The notes beneath the pieces are model-generated. The model had not been told where the DNA came from, did not search any database, and saw only the letters and a list, made by a program, of their open reading frames with translations. A stretch of 64,000 bases of DNA from Diphasiastrum complanatum. Lineage: Eukaryota > Streptophyta > Lycopodiopsida > Lycopodiales > Lycopodiaceae. Below, in pieces: positions 1 through 64,000 of the stretch. The number at the start of each line of letters is the position of its first letter. The stretch's first letter is position 1. Location of the stretch: positions 28,485,746-28,549,745 of the forward strand of contig CM055112.1 of assembly GCA_029204225.1 (NCBI GenBank), given 5' to 3'. The position numbers were made by a program, and so were the translations under genes.

Positions 1-839
1 TAGGAAAATTAGCCTATATAGTGAATTTTGGTTTCTTTATCCTATACTCGAGGGCATGTCTTGGGTTTGTCAGTATATGTGGCCATATGTAATTTGTAGA
101 GACAAATTGCCCCTAAGTAATAAAGACTTTCCCAGCTTCAAAACTCCATATAGACTTAGATGATATGAAATTATTAACGACCATTATTATTTCTGAATAT
201 TGTATGAATTTATTGCTCTAATGATCTAAGAGTGCAAGTATTACTACCTGAAGAACTAAGGACTTTTCTAAGAATGATGTTTGATGGTATTATGAACATC
301 GACCTTTCTTTGAAGGGATGTGTAGGTACGCACGAACGTACCTGAAGAATCAGAGCAAGAATAAAAAGTTCTCTGGGCTTAAGAACTGACCTCTCTTTGA
401 GGCTATGTGCAGGTACTCGATAGTTTTGAAATAAAAGGAGGACCAGTATGATATCACGAGTTTCTCGGGCGTCAAAGACAGCCATCGTCTGATCAGAAAC
501 TGAGAAGTCGTAGACGTTCGTGTTCTGATCAGAGTGAGTAAACAAGTGCGATCAAAGAGCAGTGAGTGCATTCAATTACAATAAGCATTCATCTACGTTG
601 TACACAAATAAAAACAAGTTGCTGCTATATTACACTACAGCACAATACAAATAGCAATTACGACAAAAAATGACGATGTAATTGGGAGGCTCAAATAATG
701 CATTCCATGGACTAGAGCAACCACTAATCTGTGCTTGGACGATCTATTTATAGATTTCATCTTTGTATTAATTACATTGAATGCTTGTCACCTAATTAGA
801 AAAGTCGTTGTACTTGGAAGTATATGGATTTTGTGACAA
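1..839. other. Non-coding AT-rich spacer
   Basis: No gene recognised. Between about 247 and 415 a roughly 100 bp segment is imperfectly repeated: 'acctgaagaa' and 'gacct.tctttga' followed by 'tgt.caggtac' occur twice. Short ORFs here have no recognisable motifs. Confidence 0.5.
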
Positions 840-2545
840 CTATACACAATATATATATGGTCAACAGTTCAGGAACGTTGACGCGAACGAGGACGTCACT
901 GGAACGTTCCTCAGTTATTTTAGACGAGCTTTGGGATTTTTCTCTTTTCATTTTTTTTTCCACAAAAGACCGAAGGTGCTCTAAAAAAGACGATGATGTC
1001 TTTAAAACAGTTTAACTCATGAAAATAGATGATCTTCGAAAATGTTCTCTCTTCGCATTTTTTGCAAAAAGCCGAAGTGTGTTAAAAGCAGCTAAACTTT
1101 TGAACTATGCAAGTTTTCACATTTCGAAAAAATGCGAAAATATCGAACCTGTTGAAAACATAGTGTGTTTCTGCAGACTGTTGAAAAAGTAAAGTATTTT
1201 TGCAGACTTGTTCTAAATGCAAGTTTTGTGGAAGTCCTTGAAGACGGCCAAGTCTTCAATGACTTCAAGTTATTAAACTTAACATCTGGACTTTGAAATT
1301 ATGACAGGATTGGTTACCCTTTGCGGAGATCGGCTGGAAGCCCGTTGTAGACGTTTTTCAAATAAATTGACTGTCTAAGTTTGTGATTCCTACAGGTATT
1401 AGATGAACACAATATATATGGTCAATAATTTAGTATCGCTGACGTGGACGGGGACGTTGTTGGAACATTCCTCATTTATTTTAGACGACCTTCGGGATTT
1501 TTCTCTCTCTTTGTTTTTTTTCTCGCAAAAGGCCGAAGGTGCCCTCAAAAAGTCAATGATGTCTTTAAAACAGTTAACTCATGAAAATAGATGACCTTCG
1601 CTAATTTTCTCTCTCTTCACATTTTTCGCAAAAAGCTGAAGGTGTGTTAAAAGCAGTTAAACTTTTGAATTATGCAAGTTTTCACATTTTGAAAAAAATG
1701 TGAAAAAAATCAAAGCTGTTGAAAACATAGTGTGTTTTTGCAGACTGTTGAAAAAAGTAATGTATTTCTGCAGACTTCTTCTAAATGCAAGTTTTGTGGA
1801 AGTCCTTGAAGATGGCCAAGTCTTCAATGACTTCAAGTTATTAAACTTAACATCTGGTTTGAAATTATGACAAGATTGGTTACCCTTTGCTGGAGATCAG
1901 CCGGAAGCTCGTGGTAGACGTTCTTCAAATAAATTGGTTGTCTAAGTTTGTGATTCCTGCAGGTATCAGATGAACACAGTATATATGGTCAATAATTCAG
2001 CATCGTTAACGTGGATGAGGACGTTGTTGAAACGTTCCTTGTTTATTTTAGACGACCTTCGAGATTTTTCTCCCTCTTCATTTTTTTTTCGCAAAAGGCT
2101 GAAGGTGCTCTCAAAAAGACGATGATGTCTTTAAAATAGTTAACTCATGAAAATAGATGACCTTTGGGAATTTTCTCTCTCTTCGCATTTTTTGCAAAAA
2201 GCCGAAGGTGTGTTTAAAGCAGTTAAACTTTTGAACTATGCAAGTTTTCGCATTTCGAAAAAATGCGAAAAAAACAAAAGCTGTAAAAAACAAAGTGTGT
2301 TTTTGCAAACTGTTGAAAAAGTAATGTATTTCTACAGACTTGTTCTAAATACAAGTTTTGTGGAAGTCCTTGAAGATGGCCAAGTCTTCAATGAGTTCAT
2401 GTTATTAAACTTAACATCTGAACTTTGAAATTATGACAAGATTGGTTACCCTTTGCTAGAGATCAGCTGGAAGCCCATTGTAGACGTTCTTCAAATAAAT
2501 TGGCTGTCTAAGTTTGTGATTCCTGCAGGTATCAGATGAGCAGAC
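840..2545. repeat. Three-unit tandem repeat, period about 565 bp
   Basis: Three diverged head-to-tail copies, roughly 840-1402, 1403-1968 and 1969-2540. The landmark 'gaaaatagatga' falls at 1021, 1583 and 2149, giving periods of 562 and 566. Each unit carries the same inner features: an 'aacgttcctc' stretch, paired GCAAAAAGCCGAAGG / GCATTTTTT segments, and a closing 'gattcctgcaggtatcagatga'. The third copy diverges just after that closing phrase. Short ORFs recur in the same place in each unit but are not conserved as protein, so this reads as non-coding. Confidence 0.8.
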
Positions 2546-2701
2546 GTAGAACCAAAGTTGGTTTCACCTGACCCTAGATCAATGATAAAAAACATGTAGA
2601 AAAAATCATGAAATAGAAATTAGTCATTCACCAAAGAGGCAACTGTGGGCTTTATTTCCAGCAAAGGCCTAGGATCTGGTCACCCTAGTGACCTTTTCCA
2701 C

Positions 2702-2767
2702 CATGATTGAGGATGGGCAACCTCTAGAAAATAAGTGCCAATGATCATGATTGAGGATGGGCAACCT
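2702..2767. repeat. Short direct repeat, 22 bp at 44 bp spacing
   Basis: A 22 bp phrase beginning 'catgattgaggatggg' occurs at 2702-2723 and again, unchanged, at 2746-2767. The surrounding 2,550-3,480 is non-coding; I see no gene in it. Confidence 0.6.
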
Positions 2768-3483
2768 TTAGAAAAAAAGGGCCTAGAAATTGATGGACAT
2801 TATGCAAAAACAAGATGGACATATACCTTGGCTCTTCCTTAGGAAGATTGCACTTGGGTGAATTCCCAAGTTGTAACCACAAAAAATTATATGTAATTAA
2901 AAGTAAAGATCAAACCTTGTACCACCTACCCCCCACCTACTTTTTCACATGCATTCTAGGCTATTTGACACCTAGAATGGGACGCCCTCCTACACTCTCA
3001 ATTCTTATGCCAAATCATCATAATAACTCTCCCAAGCTAATATCACCAATTCACCCTCTCTAACCAATACACCTCATCCATGCACTCCACTTCACCAAAA
3101 GGTCAATAGGAGTCTTCCTCACACCTCATGCACTTTAACTTGACACCTCACTCACTTTGGAAGGGCTCTCCACTTTCTATATAAGTGGAAATGTGCCCCA
3201 CTACTAGGAAAATTGAAGGATGTTGCATCCAAGCTCTGCCCATTTGTTGTTTGTTGTATACAGGTGCTTTGGAGAAGAAGATTGAGGCATTAGCTCAAGG
3301 AGGCTATGCTATTTTGTGGATTGCAGGATTTTTGAAGTTCAAACCCTCTCGGATTTCTATCTCTCTTCACATCACACACACAAACACACATACACAAACT
3401 CTCTCTCACTTTCACCTTCTCCTAAAACCATGGTATGCTCTTGAATATGTTATCCATATGTAAGAATGGTTGATCAGTACCAT

Positions 3484-3895
3484 TGCATGTCATGCCATCT
3501 GTAGCCTATTGTCCATGCATGTCAGATCTAAAGCTTGCATGTTAGATTTTAAGTTTGCATGTAAGATTTGAAGCTTGCATGTCATACCATCTGTGGCTTA
3601 TTGTCCATGCATGTCAAATCGAAAGCTTGCATGTCATGCCATCTGTGGCCTATTGTCCATGCATGTCAGATCTAAAGATTGCATGTCAGATTTGAAGCTT
3701 GCATGTCACACCATACATTGCCTAATGACCATGCATGTCACTTCATGACTGTTGCATGACAAGAAATTAAGAACCATCATGTTTGCATGACAACAATCTA
3801 AGAACCATCATGTTTGCATGTTAAGAATCTAAGATCCATTTGGATTGCATGTCAAGAATCTAAGAGCTAACATGATTGCATGTCGGAAGGATTAA
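3484..3895. repeat. GCATGTCA-rich minisatellite
   Basis: The octamer GCATGTCA and close variants recur about 20 times in 400 bp. Larger phrases ('ccatctgtggcctattgtccatgcatgtcagatctaaag') come back two to three times with changes, so there is a higher-order repeat of about 100 bp. It ends in a run of 'gcatgacaa.aatctaagaaccatcatg' variants. No coding potential. Confidence 0.75.
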
Positions 3896-4179
3896 GACTT
3901 ATGAAAAAATTTCTATGCTTCCGTTAAGCTAGATATGGAATTAAGATCATTGAAAGGAACTAAGTCTATGTTAAGTTGATGTTCCTACATTGAGACCCCT
4001 ATTGGAATCCATTGTATATGTTATTGGCATTGGCCAATTGGTTTTGCATAATGACAAGAAAAGAATCCTTCCAAGGGGGGGGGGTTTCCCCCATCTTGAC
4101 CCCTTATTAAAGAAAATATGGGCCCAAAGAGGACCCTATAAGAAATGCCATGTAGGAGAGAGAAAAATAACTATAAAGG

Positions 4180-4247
4180 TATCGAACTCAAGCGCACTGT
4201 GAGAAGGTGGAAGCTTGAACGGTAAAAGAGCGCGCTTGAGAGCGATA
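4180..4247. promoter_or_regulatory. Inverted 17 bp motif pair, pair 1
   Basis: TATCGAACTCAAGCGCA lies on + at 4180-4196 and TATCGCTCTCAAGCGCG on - at 4231-4247, with a 34 bp gap. This is the first of a set of inverted pairs found through both copies of the multi-gene element. The gap sequence is not conserved between pairs, only its length. Confidence 0.7.
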
Positions 4248-4319
4248 TTGGGAGCTAAAAGCGAAAATTTTGAGAAAAAAAAGTGAAAATTCAGAGGACT
4301 TATATGAAAGAAATTTTTG

Positions 4320-4568
4320 CACGTGTGGAAAGACAACGAAGACACATGTCGTTGGATTATTAGGTCACGTGGAATGTCCGTACTGAAAATGATGACACAA
4401 TTATGAGGCCACGTGGGCTGAGACACATGCGCGAATCCGTTCTCGACGCGTGTCATTCTCGCACGTGACATATATCAGATCAATCATTCAAGGTACGACA
4501 CATTTATTTCGACCAATCACAAGTCAACACGTGTTCCTTCGCCACTCCTCCACACGTGCTTTATAAAT
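4320..4568 (+). promoter_or_regulatory. Cluster of six CACGTG boxes followed by a TATA-like box
   Basis: Perfect CACGTG palindromes (G-box core, bound by plant bZIP/bHLH factors) occur at 4320, 4366, 4410, 4462, 4528 and 4553, and a variant ACGCGTGT at 4446. A TATA-like TTATAAAT follows at 4561-4568. The arrangement reads as a plant-type promoter facing right into the CB gene. Function is inferred; no transcript evidence is available here. Confidence 0.5.
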
Positions 4569-4619
4569 TGGTCTTTTTTGGCTCGGATTTTTACGCAAAT
4601 TTACGATTGCTTTGTCGGA

Positions 4620-4850
4620 TATCGATTTCAAGCGCGTCGCTTGCTCTCATTACCCTTCTTTGACTATTTTGCGCCTGGATCCGATACTACATCGTCTGGT
4701 ATCGCATTCAAGCAGCGCGCTTCGAATCTCTTTTCTATTCTGCTATGTGTTCTTGCGCTCGGATCCGATACTCCAACTCTAAATATCTCTTTCGAGCACA
4801 CGTTGCCTTGACGTGCTTGTCTGACCTGCGGTTTGCGCTTGAGAGTGATA
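4620..4850. promoter_or_regulatory. Array of three inverted 17 bp motif pairs
   Basis: Plus copies start at 4620 (TATCGATTTCAAGCGCG), 4700 (with a 3 bp insertion) and 4784. Minus copies occupy 4670-4686, 4754-4770 and 4834-4850. Orientation alternates strictly +,-,+,-,+,-. Gaps within pairs are 33, 33-34 and 33 bp; linkers between pairs are 13 bp. The pair-to-pair period is 80-84 bp. An overlapping open frame (4578-4811) reads the period as a 27-residue peptide repeat, so a coding origin cannot be excluded, but the same spacing recurs at places with no such frame. Confidence 0.75.
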
Positions 4851-4919
4851 TTTGGAACTTTTAGTTCTGTTGTTTTTGTTTAAAATGTCTAATTTTGAAT
4901 CTAGTTTGCTTTTTTTTTA

Positions 4920-6391
4920 ATGAATTTGGTATTACTGATAGGTTGGACTATTTTAAATCTCTTTTTTCTCCTTTTCTTTTTATTCTACCTTCTATAACTG
5001 AGGGCCCTGGTGTGGAGGCATTTTCTGAGATATATCTCAAATTTAAGTCCCTGCTCAGTACTTAGTTATTCAGATCTCAAAATAAGGACATGATTCATTT
5101 TTTGGACCTAGTGGCACTCGACAAGCATATCTATAAAGCTAAGCTTGACAGAAGGTTTACCAAGTTACATAATGATTTCAAGTCTGTAGATGACTGCCCA
5201 ATTCATAATAAAAAATGTAGATTTGTTGATTTTCAGTCTACTTTTGTTTGTTTTCTTTTGTAAAATATTTCTGACGATTCGGAGGCTGTGCCCTCCACTT
5301 CTGAAGTAGCTTCTTCTAGTGGTACAAAGTCTGAAAAGTCAAAGATTGTAGATATAGATACTTTTTTTATTGATACGAGTGTTAATTTAGATGATTGTTC
5401 TGATTTTGATCCTGCTCGAAATAGGGCTGCTTTTATAGGCGCCCTAGAACATCCACTACTCTTTCTCCTTTTGATAGATCTTTGATCACTTTGCCTACTT
5501 ATAATATAGATAATAATTCCTTTTTGACAATATTGGATATATCGGATCTTTTTTACTTCACAAGGGCTGAGACTCTTTGCATTTTGAACAAAGAGCTTGA
5601 TGAATTTTTGGATATAATTAATTTTGATGCTAATGATTTTCTCCCTAGTGTTGACGATGTACAAAATAATAAGTTTTATTCAAGAAAAGATTGCTTGAAA
5701 ATGGCTATGGAGGAAATGCGCAACAAAGAAGATGATTTACCTTCTAAGGAGGAGTTTCTTAGAATCCAAAGTCAACTTGGTTTTCCACAGCCAACTGTCT
5801 ATTCAGCAACAATATTGACAGCGAAAGGTGGACATAATATTGATGGAGAGACAGTAATCAGGAAAGACAAAGCCGAATGCGTAAGTTTTTGTCTCTTATC
5901 AAGTACTAGTAGATTTGTTATGTCAAATTATATACCAAACCTTACTTTGCTTTTTATCATTTCAAGAAACAATTTTCCTTGATGATTTCGCAATTCGTCG
6001 AGGAGGGCAGAGATCTTCTGCTGGAGAATTTTCAAGAGATCATGCACTGGGACACTATCTGAAGTCCTTCAAGAATAATGAGATCAATGTTGCCCATTCA
6101 AAGTTTCATCAACATGGTGAAACTATGATTTTGACAATCAAGGCACTATCTCACATAATTTCAATAAGGTGCATAAAATAATTTTTTTTGAAGAAAACTA
6201 TTGCGGTTAAAATTTGAGGATATGGACCAGTGAATTCCATGCTCAGATCATCTCATTTTGCAGTGTATGTTGCTTACGTTGATTTGAGTAAGCATGAAAA
6301 CTATGAGCTATTGGATCCATATGAAAGAAGAAAATTATTGCATGATTCTAAGTTGCAACATTCATTGGAAAAAATACCGGAAGCAGATTAG
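4920..6391 (+). pseudogene. Unknown gene 'CB', copy 1 (decayed, spliced)
   Basis: I do not recognise this protein family. Coding stretches run from a motif DRLDYFKSLFSPF near 4940, through an acidic serine-rich part (about 5285-5440), a Leu/Asp-rich part (5485-5880), then DDFAIRRGGQRSS (about 5980), HGETM..IKALSH (about 6115) and SSHFAVYVAYVDLSK with a closing DPYERRKLLHD before a TAG at 6389-6391. A GT-AG intron at 5881-5966 falls where the copy-2 gene also has an intron. Stops and frameshifts (near 5073, 5262, 5440, 5967, 6165 and 6215) make it a pseudogene. The 3' end converges on gene A at 6441. The protein has no signal peptide or membrane span that I can see; it is mostly hydrophilic. 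Three copies in the window agree over the DFAIRRGG-to-YVDLSK part, which supports a once real protein. Confidence 0.65.
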
Positions 6392-6440
6392 ATACTGCTG
6401 AATTGTACTTTGTAAATATTTTTATTTAATATACAAAATT

Positions 6441-7770
6441 TTATTGTGTGTCTATATATAGCCTACTGGCTTGTATAAATTTGCATGCTTTTTGAAAATT
6501 TTTATAATCCGTCGATTTTGTATTATGACGAATTTGGATTCTTCTGTAAAACCATTGAAAAAGTTGTAGTATATAGCTGGTTTTTGTGCTAATCCCGCCA
6601 TGTTGTGTACTTTTATTAAATGTCGCTCTTGCTTGCCAATGAGATTTTTCCATGTCTTGCGATGACGATATGCTAAGACTTCCACTATTTCTTGCAAAGA
6701 ATGTTGAATAATGTCGTAATATGTGTTGCATGTCATAAAAACATAATCTAAATCAGTACCAAAAGTATCTAATTTATTTGCACATTTTTGTATATCGTAG
6801 TGTAAAATCAAAATCTTACCATATAATGTGTTATATGATCAACACCCCATGCACTTTGAACTACAACCACAAATTCATTGGTTGTTTTCTGTATCATTTG
6901 TACATTCGTATTTAAAAATTTATCTTGTCTCAAGTATTTCACCATGTTGTCTAACTTTTTCCAAACTTCTACTTTGTGTATACCAGTAGAACCTTCTTCA
7001 TCGAAATCTTGAGTTGCTACAATAATTTCTTTCCAAACCGTGTATTGAAACTTAGATTGTTTGCCAGAATGATTTGATAAAAATCTTCGAGCTTTAGATC
7101 CTCCAATGCTTGACTTGCATGGAATATTTCATGTTTTACCTGATAGCTTGTCATCTTTTTTTATTTTAACGTGGTCTTTATTTAGGCCTACTTTGGACAA
7201 CACATCCTCTAATCTGGAAATAGCTTCCTTCGTAGAGGCCTCTGGCTCAAAATTCCATGCAACCAAGAAGTGAAGATATATTATTTTTTCTATAATACGC
7301 ACCTCCGCATGCAATGTACAGATATGAACATTTCGTAGAGGAATCGGTAGTACAGGTTTCCAATTAGGATCTTCTCAATCTCTTGATATTCCTATACTCC
7401 TTGTCATGTCTTTTCTTGTTTTCATGCAGTAAAACAAGGGTGTTTAGAGTTAGCGCCATGAGATACATTGAACATACATTTTAATGTCTTCAGATCTCCT
7501 GCTAAATGCCATTCAATGTTGAAAGTGCCAATTCTAGGAATATTGAGTGGAACTCCTTCCATATGATTTTTTATGGTGGCAGGATATGATGTTCTATTAA
7601 ATATCCTTGAGAGAATGTTATGGTCTTCTTTCAGCACCTATAAGAGAATACAAAAACGTGATTAGCCTCATAGTATTAACACAGAGAAGATTTGGAGAGC
7701 TCCCAGCAATTTCATATCTTGCATGCTCAAGTGCTTTCCTCATGTCTCTTTGTTTAGTCACTTGTATCTG
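6441..7770 (-). pseudogene. Gene 'A' (DDE-transposase-like), copy 1, 3' part
   Basis: Reading right to left: a helical stretch RDMRKALEHARYEI (about 7740), WHLAGDLKTLKCMF followed by SHGANSKHPC (about 7440-7520), VHICTLHAEVRIIEK (about 7310), a DDKLSG segment (7140), KARRFLSNH (about 7080), VWKKLDNMVKYLRQDK (about 6930), WGVDHITHYM (about 6835), then after a short intron-like gap HILRHYSTFF and DMEKSHWQARATF..STQHGG (about 6600-6720). The Asp of GDLK and the Glu of MEKSH, with the Asp of KLDESEI in the 5' part, could form a DDE triad. HITHYM|HIL is split by an intron at 6722-6830 whose acceptor is mutated (AA for AG). Several frameshifts and stops. The 5' part lies at 13,570-13,800, separated by a gypsy element. 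Transposase is my inference from motif order; family name unknown. Confidence 0.6.
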
Positions 7771-7799
7771 CCATTGACGGGTTCATCTTTGGTTTCTTG

Positions 7800-9640
7800 G
7801 CAGATTTCATTTTTGGTTTCTTCTGGGAGGTCTGTATCCTCCATTTGCCTCTGGGTATTTCCGTGGTTCTTCTCTCAGTTGAAGTTCTAGTCTCAAGGAA
7901 AACCTTTGATCTGCAAGTTGCACAAACTTTGGTTATCAGTCTCAAGGAGATGGATTAATCAAAAACTGGTGGTAGGAACAGATTTGGATGGACGGTTTGA
8001 TAATGGTAAGGAAACATGATGAAGTCTTGGTGAAAGGATGAAGGAACTAATAGTTCTACAGTTGCAGCCTTGGACCCTTGCAATGTCGAGCTTTGACCAC
8101 CTATCATTGCTCTAGAGAGTTTCTTTTGATCAAGGTTGATCTGACTCATCTGTTGCTTAAGTTTTGTCCTTTCCTCCTCAGCTTCCTGGATCTTTCTTTT
8201 TATTTCTTCTAGCTGCTCGCCTGCTTTTGTAGGCCTTTTTCGGTCGAACAACCAATATAGGTGGTAGTTGGTCTCCACAAGACACTTGCAATGATCTATC
8301 ACTTGCTTCGGTAAGACTATCAAAGATTGGAAATTTCTCAGAAGAACAGTAAACTGATGATAAACAAACAGATGGAAGGGAGGGTGGTGGTGACAACGGT
8401 AGATGGTGTGGACGATAGACATGAGAATGGGCGCAGAAGTATGGCAAGAAGTTGGTTGAAGAAGGAGACTGATTTTCCAATGCTTGTCTTTCTCTTTAAA
8501 AAGTTTCTTCGTCGTGACTGGGGTACTTCTTCTTATCGAGTCGCTTTGGATTGCCCATCTGTCTTCTTAGCCTTGTCATTGTCGACTTTGGATTTGTGAA
8601 CTTGGCTGTCGATCTTGCTGTTGTTGTTGCTGGCAGCGTAACTGCTCCAGTGGATCCAAGCAGATCCACTCTCTCCCCCCCCCCAAAAAAAAATCTATTG
8701 GTGGGAATGTTGTTGCTGGTGACTATTCATGCTCAAGATTGGATCGACGTGTGGAACACGTAATTGAAACTCGTTGAATATGTGACTAGACTAAGATTGA
8801 ACAAATTTTAACTAAATTTGTTTCGATCTTGCTGTAGTTGACTCAAAGAATAATATGACAATGAGGTGCAGGAATCAACTCTAACTTGTCCATGGATTTC
8901 TGATATATCTCAAAAAATTCTAAACTGATGTACAAGATAATTTGAAGATGGATAAATGAATGAAAATGTGTTCTGGAGATGCTCTACAGAGGACTCTCAT
9001 GCAGTAGCTATTTCTCATGCAAAAATCAATCGCACAAAATAGGTGAAGAGATACAAGGAAATAAACAAACGTTATGGAGAGTTACAACTGTATGGCACTT
9101 GTCGAACAAAACTTGCACTGATCAACATTGATAAGTCACCGTGATAATTGGAATAGTTTATTTGTTTTGTAGAGTAATGATACTTACTCTCATATGCCCT
9201 TGTCAAAACAAGGCAGGGTTGGTGATACTAATATCTATCATCATGGATAACAGATGTTGTAAGATATAGCATGAGATGCAGGTATGGGTGAAGTACTATG
9301 TCCAGAGGACCTCGTCGAACAAGAGATTCAGAACCGAATCTCTAAGTGGATTTCTGAATCCTAGATTTGTTGTGTATTGGCACATTGAAAATCTTATCTG
9401 CATGTGGAAAGACAAATAGATTTGAGTTTGTAGAAAGAGAGAAAAACTGTCAATTCCCTGTGGAGGTTGCTCTTGGTTGGACATTGTAGTAGATGACGAA
9501 ATATCGGTTTTACTTTCTTTCGACAAAGACTCATTTCAAATTGTCTTTTTGCATTATAATATTGGCGTATTGGACGGTGATGTAGAAGTTTACAAGAAAC
9601 TTCTCGATCGAGCAGTAGGTTTAACTGTTGGTTGCTATGG
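7800..9640 (-). mobile_element. Decayed interior of gypsy insertion, no clear domains
   Basis: Lies downstream (on -) of the gag region and inside gene A. It encodes a charged coiled-coil-like stretch (EQLEEIKRKIQEAEEERTKL at about 8160-8220) and Gln/Ser-rich fragments, but I find no protease, RT, RNase H or integrase motif. The exact left border of the insertion is not visible; a matching 3' LTR was not found, so the element is truncated or the LTR is lost. Confidence 0.4.
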
Positions 9641-9643
9641 TGC

Positions 9644-11015
9644 TCATGTTGTTGTCGTGAAGATCCTATTGTGATTTATAACTGACGTGAGGAGAGGTAG
9701 GATCTTAGCGTGTTGGTTTGGACAGTCTTTGAAACTGTGTTTTCTTATACAGTCGGGACACTCAGGATGGTACTTGGTCTTGACTGGACAACCAAACATG
9801 AAGTGGCCAGTTTCACCACAGATGAAGCACTGGTGTGCAGTGGGCCTTGTATAACTGCATAGCCATCTTTTATGGCTAGTGGGTCTGGACTTTTGATGGA
9901 TAGTCAGGATAAGACAAGGCATTTCTAGATTGGGATGGGTGTTCTTCATATTGTTGAATTGTATGTGCTTGGATAGGTCGATATGAAGGACAAGCATCAA
10001 CATGATGCGTAGCCCGGCAGTGTGGGCACCATATTGTTTTTCGTCTATAAGGTACATGTGCAGGGTTTGACTGACTAGGCATACTACTTTGGATAGACTT
10101 CAGGGTAGTTTGAAACTCATTGGTGAGTTTCTCCATTTGAAGTTGGTGTTGCTTATTAAGTAACGCCAACTGTGATTTCCAAAGCTGATCTTAGGTGTCC
10201 TCGATCGGCTTGGACTCATGGACAGGAGCATGTGGTGCTTGCCTTTCCCTAGATTCGTCAATATCTGATCCTTCGTCTTCTTCCTTGATGGCATCAGACA
10301 TAGCTAACTTTAGGCTCGTATATTCATCATTGGATTTAAGCTCGCGTCTAATCCATCTTGGAAGGCCAACTAAGAACCAGATGATGAGCATCTGTTCAGA
10401 GGGCTGTTCTTGTACTTGACTTTTGACACATTTGAAACGCTCTATATAGTCTCGTACTCGTTCGTCTTTTGTCATTTTCATATTACTTAGCTTGACAAAA
10501 GGGCTTTCTATCAAGCGAAATGGCTTGAAGCGTTTGATAAAGGCCTCCTTCAAGAGTGAGCAGTCACGTTTATCTTCACGATCAAGGTTAAAAAACTAGT
10601 CTCGTGCTCGATCGATCATGGTCATCGAGAAGAGTTGAATCATGGCGTCGGGTGATGTCTCGCCATATACATCACATGCATTCTTAGATATTTGCAAAAA
10701 TCTTTGAGGGTCCAAACTACCGTCAAACTTTGGTAGATCTAGCTTCGGTGTACGTCTTTCAAGATGAGCTCCGTGGGTAGCAGGGACTCCATTAAGGTTG
10801 GTTCTGGCCTGTGAGGGGTCAGCAGCATAAAAACGGGGTTGTGCGCATGAAGACTCGGCTCTATTAGGTTCTTGTCCATTGAACAGGTTTGTGGATGGCT
10901 CTTGGAGTTCGGCTCTCATTCGGTAGAACCTATGACGTCTGATCTGTTCAGCTTCAGGGGACCTGATCTCATATGGATAATCATCTGGGACTTGAGGATC
11001 GTTTTGTTGGTCCAT
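9644..11015 (-). pseudogene. Ty3/gypsy gag polyprotein (broken)
   Basis: Starts MDQQNDPQ at 11015 and runs left. A proline/arginine-rich N-part is followed by the retrotransposon gag core: LDLPKFDGSLDPQRFL, LKEAFIKRFKP, VRDYIERFKCVKSQVQ and LIIWFLVGLP. Then come two Cys/His zinc-finger-like motifs, WCPHCRATHHVDACPSY (about 10,020) and CFICGETGHFMFGCP (about 9,810), and a further cysteine cluster. Gag packages element RNA. An in-frame stop at about 10,595 and frameshifts near 10,190 and 9,890 break it. Long leader and PBS lie to the right. Strand is the same as gene A, which it interrupts. Confidence 0.8.
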
Positions 11016-11239
11016 TGGGTACTAGCGTATGAGTAACTGGTGTTTTTGGATTTTATAGGATTTTTGGTGTTTTCGATTTTTTAGGTTTTTTGGTGTTTTT
11101 TGGATTTTTTCGGGTGTTGAAGGAAGTGAAGGTGGAGACTCGGTATAAAAAGGGCTTCCTATTGGTATGAGTGTTGTTGTTGTTTATTTTTTTTCCAGTC
11201 TCGAAGGTGTTGGGAAGATGGTGGTTCAGTCGAAATGGC

Positions 11240-12130
11240 AATCAGAGGTGTTGATAAAAAGTTATGGTCCGGTCAAGATTGGGTGTTAATTGCTTCGGTC
11301 GAGATTTGATCTGCTTGCTCCAGTCGAGATTTGATCTGATTGGTTCGGTTGAGATCTGATTCGATCGAGACTTTGGCGGTACTTCGGTCGAGATCGTAGG
11401 GAGCACTTTGGTCGAGACCTCAGGGAGCACTTCGGACGAGACTCCAGCGATACTTCGGTCGAGATCTCAGGGAGCACTTCGGTCGAGATTGCTCCGGTCG
11501 AGATCTCTTCGGCTCCGATCGAGATTTGGTCGAATATGTTAGTCAAGACTTCAGTGAGCACTTCGGTCGAGGTCTTAAGGAGCACTTCGGTCGAGATGGC
11601 TTCGGTCGAGATCACTTCGGGTCCGGTCGAGATTTGATCGAACACTTCGGTCGAGACTTCAGCGAGCACTTCGGTAGAGATCTCAGGGAGTACTTCGGTC
11701 AAGATTGCTCCGGTCGAGATCACTTTGGCTCCGGTTGAGATTTGATCGAACACTTCGGTCGAGACTTCAACGAGCACTTCGGTCGAGACTTCAGCGAGCG
11801 CTTCGGTAGATATTTCAGCGAGTGCTTTGGTTGAGATCTCAGCGAACACTTCGGCTGAGATTCGTTCAAATTTCAACGAGCGCTTCGGTTGAGATCTCAA
11901 CGAACACTTCGGTTGAGATTCCATCGAGTGCTTCGGTCAAGATTTAAGATGGGCCTGCAGTTGAGAGGTTATTGAGGTCTCCGATTGAGATCTGAAGCTG
12001 GTGCTTCGGTTGAGATTTGAAGCGTGAGCTCCGGTTGAGCTGTGAGCTGGAGCTCCGGTTGACATTTGAAGCTTGGGCTTCGGTTGAGGTGTGAGCTGGA
12101 GCTCCGGTTGACATTCGAATCTTGGGCTCC
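11240..12130. repeat. TCGGTCGAGA tandem-repeat leader of the gypsy element
   Basis: About 30 degenerate copies of a 24-45 bp unit built on 'cttcggtcgagat(tt/ct)ca.cgagca' fill the space between the PBS and gag. From about 11,980 the units change to 'agctccggttgagattt'. The low-complexity reading frame (ISTEV repeats) on - is a by-product. The same core, as ctcgaccgag, recurs at 35,630-35,825 and 36,280-36,490 next to another gypsy relic. Confidence 0.75.
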
Positions 12131-12382
12131 GGTTGAGATTTCAGCTTGTGGAATGGGAGGAGCGTGAGCTTGAATAGAATCGAATCCAGGTCTGTGAGTG
12201 TGTTTGTTGACAAGTGATTGGCGAGGCTAACAGCTCATGGATTTGGGAATGATGGAGCGAACAATGTGGCTCTGGTCAGTGTGTAGAAACTCAGATTTGT
12301 TTAAAGAATTGGAATGTTGTTGCAGGGATCGGAGCGTAGACAAGGTTGCGGGATGCTGATGTAGAAGGTGTTGGAGTTCAAT

Positions 12383-12398
12383 GGGCAACGGTGTCAAA
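12383..12398 (-). other. Gypsy primer-binding site
   Basis: On - the sequence is TTTGACACCGTTGCCC, close to the (T)GGCGCCGTTGCC type PBS used by many plant Ty3/gypsy elements. It sits directly next to the CA end of the LTR at 12399 and upstream of the repeat leader and gag, as expected. Confidence 0.55.
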
Positions 12399-13364
12399 TG
12401 TTGACAGATCTCCTGCTCCAGAGGACCTGTTGTTTATTCGTTTCTCTGATTCTTTCTACTTTTTCAGAACTGTTTCTGCCTGTTACTAGGCTTAAAGGCA
12501 TTCGTTAGATGTCTTTTTGATTTAACAATGCCAACCCAAGCAGAAGGGACAAAGTGTCGTTTAGTATTTTCTTTATGTCCTACCTGTCAGAGTACAACTC
12601 ATGGACGTCGCTCTTGAACACACTTACATTCTACATGGATGCAAGCCAATAACGCTCATTCACATATCAGCATGCAAACCAATGAACGTTCTACAGATTC
12701 TACAGCCACCTACACTTAAAACGGACTGAAATCAGAGCCTACACTACATTAACACTGAACTACCTTGCATAAATTAACAAAACAAAAAACAAGAAACTAA
12801 TCTACAACTTTTTAGAAGTCCAAGAATCAAGAAACCAACCAGCCTTTTGATTCTTGGACATCCCAAGAACATCAAGAACTGGATTGTACAGAGATATGCA
12901 AGAATCACACCACAAATCCAACCTATTTAGTTTACTTGAATGTTGTCTTTTATATTAATCCACAAGCAAACAAGAAAGTTAATCCACAACTAGGAAAGCA
13001 AGAAAACTAATCCACTCTAAATCCACAACCACACACAAAAGGAGGGAAGGGCATGATCATAGGGGGATCACTCAAGAAAACCATCATGATCAAGGAGCTT
13101 AGTGTAGCATCAAACTCATGGAAAATCTTCTTATTAAGCATGGAGTAGATACAATGCAAAAGCTTCTCTTCACAAAGAGAGAGTCTCTTAAATAAGCAAG
13201 CGAGCTCCTTAGGTGGCATCCTAGTGGAATTTCCACATTTCACAAATTACAAGTGGAATATTGCTCTCCACTAGAGGTCACCATCAAAAGGTGGCTCACT
13301 CTACTTTCTTTAAGAGGGGTCTACTTGCATTTATTACATTTGCTTAGAAATACTAATTCCTACA
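12399..13364 (-). mobile_element. 5' LTR of the gypsy element
   Basis: On - it begins TGTAGGAATTAG at 13364 and ends GTCAACA at 12399, beside the PBS: a TG...CA LTR of about 966 bp. It is AT-rich and non-coding. Start and end rest on the TG/CA ends and PBS position only, because a second copy was not found in the window. Confidence 0.5.
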
Positions 13365-13800
13365 TGGTCATTCCATCTTCCGAGATTCACCATGAGGCTT
13401 ACACAGTTCTTGCATGTCTTTCCTAGCTAGTATTTCTCGATTCTCAGTCTTCATTAGTCTCATCTTCTCAGAGACCTCCTCGGTCTCAGGTGAGAGGTGC
13501 TCTTGAGTTGCTTTGTCCGAGTATCTTGGGGATTCGTCAGAATCAGCCAACAGAAAGTGCTCCATTCATGATTGTGAGACTGACTCTTTCCATTTTTTGT
13601 CCTTTTATAATTTCAGACTCATCTAACTTATTTGTAATACTGTAAAAATTTATGATGAATGTTAATAACTGATTAATGTCAATAAATAAATTGTTGAAAT
13701 TGTTATAAGCTAGACTTTCTCCTTTCGAGCAATTCACTTCATTGATATGAGATGGATTACCAACTATTGTCTGCATACCATGGTTTAACATGTCTTTTTA
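13365..13800 (-). pseudogene. Gene 'A', copy 1, 5' part (left of break)
   Basis: Continues gene A on the other side of the gypsy insertion. It encodes GMQTIVGNPSHINEV at 13,790, then LAYNNFNNLFIDINQLL, then NKLDESEIIKGQKMERVSLT ending near 13,575. These match copy 2 (GMFKVVGQPLHIIDL, NYNDCNNVFLDIENV, KLDESEIIKGQKLEQVSVT at 26,072-26,310) over the same order and spacing. A one-base shift leads into a Glu/Ser-rich stretch (13,368-13,560) with no counterpart in copy 2. KLDESEI holds the candidate first catalytic Asp. It starts only 70 bp from the motif pair at 13,870, divergent from the H3-fusion gene. Confidence 0.6.
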
Positions 13801-13869
13801 AAAAAAAAAGATGAAATGGTCATGGAATTGGAAACTTATAATACCATGATATTATAGTTGGTAGTGCAA

Positions 13870-13964
13870 TATCGCTTTTGAGCGCATTATCTCTTTTCGT
13901 AAATAATCTGTGTAGATCATGCGTCCAAAATCGATATTCAGTTATGGTATCGATCTCTATCGCC
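13870..13964. promoter_or_regulatory. Inverted motif pair plus one extra half-site upstream of H3-fusion gene
   Basis: TATCGCTTTTGAGCGCA on + (13870-13886) and TATCGATTTTGGACGCA on - (13920-13936) are separated by exactly 33 bp. After an 11 bp linker a third + half-site, TATCGATCTCTATCGCC, lies at 13948-13964 with no partner. The site lies between divergent gene A and the H3-fusion gene, about 80 bp before its start codon. Confidence 0.65.
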
Positions 13965-14044
13965 CTTTTACTACAAATTTTTTTTTTTCAACCATTTTTC
14001 TTTTGTTCAATTTTTTTTTTGTTAATCTTCTTCTTCTGAGAATG

Positions 14045-16138
14045 ATGGCCAGGACCAAATCCACTGCCCATGCCATAACCATAGTACAGCCATTCCATTT
14101 TCGTGTTCTCCCTGGTACTGGCCGTAGGCGTGGCATGAAGCAGGGGCTGAGGGAGATCAGAAAACACCAAAGATCAACTAAATTGTTGATCCCTAGAGCT
14201 CATTTCGGCCGATCTGTTGAGAATGTCACTCTGTCACTTGGGTTGAATGTTTGTTTTCTCGTGACAGCCATGCAGGCCTTACAGGGTGCTGCAAAAGATT
14301 TTTAGTCGTAGTTTTCTGAGGATACTTGTCTTTTGGCAGTGCATGGTAAGCGTGTCACCATCATGCCAAAGGATTTCGTCATTCTCAAAAGGCTTCGGGA
14401 CAGATATTTTGGTCTGCATGTTGATAATGCCAGCACCTCCAGAGACCTGCCTCTGGATAAAACCAACGTGCCTACTACCTCTAGGAGGAAGAGAAGGCAG
14501 TCTGTCCCCAAGAAGGCTAGATCTCGAAGGCCAGATGCTTCCATTCCTTGTAGACGTATCCCGGCCAAGAGACCCCTTGTCTTCCTGAGCTCTGAGTTAG
14601 ATGCTGGAAAATCTGACTCAAATAAAAAATCATTACCCCTTCCTCCTCCTGTTATTCTCCAGCTCCTCAACAAGTTTCATCACCAAAAGTGTTGATTACC
14701 CAAGAGGAGCTAAACAAAATAACAGAGAAATCTGTAAATATTATTTTCACTTCTATTACTGCTCCTGTACATAATCTTTTTGTAAGAATTCCATATGATC
14801 CAGCCCAGGTTTTTTTTTTATTTTGACCATTATAATCAATACGAGACCTACTTAGCTAACAAAATTGATCTTCTTGGCAACTTTTTTGATTTTTTTCTTC
14901 CAGATACACGTAGAAGCTTTAAAATAGCTCTCAAATTTTGTGCCGAGCTAAAAGATAAGACCTCAAAAATTTCAGATGTGATAGTAGAGGCCGGAGTTTT
15001 TTTTTTGTAGAATAGTATTAGTTTTGATTTCCATGGTACAGTTTTTGTTGTTAGTCCATTTTTCATGGGAGCGGTAAAGGCGAAAGAAGCCAATTTTGAG
15101 AAGGCTGTCTATTTTGTCGAGTGCAGTCCTCTGGTGAAATTTTATTTGATTCCATATGAAAATAAGTAAGGATTGCTCTTCTATTTTTGTTGCTTTAATC
15201 TGGATTGTTGCATGCTTCATTGCTTTAATAAGTACAATTTTTTTTCATAAATATGAATTTATTGATATTTGTATTTTGTTGTTGCAGTCGGCATTGGAGC
15301 CTAAACATTCTTTTTGTAAACATAAATAAGGAGAGAGTATCAAATTTTCTATGTGTAAAATTAAACTCAGTTGCAAATACACATAGAGAATTTGATTTTC
15401 TATTTCATGATGCCGTTCGGGAAATACCGACAACGACAACTTTAATTGGAGAGATAACCATTAAATCTCTCAAAGTATATTCAATTTATCTTTGATATGC
15501 ATGTATTTCTTTTTTAATTCAAATGTATCGTCATAGCATAAATAAAATTTCTATCATAATATTACTTATTTTTATTCTATGTATGTAGTGTGTACAACAA
15601 AACGACGCTTTTAGTTGTGCATGGTTCGTCCTATACAATACGAAGCTATTTTTTGAATGGTATAATTTACAAGTGGATGTAGATATTGAAAAGATAATAT
15701 TCTGTTCATTTGTGGTTCATTTCATTCTGATTCATATTTTTTTACTATAATTGTTTGTAATTTGTTGATTCTCGTGTTTTGTGATGATAGTTCACTCTTG
15801 AACTGTATACTCCTGATGATGTATATAGATTTCGGCAATAATTGATCAGAACCTATGCCCAGTACGGTGTAAGAGTTGCACCTGCAATCGAGGGCCCTCA
15901 AAAAGAAGCTGCTCCTGCCTTAACAACCTTTCAGGTTGCTCAGGATGCAGATCTTATTTTATATGATCAAAAAGAAATAAAAGTCCTTCCTAATACAGAG
16001 AAAGACAATTTTATAGCAGATATTCCTCTTGTCTTAAAAGGCATTGAGGCCCTTCCCGAAACAGAGGAAGATGAGATTATAGAAGGAGTTGTTGCCTTAT
16101 CAGTTCCTAATACTGATATAGAAAATATAGAAAATTGA
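14045..16138 (+). pseudogene. Histone H3-fold fusion gene, copy 1
   Basis: Starts MARTKSTA (14045), close to the histone H3 N-terminus MARTKQTA. After a shortened tail, GLREIRKHQRSTKLLI aligns with the H3 alpha-N/alpha-1 region, and AVHGKRVTIMPKDF (about 14,338-14,380) with the H3 C-terminus AIHAKRVTIMPKDI. The join aligns residue for residue with H3 except for two in-frame stops (14302-14310). A basic tail (RRKRRQSVPKKARSRRP) follows, then a long unknown part with frameshifts (EELNKITEKSVNIIF at 14,707; YFVECSPLVKFYLIPY near 15,110-15,160). GT-AG introns at 15166-15287, 15475-15588 and before 15791 connect further exons (FVNINKERVSNFLCVKLNS; NKTTLLVVHGSS; RTYAQYGVRVAPA) to a TGA at 16136. 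H3 wraps nucleosomal DNA; the fused part is unknown. Copy 2 at 29,367 shares the downstream exons. Confidence 0.75.
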
Positions 16139-16490
16139 TTGAATAGAGATCTATTTGTAAATAGAGAGACATCAAAAAAAAAAAAGATACAATCATTTTA
16201 CATATAAACAACCCATTTATGAGTTTTTTTTATTGATATCACAATAAATTCTTACAATCAGGTTGTGTTCATAGTCTAATACTAAAATACAATTTTTCTA
16301 TAATGATAAAAAGACATGATGATTGACATATATTTACTGATAGTGAATCTCAATGTTCTTTTATAAGTTGGATTGTTTCACCAATATCTCAGCATTTGAT
16401 CTCGAGCTCATGTCTTTTATGTACATGCATAAAACTAATACAAAGTTAGTTAGAATTAGTACAGAGTTTGTATTAGAAAGTTTAGATTGA
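16139..16490. other. Convergent 3' spacer
   Basis: AT-rich non-coding DNA between the converging H3-fusion gene and gene D. A poly-A run (16,174-16,186) and several AATAAA-like words are present. Nothing else seen. Confidence 0.4.
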
Positions 16491-16492
16491 AA

Positions 16493-17772
16493 CTATTCAT
16501 AAAAGATCAAGTGTTTACAGTTACTTACGAGTTTACCATTGAAAATGAATTTGAAGTCTGAAAGTCCATCATCTTGTAGGAGCAATAGTTCCCGCCGGAT
16601 GTAGTTTAGACTCCAATCTTCTTCCACCTCAACACATGTCAAAATGGCATCATTGTATATAATTTCAATATTTTTTCGTTTTGAATGTCCACTGGCTTCC
16701 AAGTCTTGATCGAGTGGCACCCATTTACTTTTATTTTTTTTTCATCTTTGATAATGGGAGCATAAGCTCAACATTTGTTTTTCAATTTGATAAAGGAAGC
16801 ACATGGAAGACATTTTAATTTTGCATTATATTTCTCCATCTGATCTTTTGTCCCAACCTTCATCCATAAGTTCAGATAATAAACTATTTGATAAATTTTT
16901 GCATACAAACATCGTTGGAGTTTTGTGTACATTGACACTTGAAAAGAAATCCACAAATATATTCAAGGAAATAAACCAACTCAATCTGACTGTTTTTTAT
17001 CTCGTGCTCATTTTTAATGAATTTTTTACATCATTATATATCTTGCAACGAAATGATTTTGAAACTGTAGCATCTAGTGCAACCCATTCATTACTTTCAA
17101 AACTAGGTAATGGAATTGGTACTATTTGTCCAAAATTTTCTTGTATCAAGAATGTACATTGATTCATAAAAAAAGATCCCACTATCAACTAGATCTTTTG
17201 CAGTTCTACCTCGATATTGCAGCTGTTTAATATTAGTGTGAATAACATCTAACACACCTGCTAAAGATCCACTCGACTCCCATTCATTTATATTGGATGG
17301 ATATAAATCTGCAAGAGAAAAATGATTAGATTGGCAAGTTTACTATCAGATATTTATGAATGAAAAAAATCAAAGTATCAAAAATATCAATACTCATAGT
17401 TGTTTTTTTTGTAATCCTGACGGTTGAATCCTTGCACATTTATCTCTGAATGCATATATACATGTTGGACTAGAATTTCAAAAATAGATTTCCTCTTGAT
17501 GATGTTCTGAAATCCAAAATTTTGGCCCTCCAATAAGATCAAAATGATAGTTTTGACCTCTTCCTTTTTCGAAATGCTCCTCTTGATGATGGATGCATCA
17601 AAACCCAAGAGTTTTTTGAATATTTTCTTGGCACCCATAATCCATTATCATCTGTCTTGTTGAATAGAAGCACAGAGTTGATTGAGGAGCACAGCTTCCT
17701 TGATGGCGCCATTCGTAATTTGCATAAAAAAATCTGAAACAATGAACTATGAATCTGAAAATTTGCCCCCAT
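16493..17772 (-). pseudogene. Unknown spliced gene 'D' (decayed)
   Basis: Not recognised. On -, coding-like pieces in order are LGFDASIIKRSISKKEEVKT (about 17,600), IFEILVQHVYMHSEINVQGF (about 17,440), an exon after a TCTTGCAG acceptor at about 17,310 reading LYPSNINEWESSGSLAGVLD and GIFFYESMYILDTRKFW, then a frame change to SFESNEWVALD (about 17,100), and lastly IEIIYNDAILTCVEVEEDWS with SDFKFIFNGKLVS (about 16,520-16,670). The last piece has the size and pattern of a small beta-grasp-like domain, but that is a guess. Sense is broken by stops. It converges on the H3-fusion gene, so it may be a fourth gene of the element; no second copy was found in the window. Confidence 0.45.
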
Positions 17773-20700
17773 GAATTTGAGAAAAAGTGTTGGCGAAAAT
17801 TTGAAGCACTGATCTATTTGGCGTCACAACTTAACTCTGGTCAACCCAGTTAACCATGGTTTGACAATGCATATACATTAATGGTACATCAATTTTCTCA
17901 TCTCAACCATCTGTCATATTCATTTTCAATATTTTTGGGTCTCTTCGGGTAGTGATGAGCTAGAAGGGCAGGCCTCATCAACCAATAGCATTTCCATATG
18001 CTGCCCGACAAAACAACAATATATTGAAAAAGTTTTTATTTTATTTATATTTGGAAAATTCTACGTTACGTAGAACCTCGAAGCTAAGGTTTCAATTGGT
18101 CCACATGGCAACGAAAATAAAGAAAAAAAATAAAAAAACATCTTTTTCAAAGGCCCTCGTCGGGCTCTAAGTTTCTCTAATGCAATGTTTCCGATGTTGT
18201 GTAAATGAATTTATGAGATGCATTGTTTTCGAGTATTAGTTTCCAAGTCTACTTTGATTCTTATTTGATTTTCATTTAAAATTCAAGACTTGCTTTATGT
18301 GAATGATAAGCCAATAAATCTTTTGGCCTTTAAGAACTTAGGACAGGTCTTCACCCTTGAGTTCACACCATATTGGGCCTAACTCTAGTTTGACAGGTGA
18401 TAGACTAGTTAAGTGACACTTGTCGAGCCCATGCAGTTTGGGGCTTTGCTATATGTACAATGTTTCTTCATAATAGAGTTAACTTTTGTTGTGCCATCTT
18501 TGAGAGCTTGTGAGGAGTGGCTACGATGATTGATTAATGTAATCTGCAAACTACACTAGATTTCATCGGAATTTTAAACGGCATGAGTGTTGCTATCATT
18601 GCATAGAAGATGAGAGTGCCATATTGTAAAGACCACTAGGGAAAACCCCTAAGATGAGGATAGAAAAACACAATAGGAGACACATAGGAGCAAAACTTCC
18701 CAACCAAACCTAGATCTAGCCCCTGAGCCATGCCATGTGAAAGCTAGAGGAGAAGAGAGCAACTGGTAACCTGAACCAAGTTGTCAACGAGAGAATCTCT
18801 ACCTCAATATATAGAGAAAAGATTGATGTGCATGAACCCATACAATTCCCATGCAGTCCAACTATAAATAGGTCACATCTCTTCATGCAGTCCTCCTACC
18901 TATATCTGTCACACACGTACATGCACTACTCCATATGTCTCAATTAGAGTGTCTGGGTCCTCTCAAAATTATTAGTCACAAATAGGCCTCGACATGGAAT
19001 TAAATATCGGAGTGCCTAAAAAACTCGAATACCGGAGGGCCGGTTTACCATATTAGGACTATTCCATGTTTTTAACAGAAAATGGCCATGACACATGTGA
19101 AGTAGAGCAGATAATGATTTGCATGACTTCTTGCATAAGAGTGAGGAACGAGGGTGGCAAGGTTGTTAGATCTTAGAGAAATAGGGCTTTATCCTTTTGC
19201 TATACATGGTCATTAATGCAAACCACATCAATATGATCATCTTTAAGCTTGGATCCATGAGGAGTATAAACCCTTTTGTTATTGCCTCCTCACATCACAA
19301 CACCACCATAGATGACACGATCGTGGATGCATCCCCACCATACGTGACACGATCTACTGGATTGTCCAAGACACTTCTAGTTGTTGGTCGCCTATTCCTA
19401 ACCCTAATCGGCATCAAGGTGCAACTTGAGGTGACACATCTCCTTTAAACAAAAAGCCTTTATGTTCTCAATTCATAGTACTTGGTCAAGTGGGAGGTAA
19501 TTTTGGTTTCCACCTTTCACGTCTATTTTGACATTTGCATGGTATGCACATTTTTTTGCTTTGCACTTTCACATTGTTAGTTTACTTATTTGTATTGTGA
19601 GGTAAGTAGTAAGGAAAACGTAACCTCAAATAATCTGTACCATGATCTTACAAAAGCAAGGTCTGCCATATGTGCACATACGTTACTTGTTTCACATGTC
19701 TTCAATATAGTAGCTAGTTTTTAATAATAGTGGCCACTTTACAACTGTGGTGATCAATATATATGATTTAGAAAGCCTTTACATCTAGAATATTAAGGTA
19801 AAGGGAGAAATGATGTTGGGTGTAATTGGTGGAAGGCAGTGGGCACCTTAGGATGTGTGTAATTGGTAGAAGGCACCTTTGTGAACATGGGTGTGGCTAA
19901 GTCAACGTTTAAGGTTATTCGAAAAGCTCGAGAAGCTGTAAAAGGCAAAGCTAGGACCAACTTGGTGCCATCTTTAGTGTATGTATATTTGTTCATATTA
20001 AACTAAGGTTGTCAAAAGTAAGAATTTATAATGTCTTGAATAATCCTTTCCCATCTCAAGAGGAAGATCATGAACATGCAAAGTCCATCACCCAACTATT
20101 TTTGTACAGGGAGGGCAGCACAAAGTTAATGAAAAAGACCCATCTAAAAAAGAAAAGCATATTATGATGGAAATTAAAGGCTGAAAAGTGACAATATTGG
20201 CCGGCAGAGATATGGCAGGAAAACAACGCGTGGCCCTGGACCCTAGCGATGGTCTCCGGTGTTGGTCTAGCCTTGTACATGAATAAAATCCCTGCTTTTT
20301 TTTATATCTTGTATAATGTACTGAAGGTGGGCTGTCAAAAGGAGATGTGTGGAGGAGGGACATTGCTTTTTGGTGGTGTATATTTGGGAGATGCGTGGAG
20401 CAGAGCACATCTATACATAAAGTACTGAATAAACATATATATCTTTTGACTCAAGAACAAGAAAGGGATCGCAACTTTTGAAGAAGCACTAGCTTAGTTT
20501 CAGACGACTTTCAGTATGTACCCCTGTGTAACCTACTTTTCCTAACAAGACACCAACAAGAATTGGGACTGGAACGCCATTGCCCCACCACTATGAGTGA
20601 CGCTCATTCCCACCGCATCACCTTTGTGTATAAAATGATAAAAACGCATATGGGTTTTTTTTTTCCAAGATTTCCATATCGGATTTATACTATGGCCTTT

Positions 20701-21430
20701 TCTATCTCCACCCAATCTGTGAAAGGACAGTTGCCAGAGTATCATTTGTTTTTATAGCACCCAGTTCCAAATTTTAGATTGTTTTCTCTGTTTTTTTATA
20801 TGGGGTGATTCCATATGATCCCATAGTATTAAAATATTTTTCTATTTCTCTTACCAACCTTGTCTCAACAAAAGATGATATATTCTCTGAAAATGATAAA
20901 TAAAATTTTATGTGTAATTTAACCTAAGAAAAAGTCCACCATGTGTGAGTTGCAAAGAGTTTTGATTTTTTGGCTCTTCGTCGTGTCAAATTTAACTATG
21001 CACAAAAGTACAATGTTAGAGATCACACTTAACAAGACACAAGCCAATTTTATCATTTACAAATGTAAATTGTTAGGTCACACGTAACTTGAAGCTTGCA
21101 AGCCTACACAGATGTCATTGTAGCAAGAGGCGGGACTTTAAAGACGTCATTGGAGCAATGGAATGGACTTGAGACTACATAGTCATGGCAAGATTTTTAA
21201 TACTACCCACCTTGTCCCATGATTTCAAGTAATGTAATAAGAAAAAAAGACTTGAGACTCCATAATCATGGCAAGAATTTTACCCAACTTCTCCCACTAT
21301 TTTGACTAGTGTAATAATAAGATTGGTATGAGGGTGATGATACCAAAAGGTTATCAACTCGAGTCCCAACAAACTTTTTTTTTAGAATCAGTGAACATTC
21401 TGAGCACATAATACGTTGGTGCTCCATATT
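17773..21430. other. Intergenic spacer, no gene recognised
   Basis: AT-rich DNA with only short ORFs that carry no known motif. The stretch 18,600-19,030 has a style common in plant LTRs (short 'accactagggaaaacccctaag' blocks) but no TG...CA pair or PBS could be placed. Nothing else supportable. Confidence 0.4.
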
Positions 21431-21434
21431 TTGT

Positions 21435-22015
21435 CCAACATGCAATTTGGACGCCTACTTTTGGCAAATTATTTGAAGTAATTTGTTGTGGGAATTTTGG
21501 TTGTTAAAAATTTGACTGATTTGGAATTATTTGACTTCATTATTACTTAATTTTTGTGACATGATATTCTTGTGCGTTAATGACCATTGGTATAAATCAT
21601 TTAACATATTTATGTCCCAATGGCCATTATGCAACTTGGACACCTACTTTTGGCAGATTATTTGAAGTAATTTGTCGTGGAAATTCTATTAATAAAATTT
21701 GACTGATTTGGAATTATTTGACTTCATTATCAGTTTATTTTTTTCACATGATATTCTCGTGCGTTAATGACCATTGGTATAAGTCATTTGATATATTTAC
21801 CTCTCAATGGCCATTATGCAATTTGGACACCTACTTTTGGCAGATTATTTTAAGTAATTTGTCGTGGAAATTCTATTGATAAAATTTGACAGATTTGGAA
21901 TCATTTGACTTCATTATCACTTTATTTTTGTCACATGATATTCTCGCACTAACTAATTGCATTAATGACCATTGGTATGAAATCATCTAATATATTTACC
22001 TCCCATGGCCACTAT
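21435..22015. repeat. Three-unit tandem repeat, period about 188 bp
   Basis: The phrase 'ttgga(c/t)(g/a)cctacttttggca(a/g)atta' occurs with its 'gg' at 21449, 21638 and 21825 (periods 189 and 187). Each unit also carries 'tttgac.gatttggaat.atttgacttcatta' and 'gcgttaatgaccattggtat'. Non-coding and about 90 percent similar by eye. Looks like a small satellite array. Confidence 0.8.
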
Positions 22016-22718
22016 GCACTACATAAGGAATATTGTTTAATCCAACCAAATTGGTTGCACAAAGCAACATAACGTATCACTCCTTTGGAATTTACAAGTT
22101 GGAATATCCCTCACATAAAAGCAAAAAAAACCTTACAAGTTTTTTTAAGCCTTTTCTTTTTAAGAATGACTCAAATGTAAATGATAGCTCAAACTTTGTT
22201 TGATATTAGTTTTCAAATTTTCTTTGTGATTTTGTTATCAAACAGTTTTAAAAGGTTTTAGTGCCAAAATATATCCATAAAATTGACAAGGTACGCCATG
22301 CATGTGGAGTTTATATACTCCACAAATTCAAGTTTTTAAGGTGAACTTTAAGATTACAGGAGCTCTTCAACTCATTCACTAGAATGTTCACTTTGTAAAT
22401 AATCTCAGATTCAGGAGGTTCAGCCGCACAGATTTATTGCTAAATGATATCACTTTTGAGGATGTAAAGGTTAATGCTTTTTGGCAGTGTATTAGAGTTC
22501 ATCACACTTTGGAACATTTGGGTAGATAGGAATAGCAGGGAATTTGGGAGCGGTGATTTTGCCATCTCCAATCTGCTTCTTTTTTAAGAGGCTGAAAATT
22601 TTTTGATTCTGTAAGTTTTGCTCCTTCATGTACTTTGTACAAAGTTATATCAAAATGAAACATTATACAAAATATCTGGAAAAACCAAATTCTATTTGGA
22701 CACTTTCTCTAGTGAATG

Positions 22719-23045
22719 TTAAAACTTACTCAAATCAACATATGCAACATACAATGCAAAATGTGATGATCTAAGTATAGAATTCACTAGTCCATATCCT
22801 AAAATTTTAAGTGCAATAGTTTTTCTAGCAAAAACTATTCTATGCACCCTTGTAAAATTATGTCCTCCAAGAAGATGAGAAAGTGCCTTGATTGCCATAG
22901 TCATTGTTTCACCATGTGGAATGGGCAACAATTATTTTACAATTCTTGAAGATCTTCAGATAATAGCCTAGAGCATGATCTCTTTGAAATTCACCAACAA
23001 GAGATCTATGTCATCTTCGATGGATTGAAAATTTATTAAGATAAA
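22719..23045 (-). pseudogene. Unknown gene 'CB', third copy (fragment)
   Basis: Reading left on -: a fragment of GEFQRDHALGYYLKIFKN (about 22,945-23,010), then HGETMTMAIKALSHLLGGHN, VHRIVFARKTIALKILGYG and SSHFALYVAYVDLSK ending near 22,722. It matches CB copy 1 (5,990-6,295) and copy 2 in the same order. One frame change near 22,920. No H3 or A sequence was found beside it, so it is an isolated piece of the element. This is the least-broken version of the middle of CB and is useful for aligning the family. Confidence 0.65.
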
Positions 23046-23069
23046 GGGTTTTCTAAAATAAAAAGAAAT

Positions 23070-23265
23070 GTGAGAAGAAATTTTTTTGATGTTGGTACAA
23101 GGTCTAGAAATTTGTACAAGGTGAGTCATAGTCATTCTGAGAAATTAAAAATTCTTGTCACTTCTACTTTTGAACATGTCAATGACCTGTGGCATTGTGG
23201 ACTAGGACATTTAAACTACAATAGCATTTCTCAGATAAAAACTTGTTGGATTTCTATCCTCTCTA
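23070..23265 (+). pseudogene. Ty1/copia pre-integrase fragment
   Basis: GTRSRNLYKVSH followed by NDLWHCGLGHLNYNSISQI matches the copia gag-pre-integrase zinc-binding motif (LWH.RLGHLN). The reading frame continues to 23,495 without further copia motifs. An isolated scrap; no LTR or PBS nearby. Confidence 0.6.
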
Positions 23266-23499
23266 GGGCCTCTCTCTGCTACTCTAGATGCATTCACTTG
23301 CTACTTGTAAATGCTTGTATAGTTGCATACTCTACAAAAATACACTTGTTTTCTGACAGTCTGCAGAAATACAAAAGAATTGGTGATCGTTACGTCCATG
23401 TCCAGTATGAGGGATTCGTAATAATTCCTAACATGGATAGCCAGTCACACCAGTGTATGTGGTTATTACTTAAAGTCAAAAGGGCGCCTAGATAGTGAG

Positions 23500-25180
23500 T
23501 TTTAGCCAAAATTTGGGGTTATAAATTTTGGACTAGAAATGGGCTATAAAAACCATAATTGACTAAAATCAGAACTTGTAGTGCTTGCATGTAAGATTTA
23601 CAGGGTTTTGGGTCTGATTGCACTTAATTGTGGATTGGATCCAAAAATTTTGGTCAAAATTGGTCAAAAAACATGGTTTTTTTTCTATGATTTTTGGACT
23701 AATTTTGGGGTTTTTCAAGAAATTCATAGCCAATAATTTTCATGCATATTTTCAGAGGTTTAATGATGTTTTCCTAAGGCTTTCATGAAGTTTATTGGTT
23801 AGGATTGGACACCATTAAGGGTTTCAAAAAGTAAAAAATTAGTGTATTTTTGGAGACTTGTTGTTGGAGTTCAAAAATGCATTTTTTTGCATGATCTGAG
23901 CTTATGATTGCTTACTGGACCTGATAGAAGCCTCTATGCCTCTCTAATGAACCTTAGAAGAGTGCTTGTAACCTCTGATTGAATGCATATTGGGCTGGAG
24001 ATGGATTTTTTAAGATATCGTCTTGGAAAAGTGCATCCTCCTACCTAAATTTGGATCATTTATTGCTCGCACGTGTGAAGCCTAGGTGGTAGGGTGACAT
24101 GGTAGGTGTCTTGTAGACCTATCTGCCTCTGTACTGTGCTTTATAGCGACCAAGTTGTTGTCCTATAGAGGAAGTTATGGCTATCGGAAGTTTGACAATT
24201 TTTGAACTAAAATTCAAAAATTTTCCATAATGTTTTGATGCATGCATGCATGCAACTCAATGTAGTGTTTTCTTGTTGATGAAAATGTATGGATAGAGCT
24301 GTATGCATGTTTGGATGCATGGTACGTTGGTGTTCAGTAGATTGATCAGAGAAAATTTCATGCATGAAGTTATTTTTAGCAATTCTAGTTCAAAAAGCTG
24401 ATTTCCCAGTTACTAGGCAATTCACGTAAAAATTTGATATTTTTTAGAAATCACTGCATGTCATGTCCGATGCATGCCGGATGTTTCAAAGTCCTTTCAG
24501 AATGTGATGGTAACTATGAAACTGCCAAGTCGATGCTTTAGATTGATTTTCATAATTTAGGTCCATATCGAACGGAATCATTAGGGGAAATATGGGCTTA
24601 AAATGGGCCCTTTAAAAAATTTCACCTTAGAGAGAAACTAAGTAGAGAGAGAATGCGAACCGATAACTTTTGATCATCGTTTTCTGAGTTTTCGGCCTTG
24701 CCCGACGATTAACTACTATGGTTAACTTTAGACATTAGTTAGTTAAGCATGAGATGTAATAACTTCTCTACATGTTTGTTTCAAAAATCGGGACTAGAGC
24801 TTTATGAGTATCATGGTAAATCTTGGTGTGCACAATGCAAAAACTGAAGCGGGAGTACAATGAGCACTTTTGAAATCTTTGTATGCTTACAGTGAAATAT
24901 GAGGCAGGACGATTTTTCAACACGTCATAGACATTACAAAAGCAAGGTACGCTAGATCTATTCAGCTTAATTGATTGTAGTTTGAAGCATTTACGTATTG
25001 TAGCTATAAACAATGGCAATGTTCCATTTGCATGTTGCACTTTCTATGAAATGTATTCCAATTATTAAAAAATATTCAAAAGTTATAGAGAATGTTGCTG
25101 AAATTATTAGAGAATTGAGAATAAATAATCATAAGAATATAGATTTGTAGGTGGATGGATCAATCCTAGAGATCCAACTA
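23500..25180. other. Intergenic spacer
   Basis: AT-rich non-coding DNA. Contains a GCAT run (24,239-24,255, 'tgcatgcatgcatgcaa'). Short ORFs lack motifs. It lies upstream of gene A copy 2 but no clear motif pair was found in it. Confidence 0.4.
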
Positions 25181-25187
25181 CCAATTT

Positions 25188-26640
25188 GTGTCCAGATTTC
25201 AAGTCCATAACTCATTTTCTCATATTTGTATGCAGCGAATAGCGGATTACTTGGATATTGTCAAAGGTTGTGGGATATTTGAATGCATAGTGTATCTTGT
25301 CTTAATCAGCAATTACAGTTTGCTAATCAACAATTGCAATGTGCAAATCAACAATTGCTTCATTATGTGCAACACACTAGTGCTAAAAACAATGCACTCA
25401 AGCATATTATATCAGAGTTGAATGCTACAGTCACTAGTCTTTGAGGCTCAAACCAAGATAAGTTAGAAATTATAGAGAAGTTGCGACCTGACAGTTTAAA
25501 ATCTATTGTTGACATACAAGTTTTAAAAAAGAAAATGATGAAAAAGAAAAAAAGAAAAAAAGAAAAAAGAGTACCAATGAAGAATATTGATGACTTATCC
25601 AAACATAGTGACAATTAGAAAAAAAGGATTTGAGCATTTAAGTATATTTTCTTATAAACTGTTTATTTGAATCGTATTTGTCATTTAAGTTTGATTTGCA
25701 ATTGATAACATGCATTATTAATTTATTAAACATAATTTGAGTTTTATATGTTTGTTGCAGATCATGTTTGGTGGCAAAGAACTATTTAACAGATCGTTCA
25801 TGCATTGGAGAATCTCTAAGTCATGTTTTACTAAGAAAGTTAGCAAAGGCAATGATGAAAATGCTTGGTTTAAAAAAATGAAAAAAGAAATTGTAGAGAC
25901 TTTTCTGAATAAGGTTCAAACTTACTTGGTGCATGTGATGTTTCTGGAATTAACAGAAATGCTTATTCTATTTTTTCTAGAATAGTTAAAGAAGCCTTTT
26001 CTCAAGTGATGGTGAAACAAACTTATCTTTCTCGTCCATATCGGGTAAGATTAGTTATAAAATATTATAATGACGGAATGTTCAAAGTAGTTGGCCAACC
26101 ACTTCATATAATTGATTTATATAAATCAGAATGTGGTGAGCTCAATTACAACGATTGCAATAATGTTTTCCTTGACATTGAAAATGTTTCAAAATACATT
26201 ATTCGATTCTTAAACTAGACAAACATAAAGTAAATGGAGAGATTATTATTGTAATGAAATTAGATGAATCCGAAATCATCAAAGGTCAAAAATTGGAACA
26301 AGTGAGTGTCACTTTGATGAACAAAATTTCAGATACCGATGATCAAACGTTTAGTGTTCAATTGGAAAATCACATATGGTGGTTGGCTGCATTTCAGATA
26401 TACTTTCAAATTCTGTGGAACAACTTAGACAAACTCATAGGTATTATCAGAAAAGAAAACCTGTCATCAGAAGATATGAGGGCTTTGCAAGATCATTGCA
26501 CCACATTTGTAAAATCTGTACGAGATTGTTGGGGAGAAGATCATGTTACACATTACATTTATGGTATTGATCTAATTCATGATTATATTTATTTTGTCTG
26601 ATGTTGCCAATTTCAACTAATTTCAACTCTTGTTTGCAGC
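25188..26640 (+). pseudogene. Gene 'A' (DDE-transposase-like), copy 2, 5' part
   Basis: An N-terminal Gln/Asn-rich coiled-coil-like exon (about 25,290-25,615: CLNQQLQFANQQLQCANQQL, closing in a Lys-rich run) is followed by an intron with acceptor TTTGTTGCAG at 25,759. Then GACDVSGINRNAYSIFSRIV (about 25,930), YRVRLVIKYYND, GMFKVVGQPLHIIDL, NVFLDIENV, KLDESEIIKGQKLEQVSVT (26,256) and FSVQLENHIWWLAAF. Next come LWNNLDKLIGIIRKENLSSE and WGEDHVTHYIY, where an intron (26,564-26,639, GTATTG...TTGCAG) falls at the same place as in copy 1. The GDLK...HPC and MEKSH parts are missing, removed between WLAAF and LWNNLD or beyond the CB junction. Frameshifts near 25,900 and 26,218. Confidence 0.6.
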
Positions 26641-27773
26641 ACATCTTTTCATCATCTCCAAGTTTGAGATGCATGGTATTGTCATGAAGGAACAATCTCC
26701 TTTCATATGGAGCTAAAAACTATATATTTTTCTTTTTGCTCATGTCTATATATCTCGACTAAAGGGCTATTGAAGATGATCTTTTTGTGGGATCTTCAGG
26801 GACATAATCAAGTATTTTAATAGCTAGATCCCTCTAAACAAAAACAATTTTGAATGTTTCTTTTGCATAATTGTGGCCTCCTAAGCAAACATACAATGCT
26901 CTAATTGTCGTTATAATGGTTGCGGTGAATGGACTATAACTCATATATGATATATACAAATTTTGCTATTTACAAAAAATTTCAAATAGTGGGCAAGGGA
27001 TGTCTCCTTGTGTCCAACAATTGCCGATCCCTCGCGAAGACCTCCACGTCTAATAGCAAAGGAATCTACTTCAATGGTATTCTAGAAAAAAGTGCAATAA
27101 GAGATATATTTAGATTAAAACATGAAAATCACAATTACAAAAAATAGAACAATAATTAAGGGATTAGGTCATAGAACAATAACTCACAAGATCGTCTTCA
27201 TTGAAACCGACCATATTTTCTGTTGTAATGTCGTGGCCACCACTAGACTCTTTAGTTCTCACTACTTCATGATGATTCCTTGGTGGATATCTTTTCTGAA
27301 ATTCCAAAAATTCTTCTCCACTCGGCAAGGTTTCAGAATAAGCTTTGTATTTTTCCATCATGGCATACAGCCTCCTTGCTAGATTTCTAGTTGCCATCCG
27401 TCACAATATCAATCTTGGGCTTGAGATCATCATAATCATAATTAATAATATCATAAAATTCTAACAATTCTTTCAAAAAAATTGAAAAGATTTCATCTTC
27501 TCTCAAATCAAAAACATCTTCAATATCATTGAACGATATATAATAATCATTATTTATAATATATACAATTGTCTATATCTATATGAGAGGTTGTAATAAC
27601 ATGACCAAATTTATCAAGAAGATCAACAAGCTAAAACCGATTCTCATAAACTAACTTATCAATATCAAAAGTAGAAAAGAAAAGGGAAATAAAGTAATCT
27701 ATTTGTTCGAAGGGAATTTCACTGATAGCTAAGAATTTCCTCAGTTTATCCTTGGAAGATGTAGAGGTAGCCA
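26641..27773 (-). pseudogene. Unknown gene 'CB', copy 2
   Basis: Start codon at about 27,773 (MATSTSSKDKLRKF, then FEQIDYFISLFFSTFDI, matching DRLDYFKSLFSPF of copy 1). After a decayed part come MMEKYKAYSETLPSGEEFLE and GGHDITTENMVGFNEDDL (27,190-27,350). A GT-AG intron at 27,082-27,187 leads in phase into NTIEVDSFAIRRGG (copy 1: TIFLDDFAIRRGG). Then HKETSLAHYLKFF, IRALYVCLGGHNYAKE and LAPYERRLFLHDN near 26,690. Several stops. The shared intron position in two diverged copies shows the family was once a spliced, expressed nuclear gene. Converges with gene A, as in copy 1. Confidence 0.65.
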
Positions 27774-27807
27774 TAGTACTATTTGTAAAGCTTAAAAAAA
27801 AAACCAG

Positions 27808-28005
27808 TCTAGCTTCAACGCGCGTAGACACGGGTGCAACCAAAAGCAAATAAAAAATGTGCATTGATTCGATATTACAAGAAAACAACCTTATTTCAAT
27901 TGAACGCGCAATAGGAAATGATGGTAGTTGACCTGTAAATGATATTGGTTCAATGCGCAGGAGACATGTGAATCCAGGATACCTAGCATGCGTGTTGAAT
28001 CGATA
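27808..28005. promoter_or_regulatory. Inverted motif pairs upstream of CB copy 2
   Basis: Pair one: TCTAGCTTCAACGCGCG (+, 27808-27824) and TATCGAATCAATGCACA (-, 27858-27874), gap exactly 33 bp. A lone + half-site TTTCAATTGAACGCGCA is at 27894-27910. Pair two: TATTGGTTCAATGCGCA (+, 27943-27959) and TATCGATTCAACACGCA (-, 27989-28005), gap 29 bp. The cluster starts 35 bp from the CB start codon, the same setting as the cluster before CB copy 1. Confidence 0.65.
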
Positions 28006-28439
28006 CATGAAGGAGAACAGGGAGAGCAAAGGCTTCATGAAAAAAGATAGTAAACTGAAAAAACTTCGAACTGAGGCCACATTTGTATATATAAAAATTG
28101 GCCTAAATTCTAGATGTACACCTGTCAAATATTCAACTGGTAGATTGGGCAAAAAACAACGACCAATTGAAAACGTACACATGGGGTTATAACACGCGCA
28201 CATTTAGTAATCATCATTACAATAGTTGGCATGAAATTCCATAATTTATGGGATCAAAATTCAAGGCATTCGTAATATAACACGTAGCAAAAAAAGTATT
28301 AAAAAAATATATTACGGATTTCCACCAGATCCTATAATTTATGAACGTCACTTTCGAGGCTGACATAACCTGAGACATACCCAATGATAATTACAAATCT
28401 TAATGAAGGCATTAATCATTGGCTACATGTCCCATCCCC

Positions 28440-28470
28440 CCTCCTCTTATATAAATACAAATTCCAAACC
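28440..28470 (+). promoter_or_regulatory. TATA-like box upstream of H3-fusion copy 2
   Basis: 'ctcctcttatataaatac' at about 28,439-28,457 is a plant-type TATA box, preceded by a CCAAT word at 28,380 and a second CATTGGC at 28,416. It is about 900 bp before the H3 start codon, leaving room for a spliced leader. Inference from sequence only. Confidence 0.4.
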
Positions 28471-28619
28471 GAAATTTTTTTTGAACCTCCTCGTTCACTA
28501 GCTCACTCTCTCAGTTGCTTGATCACCATCGATTCAGTGTGCATTCCGCAATCACCCTCACTTGCATCCTCTCCTCTGTAATCAATAATCCACCATATTA
28601 TATTATTTTCTAATTCTGA

Positions 28620-28685
28620 TATCGATTCAGGGCACGGACTTATCTCTCTTGAGCTGCCAGGGTCTCTTTGCACGTTCAACCGATA
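28620..28685. promoter_or_regulatory. Inverted motif pair, leader of H3-fusion copy 2
   Basis: TATCGATTCAGGGCACG (+, 28620-28636) and TATCGGTTGAACGTGCA (-, 28669-28685), gap 32 bp. A weaker + half-site CATCGATTCAGTGTGCA at 28527-28543 has only a degenerate partner word 33 bp on. Confidence 0.6.
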
Positions 28686-28822
28686 TTGTATGGATACCAA
28701 GTGTTATGTCCATGGCCAACAAGTAGGATTCAGTATACTCCTAATCTTGGATACACGTTACTCCAGTAAATCAAGCTGTTAGTTATGCCACGTCATACTG
28801 GATGTGACCCAAAAGTAACTAA

Positions 28823-28983
28823 TATCCTTGTGAGGCCCATAACACACTAAAGGGAGTTTAGACAAGGTATGAGATAGTGTATGCATGTGTAGAGTTATCA
28901 AGGTATCCTTGTGAGGCTCAGAACACACTAAATGGAGTTTAGACAAGGTATGAGACAGTGTATGCGTGTGTAGAGTTATCAAT
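28823..28983. repeat. Two-copy tandem repeat, 81 bp
   Basis: The segment starting 'tatccttgtgaggc' at 28823 is repeated at 28904 with a handful of changes ('ggagtttagacaaggtatga' and 'gtgtagagttatcaa' in both). Non-coding. Confidence 0.8.
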
Positions 28984-29299
28984 AGCAATTCTATGAATAG
29001 TTGGTCCATGATTAGGACTCTATTCTAGGTGAATCTATGTATAGGAAACTTAGGGCTATGCATGGCTATGTGCCCAAGTTGCTTTGGCCTCTATATATTG
29101 AGGCCAGACTCGCCCTACTCCTCATTGTGGTCATTGATTCATTGCCAGGGTTTCACTCTACCTTCATGTTTCTTATTCCTTGGCTTGGGGGTTGATTGGT
29201 TGCTTCCACTTGGTTGGGTGGTCGCTCCATAGTGTATTTTCCATTGTGTTTTGTCTTGTAAACAGGATATTAGGAAGCTTTCCTTATACCAAGTATCGA

Positions 29300-29365
29300 T
29301 ATCGATTCAGCGCGTATTACATGAATCCTCATGTTTGTAGAACTTTCCTACACATTCAATCGATA
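29300..29365. promoter_or_regulatory. Inverted motif pair directly before the H3-fusion start codon
   Basis: TATCGATTCAGCGCGTA (+, 29300-29316) and TATCGATTGAATGTGTA (-, 29349-29365), gap 32 bp. The right half-site ends one base before the ATG at 29367. Confidence 0.65.
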
Positions 29366-29366
29366 C

Positions 29367-31600
29367 ATGGCGTGTACAAAACAGACTGCTAGACTCAGCT
29401 CAGGAGGAGTGCCTTTACACGTTGCTGCTGGATTAGGAGTACCACCACCACCTGCACCTCCTCCTCCTCCTCCACCACCCCCACCTGATGGGGACAAGGA
29501 GCACCACCACCATCTTCACCTCCACCTTCATTTCAAAGACAACACGCTGCACCAAGGAGAGTGGGTCGGCTCATAGACCCGCATGGCTAAAAGATATCAA
29601 GAAGCTTCAAAAAGAAAGAAACCTTCTAATCCCAAACGCTCACATGCAAAGATGCATTAAGCAGGTGACCAGGGAGATTTCAGCAAATGTGAGGTGGGTT
29701 GTGACTATAGTTGAAGTACTGTACGATGCTTATGAAGATTTTCAAATAAAATTCTGTCTAATTGTGTGGTTGCTGCAGTACATGCAAAAAGAGTAACAAT
29801 AATGCCCAAAGATTTTGTGTTGATTTTTCATATGAGAGAGGCATACAATACGTTTGTCCAGAATTTCCATCCAACAGATTTTGCTCCACCAGTTGCTCCA
29901 CCAACAACATCTGCTCCACCAGTCGTTGCCACCACTTCAGGGAGAAAAAAAAAACAGGTCCAACCAAAGAGGCTATTAGCAATCATTCAACATATTGTTG
30001 TGAAAAAGAGAAGATCCACAAAGCCTCCAAAGAAAGTGAGGGTTGATATAAAGTGAGGGCTAATATAAAGCCAGTGACCCCATTTTCCTTCTTCTTCCTC
30101 TTCCAAATCCTCATCCAAGTCATAGAAATCAGTTTCTCTATCTCCCCCCCAAGACAAGGAAACCCCCTCCCATATCGCCCCCCCCCCCCCCCAAGACACA
30201 GAAATCTCTTTCCAAATCTCTTGGAAATTCTGTTTCCAGATCTCTTTTCAAGTCTTCCAGATCTCCTTCTAAATCAGTCCATAGATCTCCTACCAAATCT
30301 CTTTCTTCTAAATTAGTTTCTAAATCTCCTTCTAATTCAGTTTCTGAATCTCCCAAATCTCCTAAATCACCTCCAAAATCTATTGAACACTCCACACAAC
30401 TCTCTTCTCCAACTCGCCCTAAAGGTGCATAATTAGATTCATTTTTGAATGTGCAGATCAATATTTTTTTTTCGGACGATAGATTGAGTCATGCATATTT
30501 ATCTCTTCATGCCCCTCCTTCATTATCTTTTGAATAAACAATATATATGATCAGTATTATCAATTACTTTTCACTCATCTTAAATCTTTCGGCAAACATT
30601 AACATTTTCAATCTCCTCTTTGGAGTGTATATGTTTTGGCATTATATGTAAATACCGATGGCATAGGCAACCCAATGTGCATAAAAATGAATTCAATCTC
30701 GCACATGCACAGGGCTACAAAAAAACTTATACGAATGTTGATTGAATATTTTCCTATGCCAACTGCAACGGCATACACGAAACTGAAGTGGATAGATGCA
30801 AAGGTGATTTTTGTATTCCTTTTTAACATCTGAAATAATGGTTCAGCACGCATTTTCATTTTTTGAATTTAACTGACACTCACGGCGCATATTGAAATGA
30901 TATCTCATTGTTTTTCATTTTCAAATTTCTAATATCAATTCAACGCACACTTGCAATCTTTGTAAAATTTCATTCATATCCTCACATGCTTAAATGATAT
31001 CTCATCATATGCTAGTACATTAACACATTTTTCTGTTTTGTTTGTTTGTGCAATCCTCTCAACAACAAGATAATGTTAGTTGTGGATGGTATACAATCTT
31101 CAATACGAAATCATTCGTTATGTGGCTCACTCAATAGGACTCTATTCCAGATATACAACATAGCGATTCCCAAGTGCTTCTGTAGACTGTGTAGAAACAT
31201 GAATAAAACTATAGAACTGGATAGGTCATATATTTATTTAGGAAATTTTCGTGAATATATTATTGTCAGTTATAAGATAGTCCTTGTCATATTCTCGACA
31301 TATGTTTCTAATCCAAGTTTTCTTATGAAATTTGTTTTCTCAATTTTCTTGCATGCCAGTCATACCACAAGGGATTTTGCAATTTCAGCATGAAGCTTTA
31401 AAGATATTGGTGAAAAATTCCTACCCTGTAGATATTCCATATGCTAGTCCAGCAGAGGAAGGTTCTTTTATCTGGAGAACTAGATATAGAAATCATAGAG
31501 CCAAAGGTAGATTATATAGAAAAATAAATGGTCTCCTTTCAAGTGGAAGAGCCAATATGTATTTCACATCTACAGAAAGTTTTATAAAATTATATTGAGA
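29367..31600 (+). pseudogene. Histone H3-fold fusion gene, copy 2
   Basis: Starts MACTKQTARLSSGG, nearly the canonical H3 tail MARTKQTARKSTGG. A proline run (about 29,443-29,486) replaces the middle of the tail. After frame changes, WLKDIKKLQKERNLLI and VLYDAYEDFQI match the H3 helices, and AVHAKRVTIMPKDF (about 29,778-29,819) matches the canonical H3 C-terminus. A basic extension (SGRKKKQVQPKR; TKPPKKVRVDIK) follows. The next open frame (30,190-30,429) is very rich in S-P-x-K type repeats (SPSK, SPTK, SPKSPKSPPKS), like the DNA-binding tails of linker histones. Downstream exons (LYVNTDGIGNPMCIKMNS at 30,640; NKIMLVVDGIQSSIR at 31,066; a final exon near 31,380-31,500) match copy 1. Two motif pairs lie in the intron at 30,836-30,999. 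Stops and shifts make it a relic. Confidence 0.75.
30836..30999. promoter_or_regulatory. Two inverted motif pairs in an intron of H3-fusion copy 2
   Basis: Pair one: TAATGGTTCAGCACGCA (+, 30836-30852) and TATCATTTCAATATGCGC (-, about 30885-30902), gap about 32-33 bp. Pair two: TATCAATTCAACGCACA (+, 30933-30949) and TATCATTTAAGCATGTG (-, 30983-30999), gap exactly 33 bp. They follow a splice donor at 30804. The matching intron of copy 1 has no such pair. Confidence 0.6.
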
Positions 31601-31739
31601 TTTTATATATTCATTGCATCTTCAATTTTGATTGTTGTTCCTATATCTTTGCATTTCAGGTTTTTATTTCAGGTGCTCAGTGAGTCAAAGCTAATCCTCA
31701 TGATCAAACCTTGCTTCGGTAGTTTTTTCATAGCATTCG

Positions 31740-32513
<774 letters not shown>

Positions 32514-33376
32514 TGTTGGATTTCAATGCTCAATCTCAAATCCATTCATTAATGAGCATTTTGAAAACTTTACAAAAATTGAAAGCTCAAGTTTTTTAGA
32601 AGATTAAAAAATCTAGTATCGGATTTTTTTGACCCAATGTCAAGCCTAACAAATAGAGATTTTTCCGACTCTAGGTCGAATCGGATCGGTTCGGATTTTT
32701 TCCAACTCTTCACTAAATTTTCCGAGCGTGTTTGATCTTGGATCGGATTGAATCGGGTCTACTTTTTTTTACCCTGAAAAATTTGACCCTGAGTATATTT
32801 TTTGACCCAGTGTATATTTTCTGACCCTTTGTATAAATCCGACCCTATGTAATTTTTTCAATATTGTCAGTTAGAAATCTGACTTAACGACTTTACATTG
32901 ATGTCCACCAACTTTGTACATGCATTTATGGCATAAAGGCAATTGTAATAACTATAGGAAATTCAGTTGTAGATATTTTTAGTATATCAAACTTACAATC
33001 TTCATCAAAAAACTTCTTTTGATAATTCCGAGTCTGATAATCCATTAATCAGTATCAGTGTTATTACGCTCAACAAGCTGAAGTTATAACTTCATGCCAT
33101 TGTACTCATTGTTGATAATAATCAGAGTGCAATTTGTCCTACTACTGTTATTGTTCTATTACGCATTTGTATGAATCCCTCGTTTGAATTATTTTGCTGC
33201 AAACTATGGCGCTTCCAATCCACCCACCTAGCTCGCTCCCAGCTTTTGCTCATACCCACTGATTTACGACACTCTTTGGGTTCTACTATCCATTGGTGCA
33301 CTATATTGGTGATATCTTGCAATTTTGTGTGTAGAATGTTATTTTATGCTATTTTCGGATCCACACATATGAAATA
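32514..33376 (+). mobile_element. 3' LTR of the copia tail and adjoining LTR-like DNA
   Basis: LTR begins TGTTGGATTTC right after the polypurine tract; its end could not be fixed. At 32,740-32,850 a GACCC...GTATATTTTTTGACCC phrase repeats. From 33,261 to 33,376 the sequence ('ctctttgggttctact.' and 'cattggtgcactat') matches the copia LTR at 38,357-38,460, so this is part of a related LTR interrupted at 33,377. Confidence 0.5.
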
Positions 33377-34334
33377 TGTTGGAGTTAAGCTTCACTCCAA
33401 CTCATCCGAACTCGAATCATTCGAGTTCGTCTGACTCGAATTCAATTCATGAGCACCAGTATACTAATAAATATACACACACACAATCTCTCTCTACAAC
33501 GACACTACAACTTTACTCTCTGAAGTCGAACGTCTGTGCAATCAACCAGCTGGAGCAGAAGTAGGATCGATGATGAACTATTCGAGTTCGAGGTCTTCGA
33601 GTTCTACATCTTCTTTGAGCTCCTTCGAATTCAAAGTCTTCGAGTTTGAGGTCCACGTCATCCACACTGCCCCATCCAACGCAGACCACATTACAGTTCA
33701 CTTTAGTACTTTTTATTAACTACGTTGTTTCACACTCATTGTCCACACAACCATTGTAACTGTTCCATGTGTATATACATAACGACAACTCACAAAATAG
33801 GATGATGATACACATGTAAGTGGAGAAGAGTGAATCAGAGTTCCTATGCGAACTCCATTGTGTCTTAATATCTAATTCCATAGAATTAGAGATATTCGAG
33901 AGAGTGAAAGCCATATAAGAAATAGAGATAGTTATTTAATCTGTAGCTAGCTAAGTAAGATCACTGCACATAGTGCGCCACTATTGTGAACCATTCTTGG
34001 GCACAGGACTCGTGATCTGATCATTGTATTCACAATAAGCTTAATTCAGATTCTCTATTTTCTTATGTGTATTCCACTACGAATGCTATTTGTTAAGTTT
34101 CTTTCTCAATTGACACTCACTCAATTTGGAATGTCTAATCTCGAAGGAAGCATGTCTGTCTCAGACGCCTAATTGTTTCGCTCTTCATGGTTGTCTTTGA
34201 CACCTACCAAGACATTCCTCCATTCGATCTGAGTCAGTATTGATGTTGTAGTTTGGTAAAGTTCCTGCTATAATTCTCTATGTTGGAGCTTTGTTTCCTA
34301 TTCTACACCTAATCTCTTCAAGAGCCACCCAACA
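33377..34334 (+). mobile_element. LTR with TGTTGG...CCAACA ends
   Basis: Starts TGTTGGAGTTAAGC at 33377 and ends CCAACA at 34334, a perfect 6 bp terminal inverted repeat, 958 bp long. It is inserted in another LTR (see 32,514-33,376). A tRNA-Met-type PBS follows at once, so this is the 5' LTR of a copia-class element. A short CGAGTTCGA-rich segment (33,400-33,660) has local inverted repeats. Confidence 0.65.
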
Positions 34335-34374
34335 GAGTGGTATCAGAGCTCTCCAACAGAGTGGTATCAGAGCC
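34330..34374 (+). repeat. Duplicated LTR-end/PBS junction
   Basis: CAACAGAGTGGTATCAGAGC occurs at 34330-34349 and again at 34354-34373. TGGTATCAGAGC is the plant initiator-tRNA-Met primer-binding site. The period is 24 bp. Confidence 0.8.
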
Positions 34375-34697
34375 ATCGTTCCAAACTACTAATAGTATTC
34401 GAAACTATTTTACTATACTTAGATCATTTATCAGTTGCATGCATATCTTTAGATGAATGTTTAGGCTTGCATGGCTTTGATCTTGTGAGTGCAACTGGAG
34501 TGAACGTAATCTAAGTAACCCATTGACAAGCTGGAAAATATACTACAACCTAATCACATCTTTCTATTTGATTTGGCTTTGTAATAAGAAGATCACAATA
34601 AGAGAGCCAATCGCCTGGTAACAGGCAAAAACACCTGGTAATCAAAGATAAAAAAATGAGAAAAACCAAGAAGAAACTGCTTTACAGATTCTATCAG

Positions 34698-35218
34698 TGA
34701 TAGAATTTGGCGCCATTGCCAGAGAACCGCACAACTCCCAAGAAGGCCACTGGATGGATTACTCCCTTCCATCTCGTATACGGTCAAGAGGCAGTAATGC
34801 CTGTAGAGTTCCTAGTTCCTTCCTTGTGATCATGCAAGCTTTCTCTACTGATCTATGTGAGAAAGTGACAATTGAACAAGAACTCCAAAATAGGCTCTTT
34901 ACCTTAGCCCAATTCTGTGAGAGTCAACTCATCTTGTATCATGCACAATTAGTTAACAAACGTCGACAAAAAGCCTGGCATGATCGTCACCTGCTCAATA
35001 AAGACTTACACTTAGGTGATCAAGTGCTTCTCTACACATCTAAGAAGCACCCAGAAAAATTAAAATTTAGAAGCGAAGGGCCATATGTTATAAATAAAAT
35101 CTTCCCTAATGGAGCAGTCCAATTCGAAACACTTGACGGAGTACTCCTCAACACTGTCGTAAATGGCGGTCGTCTACAACGCTACTACGAAGATATGCTT
35201 TTTGTTGACCCAATATAA
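34698..35218 (+). pseudogene. Ty3/gypsy integrase C-terminal fragment next to a PBS
   Basis: At 34,707-34,725 'tttggcgccattgccagag' resembles a gypsy PBS. About 15 bp on, the frame reads TPFHLVYGQEAVMPVEFLVP, the end of the integrase core, and after a frame change RRQKAWHDRHL, GDQVLLYTSKKHPEKLKF, GPYVINKIFPNGAVQF to a stop at 35218, the integrase C-terminal domain. Gag, protease, RT and RNase H are missing between PBS and integrase, so this is a deletion derivative. Confidence 0.75.
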
Positions 35219-36522
35219 CTACATCACTATTGTATATATTTATGTTACATGTTTTAACAGATTTTTTTTATTTTATATTTTTTATATTTTATGTCTTTTT
35301 GATTGACTATGTTTGTACTTACTGCATTCTTGTTCACCATGGATTTTTTTTTCTCATGGATATCTATTTAGAGTCACAGAGAGTGTTGCAAGTCAACATA
35401 TAATGGACTAGTTCACAAGGATAGATTTTATAACTTTTTTGATCCAGTTCACTTTTGCAATTTTGATACCTCAGATTTTCCATCCATAGCACAAATTTGG
35501 TAATTGAGATAGTTGATTCCACTGAGAACTTCCACATGTTTCGACACTATCACATTTTACTTCATCAAGTTCTCCAACACTATCACTGAGATAGAATACT
35601 CAACAAGCACTTGTATTAGATCTCAACTGAGTCTTCTGGTTGGCATCTCGACCGAGTCCTCTGGTTGGCATCTTGACCAAGTCCTCTGGTTGACATCTCG
35701 ATCGTGCCTGGTACATAAGATCTCGACTGGACCTTCAACAAGGTTTTTGAAAATCTCGACCGAGTCATTCCAGTCCAATCTCGACCGTGTCGTTCCCTTC
35801 AAAAAAATCTCGACCGAGCCGACACATCGCCAATGGCTATAAAGAACCAAATCACGAAGTCATTTGCACCTCAGCAACGTGCAAACTTTCAGCGACTTCT
35901 GGCGACCGATTTCTGGTGATCTTTTTGCTCCCATCATCGTTTGTGGCGCTCTATCATCCAGTCAATCCATGCTCACTCACACATTCAGTTTCTCTAGTGT
36001 CATCACTCTACCTCACGCACACCAAAAGAGTGCCATTAAAAAAAACTTTTCAAAATACCTAATCTGATAGAAATCACAACATCTGCTCAATATTTTTGCA
36101 CAACGACACGCTGAGGAGTAGTGCAGCTGGAGCACAAATCGCAGCTCTAGTTTCATTATTGTGAAACACAATCGATCATTTACATACCATCTTTTCCATC
36201 CCTCCTTGCCTCAACACTTTTCCGCCACACCTTGTTTGCAAACTCTTCTTTACACAGCTCAACTTTCAATCGAGTCCCCGAGTCAAGTTCTCGACCGAGC
36301 CCTATGCTCAACTTTGAACCGAGTCTCTATTCAGTTTTCGACCGAGCCTTACTACTAAAATCTCGACCAAACCTTACCGTTACCATCTCAAACGAGCCTT
36401 ATCCTTACCATTTCGACCGAATCAAATCCACTAGTAACATCTCGACCAAGTCGAATCACACCAAACCACTATTCTAGATCTCAACCGAGCCTCACTTTCT
36501 AGAGACCAATTCCAGAACAGTC
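35219..36522 (+). mobile_element. Gypsy 3' region/LTR with ctcgaccgag repeats
   Basis: Two blocks (35,630-35,825 and 36,280-36,490) of degenerate 'tctcgaccgag(t/c)c' units with 20-40 bp spacing flank a block with TATA-like and CT-rich sequence. The unit is the reverse complement of the leader repeat at 11,240-12,130, so the two gypsy relics belong to one family. LTR borders could not be placed. Confidence 0.5.
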
Positions 36523-37990
36523 ATGTCTTCACATCATTCCTCTGGCTCTGATGACCCTGATGTAGACAAGATAGACATCAACATGGGTAACCTTGACATT
36601 GCAGAGGTGACTACATGGTACCAACAAGCCCATCAGTTCTTGCAACATATAGAATTTTAGATCTCTGCTCTGTCTAGCTACCAAAGTCCCTACCTGCTGC
36701 ACATGGCTTATGCTTCCTACAACCCCATAGCCAAATCTTGTCAATTTATTGTCCCTCCAAACCAAAATTATGTGTATCATATCTCTCCGTCTGGAGCAGA
36801 CTTCCATACTTTCGGCTTCCCTCGAGAATCGAATGCAGTTACAAGAACATTGCAAAAAATTGAGACAACAACATACTTCAAATTTATTGATCCCTCTGTT
36901 GCAAAATAAAAAACAAGTATGGGTATAGGTTTAGGAATATCAATGATCAAGCTCTAGCTGCTATTTGTGCTTACTTAACAAAGTACACACAATGTTACAG
37001 AACCAAGATCCTTCGGATACCGATGTCCCTATTCCACATGATGGCAGATTCACAATTGCATGGCCAGAATCTCTATGATTGGGCCCAATTTGTTTCAAAT
37101 TTCCTTCATAAATGCATAAAGAACAAGCAACCCTCTACATTGTTGGGTTACCTAATGACGGCCTCACACTACAACAAGTGAACAATGGACCAAAACTCCG
37201 GGAGTTGTTGTAGGTGGTAGATAAAGCTTGGGACATACCAATTCCTTCAAAAAACTCCAAGCATTCGGGTTTGAGGAAACAAACATTATCACCACAGGGG
37301 CCACCACCTAAGAGACCCAATATGAGCATTATGACGTTGACTGTCAAGAAGAAGCCAACACAATCAGGCTCCCAACAAGATCTAGCTGCTGAAGGATCTT
37401 CTGCTCAACAAACAACTGATACCTCTAAGGCAAAGCTTCCTAAAACATGCCAACAAAGGACAAGAACCAAACTGATGGCAAAGAGGTGTTCTCCAGATAG
37501 CATGGAGACCGATGACATGGAGTCAGAAGGTGAGAAGCTCCAATGAGAACCACAAGCCACGAGACAAACCACATCATCTCATCAAACATCATCAAGCTCG
37601 ACAGATATTCAAGATGCAAGCTCCACGTCAGATTTAGCATCCCAACAACAATTTTCACCCACACATGTCACCGATGATGCTGATGGAGTTGTCACATCCT
37701 TAGCTGCGAACACCAGCACAGATTTCCATGCTACCCAACAAGCTTCGGTGACAGCTCCCCCCATTCTAAGTACATGCCAACGCTGCCAACTTCACCAAAG
37801 GCACAACTTTTGGGAGGGGAGGTAGGTGGGAATGTCATTCTCAAGGACACAACAACAGACTAGTAGGAACAGGTCCAACAAGTCCACATCCTCATGGACA
37901 CATCCACATACTTTGATGCTACGAACCTAATGGAGATAGATGATGATGAAGACGGCAAAGCAGATCAGTCGAGGAAAATTCAAATCCCAC
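36523..37990 (+). pseudogene. Gag-like open region of gypsy relic (uncertain)
   Basis: After the ctcgaccgag leader an ATG at 36523 opens MSSHHSSGSDDPDVDKID, with a stop at 36658 and continuation (YLLHMAYASYNPIAK...) to 36,907. Further pieces at 37,214-37,543 are Lys/Pro/Gln-rich, and an acidic stretch (TNLMEIDDDEDGK) is near 37,930. Position after the leader repeat matches gag, but no gag motif or zinc knuckle was found. It could be an unrelated captured sequence. Confidence 0.35.
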
Positions 37991-38016
37991 CAGCTAATGT
38001 GTCCACTGTGAGAGAT

Positions 38017-38659
38017 TTCAACTAGTTTAGTCTAGTTTAGTCATATTTTGGTAAATTGTCAATAAGAGGCCAAAACTCATTTTAGACTTAGAGATAAATT
38101 TTTTGAAGTTATATTAGTTTAAAATACATTCAATAAACACTTTTTGAAAGTGTGGGAAAGTTGGTAGTCGAGTTTGAGAGAGATTCAAATTTGAACTTTG
38201 GGTACATTGAATCTAGACCCAAAAATAGTAGGGTTTACATTTTGGAGGGAAAGCCAAGTGGTCAAATAGGGTTTGGACACTCTATAAAAGGATGTAACTC
38301 GTGGAGAGACACATCTTCTCTCTTATCTCTCTCATTTCATCATTATACATTGTTCTCTTTGGGTTCTACTACTCATTGGTGCACTATCTTGATGTTATCT
38401 TGCAATTCTACGTGTAGAATGATCATTTATTGCTATTTCGGTTCCACACTTGTGAAATACAGTAGGGTACTGTAATTGTACAAAAATCAAACATATTTTA
38501 TGTTTTGGTTCATGTTTGATCAGTATCTCTTAGAGTTTGCATCTCATTTTGTATGTAGATGCTATTTTTTCTACATTGGCATGATTGTTGGTTTGCTCCT
38601 TATTGTAACCAAAGATCAGGGACATGGATTGGATTTTGAATGATATGAAATCCTTCACA
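38017..38659 (+). mobile_element. Copia 5' LTR
   Basis: Begins TGTGAGAGATTTC and ends CTTCACA, with TGTGA/TCACA inverted ends, 643 bp. A TATA-like word 'ctataaaag' at 38281 lies in the expected place. The PBS TGGTATCAGAGCTC follows directly at 38660. Confidence 0.75.
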
Positions 38660-38673
38660 TGGTATCAGAGCTC
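38660..38673 (+). other. Copia primer-binding site
   Basis: TGGTATCAGAGCTC, complementary to the plant initiator tRNA-Met 3' end, immediately after the LTR. Confidence 0.85.
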
Positions 38674-39258
38674 TTTTATTTCAGGTTATAAAAGGATCAG
38701 CCATCATTAGCAAAGATTTGGAGGAGTTACCAATGCTAGAGCATGCTAGATTGATTTCTACTAAAAAATCAGCATTTTTGCATGTGTAAAATTGATCTTT
38801 TGTAGGTCAAAACTCTGTATAGGGTTATATACTTGATCAATTCTGATTTTACACTTGGTTTACTGGATTTAGATGACATTTGGTGCGTTAGGAAGGTCTC
38901 ATTGGAGTCTACAAAAAGATATATCAAGTTTTTAGAAATTGCATGTAGAATTTGAGATATTCAATTTTTTCTGATTTTGTCAAAATCCTAATTGATTGGA
39001 TCTCTAGTTTGTGAGGTTACTGAACTTCATTTGAGTGTGTTTCAGTCTTAGGAAGTGGCAAGAATCATTAGATTGAGGATAGATCATAGGTTGATCAAGA
39101 TTTCACTATTCTATGTGTTGATTTTCTAGTTAGAAGTGTTAGAAGAGATTTGAGAGGTTCCATATCTTTGTGATATCTTCTTGAGTTCTTTTGTTGACAT
39201 TCAAGAGAGTGCTTTGTGCATTGGAACATGTTGAAAGAGAAGATCAGGTCACTTCAAA

Positions 39259-41409
39259 ATGTCTACAAGTGGAGGTTTTATGTTGGAGAGCAATGATAGG
39301 CTTACCTCAATCAACTATTCTACTTGGAAGGTGAGGATGGAGTCCTTATTGGAGATGAATGAGTTGATGGAGATTGTTGCAGGTGTGGAGGAGAGGCCTC
39401 AAGCACCTCAACATCAAGTGAGGTATGACAAGAGAGCAAATAAATCTCTACACATGATTAAGATGAATGTTACCAATGAACTTCTCAAGGAAATTGGTAA
39501 GTGCACATCATCTTTGGAGGCTTGGGAAGCTTTGAAGAAGCTTTATGAATCCAAGTCTACATCAAGAGTGCTTACTCTTAGGAGGCAAATCTTTCAAAGT
39601 TTGCAAAAGAAGGAAGAGAGTACTCATGCTTTTGTTTTGAGGGTTAAAGCATTCAATGACGAGTTAGCATGTATTGATGAAAGCATTAAGGAGGTAGAAC
39701 TTGTTCAAGTTATACTTAATGGCTTGTTGGATGATCATGCTAATCTTGTTCAAAGTTTTGCTATTCAAAAGACTTTGCCAAGTATTGTGGATTTTCAAGA
39801 GATCTTGGTGAATGAGGAGTATAGGCTTCAATCAAGAAGAGGTGGATCTACATCGACATCTCATTATGAAGAGGAGGCTATGTTCATCAAAGGCAAGTTC
39901 AAGGGCAAAGGAAAAGGCAAGTGGCCTAAAGGGCAAGATCAAGGTGATACTTCTTCTTTTGGCAAAAAGAAAGATAAGTCTAAGTTCAAATGCTTTTATT
40001 GTGGAATCAAAGGGCATTTTGCATATAAATGTTTGAAGAAGCAAAGAGATGAAGGTAGCAAGCAAATCAACTTTACTACTAATGATGAGGATCTAGGTGG
40101 TGGTGATTCTCTTTTGATGTGTTCTTCAAGTCCAATATCAAGTGAAGGTGACAAAGATTCATGGTGGATTGATAGTGGAGCTAGTTCACACATGACTAGT
40201 CACAAGGAGTTCTTTACTTCTTTGGTCACTTATGATGGAGCCAAGAAAGCAATTCACATGGCCAATGGTGGTGAGTGTGTGATCAAAGGTATTGGTTCAA
40301 TTCCTATTTGTCTCTCTACTAATAGGAAAGCAAGACTTGATGGTGTTCTTTACATTCCTTCACTTTCAAAGAATTTGTTAATTGTTGGTCAAATGATAGA
40401 GAAAGGATACATGGTAAAGGTTGATGGTGATGTTTGTTTCATCACAAAGGAAGAAATCTTGGTTGCTAGGGGCAATAGACAAGGTAGACTTTTCAAGCTT
40501 GATGCTTTTGTTATGGCTAACAAAAAGGATGGAATGGAAAAGGAGATTGGTCTCAACTTTCCAAAGTTACCTTTTAGCATCAATAAGATTGGTGGATCTT
40601 ATGCAAAGTCTAACAAGCTTCCTTATGCTAGATCTAGGTCAAGATCTAATATGCTTCTTGGAGATGTTCATCTTTGTGCTAACTTGGCTAGTCTTGAGGA
40701 TAATGATGGTGTTTCAATGGTTCTTCATGGCAAGTGCGAGCATGAAAAAGTTGAGAAAAGAGCTGACTTCATCAATGGAGGTGAAGGTTCTTCCTTGGAA
40801 AAGATTGTTGCTAATGATTTCTTTGATTATATGGAAAAAGATGTTGCTAGGTGCATGCATGAAGGAGATGGTTCTTCTACATTCTTTTGTGATGAGTCCA
40901 AGAAAGTCATTTTTGCAGCAAGTGGAGTCACATGTCTTCGTAAAGAGAGTAGATCAAATGGTTCTATCAAGAGACTTGGTGAGGGAGATAGTCACAAGTC
41001 AAGAAGAAGAGAAGTATGTGAAGAGTTCAAAGTAGGATGTACTTTGAATGATGTCATTGTGAATGATAGTGAGGAAGAATCATTATCATATGAGTCATTA
41101 CCTAAAACATTGAGTAGAAGTTCTTGTTTGAAAAAAGAGAGTACTTCAATCATTCTTATGTTGAAGGTACTAATCATTTTTTTCATGGCTTCTAATGTCC
41201 TTGAGGTTTCTACTTCTTATGATGCAATCATTAAGTGGGAGTCTTATGAAGGAAAGAGCAATGGAGGATTGGTTATTGGGAAGATCCAAGTCATGGATCT
41301 CACATCTCTTCATCAACTCAAAAGATTCTATGATTGTGAATTGATCACTCATGATCGGGATGGCAAAAGGTTGGTTGGAGAAGACTACATGGAGCAAATC
41401 GAGAGGTAA
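39259..41409 (+). CDS. Copia gag-protease polyprotein with unknown C-terminal part, integrase/RT absent
   Basis: An intact 716-residue frame. Residues 1-220 are a copia gag (NYSTWKVRMESLLE; TSSLEAWEALKKLYES). A Lys/Gly-rich stretch precedes a CCHC zinc knuckle (CFYCGIKGHFAYKC, about residue 245). The aspartic protease motif WWIDSGASSHMT is near residue 303, with a GVLYIPSLSKNLL segment after it. From about residue 420 the frame no longer matches integrase: there is no LWH..LGH motif, no D,D-35-E core and no RT. Instead it is a Ser/Glu/Lys-rich sequence ending in a hydrophobic segment (LIIFFMASNVLEV, about residue 640). The long, uninterrupted frame next to a good LTR and PBS suggests a fairly young, non-autonomous element that would need enzymes from another copia element. 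Confidence 0.8.
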   Translation: MSTSGGFMLESNDRLTSINYSTWKVRMESLLEMNELMEIVAGVEERPQAPQHQVRYDKRANKSLHMIKMNVTNELLKEIGKCTSSLEAWEALKKLYESKSTSRVLTLRRQIFQSLQKKEESTHAFVLRVKAFNDELACIDESIKEVELVQVILNGLLDDHANLVQSFAIQKTLPSIVDFQEILVNEEYRLQSRRGGSTSTSHYEEEAMFIKGKFKGKGKGKWPKGQDQGDTSSFGKKKDKSKFKCFYCGIKGHFAYKCLKKQRDEGSKQINFTTNDEDLGGGDSLLMCSSSPISSEGDKDSWWIDSGASSHMTSHKEFFTSLVTYDGAKKAIHMANGGECVIKGIGSIPICLSTNRKARLDGVLYIPSLSKNLLIVGQMIEKGYMVKVDGDVCFITKEEILVARGNRQGRLFKLDAFVMANKKDGMEKEIGLNFPKLPFSINKIGGSYAKSNKLPYARSRSRSNMLLGDVHLCANLASLEDNDGVSMVLHGKCEHEKVEKRADFINGGEGSSLEKIVANDFFDYMEKDVARCMHEGDGSSTFFCDESKKVIFAASGVTCLRKESRSNGSIKRLGEGDSHKSRRREVCEEFKVGCTLNDVIVNDSEEESLSYESLPKTLSRSSCLKKESTSIILMLKVLIIFFMASNVLEVSTSYDAIIKWESYEGKSNGGLVIGKIQVMDLTSLHQLKRFYDCELITHDRDGKRLVGEDYMEQIER

Positions 41410-42489
41410 TTTCTTCAAGGCAAGGGAGATCTCATTGGTGAGATTATTCAGGTTTTTTGTGGACTCAAGAAGGCTGGATTTATTATGTTTGATACTCATC
41501 TTCACCTACTCTACTTCATGTTGGATGGAAAGTTTGGAATCTATCTTTTGATTTATGATGGTGACATTGGTGACATTGTTTTCACTAACCTTTGTGGAAA
41601 TTCGAGATCAAGCATTGATGAGTTCTTGTTGGATCTAGATCATATGTTTGAGAAGGAGTATTTCCAGAGGTTCAGGTCTAAAGATATTCATATCTTTGAT
41701 ATCTTTGATGATCAAGAGAAAGGTAAGCAAGTGGAAGCGACTCATTTTGCTTTACTCACATGTTTTGGAGAATTTTCTTGTGTAGATGATGCTATGCAAG
41801 TGGATATTGGTTCTCATGGTTTTCATATTGGAAATTCAAGTAATGGATCTGAAAAACAAATTTTGTTCAATGGCTTTGATGGTCAAGAGGAAGATCAAGA
41901 GGTTGGTCTCAAAGCGCTTCAACTAGCCAAAAGGGAAAGTGGCAATTTGGAGCTAGTCAAGAGCATCAAAGAAAGGTTATTTGGAAAAGATGTTATGGAT
42001 CTATTTTTGCAGATTATTGAAGACTCAAGTAAGGTCAAAGGAACAGCAAAGAAGTGTTTTTCAAGTTTACTTTAGTTGTTCTGTCTCATGTTTGAGTTAT
42101 TTTATGAGGATGTGTGCAAATTGTCAAGTTATGGACAAACTAGCTACATTGTCTTGCAATATCTTATTGTTGGAGTTGTACTAGCATTCTTGGCTGGTTT
42201 TGCTAATGGAAATGAAGCTATTGTAGGTTTTTTTTGTCACTCATTCATGGCCAAGTCATCAAGTGTTGATGATATCTTTTGGCAAGATGGAGATGGAGGC
42301 TCATTCATGGAGTTTTATGGTGGAGACATATCAAGAAAGGACAAAGTTGGAGGAGATAAGCAAGCATTGGTCATCACTCACATTTATTGTTTGGTTGCTG
42401 TAATTTTTCAGAGAGTTCAAAGTTTGAAACATGGAGGAATCATTTCATTCACATTCTATTTGATTCTTCATGTTCTAGTTATATCTTGA
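41410..42489 (+). CDS. Unknown reading frames in the 3' half of the non-autonomous copia element
   Basis: Two frames on the same strand: 41485-42075 (196 residues, acidic, with DDQEKGKQVEATHFALLTCF) and 42076-42489 (137 residues, with a probable membrane segment YIVLQYLIVGVVLAFLAGFA and a second hydrophobic end). Codon use looks like the upstream gag frame. A one-base shift near 41,480 and the stop at 42,073-42,075 would join all three in series, so they may be one ancestral long frame. They match no pol domain that I know. A membrane segment recalls env-like third frames of some plant copia elements, but this is only positional. The 3' LTR is not found; the element is cut at about 42,500 by minus-strand copia DNA. 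Confidence 0.45.
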
Positions 42490-42550
42490 TGTGTAAAATT
42501 GATGTAAGAGATAGTGAAGCATCCATTTTGGACACTATTCTCTATATCAA

Positions 42551-43215
42551 TTATGAAAGATGCTTTAGAGCCTTAGAAAGGAGATCTATACTTAGGATGG
42601 AGAGACAAAGTTGCAGGAGTTCACCAATTCTGACATTCCCTCTTGAACCTTGTAGCTTTGTTCGTTCAATCCAATTGCCTTTCTTTGTTTCGCAAAGAGT
42701 GGCTTCTCGAGTGGTTTCGTGAAGAGATTTGCAATCATACTTTCTGATTTTACGAACTAGACCTGGAGCTCTCCTTTTGAGATCAAATCTCAAATGTGAT
42801 GGTACTTCAGAGGAATGTGCTTCATCTTTGAATGGAAGACATGATCTTGGGACAGACAGATGGCACTCTGAGAGTCCATCATCATCGTGTTTGGCCCCTC
42901 TTGTGGTATCCCGATTGTCTCCAACATCATTTGTAGCCACACTACCTCATTCGCCACTTTCAAGACTATGACATACTCAGCTTCACAAGATGATTGAGCT
43001 ACCAAGGTTTGCTTTTTGCATATCCAGCTGATTGCAGCTCCGCACGCTATTGTACATTCTCCAGTAATGGACTTGCTATCATCTTTGCAGCTCGCCCAGT
43101 TCGCATCATTGTAGTGATGCAGCTCGAATCCTTTCTCTTTGTTTCTAGCTCTGTAGATTAATCCAATATTCTAGGTACTCTTTAGATACTGTAGGATTCG
43201 TTTGGCCATTTGCCA
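42551..43215 (-). pseudogene. Ty1/copia RNase H fragment
   Basis: On -: SITGECTIACGAAISWICKK, LVAQSSCEAEYVIVLKVANEVVWL, MMMDSQSAICLSQDHVFHSKMKH and LFTKPLEKPLF, all copia RNase H motifs in order. The upstream end reads RARNKEKGFELHHYNDANWASCK near 43,120. It is a different family from the adjoining element at 43,754-47,771 (sequence differs throughout), so two minus-strand copia pieces lie side by side. Confidence 0.75.
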
Positions 43216-43753
43216 ACACGCAGTGCGTTGGCGTGAGAGAAACACGGTTCTCTCACGAGTAGTAGTCTCGCTTCACTAGTAGATTGTTGGATCTTCTGAT
43301 CCTAGACAGAATTGTCTTCACGCACAAGTGGACATGTATTCTGTATATCATCTTGATTGCTTACTAGCATCAGACTTCTTCACTCTTTTACACTCTGTGT
43401 ATTCTGTTTGATCTATATGTCAAGTATGATCCAGTAAGTACGATCTCTCTGTGTAAATCTAAGATTAGAGTGATTAAGCATCTACAACTAACCAGAGAAT
43501 TACAAGAGTGGCAGATTAGCCACGACCTAGGGAGTATTTGCTGACGTCATGCCATCAGATCAGATTACTGTACTTCTGGGTACTTGCATAATCTTTGGTG
43601 ATATTCCTTGGAGCGTGAGCGCTGAACGGGTTTCGTTTACCTCGTCTACCTTCTTCCGTACTGGACCGCAAAGGAATCTCGTTCGTGGATCTTTTGTATT
43701 CGGAGAAAGGCTTTGTAATCAGAAACATTTTGTTTCTTCAGCTCCCTCTCAAA

Positions 43754-46700
43754 TCATGATAGCTTTACGATCCCAAGACTGCTCCTTTGCCTCTCAAAGG
43801 GTCCTTTGTCCAGGGCCTTTGTGAAGATGTCAGCAACCATGTCTTTCGTTCCTATGAAGGTGGTCTGCATCATCTTCTTTTCAATCAGATCCCTGATGAA
43901 GTGATACTTGATCACAATGTATTTCATTCTGGAATGGAACACGGGATCTTTCGTCAGGTGTATTGTAGAGGTGTTGTCCATCTGCAAGACCAGAGGCTCA
44001 TTTCTTGTTTTGCCCAATTCGTCCAAGAACTGCCTTAGCCAAATTATTTTGTTGGCCATCTTTGCTGCTGCTACTTACTCTACTTCACAAGATGACTGGG
44101 TAACAACGGTCTGTTTCTTGCTGACCCAGAGAACTGCTACTCCTGATGTGATGGTGCATCTTCCTGAGATGCTTTTACAATCGTCCTTGAGAGATGCCTA
44201 GCTAGCATCATTGTAGAAAAGTATCCTGAAACTTGCACCATGACAATAACACAAGCCATAATCCCTCGTTGATTGAAGATATTGCAAAATTTGTTTCGCA
44301 ATCTTCCAATGTGTCGAGTCTGGATTCATGCAGAATTGGCTCATCTTGAACATTGCATAAGCAATATTAGGACGTGTGTTGTCTACAAGGTACATCAGTG
44401 ATCCTATCAGCTTCCTGTAAGGTGTGAGTTGCATCTGTTCTCTCTCTTCCTCAGTCCTTGGACAGTCATCATTCGTTAGCATCATCCCTACGAGCATTGG
44501 AGTGTTTGCTCCTTTGCAGTTCAGCATCCCAAAGTCCTCTAGGATCTTCTGGGTGTATCTGGACTAGTGAAGGTATAACTTACCTCCCTCATAGGCCCTA
44601 TCAATTTGTAAGCCTAGGTAACACCTGGCTTCTCCCAGATCCACTATCTCGAAATGTTTCGAGATGTTTATCTTCACCTCAGCAATTAGCTGCTCACTCC
44701 TACAAAGTATCAGAGTGTCGTCCATATATACAGCCACTATGATGATCTGCCCATCTGTAATTCTGACATACACATTGGAGTCAGCCAACAGAGGCTTGAA
44801 TCCTAATGATTTCAGGACTTGATCTTTCTTCTTGTACCATTGTCGGACTGACTGTTTCAAACCGTAGATGCTTCTATGCATTCTGCATACATAGTCAGGA
44901 AGTGAATTCGAGACGAATCCTAGGGGCTGATCCATGTAGACCTCTTCATCTAATTTGCCATGCAAGAAGGCTGTCTTCTCGTCCACAATGTGGATCTTGA
45001 GGTCATAAGCTGCTGCATATGCAAATAATAGACGTAGGGATGAATGTTTGACGACAAGAGAGAAGGTTTCAAAATAGTCAATACCGAATCTCTGAGATAA
45101 ACCCTTTGCTACCAGTCTTGCCTTGTATTTCATCACATTTCCATCTGGTCCGTATTTGAGCTTGAAGACCCATTTGCATTTGACAGTCTTGCGCTTATGT
45201 GGTAATGGCTCCAACATCCATACCTGGTTCTTCCTCATGGACTCCATCTCTTCGTTCATGGCTTGGATCCATCTGTCTTTTTTTGGACATTCAATTGCCT
45301 CCTCGAACGTCTGTAGTTCGCCACTGAACTCACAAAATTCTTCTGATGTGAAAGCTGAGTTGTCTGGCACATATCTTGCTGGCGCTCTTCGTGGTCTTGT
45401 AGACCTTCTGGGAGATCCTCCTGGAACAGCTATGTCTTTGCCCTTGTCTGCTCTTCTCGGTCTTGAACCATCTTGGTTTACAGAGATTGCGACGGCAGGT
45501 TGCCTCTCGAATCTTTCTTCGTCAGCTTCGTCGTTCGAATGGGAGACGACTCAAAAATCTTCATTTTTGTGTTCGTCTGCTGCTCCCTCTGTCACTGGCA
45601 GCAAGTCATAGTATTGTCTCTCCAGAACTTCGTAGCTGACAAGATCTTTGTTGACCATAGTCCTGCTCTCGTCGAATTTGACATCCCTCACTATTTTCAC
45701 AATGTTCGTGTCTGGCATGTAGACTCTGTAGTATGACGAATTGTTGTCATAACCTACAAGAAATCCCTGTTCGGCTTTCTTATCAAGCTTCTTTCGAAGC
45801 TTATCAGGAATATGTGCATATGTTGCACAACCAAAGATTCTGACGTGAGACAGGTGGGCTTTCCACCCCACCATAGCTCATGTGGTGTCGTGTGAGGAAC
45901 ACCAGACTTGTCTGTCCTGTTCTAGATGTATGCGGCTGTAGCTACTGCTTCAGCCCACAATGCCCTTGGAGCTTTCGAATAGGCCATCATGCATCTGGCT
46001 GCTTCCATCAGGGTCCTGTTCTTTCGTTCAGCAACACCATTGTGCTGCGGTGTGTAGTTAGACTTATACTCACCTCCACTATCTGATCTTAGAACTTTGA
46101 TCTTCGTACCTGTCTGATTTTTTACCAATGCTTTGAAGCTCTTGAAATTGTCAAATGCATCTGATTTCTTCTTCAAGAAGTAAATCCACGTCTTAAGTGA
46201 CATATCATCAATAAAGATCATGAAATAGAAGGCTTTACCTAAGGACATAGTCCTCATAGGCCCGCATAAATATGTGTGGATCGAATACAAGATGTTCTTT
46301 GCCCTAGCAGCACCACCTTTATTGAACTTCTCTCGATGATGCTTCCCATACACACATGATTCACACATCGACTTCAAGTGGTCTTCTATCGTAGGCAATC
46401 CTCTCACCATTTCCAATTTCCTCATCAGACTGAGGCTTCCTAAGTTCAAGTGACCAAGCCTCTTATGCCACAGTTCAATTTGCGATGGAATGGACAAGAC
46501 AAGTCTTTGTTGCTCCTTGATTGTAGCATTCAACCTGTACAATTTAGTGTTGGGCTCCTTTATACCATCCGCAATGACTTTAAACTTTTGGTTCACATCC
46601 TTCACAAAGCAACGATCATGGGCAAATTCTACTTTCAACTTTTGATCAGTAATGACACCAATAGAAAGTAGATTTTTTTTCAAACCTGATACGTAAAGTA

Positions 46701-47771
46701 CCTCCCTAATTATCTTGCTTTTGCCATCATGTAGTTGGATTGAAATGGGGCCTATTTCCTTGATCTTGCACACATCACCATTTTCTTGTGAAACGGACGT
46801 TCCATTATCCAACACTTTCAAGCTGCTGAACCAATCCTTGTTTCCTGTCATATGTCTTGTGGATCCTGAGTCAATGTACCATGTTTGATCATCTTGATTA
46901 GATGACAATGCTGATATGAAGATGCTAGAATCTTCAATCTCACCTTCATCAACAAGATTACCTGCTTGGTTTGGTTTTCCCTTGCATGATTCTGCCAAGA
47001 ATTTTCGACATTCGCTCTTCCAATGGCCCTTTTTGTCTCAATGAAAGCATTTGTCTTTCTTCTTGGTCTTGCTAGAAGATCCCTCATCCTCCTGAGTCTT
47101 GGTGAATTGTTGTTTAGACTTCTTCTTGCCTTTGCCCTTGCCTTGTTTTTGGCATGTCGCAAGTGCCTGATCCTCAGTGTTTTGACATCTAGCTTTCACC
47201 ATTTCTCGTCGTTGCTCTTCCTGCATCAAGATTCCTTTGAGCTCGTCAAAGGTTGACAATCTTTCTCTATTCCGCTCACAAACATTTGATAGGGTTCTGC
47301 AATGCCGCACAATGCACCGTGCACCAGCTCCACATCACGTATGCACTCACTAATAGAGTGCAATTCATCCCTCATTGTCTTGATCCTGGTCATGTACGTC
47401 TGAATGTGCTCTCCTTGTTCCATGTGGGCACTATTCAGTTTTGACTTCAAAAACATGATTCTTCACGGATTTGACATTTCGAACTGCTCCTTTAGTACAT
47501 CTTATGCCTGTTTGGGTGTAACAACATCACAAATGTGGGTAATGATGTGATCCTTCACTGACAAGTTGATGAAGATCAAAGCTTTCCTCACCTTCTTATC
47601 GAACACTATGATGTCCGCTTCATTTGGCGGTCTTCTCTCATCACCTGTGACAACATCCCACACGTCCTTCTCCATCAGTATGTTTTTCATTTTGAATTTC
47701 CACACTGCATAGTTGGCAATCCCGTCCAATTTGCTACTTTCACTCAAAATAGTTTCTCCCATGTTTGCCAT
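43754..47771 (-). pseudogene. Near full-length Ty1/copia gag-pol (broken)
   Basis: Complete domain order from right to left. Gag starts MANMGETILSESSKLDGIANY at 47771. Protease: TWYIDSGSTRHMTGNKDW (46,875). Pre-integrase: LWHKRLGHLNLGSLSLM (46,450). Integrase core: VLRSDSGGEYKS and QHNGVAERKNRTLMEAAR (46,010-46,100). RT: KCKWVFKLKYGPDG, KTAFLHGKLDEEVYM, YGLKQSVRQWY, VAVYMDDTLILC (44,700-45,190). RNase H: RPNIAYAMFKMSQFC, then WLRQFL, then VADIFTKALDKGPFERQR ending at 43754. About ten frameshifts or stops split it. It produced the enzymes for copying and inserting the element when intact. A purine-rich tract follows at about 43,745-43,755 on -. Confidence 0.9.
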
Positions 47772-48973
47772 CCCAAAACTGCATGAAACTTCAACCGTAG
47801 GCTAAAAGCAGTATGTCGAGGCCAACTGTGATGTCAGAAGTAAAAAATAATGACCTGCACTTTTTTCGTTACCAGGCCACCCGCCGCTTTTCTGCCAAAT
47901 CGGTGTCGCCTTCCGAAATGCACTCTGTCACCAACTCCCAACTCCGTGCCCACTGGATTGGTGAAATCAATTTTGGCGCTCTTTGAACACTTTCTCTGCT
48001 GCAATCACTCTATTTTGCGGTACGGTACTTGCAGGTACAGTCTGGGTGCCCTTTGTTTGGAGGTTATAGCCTTTCGTTTGGGTCAAAATGGATAAAGGAG
48101 GTAAAAATAAGGGCTTTTCAAGTTTTTAAACTATTTTTTCAGAGTGAAGAAACTTCAAACTTCACCCAGCTCCAATTTCAAAGTGAAAATTTTTTATGAA
48201 GTTGAAGGCCAATTTACTCTTCAACTCTCTTTAGCTTTCTTCAAGGCCCCCTTCAAAGTTCATCTAATGGCTAACACAAATCCAATGGTCCAGATCATTT
48301 TCATCTCTACCAACGATTCATATGAAGATTAATCCAACGGCCATTACTATGACTGTGCATCAATCCAAACACTTGCATACACTGGAACACTTTGGAACAC
48401 TATTTGCCCAGGCAGACTAGACGTGCACGAGGTCTCGCGACCTTTCCACGACCTCTCTCCACCTTCTCTTCACCAAAAAAAGTTATGGCAGAACCTGGTT
48501 GATCCACACTCGACTGTCCCATGGCCTACTACGGCCCTTCCTTAGTTGATTGCATGCACCAAGGCACCCTCCTCCATGCTTTTACAGCTCATAAAATGGT
48601 CTCCTATAGCTCAGAATTCAAACTTTTGTGCTTCCAAACCCTAGGCCAGGGTTTTCCTTGGAAATACTGAACTTGGCTGACTGTTTACATCTCTCTGACT
48701 GGCCAATCCTCTTTCTCTAAGGTCACCCTACTGCTAGGAGTCTCTTTCTACGGAATTTTCAAAATTTCGTCTCTCTGGAATTCTGATTCAGCCGACAACT
48801 CCAGTCTCTGAATCCTCTTACAGTCTCAAGCTTAGCAGGCTTCTGTATGCTAGAAGCTGTGCCCCAGTGCTTCACTTTCCGTCTACAACCCACCGTAAAT
48901 TCCGAACTCTCAAAAGATTCTTCTCCAGAAGCTCTCTTCAACGACGACACTATAATGTGTACGCTCCCTGTAC

Positions 48974-48987
48974 GGCTCTGATACCAA
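48974..48987 (-). other. Primer-binding site of the minus-strand copia element
   Basis: On -: TTGGTATCAGAGCC, tRNA-Met type. It lies 1.2 kb upstream of the gag start; the space between (47,772-48,973) is a non-coding leader with short ORFs only. Confidence 0.75.
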
Positions 48988-49300
48988 CTTAGAATTTGCT
49001 TCGACAGGAACACAGATCATGCTACACAGTAACACAGACAGAAAACACTCTCCACAGCAAGCTCACATAGCAACTGTATTTTTCAAAATGAAAATACACT
49101 GTACATATAGCTCTTCACTCATGCAACTCATGTATGACCCAGGTTGCCGTCAACGGGACACATGTCCCGTCGACTCGCCCCGTGGCAAGGCCAATTGATG
49201 CCCTCAAGTTATTAATTACATTTTTGGCCTCAATCAAATTATTGAGGAATAATAATATTGAACACTAGAGTGCCAGATATCCACATCTGTCAATTGTAAA
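48988..49300 (-). mobile_element. Probable 5' LTR of the minus-strand copia element (end unclear)
   Basis: Sequence to the right of the PBS, ending on - in ...GCAAATTCTAAG. Length and outer border are not determinable because no matching 3' LTR was found at 43,220-43,740. TA-rich with a TATATA-like word at 49,115. Confidence 0.4.
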
Positions 49301-49927
49301 AGACTATCTCAACTCTCATCTATGTTTGCTTGGTATGATCAAAGAAGATATTTTATACACTTATTTCTCTACTGTTAATCGGATTTATCATGATCTCCAT
49401 CAGATTTATGGTGATCTCCATCATATGATGTTACTCAATTTTTTTCACTTTTAAGTCACTTGTTGTTTCCAATATCCAGAAGTTTCCTTAATTCAGTCAC
49501 ACTTGCTGCAAATTTATAGTCAATAATTTTAAGCTACTAGGCTAGTAGTTAGTTGAAATTGTAAATGTCAATTTTTTTTATCAACTATACAGAAGCTCTC
49601 TAGTGTGTCACTTTTACCAACCATTCTTTCTACCACCTACAATTTTTGTAAGATTCTTAAGCTAGCTAGATATTTTCTACAAGACGTCTACTAGGGCCCT
49701 CCCAATGATACCCTGCTTTGGAATGTTTAGGATGGACATTTTTGTATTAGTATGTCTACTGAAAAAAAAATTGTAAGCATATGAGCAAGAGCATAACACA
49801 TATGCAAGTTTAGGATTGACTCAACTTCAACAAAATTTCACAAGGTAATAAAATAAGATCACTAGGAGCCTTGCCCCTGAAGGACTCAACTTGCGAATTC
49901 CAACAGTCACCACAACTATTGGGGGGG
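49301..49927. other. Intergenic spacer
   Basis: AT-rich; no gene, LTR pair or repeat recognised. Confidence 0.4.
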
Positions 49928-49928
49928 G

Positions 49929-53840
<3,912 letters not shown>

Positions 53841-53846
53841 CTAACA

Positions 53847-54478
53847 CTCCCCCTTAATGAGAATTCTTGTAACATCTTGATTCTTAATTTGAGTATCTCA
53901 CAAAATCTATTATATCTCTGAATTTAGAGCCTTAGTAAAAATGTCTACAACCATGAATTGTCTTCTACAAAAAATTAAACAAACTTCTCTATTAAGGACT
54001 TTCTCTCTAACATGGTGATATTTTATCTCAATATGTACATTCCTAGAATGAAACCTGAGATTAATGACAATGCAATAGCACGACTGTCACAAGACAATTG
54101 AGTTGAATTATTCTAAGGTAGTCTGATGTCAAAGAATTGTCTAAGCCAAATGCCTTCTTCTATTGCATGTGTTGTGGAGATATATTTTTCTTGTGACAGT
54201 CAAAGTTGGATTTTTCTGAGGTAGTTCGATGTCAGAAAGAATTGTCTAAGCCAAATGCCTTCTTCTATTGCATGTGTTGTGGAGATATATTTTTCTTCAA
54301 CTAAAGATAAGGCTACTGAAGTTTGCTTTCTACTATTCCATGAGATTGGATCATTGTTGAGTAGGGGTACATAACTTGATGTGAAACTTCTTGTATCCAT
54401 GTTTTTTGAAAAATCCGCATCTGTGAACTTTTGTGAAGATGTTTCTTTTCTTTTCTTGTTGAGCACTTTCGGCACCAT
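53847..54478 (-). pseudogene. Ty1/copia RNase H fragment with internal duplication
   Basis: On -: FTDADFSKNMDTRSFTSSYV, NDPISWNSRKQTSVALS, VEEKYISTTHAIEEGIWLRQ are RNase H motifs. A segment of about 65 bp ('gaattgtctaagccaaatgc...') is present twice, at about 54,133 and 54,239 (104-106 bp apart). The polypurine tract AAGGGGGAG (on -) lies at 53,847-53,856, next to the LTR start. Confidence 0.7.
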
Positions 54479-54699
54479 TTTCGCTTCAATTGGAGCTACG
54501 GTTCAATAGTTATACTATACTATTTTTAATGAACTATAAACTACAATGTACATAGAATGGTTAGCCATTGAAAGTAGTGCAGGCAGAAATGACAAAGCAT
54601 TAAGCAAAAAATGAATTTATTTTGGTAATTTAAATTTGCCAATCTATGAGACATTCCTTATAAGGTCTTTTTTGGATTTAGAATTCCTCCAATGTATCA

Positions 54700-55400
54700 A
54701 CACCATTGGATGTTGATGTGAAGCTAACCAAGGAAATGAGTCCTACTTTAGAGCAAGAGAGGCACTTGATGAATGACAAGCCATACAGAAGCTTACTAGG
54801 TTCATTGATGTATGCTATGATTTGTACACGCTCAGATATTGTTGTGGCAATGACAAAGTTAAGTCAAAAGTCTTGACAGATCTGAGCCAAGAACATTGGG
54901 CAATAGCTAAGCGAGTACTGAGATATCTCAAAGGTACCTCAAAGTATGGAATTCTATTCAAAGAAGATAATAAGACATTGTCGAATATTCGAACTCGGAC
55001 TAGGGAGGTGATTTAGATGATAGAAACTCCACCTGTGGTTATATTTTCTTATTAGCAAGATCACCTATCCGATGGAGCTATCACAAACAACATTCTATAG
55101 CACTTTTCATCAACTGAAGCAAAATACATGGGTTTGTGCCATGCCAGTAAAGAGCACTTGTGGATAAAAAGCCTCATGACGGAAATTGCTATTGAGCAAG
55201 CCATCATCTTCTTCATTGATAACCAAGGGTGTTCGTTCCTAAGTAAGAAATCCAGTTTTCATAAAAGGAGTAAGCATATCAATATGCAATATGATTTTGT
55301 TCGAGACCTGGTTCAAAGAGGAGTTGATGCCAGTCAAATTCTGTCCGACAATCAAAATGGCAGGTGATATTATGACAAAGGAGTTATTGAAATCTTGTTC
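54700..55400 (+). pseudogene. Ty1/copia RT end/RNase H fragment
   Basis: DKPYRSLLGSLMYAMICTRS (RT end), then HWAIAKRVLRYLKGTSKYGI, then after shifts AMGLCHASKEHLWIKSLMTE, FFIDNQGC, KRSKHINMQYDFVRDLVQRG and a DIMTKELLKS end. All are copia motifs in the right order, opposite in strand to the neighbouring scrap, so it is a separate insertion. Confidence 0.75.
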
Positions 55401-56118
55401 TGTTTTCTTAAGGATTGAAAACATACATGGAAGATAGTGTCATGAAATCGAATAGCTAAGGGGTTTGCCATTTTGCTATGTTCTTGGCATGATCAGTGTG
55501 TTATTGACATGTACTTGTTGGGGTTTATTTAATGGAACAGTACGGGGACAACTTTACCGTGCTTCTTATGATTGTGTCTTTTGCTGTAATTGCTTAATGT
55601 GATGTGTCTTGTCATCCGTACTCTGTTAATGAATATGTTATCAGAACATTCTTTCAACATAATCATGAAGCCATGGGAACAAGGCTCAAGCCACAACCAC
55701 TCCAAGGTGGGCTCAGTTATACATCAGATTCCAGAAGGAATTCAAAACTAAGCTGCCTTCTTAAAACTCATTCTCAGTGCAATGTTATGCGGAACATAGG
55801 TTGCAATAAAATGGAAAACGGACAACAGCTTTGACACAACTGAAAAGCTTTTATACATACAGCATTTCGATAATCATACAACTCTGGAACCATACTTCCA
55901 GCTTTAACTTAATAACTTTAGGCTGCATTTCAAATCGCTCAGCCATACTGGCAATAGTATGACGGAGTTCAACGTCAGAATGAAATCAAATGGCACCCAT
56001 AGTGCGATGGTTACTCAACGTTAATCTATTGGCATACAGAAACAAAGTGTAGCAATAATTTTTGAAAACCAACCAAATTCATTTCTTGTTATTGAAAGTT
56101 TGTGAAATCAAAAGGATA
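55401..56118. other. 3' flank of the glycolate oxidase gene
   Basis: Non-coding; contains the 3' UTR of the minus-strand oxidase gene. AATAAA-like words on - lie near 55,800 and 56,060. No other feature. Confidence 0.4.
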
Positions 56119-59100
56119 CTAGAGCCTGGATGCCAAAGGTTGGCCCTCTTCGTTGACTATTTGGATATGTGAGCGACTGATCTCACTTACTTTTGTGCAT
56201 CCTGCTAACGACATGGCTAGCTCAAATTCATCTCGTAGCAATTGCAGGACATTCCTTACACCCGCCTCTCCATCTGTGGCTAATCCATAAACAACTGGCC
56301 TGCCAATCTGCAGATTCAAGATAAAGACCATTCATTTCCGTTATTCCAAGAACGAAGAAAGCTAGCACTTTTAACATCGCATTGGCAATATCATACATGT
56401 CACAAACCCTCTAGACTTAGGAATTATAGTATGCATGCCCATTCCATGTCCATGCCAACAGATATAACTGCCATAACAAAGAACTGGCAGGCATTGAATC
56501 ATAGATACTCCAGAATGTAAACTTTACTGTGAAAATACCTCATCTTCTATGATCATAGGATTTGTTTATAAAGAATCCAGCATTCACAAACTCAGTACCC
56601 GAATACTGGAACAGGTTTTAGCACAGACGAGCATAAAGAACGTAATTAAAATTTACTCTGAGAATAAAATACATCACGGAAACACATTTGAACTAAAAGC
56701 ACCGACCTTGAGGTCTATTAACATGAAAATAGATAGGATCCACGAACTAAGAACTATTTTGGAGGAATGGTGTTGAAGATCAAGAGGTCCTCGTAATGCA
56801 ACACAAGCCCTGCTTCTTGGGAGTAAAAAACTTTTTTACATACCCACGATTCCTCAACTGAATCTACTAACAAAGAAGTTTGTAGGTGTCTACTTACAAA
56901 AATGCCTGATGCACCAAGTGCCATGGCCTTGAGAGCATCAGTACCACGGCGCACTCCTCCATCCAGAAATACGGGAATCCGACCTCGGACCGCAGTCACC
57001 ACCTGCTCACATGTTAGGACAAGTGGTCATATTTCAGCAATCTGGTGAGCTCTACTTAGATTGCAATGCAACTGCTCGGGCAGTGTGAATAGACAACTGT
57101 CAAGCCTCCCTAGCGAAACCAATTGGCCCCTCATTTACTCAATATCTTGGTTTTGCTCTTTGCACCTCTGATATGAGCAAAGCCAAGGACGTCTACTTAC
57201 AAACTGCTGCTGTATGTACTAAGTAGTTAATTACACTTTATTACAGCCATGCATTTTGAGTTTATTCCCAATCATGTCAATCAGAGAATTCAACTTCTAC
57301 TAGCAGCCAGACTTCTTTGATCTAGCATTAACCAGACTCCAAAACATGACAAGGACATTTTACCAACCAACATGTCAAAAGATACAGTTAAAAAGATAGA
57401 TATTGAATTGTGATTAACCTCCTCAAGGGCATCAATTGTTGCAGGTACATAGTCCAACTGTCGAGCACCATGATTAGAAACAATAACCCCTGCTGCACCA
57501 ACTTCAACAGATATTTTTGCTGGAAAAATGCAATGAGGAGCAGATAATCACATCAGATAGCTGATCCATCTAACTGCAAAAGAATGAGAACTAAAATTTT
57601 ATCGTCCAAAGCTGGCTACTCCCATATCTAATTCATATAGATTGCTGTCTCGAGAAAGAGGTAACAAGAAGGATGACAGCTTACCATCTTCAGCAGTCAA
57701 GACTCCTTTGACCAAAATTGGCAATTTTGTGATTGTTTGGAGCCATCTGATATCCTGCATCATGCATGCCCTGTCCAAGGCTGTAAACTCTCTATGACAT
57801 GGAGTTCTAAATGGGTGTGATGGACGTACACAACAACAATCAGCACATGGGGCCTTATACACGATTATCTTTAGTTATCTTTCTTAAATCCTTGTGTGTC
57901 TTTCTAGAGCTGTTCCCCAGAAGTTGATCCCAAAAAAAGCCTGTATAAAAACTTTGTTCATTGATCATCATCAGTGAAAGAAAAGATACATCATAACAAT
58001 CCAACACCATAATGTCAATAAGCACGGCCAAGTGTAAATTGTAGAATGCACTTGTGATGCATGTGAGAAGTCAAATCATGCAGCAGTTCAAAGATTTCTA
58101 CTTTCTAGCATGAAGCACTCAGACTCATTATCCACTTTCAAGGTCAAAAACCAAGTACCAAGGAAAATGGCAAAAGAAAATATACACACTGCGATATCAT
58201 AGATTTGATGATCTAGTAGCTTTATGGACTTCTAAAATACGCCATGATGTATTCACACTTAAGGACAATCTTCATAAGAAGTAGAACGTTTAAGGGAAAT
58301 CCTCATGAGAAGTTTCTACTGTAATCAACATATGGAATGTCAAATTTGTGAAAGGTGCTATCAAGCCCCTATCTTCAACCTTTAACAGCCATTTGTGCTT
58401 TATAGCATCACCTTCAGGCATGGCCCAAACTGCAAGGAAGGCACTTGATCCTGCTACAACGTCCGTGAAACTGAGGTGGCTTGAGTTGATTGAGGTCAGT
58501 ATCCTATGCATATGAATGATCTATGATTCCCAAAGACTGAGTGAGATTCGATGCCCTACACATTTTATCAAGATTGTTCAGATTCGCTTGACTTTAGCGA
58601 TGATAAAGTCTCTTTTCCAGCAACCCTTCATTGTACTTCATTAACTATATTCTCTTCAAATACAAATTAAGATTTGTATGCTTCTTCCAACTTTTCTCAG
58701 GATTGTCTACAATTGTTAATTCTGCAGCTGATAGCCTGATTCCAAAAGGCCTCATCTTAGCCACTTCTTGAAAGGCTTCCTGTGTTTGCAATGATTTTAA
58801 CTTACGAGGTGCAGAATTTTCTCCGCCAATGCCTTGTTGATGTATGTAAATGCCAATAAGATGGTAGGACAAGCATTTGGGAACAGGATTGGTTGTTTCA
58901 CGATACTTTGCTAACCAAAAAACACTAATGGAAATGGAAAAATTTGACTACAATGATCAAGCACATGTCAAGCTATGAAACAAGGAGACAAGACAATGAG
59001 CATTTTTCAATCAAAACATATGTTAACATGAATACCACATCTGTCTGCCCCACCTCCTAGAGACTAGATTGCTGTTTCAGCAGAAATTTCAAATATATCT

Positions 59101-59928
59101 GGTATGATAGAAAATTACAAAGAAGAGATAATCTCAGAAACAGAATCGGTCCAATATTCTGACACTCAATAACCAGCTTAATAAAAGCAGTCCCTTTGAT
59201 CTATGCATCTCAGCATTGATGTTGGAAACGATATTTACAAGTTACACCACAATTGCCAGAAGACCTTAGTTTTGTAATAAAGCTCAAAGGGTTTTAGGAT
59301 AGTTCACCTTCCAGCTAAAAGATCTGTCAATCTGGCCAGCAACATAAGAAGCCAGTCCTGAATCACTTGTCTGTGCGCCACAACATTAGATTATAGATAA
59401 TTATTTTCAGCCAAAGTCTAAAAACCTTCCAAAGAGAAGGCTATTAAACAACTGGATAATATCATTTTCATAATATCACATAATCTGACCTATGAGTTTA
59501 CTTCAGCATTGACAACCAGGGTCATTACAGTCTAGGCAAGTACATCAACAAAGCACAGTACTGCATCAATTAGGAAAGTTATAACAACCACAAAATCCCA
59601 AAGAACTTGCATACCTTCTCCATCTTGCCCAGATCCAAGCCTTCAAAATTTTTTAGGGTTAGATGAGGGGGCAGTGCAAATCTGAAATTTACAAATTTGA
59701 ACGATATGACATGTAATTAACCAGCAAACACGAAAGATACTTTGCATGAAAGTTTGGAAAAAGCAAAATTCTGGAGTTTAAGTTTGAAAAATGTATAGAT
59801 TACCTGTTCTTGATGTCAGCCTCACGACGGCCAAGTCTTGGAGTGTCAACTGTGAGAGCAATAGCTTTGAAGCCTGCACGTTCAGCTCGGCGGACAAGTT
59901 GTGAAACTATATTTCTGTCCTTGTAGAC
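56119..59928 (-). CDS. GLO: Glycolate oxidase ((S)-2-hydroxy-acid oxidase), 3' seven exons
   Basis: Peroxisomal FMN enzyme that oxidises glycolate to glyoxylate with H2O2 release in photorespiration. Exons on -: 59928-59804, 59681-59615, 59370-59308, 57754-57685, 57519-57419, 57002-56898, 56307-56119; all with GT-AG ends, 720 nt in frame (239 residues and TAG). Seen: [66 protein letters not shown] (substrate/FMN Lys), [16 protein letters not shown] (catalytic His and Arg), [13 protein letters not shown] (FMN phosphate site), [10 protein letters not shown]. The C-terminus ASRL is a PTS1-type peroxisome signal. The first about 128 residues (with the active-site Tyr24) are not in the window up to 64,000, so the next intron must exceed 4 kb. 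No stop or shift in the exons; it looks functional. Confidence 0.92.
57755..59307 (-). other. Large intron of glycolate oxidase
   Basis: 1.55 kb intron between the exon ending SFSWK and the one starting [10 protein letters not shown]. It holds two short minus-strand frames (58,290-58,511 and 58,645-58,872) without stops but also without clear family motifs; the first has HKWLLKV, which faintly recalls copia RT. Probably old insertion debris. Confidence 0.6.
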
Positions 59929-60127
59929 CTATTTCCAAATACAAATCCAAGTTCAAGGTGTCACTACCGATGAAAATCTGCTACATACATGATGCATCCT
60001 CATGTCAATTAGCAGAGTCTTGAGAACATAGATATGAATGCAAAACAAAGATAGGTTTCTGTCATGCCTGTTTTTGTATCTGACTGTATTAGCTTGAAGT
60101 CTTGAACATCATCACTTCCATTTAAAT

Positions 60128-60190
60128 GCTCAAGCAATGATGCAAAATGTCCATGATTGCATTGCTTGAGCATGCAATCATGGACATTTT
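60128..60190. repeat. Perfect 19 bp hairpin with an overlapping competing hairpin
   Basis: AAAATGTCCATGATTGCAT (60144-60162) and its exact reverse complement (60172-60190) flank a 9 bp loop. A second perfect pair, TGCTCAAGCAATG (60128-60140) with CATTGCTTGAGCA (60160-60172), overlaps the loop and right arm, so the two stems exclude each other. It lies in the putative long intron of the oxidase gene. Confidence 0.85.
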
Positions 60191-61626
60191 ATGATTGGCA
60201 TCAGAATTTACTTGGTCGTATTTTGGACCAAGCATGTTTAGATTTGAATGCAGGTGTAAATGAGATTATTCAAAGTGGTACAAGCTTCTAGGCATCATGT
60301 TTACAAAACAGTTTACCTTATTTTTTTGGGCCAACATGTTTTTTAGAAGGCGAAGTGAGACGAAAGTTTAAAAACCTTTTTGTTTGTCGGTTGTCAATGT
60401 TTCTTTGAAACTATGGGAGGACACATACGAATCAACTCAAAGCAGGCCAAAGTAGGCACCAAAATATCCACTTTATTGATTTCTCCTCAAAGTATATATC
60501 AAGTTACAAGCATAAACACATAAGAGCATTGTTGCTAAGTCTCCTCCCAGCCACCTACTGCATAGACTATGATGAGGAATGCCTCTCTCTAGGCTCACTT
60601 GTACATAATCCTCAAGCTCCCACTTAACCCTGACTGTTGTAAAGCTGACTCAGGTGCACCAAGGTGGCCTGTAAGACTCTAAGGGGTGACACTCCCTAAA
60701 GGTCCCAGAGCAAGTTAGGAAGTCAAGGACTGAGCCTCTGACCTGTGGTGAGCCAACCAAGTAGTCCGAAGTCATGAGCTAGCTCTGAAGCTCGAGTCAT
60801 GGCCTAGTCAGGAGCCAAGTTGATTCTGCCGCCGGGACGGCTCCTGGGACCCATGCCCGGGAGCCAGACTAATTCTGCCAGGCTTGCTAGGCTTAATCAA
60901 CAAAATAAAAACTAAGTCCAGAAAAGAGTGCTTTACCACAAAGCACTATATTCCAGGACAGAGGGGGCGTGCCGAATCACACCAGAACTATGGGGGGGTC
61001 CGCAGCGGATAGAAACTTGGGCAGCTCAACCAGCGCCAGGAATCCAGTCGCCAGGTCTCAGCTCCCTCTACCAGCACAAGCTAGACACAATGCCCAGCAC
61101 GTGTTGGTGGCCCCGAGACCAGTCAATCTATGTATGAATGTAACCTCTTCCAAATTTAATGAAGTTGATCCTTGGGGATGATTACCATTTCGGTTTCACC
61201 TCCGGGACTGGTCCAAGTGGAAGAACCCTTACTACAACCTTTTTGTGTCGCTGGCGCCTAAGGGTCCACGTCACCGACGTGTGGCTCGCTGCTATGCCAT
61301 TTGGTCAATTTGGCGACCACTATGCCTTGGGTTTCATGTGTGGCTTGTCTTTGCCTTTGGTTACCTTTTGGGGACGGATTCTAAGTTGGCTTTCGGGTTG
61401 GTTGGGATTCCAGTTTTCTTCAGTCTGAATGGTTAAGCTTGTTACGTTTTCTAAGTTGGCTTTCACGTAAGTGCATGATGGATGAATGTTAGACTTAAGC
61501 ACATGTTGGGGAAACCGCTCAAGTCCCAGCGCCCTTTGAGGCGCCGGCGTAACACTAACCCTTTCCTAACGTCGATACATGGTGAGCCCGCCATTTTAAT
61601 ATTTACAATTTACAAGTCTGACGTGT
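60191..61626. mobile_element. LTR-like debris, including probable 3' LTR of the chromovirus
   Basis: The sequence from about 61,620 leftwards follows the chromodomain end of the minus-strand gypsy element, so it should contain its 3' LTR. It is more GC-rich (61,500-61,580 has GGCGCCGGCG) than its surroundings. Phrase 'ttctaagttggcttTC' is present at 61,378 and 61,449. No TG...CA border could be fixed; the rest has no recognisable gene. Confidence 0.4.
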
Positions 61627-62740
61627 TCACACTGAGGTAGGAATATAAGTGCATGACATTCCTTCCCTCCTCAAAGGAACATCATCCGTGATGGTAAAAT
61701 AAGGGTATTGTGCATGCAAAGTGTGCACGGTCTCCCAAGTAGCATCAATATGAGGCCTACCGTGCCACGCAACCAAGTACTCATAGATCAGATGGTTTCT
61801 AAGTCGTCTATCTCTTTGGTCCAATACGCTGTCAGATTCGTGCATCACCTCTCCATGCTCCTAAAACAAAACAACCATCAATTAGCAAGTTATCACCCTC
61901 ATGTAAAACCCTCTACAGTCTGAGTACATCATTCATCACCATCATGAATGTAGTTGGGGAGTTAGTTAAACCAAAGGGCATCACAAGATACTCATAGTGA
62001 ACAAACCGAGTTCGGAAGGCTGCTTTATACGAACTCTAACCTGATGATAGCCACTCTTCAAGTCTATCTTACTAAATATAATAGTACCATGAAGGGCATC
62101 AGGCCAATCATCAATACGTGGCATAGGATATTGATGCTTGATAGTTACCTTATCAAGGCCTCGATAATCCACACACATACGCCAAGACCCGTCCTTCTTT
62201 TTTACTAGAATGATTGACGAGGCAAAAGGTGAGAAGCTAGGTCTGATCTGCCCATGTGCAAGATAATCCTCGAGCATCTTTCTCACTTTTTACTAGAATG
62301 ATTGACGAGGCAAAAGGTGAGAAGCTAGGTTTGATCTGCCCATGTGCAAGATAATCCTCGAGCATCTTTCTCACCTCCTCTTCCTCTCTCAAACTCATTC
62401 TATAAGGTGGTCTATTTACAAGACAAGATCCAAAAATGAGCTCAATCTTATGTTCAACATTTCTATTAGGCGGTAATGCAGATGGCAAATCATCAGTAAA
62501 GACATCTGCAAACTCACTCCTAATTTCACGGTCTAGGTTAGCTGACGTATTGTCTTGCACCTGCCCTCTCTTGGTCCTATGGCGACAACATAGAGCGTTG
62601 ACCCCCTTGGGCATTAGGCCGCCCATACAACCCTTTGCCTTTCGGAGCACCAACGCCTTTCCCCTTTTGGCCACTTGGAGCTTGGCCCCATCAAAAATTG
62701 ACTTGACTCCAAGGGACCAAAAGCTAAGATTGCTTTAGAT
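61627..62740 (-). pseudogene. Chromovirus-type Ty3/gypsy pol with large internal deletion
   Basis: On -: pre-RT part ([33 protein letters not shown]), then [60 protein letters not shown] and [17 protein letters not shown] (61,930-62,000). The sequence then jumps at about 61,920 to RDRRLRNHLIYEYLVAWHGR and IDATWETVHTLHAQYP, a chromodomain as found at the integrase end of plant chromoviruses. The YxDD part of RT, RNase H and most of integrase are deleted. Frame is also broken at 62,286 by a tandem duplication. Confidence 0.85.
62199..62374. repeat. 88 bp tandem duplication inside the gypsy RT
   Basis: The segment starting 'ttttactagaatgattgacg' at 62,199 is repeated at 62,287 with one visible change (gtctg/gtttg). 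Because 88 is not a multiple of 3 it breaks the RT frame. High identity means the duplication is recent. Confidence 0.9.
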
Positions 62741-62879
62741 CATTAAAATCTTGTAAAGAGGCCTCTTCTTGAGTAAATTTGACATTCACCATAAGAAGGC
62801 CTGCAGTTCCACTTGGAGAAGGTTTTAAATGCTCACAACAAGTGCTTTGAAAAAGCTTTTGACACTGGAAAAAATCTTG

Positions 62880-63790
62880 ATGACCCCTAACTACCGTTTA
62901 GGTGTGCCAATATGGCACCTCTGCTTTTGGCAGACAAAGCATGAACAGGAAATATTCCAAAGAGGGCTTATAACACCCTCCCTTAATGATAGACTTATCA
63001 CATTTAACTCCCAACAGAGCTCTTCACTTTTGAAACTGTGCATTAGGAAGATCATTGGTTCTAGCCTCCAAACTTCGATTCCCAAGTAGTAATGTGAAGA
63101 TCCGTGGTCTTTCATTTTAAATTCATCATCTAGTGACTTCTTCTCACCCTGAAGGAGTTTGTTGCAACTGCCTGTCAAATCAGGTCAAACATAATTATAA
63201 AAAGAATTTCACTGCTCTTTCAAAGATTATAAAGAGAAGAAATTGTAGTACTCTGAACATAATCCCTGCTGAGAAAATATGTGTCAATCTGGGAGTACTT
63301 CCAAGCTCTAGGTGCCGCTTTAGACCATACAATGCCTTGTGAAGAAGACAAATATGATCTTCTTTTCCTTCTACTGCAAATCCTTTGAGCTATTGCAAAG
63401 TAGACCTCGTCTTCTTAGAAGGCCCCACTAGCTCCAAAGTATTTCTTTGAATGAAGTTGTATCCTTTCCTTAAGTTCCTTCCTTCAGGCACAACAACATC
63501 ACTTCCTTCAACAATCTCGATGGACCATTTGAAAAGTTTCTCTGAGACACTTGTGTTAACAGAATCTAAGGGAACAAATGAAGATGGAACTACTACATCT
63601 GAAGGTAGACCATCCATCTAAGTTGGTTGCTCCTCTTGCGTAAAGGAAGGCTCCAATAATGGAAGTTCATCCTCCATAGGTGATTTGCTTGCGTCTGAGT
63701 TGGCCGCTTCTCCTGGATGTTCCAACATTGGAGGTTGATCCTCCACAGGAATATCTGATTGAAGATCCTCTCCATCTCAAACATGACATC
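62880..63790 (-). pseudogene. Ty1/copia RT fragment
   Basis: On -: GFAVEGKEDHICLLHKALYG (about 63,350), the copia 'KLHKALYGLKQ' region, then after frame changes LDDEFKMKDHGSSHYYLGIE (about 63,110), the 'F.MKDLG..HYFLGIE' region. The two lie about 240 bp apart, close to the usual spacing, so one RT copy is present with indels. Upstream part (63,400-63,790) is Ser/Pro/Val-rich linker without motif. Confidence 0.75.
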
Positions 63791-64000
63791 CCTACTACAT
63801 ATAATTTTCTTGAGGTTTTATTTGCTTTGCAATTGTGCTTCGTATGTGACCGCAATCGTTGACTTTGCGGCAAATCCATGTCTAGAAACCACCCTTGCAC
63901 CGGAACGTGTTCCGCGGGGTGGCCCCATGAACGCCCGGTTCCGGAACTGGTGCATTCCGGACAGCGGAACGCTAAATAATTTTTTTTGTTTTTATACATA
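63791..64000. other. Non-coding edge, locally GC-rich
   Basis: 63,895-63,975 contains several overlapping palindromic words built on TTCCGGAA and CGGAACGTGTTCCG. No gene recognised; possibly part of an LTR or a TIR element cut by the window edge. Confidence 0.3.

Follow-up and report, generated by a model that had tools for sequence, protein, structure and literature searches.

Inverted pairs of a 17-bp motif at nearly constant spacing between two divergent genes of a repeated Diphasiastrum complanatum element, probable sites for an element-encoded protein

The 64,000-nucleotide stretch of Diphasiastrum complanatum DNA analysed here (the window) contains inverted pairs of a 17-bp motif, which are held at a nearly constant distance and lie mostly between two divergently transcribed genes of an element with further copies in the genome. 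We consider it probable that these pairs are sites for a protein encoded by the element itself, which would control the element's own promoters, probably in an anti-silencing role like that of the VANC proteins. In the mechanism proposed, a dimer or tetramer would take one 67-bp unit of two facing half-sites, units would be stacked between the two genes of what is presumably a large DNA transposon, and the bound protein would probably keep the promoters free of host silencing, action as an autorepressor or in a transposition complex being less likely. Among the pairs listed in the initial annotation, those at 4180, 4620, 4784, 13870, 27808, 27943, 28620 and 29300 are strong, that at 4700 carries an insertion, and those at 30836 and 30933 are weak by matrix score. 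The pairs, to which no strand is assigned, are as follows.

4180..4247, inverted pair, gap 34; matches the CB-proximal one of two H3-side pairs in other copies
4620..4686, inverted pair 1, CB-E leader of copy A, gap 33
4700..4770, inverted pair 2, CB-E leader of copy A, left half with a 3-bp insertion
4784..4850, inverted pair 3, CB-E leader of copy A, gap 33, with the ATG 34 bp further on
13870..13936, inverted pair, H3-fusion leader of copy A, gap 33
27808..27874, inverted pair, copy B, CB-E leader, gap 33, with the ATG 33 bp further on
27943..28005, inverted pair, copy B, also in the CB-E leader, gap 29
28620..28685, inverted pair, H3 leader of copy B, gap 32
29300..29365, inverted pair, H3 leader of copy B, gap 32, with a single base between it and the H3-fusion ATG
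30836..30902, weak inverted pair, gap 33, in the probable intron that follows the HW exon of copy B
30933..30999, weak inverted pair, gap 33, in the same probable intron of copy B

Each half-site is a two-part 17-mer, TATCG-N7-GCGC-R, with the AT-rich TATCG outermost and GCGC innermost, and the two half-sites face each other tail-in across a gap of mostly 33 bp (32-34) to form one 67-bp unit. Units are stacked, usually with a period of 77-95 bp and often with linkers of 13 or 15 bp, and the gap geometry is unusually rigid. The motif itself stands, but the string first given for it, TATCGATTCAAGCGCA, is one base short and is nowhere matched in the window, even when 3 mismatches are allowed. The earlier claim that gap sequence is not kept between pairs agrees with an identity of 27.7% between the gaps of window pairs, compared with 26.7% in shuffles. 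Placement of both half-sites on the same helix face holds approximately only, because the 50 bp from centre to centre correspond to 4.76 turns at the 10.5 bp per turn of the DNA helix; exact phasing is not supported. The 3-bp insertion in the left half of the pair at 4700 is absent from the 5 other aligned copies.

A matrix trained only on the 7 half-sites of 4180-4850, used with a threshold of at least 11 bits and gaps of 29-34, identified 5 further pairs in the window with gaps of 29-34, as against a mean of 0.09 pairs and a maximum of 2 in 300 dinucleotide shuffles of the window, so that the comparison with random shuffles proposed in the initial annotation went in favour of the pairs. It should be noted that the best single shuffle score, 19.0, is above those of two of the five held-out pairs (18.8 and 11.5), and that when gaps of 20-50 are allowed an unrelated pair at 3372 (gap 47, 12.8 bits) scores above the pair at 29300.

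The genome sample was chosen by half-site matches, and its counts therefore describe half-site-selected loci. Places matching a 15-mer with 0-1 mismatch numbered 56, of which 36 were read (L008-L015 and L020-L047), and ten further stretches (L048-L057) are 2-mismatch places on C1, several of them picked for a recurring match string. Pair counts leave out L001-L015, since L008 and L012 overlap L016-L019 and the other six of the first eight loci are pairless, and also the duplicates L021 and L040; L016/L017 and L018/L019 adjoin, so that 14 loci represent 12 places. On this basis the 14 loci (12 places) outside the window contain 54 pairs after removal of duplicates, and with gaps of 20-50 allowed their spacing peaks at 33/34 bp, the peak near 33 bp that had been predicted. 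The real matrix gave 63 pairs in the sample and a reversed matrix 0, while none of 20 column-shuffled matrices gave more than 1. Pairs are nevertheless not a constant companion of the half-site: they occur in 11 of the 36 fetched 0-1 mismatch places (L008, L012, L020, L021, L022, L025, L033, L034, L035, L040 and L047), lone matches without a mate being common because the other 25 are pairless. That 26 of the 41 sequences sampled, together 156 kb, lack a pair counts in favour of element-associated sites. The pairs are not confined to two copies of one element, as had been thought, since further copies in the genome carry them, and the supposed two copies belong to a larger family, in which they stand for two lineages that have diverged, copy A being rearranged.

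The genes and other features of the element in the window are listed below.

4560..4568, + strand, TATA box of the CB-E gene, copy A
4885..6388, + strand, CB-E gene copy A, family unassigned, broken, apparently with introns
6455..7637, - strand, C-terminal part of gene "A" (TP, transposase-like), copy A
13546..13797, - strand, middle part of TP, copy A
14042..15747, + strand, H3-fusion gene copy A, a divergent H3 fold and then exons with HW and QQNDxxSC
16496..17823, - strand, element gene F, downstream of the H3-fusion gene, pieces of which recur in L034 and L048
22722..23067, - strand, third, fragmentary copy of the E part of CB-E
25722..26598, + strand, TP gene copy B, lacking the middle part, with the KLDESE motif
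26660..27774, - strand, CB-E gene copy B
28448..28457, + strand, TATA box for copy B of the H3-fusion gene, found by eye
28702..29288, no strand, solo-LTR-like insert between direct repeats of CCAAG, found by eye
29367..31150, + strand, H3-fusion gene copy B, tail ACTKQTARL with L at position 9

In 8 de-duplicated loci, 35 of 39 pairs lie between the divergent CB-E and H3-fusion starts, in an intergenic region that makes up 15,124 of 43,894 bp, which upholds the view that pairs sit near gene starts; the remaining 4 are 3' of the HW exon of the H3-fusion gene, in one lineage. All 7 aligned rows (two being repeats within L020) show the CB-E TATA box, and many pairs lie in leaders, from TATA box to ATG. 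In copy B a half-site does end one base ahead of the H3-fusion ATG (half-site end 29365, ATG 29367), and the solo-LTR-like insert splits the two H3-leader pairs. This location would also suit an autorepression operator, in which an element protein bound just past the transcription start blocks the polymerase and so limits activity, much as the TNPA suppressor of En/Spm does: a protein bound between TATA and ATG would stop elongation, and according to PMC2613891 TNPA sterically obstructs RNA polymerase when it occupies the subterminal repeats. However, several pairs in L022 are in mid-region, outside leaders, others follow an H3-fusion exon, and autorepression leaves an H3 without lysine 9 unexplained, so that we regard it as unlikely.

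Among up to six aligned copies, mismatch in half-site columns (0.118) is lower than in the gap (0.243; permutation p 1e-4) and than in other columns (0.196; p 0.001), and the half-sites are thus constrained, although the copies are related and gene conversion could account for part of this. Within the half-site, mismatch falls from GCGC-R (0.161) through the middle (0.121) to TATCG (0.086); the GCGC-R block is the least constrained, perhaps because of its CpG. Since the arms are complementary at their TATCG and GCGC ends and many pairs are in leaders, an RNA hairpin with 17-nt arms and a 33-nt loop, acting in translation or RNA stability, might be considered. It is disfavoured because the arms do not covary, either in the window pairs, where 413 of 576 permutations pair at least as well as the real arrangement, or in the sampled pairs (A-type p 0.26, n=23; B-type p 0.99, n=31), and it appears extremely unlikely.

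The half-site has two lineage forms, A-type and B-type, in which a central TC step is offset by one position, as would be expected if the sites track a lineage-specific protein. These forms also bear on the possibility that a plant transcription factor binds TATCG-N7-GCGC pairs that the element has borrowed. The promoters contain TATA, and no element binding protein was recognised in the pieces scanned, where the only match to a DNA-binding domain of Pfam was bZIP_2 (E 0.57) in a coiled-coil piece; furthermore, the pair in L035 (gap 26) is accompanied neither by an element gene by tblastn nor by an H3-like start. Nonetheless, element genes are recognisable in 11 of 14 pair-bearing loci (tblastn, 1e-4), L019 and L025 have no such gene at 1e-4 but an H3-like start by pattern, and half-site forms that differ by lineage in one genome are not what one host factor would bring about. 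On this half-site-selected sample, a host factor is accordingly very unlikely. With respect to the earlier proposal of a dimeric-protein site, the part that is retained is a spacing-constrained, element-associated site adjoining gene starts, such as a dimeric or multimeric protein would require, and an element-encoded binder remains the preferred interpretation.

The TP gene has the motifs KLDESE, GDLK and HAEVRIIEK, in the window, in relatives and in copies, which may be the D-D-E of a DDE transposase (RNase H fold). The pieces scanned are short exons and gave no match to transposase families of Pfam; models of TP exon structure are too poor to use (pLDDT 33.5 and 45.9), and two sequence searches against solved structures yielded weak matches to unrelated proteins, 3 in one case and 1 in the other. 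Protein searches found 5 relatives with a TP piece, no relative among 44 candidates with a CB piece, and 7 candidates, none scored, with the GDLK piece. In copy A the C-terminal and middle parts of TP are about 6 kb apart, with retroelement gag-like ORFs between them. Other weak Pfam matches (Gemini_AL3, E 0.1, and others) were treated as chance, and the window gave nothing with Rfam at gathering scores or in a tRNA scan.

En/Spm (CACTA) transposons carry tnp2 and TNP1 domains and CACTA terminal inverted repeats. Short pieces of TP, CB-E, H3-fusion and F had no tnp2 or TNP1 match in Pfam, a search of the window for CACTA termini gave 5 near-matches for 3.84 expected, which is chance level, and comparison of the flanks of copies revealed no terminal inverted repeat. 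In the soybean element Tgmt* a subterminal motif of 17 bp, also two-part, occurs in both direct and inverted orientation (PMC2613891), and the pairs could by analogy be internal copies of a TP transposition site, or sites of replication or packaging. The break in copy A falls within the linker that separates two pairs, its homology to other copies ending at about 4178, the outer edge of the pair at 4180. However, a short shared TATAGTT at this junction, noted by eye, fits ordinary repair, and in the copies read the arrays lie between two genes, with further element genes on both sides, whereas the CACTA motifs are subterminal. We therefore view transposase or recombinase sites as highly improbable. 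The resemblance to En/Spm is that an element-encoded DNA-binding protein, TNPA there and putative here, recognises repeated motifs. A packaging or replication role, as first suggested, was not sustained, the pieces scanned containing no capsid or polymerase family apart from retroelement ones. A gapped-pair pattern had 7 matches in viral contigs, about the estimated chance number; viral relatives were rejected, 0 of these 7 stretches holding a pair by the matrix, and three element protein pieces had no relative in those contigs.

VANDAL transposons have a Mutator-like transposase (VANA), and their VANC protein binds its motif and removes DNA methylation. The VANC proteins are described as anti-silencing proteins of these transposons (PMC5735166, PMC10398659), and the first of these papers gives the VANC21 motif as 9 bp (YAGTATTAY), arrayed in one orientation, with VANC motifs upstream of transposon genes and in their introns. 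Compared by motif features with that system, the present element is similar in that an element-specific motif is dense in non-coding parts, both upstream and intronic (the latter judged here from exon positions), arrays vary by tandem duplication, and the motif differs among related families. It differs in that 17-bp two-part half-sites are inverted across about 33 bp, and a Mutator-type transposase was not recognised in the short TP exons scanned. VANC and TNPA are the named models for self-protection or control of plant transposons through repeated sites, and these arrays may represent another.

The H3 fold was recognised with Pfam PF00125 above the curated cut-off in 2 of 4 pieces (E 5.9e-6 and 2.3e-7) and below it in the other two (E 3.7e-4 and 0.1), and H3 pieces match CENP-A and H3 sequences in the PDB. 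Lysine 9 is absent from all 9 distinct element H3 starts found, being replaced by A, L, I or R; retention of K4 is built into the pattern used to find these starts. Such an H3 would fit an anti-silencing role. In a decidedly unlikely extension of this reading, the arrays would mark a private chromatin of the element, in which the site-bound protein would bring the H3 without lysine 9 to the promoters, with the result that the host could place no H3K9 methylation on them or the altered tail would jam the methyltransferase, and the 67-bp unit and 77-95 bp period (about one nucleosomal gyre) might reflect wrapping on a special nucleosome. If arrays and H3 do cooperate, a transposon would be evading silencing with a self-supplied unmethylatable histone; we know of no description of this, and literature searches aimed at it gave none among the titles and abstract openings they returned.

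In H3 variants of the K9M type the silencing lysine is replaced. K27M and K27I variants are mentioned in PMC6562757. The element H3 resembles the K9M/K27M type in this replacement of a silencing lysine in the tail, but it is encoded by the element, has A, L, I or R in place of K9, and is part of a larger fusion protein in which protease-like motifs occur. HWSL and QQNDxxSC were seen by eye in the window and in some copies. The catalytic signature of Ulp1/C48 proteases is His-Asp/Asn-Gln-Cys, and by eye the HW and QQNDxxSC exons resemble Ulp1-like cysteine proteases; the H3-fusion exons of the window have no C48 match in Pfam and no PDB match. In L022, in L040 (nearly a duplicate of L022) and in L053, the same HW exon is followed by pairs stronger than those at 30836 and 30933.

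The half-site in the window is a 17-bp sequence, TATCG-N7-GCGC-R, that occurs in inverted pairs (named here by start coordinate) with GCGC inside and TATCG outside; the 16-letter motif string of the initial annotation has no window match at 3 mismatches because it is one base short. When sites are called at 8 of 10 matches to a ten-position core, there are 25 on the plus strand and 14 on the minus strand, and at gaps of 0-99, eight of the 10 convergent core pairs have a gap of 29-34, whereas the gaps of the eight divergent pairs are scattered. A first matrix, trained on only the seven half-sites at 4180-4850 with gaps of 20-50 allowed, ranked pairs after its training cluster as follows.

Pairs ranked by the first matrix
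13870, gap 33, top-ranked after the training cluster
28620, gap 32, next
27943, gap 29, next
27808, gap 33, next, followed by echoes of the training cluster
3372, gap 47, 12.8 bits, an unrelated pair that outranks 29300
29300, gap 32, 11.5 bits

Outside the training cluster, five pairs have gaps of 29-34 and scores of at least 11 bits, whereas 300 dinucleotide shuffles under the same test gave a mean of 0.09 pairs and never more than two. Two of these five, with 18.8 and 11.5, nevertheless score below the top value reached by any one shuffle (19.0).

The genome (1.74 Gb) appears to be plant-like, to judge from the Copia elements and the promoters. A search of it with the 15-mer TATCGATTCAAGCGC, allowing up to 3 mismatches, gave 11,489 and 11,708 places; the reversed control gave 6,673 and 6,671. 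Among the first eight loci, each picked by a single half-site match, arrays were found in L008 and L012 and none in the other six; 42 further stretches were added. The set scanned for pairs comprised the window and further sequences, 41 in all after de-duplication (315,908 bp), with a pair score of at least 20 and gaps of 20-50 allowed. It contains 63 pairs, 35 at gap 33 (the peak that had been predicted), 14 at 34, 7 at 32, and seven at 26-31 or 37. The nine window pairs are not independent, since 17 half-sites of the window went into the scan matrix; the outside loci, which played no part in training, hold the other 54 pairs in 14 loci (12 places), most of these loci having been picked by half-site match and several being related copies. 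No pair is present in 26 of the 41 sequences (156,026 bp). Single matches without a mate are common in the genome: among 36 sampled places matching with 0-1 mismatch, 25 have no pair. When the 41 sequences were scanned in the same way, a reversed matrix found 0 pairs and 20 column-shuffled matrices found none in 18 cases and one pair in two, against 63.

Self-comparison of the window and comparison with other copies place its copies A and B in one family, with a transposase-like gene (gene 'A', here TP), CB-E, an H3-fusion gene, and gene F. Other copies have the gene order TP> <CB-E, pair arrays, H3-fusion>, and F lies on the far side, after the H3-fusion, in copy A, L034, and L048. Copy B retains the order TP, CB-E, arrays, H3-fusion, and copy A is rearranged. 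Its homology with other copies stops where the 4180 pair has its outer edge, within what is elsewhere the linker between the equivalents of the 4180 and 13870 pairs. By eye, TATAGTT is common to both edges of this break, at 4178 and about 13850. Five relatives of TP were found among proteins whose sources are marked lgn and ena, the best being 84% identical across 49% of the query. TP carries KLDESE, GDLK, and HAEVRIIEK motifs; we take it to be a candidate DDE-type transposase, and Pfam detected no transposase family in it. The histone fold of the H3-fusion is nearest to H3/CENP-A, and the exons after it carry HWSL and QQNDxxSC motifs resembling those of cysteine proteases of the Ulp1/C48 type; in copy B, HWS is replaced by LWS, and the copy A exons gave no Pfam match to the Ulp1/C48 family.

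15232-15747, H3-fusion exons with the HWSL/QQNDxxSC motifs, copy A
30603-31150, the corresponding exons, copy B

The H3 leader of copy B is interrupted at 28702-29288 by a solo-LTR-like insertion with CCAAG direct repeats. L020 (C3:80.66 Mb) and L021 (80.84 Mb), copies in opposite orientation about 170 kb apart, have identical pair scores, which suggests a recent inverted duplication.

The placement of pairs near gene starts is supported by eight de-duplicated loci having both CB-E and H3 genes: of their 39 pairs, 35 fall between the two starts, a region that makes up 15,124 of 43,894 bp. The remaining four (L022, L053) come directly after the HW exon of the H3-fusion, where the window has its weak pairs 30836 and 30933. 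All 7 of the 7 aligned rows for the CB side of the A lineage have a TATA box, which lies about 50 bp ahead of the first pair; about 35 bp separate the end of the third pair from the ATG. For the H3 side, 4 of 6 rows show a TATA-like stretch (L034 has a deletion at this point and L020b begins inside). In the B lineage, the distance from pair end to H3 ATG is 1 bp in the window copy, as originally described, 10 bp in L022, and 12 bp in L019; several L022 pairs are in the mid-region, outside the leaders. Successive pairs less than 160 bp apart have a period of 77-95 bp in 22 of 26 cases and 118-135 in four, with linkers of 13 or 15 bp in 13 of 26. In L020 (2469-3860), segmental duplication of the region has enlarged the array (7 pairs), and in L019 (1-170), pair units of like sequence repeat at an 84-bp period, likely a recent array expansion.

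Over up to six aligned copies, the mean column difference is 11.8% in half-sites compared with 24.3% in gaps (permutation p 1e-4) and 19.6% in other columns (p 0.001). Within the half-sites of three pairs, the values are 0.086 for TATCG, 0.121 for the middle, and 0.161 for GCGC-R; the inner block, with its CpG, is thus the least constrained. Gap letters are unrelated from pair to pair, in agreement with the view that gap sequence is not kept. Arms match their own mates no better than other arms (14.1/17 within and 14.2/17 across pairs for eight window pairs; p 0.26 and 0.99 for within-pair match in the two sampled lineages), which makes it more likely that the arms are recognized at the DNA level, every arm by one kind of module; the 33 bp would more likely be a distance. 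Between the half-site forms of the two lineages, the central TC step is shifted by one base, as if a reader protein had diverged together with the site.

The pairs are real, constrained, element-associated, and geometrically unusual, and the arrays are probably landing sites for a putative element protein that would act on the element's own divergent promoters. The nearest precedent for such landing sites is VANC, whose motif is found ahead of VANA as well as within VANB and VANC introns and is altered by tandem repeats (PMC5735166; PMC10398659). A second is TNPA of En/Spm, an element protein bound to motif arrays that can also block polymerase (PMC2613891). The inverted pairs differ from VANC and TNPA arrays in orientation or location, and therefore membership in neither family is claimed. 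No earlier description was found in titles and abstract openings among the matches listed, many journals not being covered.

H3 starts were sought by a pattern that required lysine at position 4, so that its retention is no evidence, and left position 9 free; this pattern found no start in L020, L021, L047, L053, or L054.

Distinct H3 starts
ARTKSTAHA, window copy A, 14042-14075
ACTKQTARL, window copy B, 29367-29393
ARMKSTARA, L017
ARTKSTARA, L033
AKTKSTTRA, L034
AQTKQTTRI, L022 (duplicated as L040)
AQTKQTT*I, L048
ARTKQTSQR, L019
ARTKQTARL, L025

None of the nine has lysine at position 9. Its loss through drift or decay is possible because most H3 copies are broken and the tail downstream of the start is not H3-like, but the replacement residues split by lineage, being Ala in one and Leu, Ile, or Arg in the other. 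Methylation of H3K9 is a mark of silenced transposons in plants, and an H3 lacking Lys9 would therefore favor an anti-silencing role; its absence is no demonstration that the arrays and H3 act together.

The window also contains the following.

846-2542, tandem array with units of about 566 bp
21432-21944, tandem repeat of about 187 bp
39259-41409 and 43757-47801, two oppositely oriented retrotransposons of the Copia type
32128-32296 and 49932-50116, a long CT/GA microsatellite at each place, the two being on opposite strands
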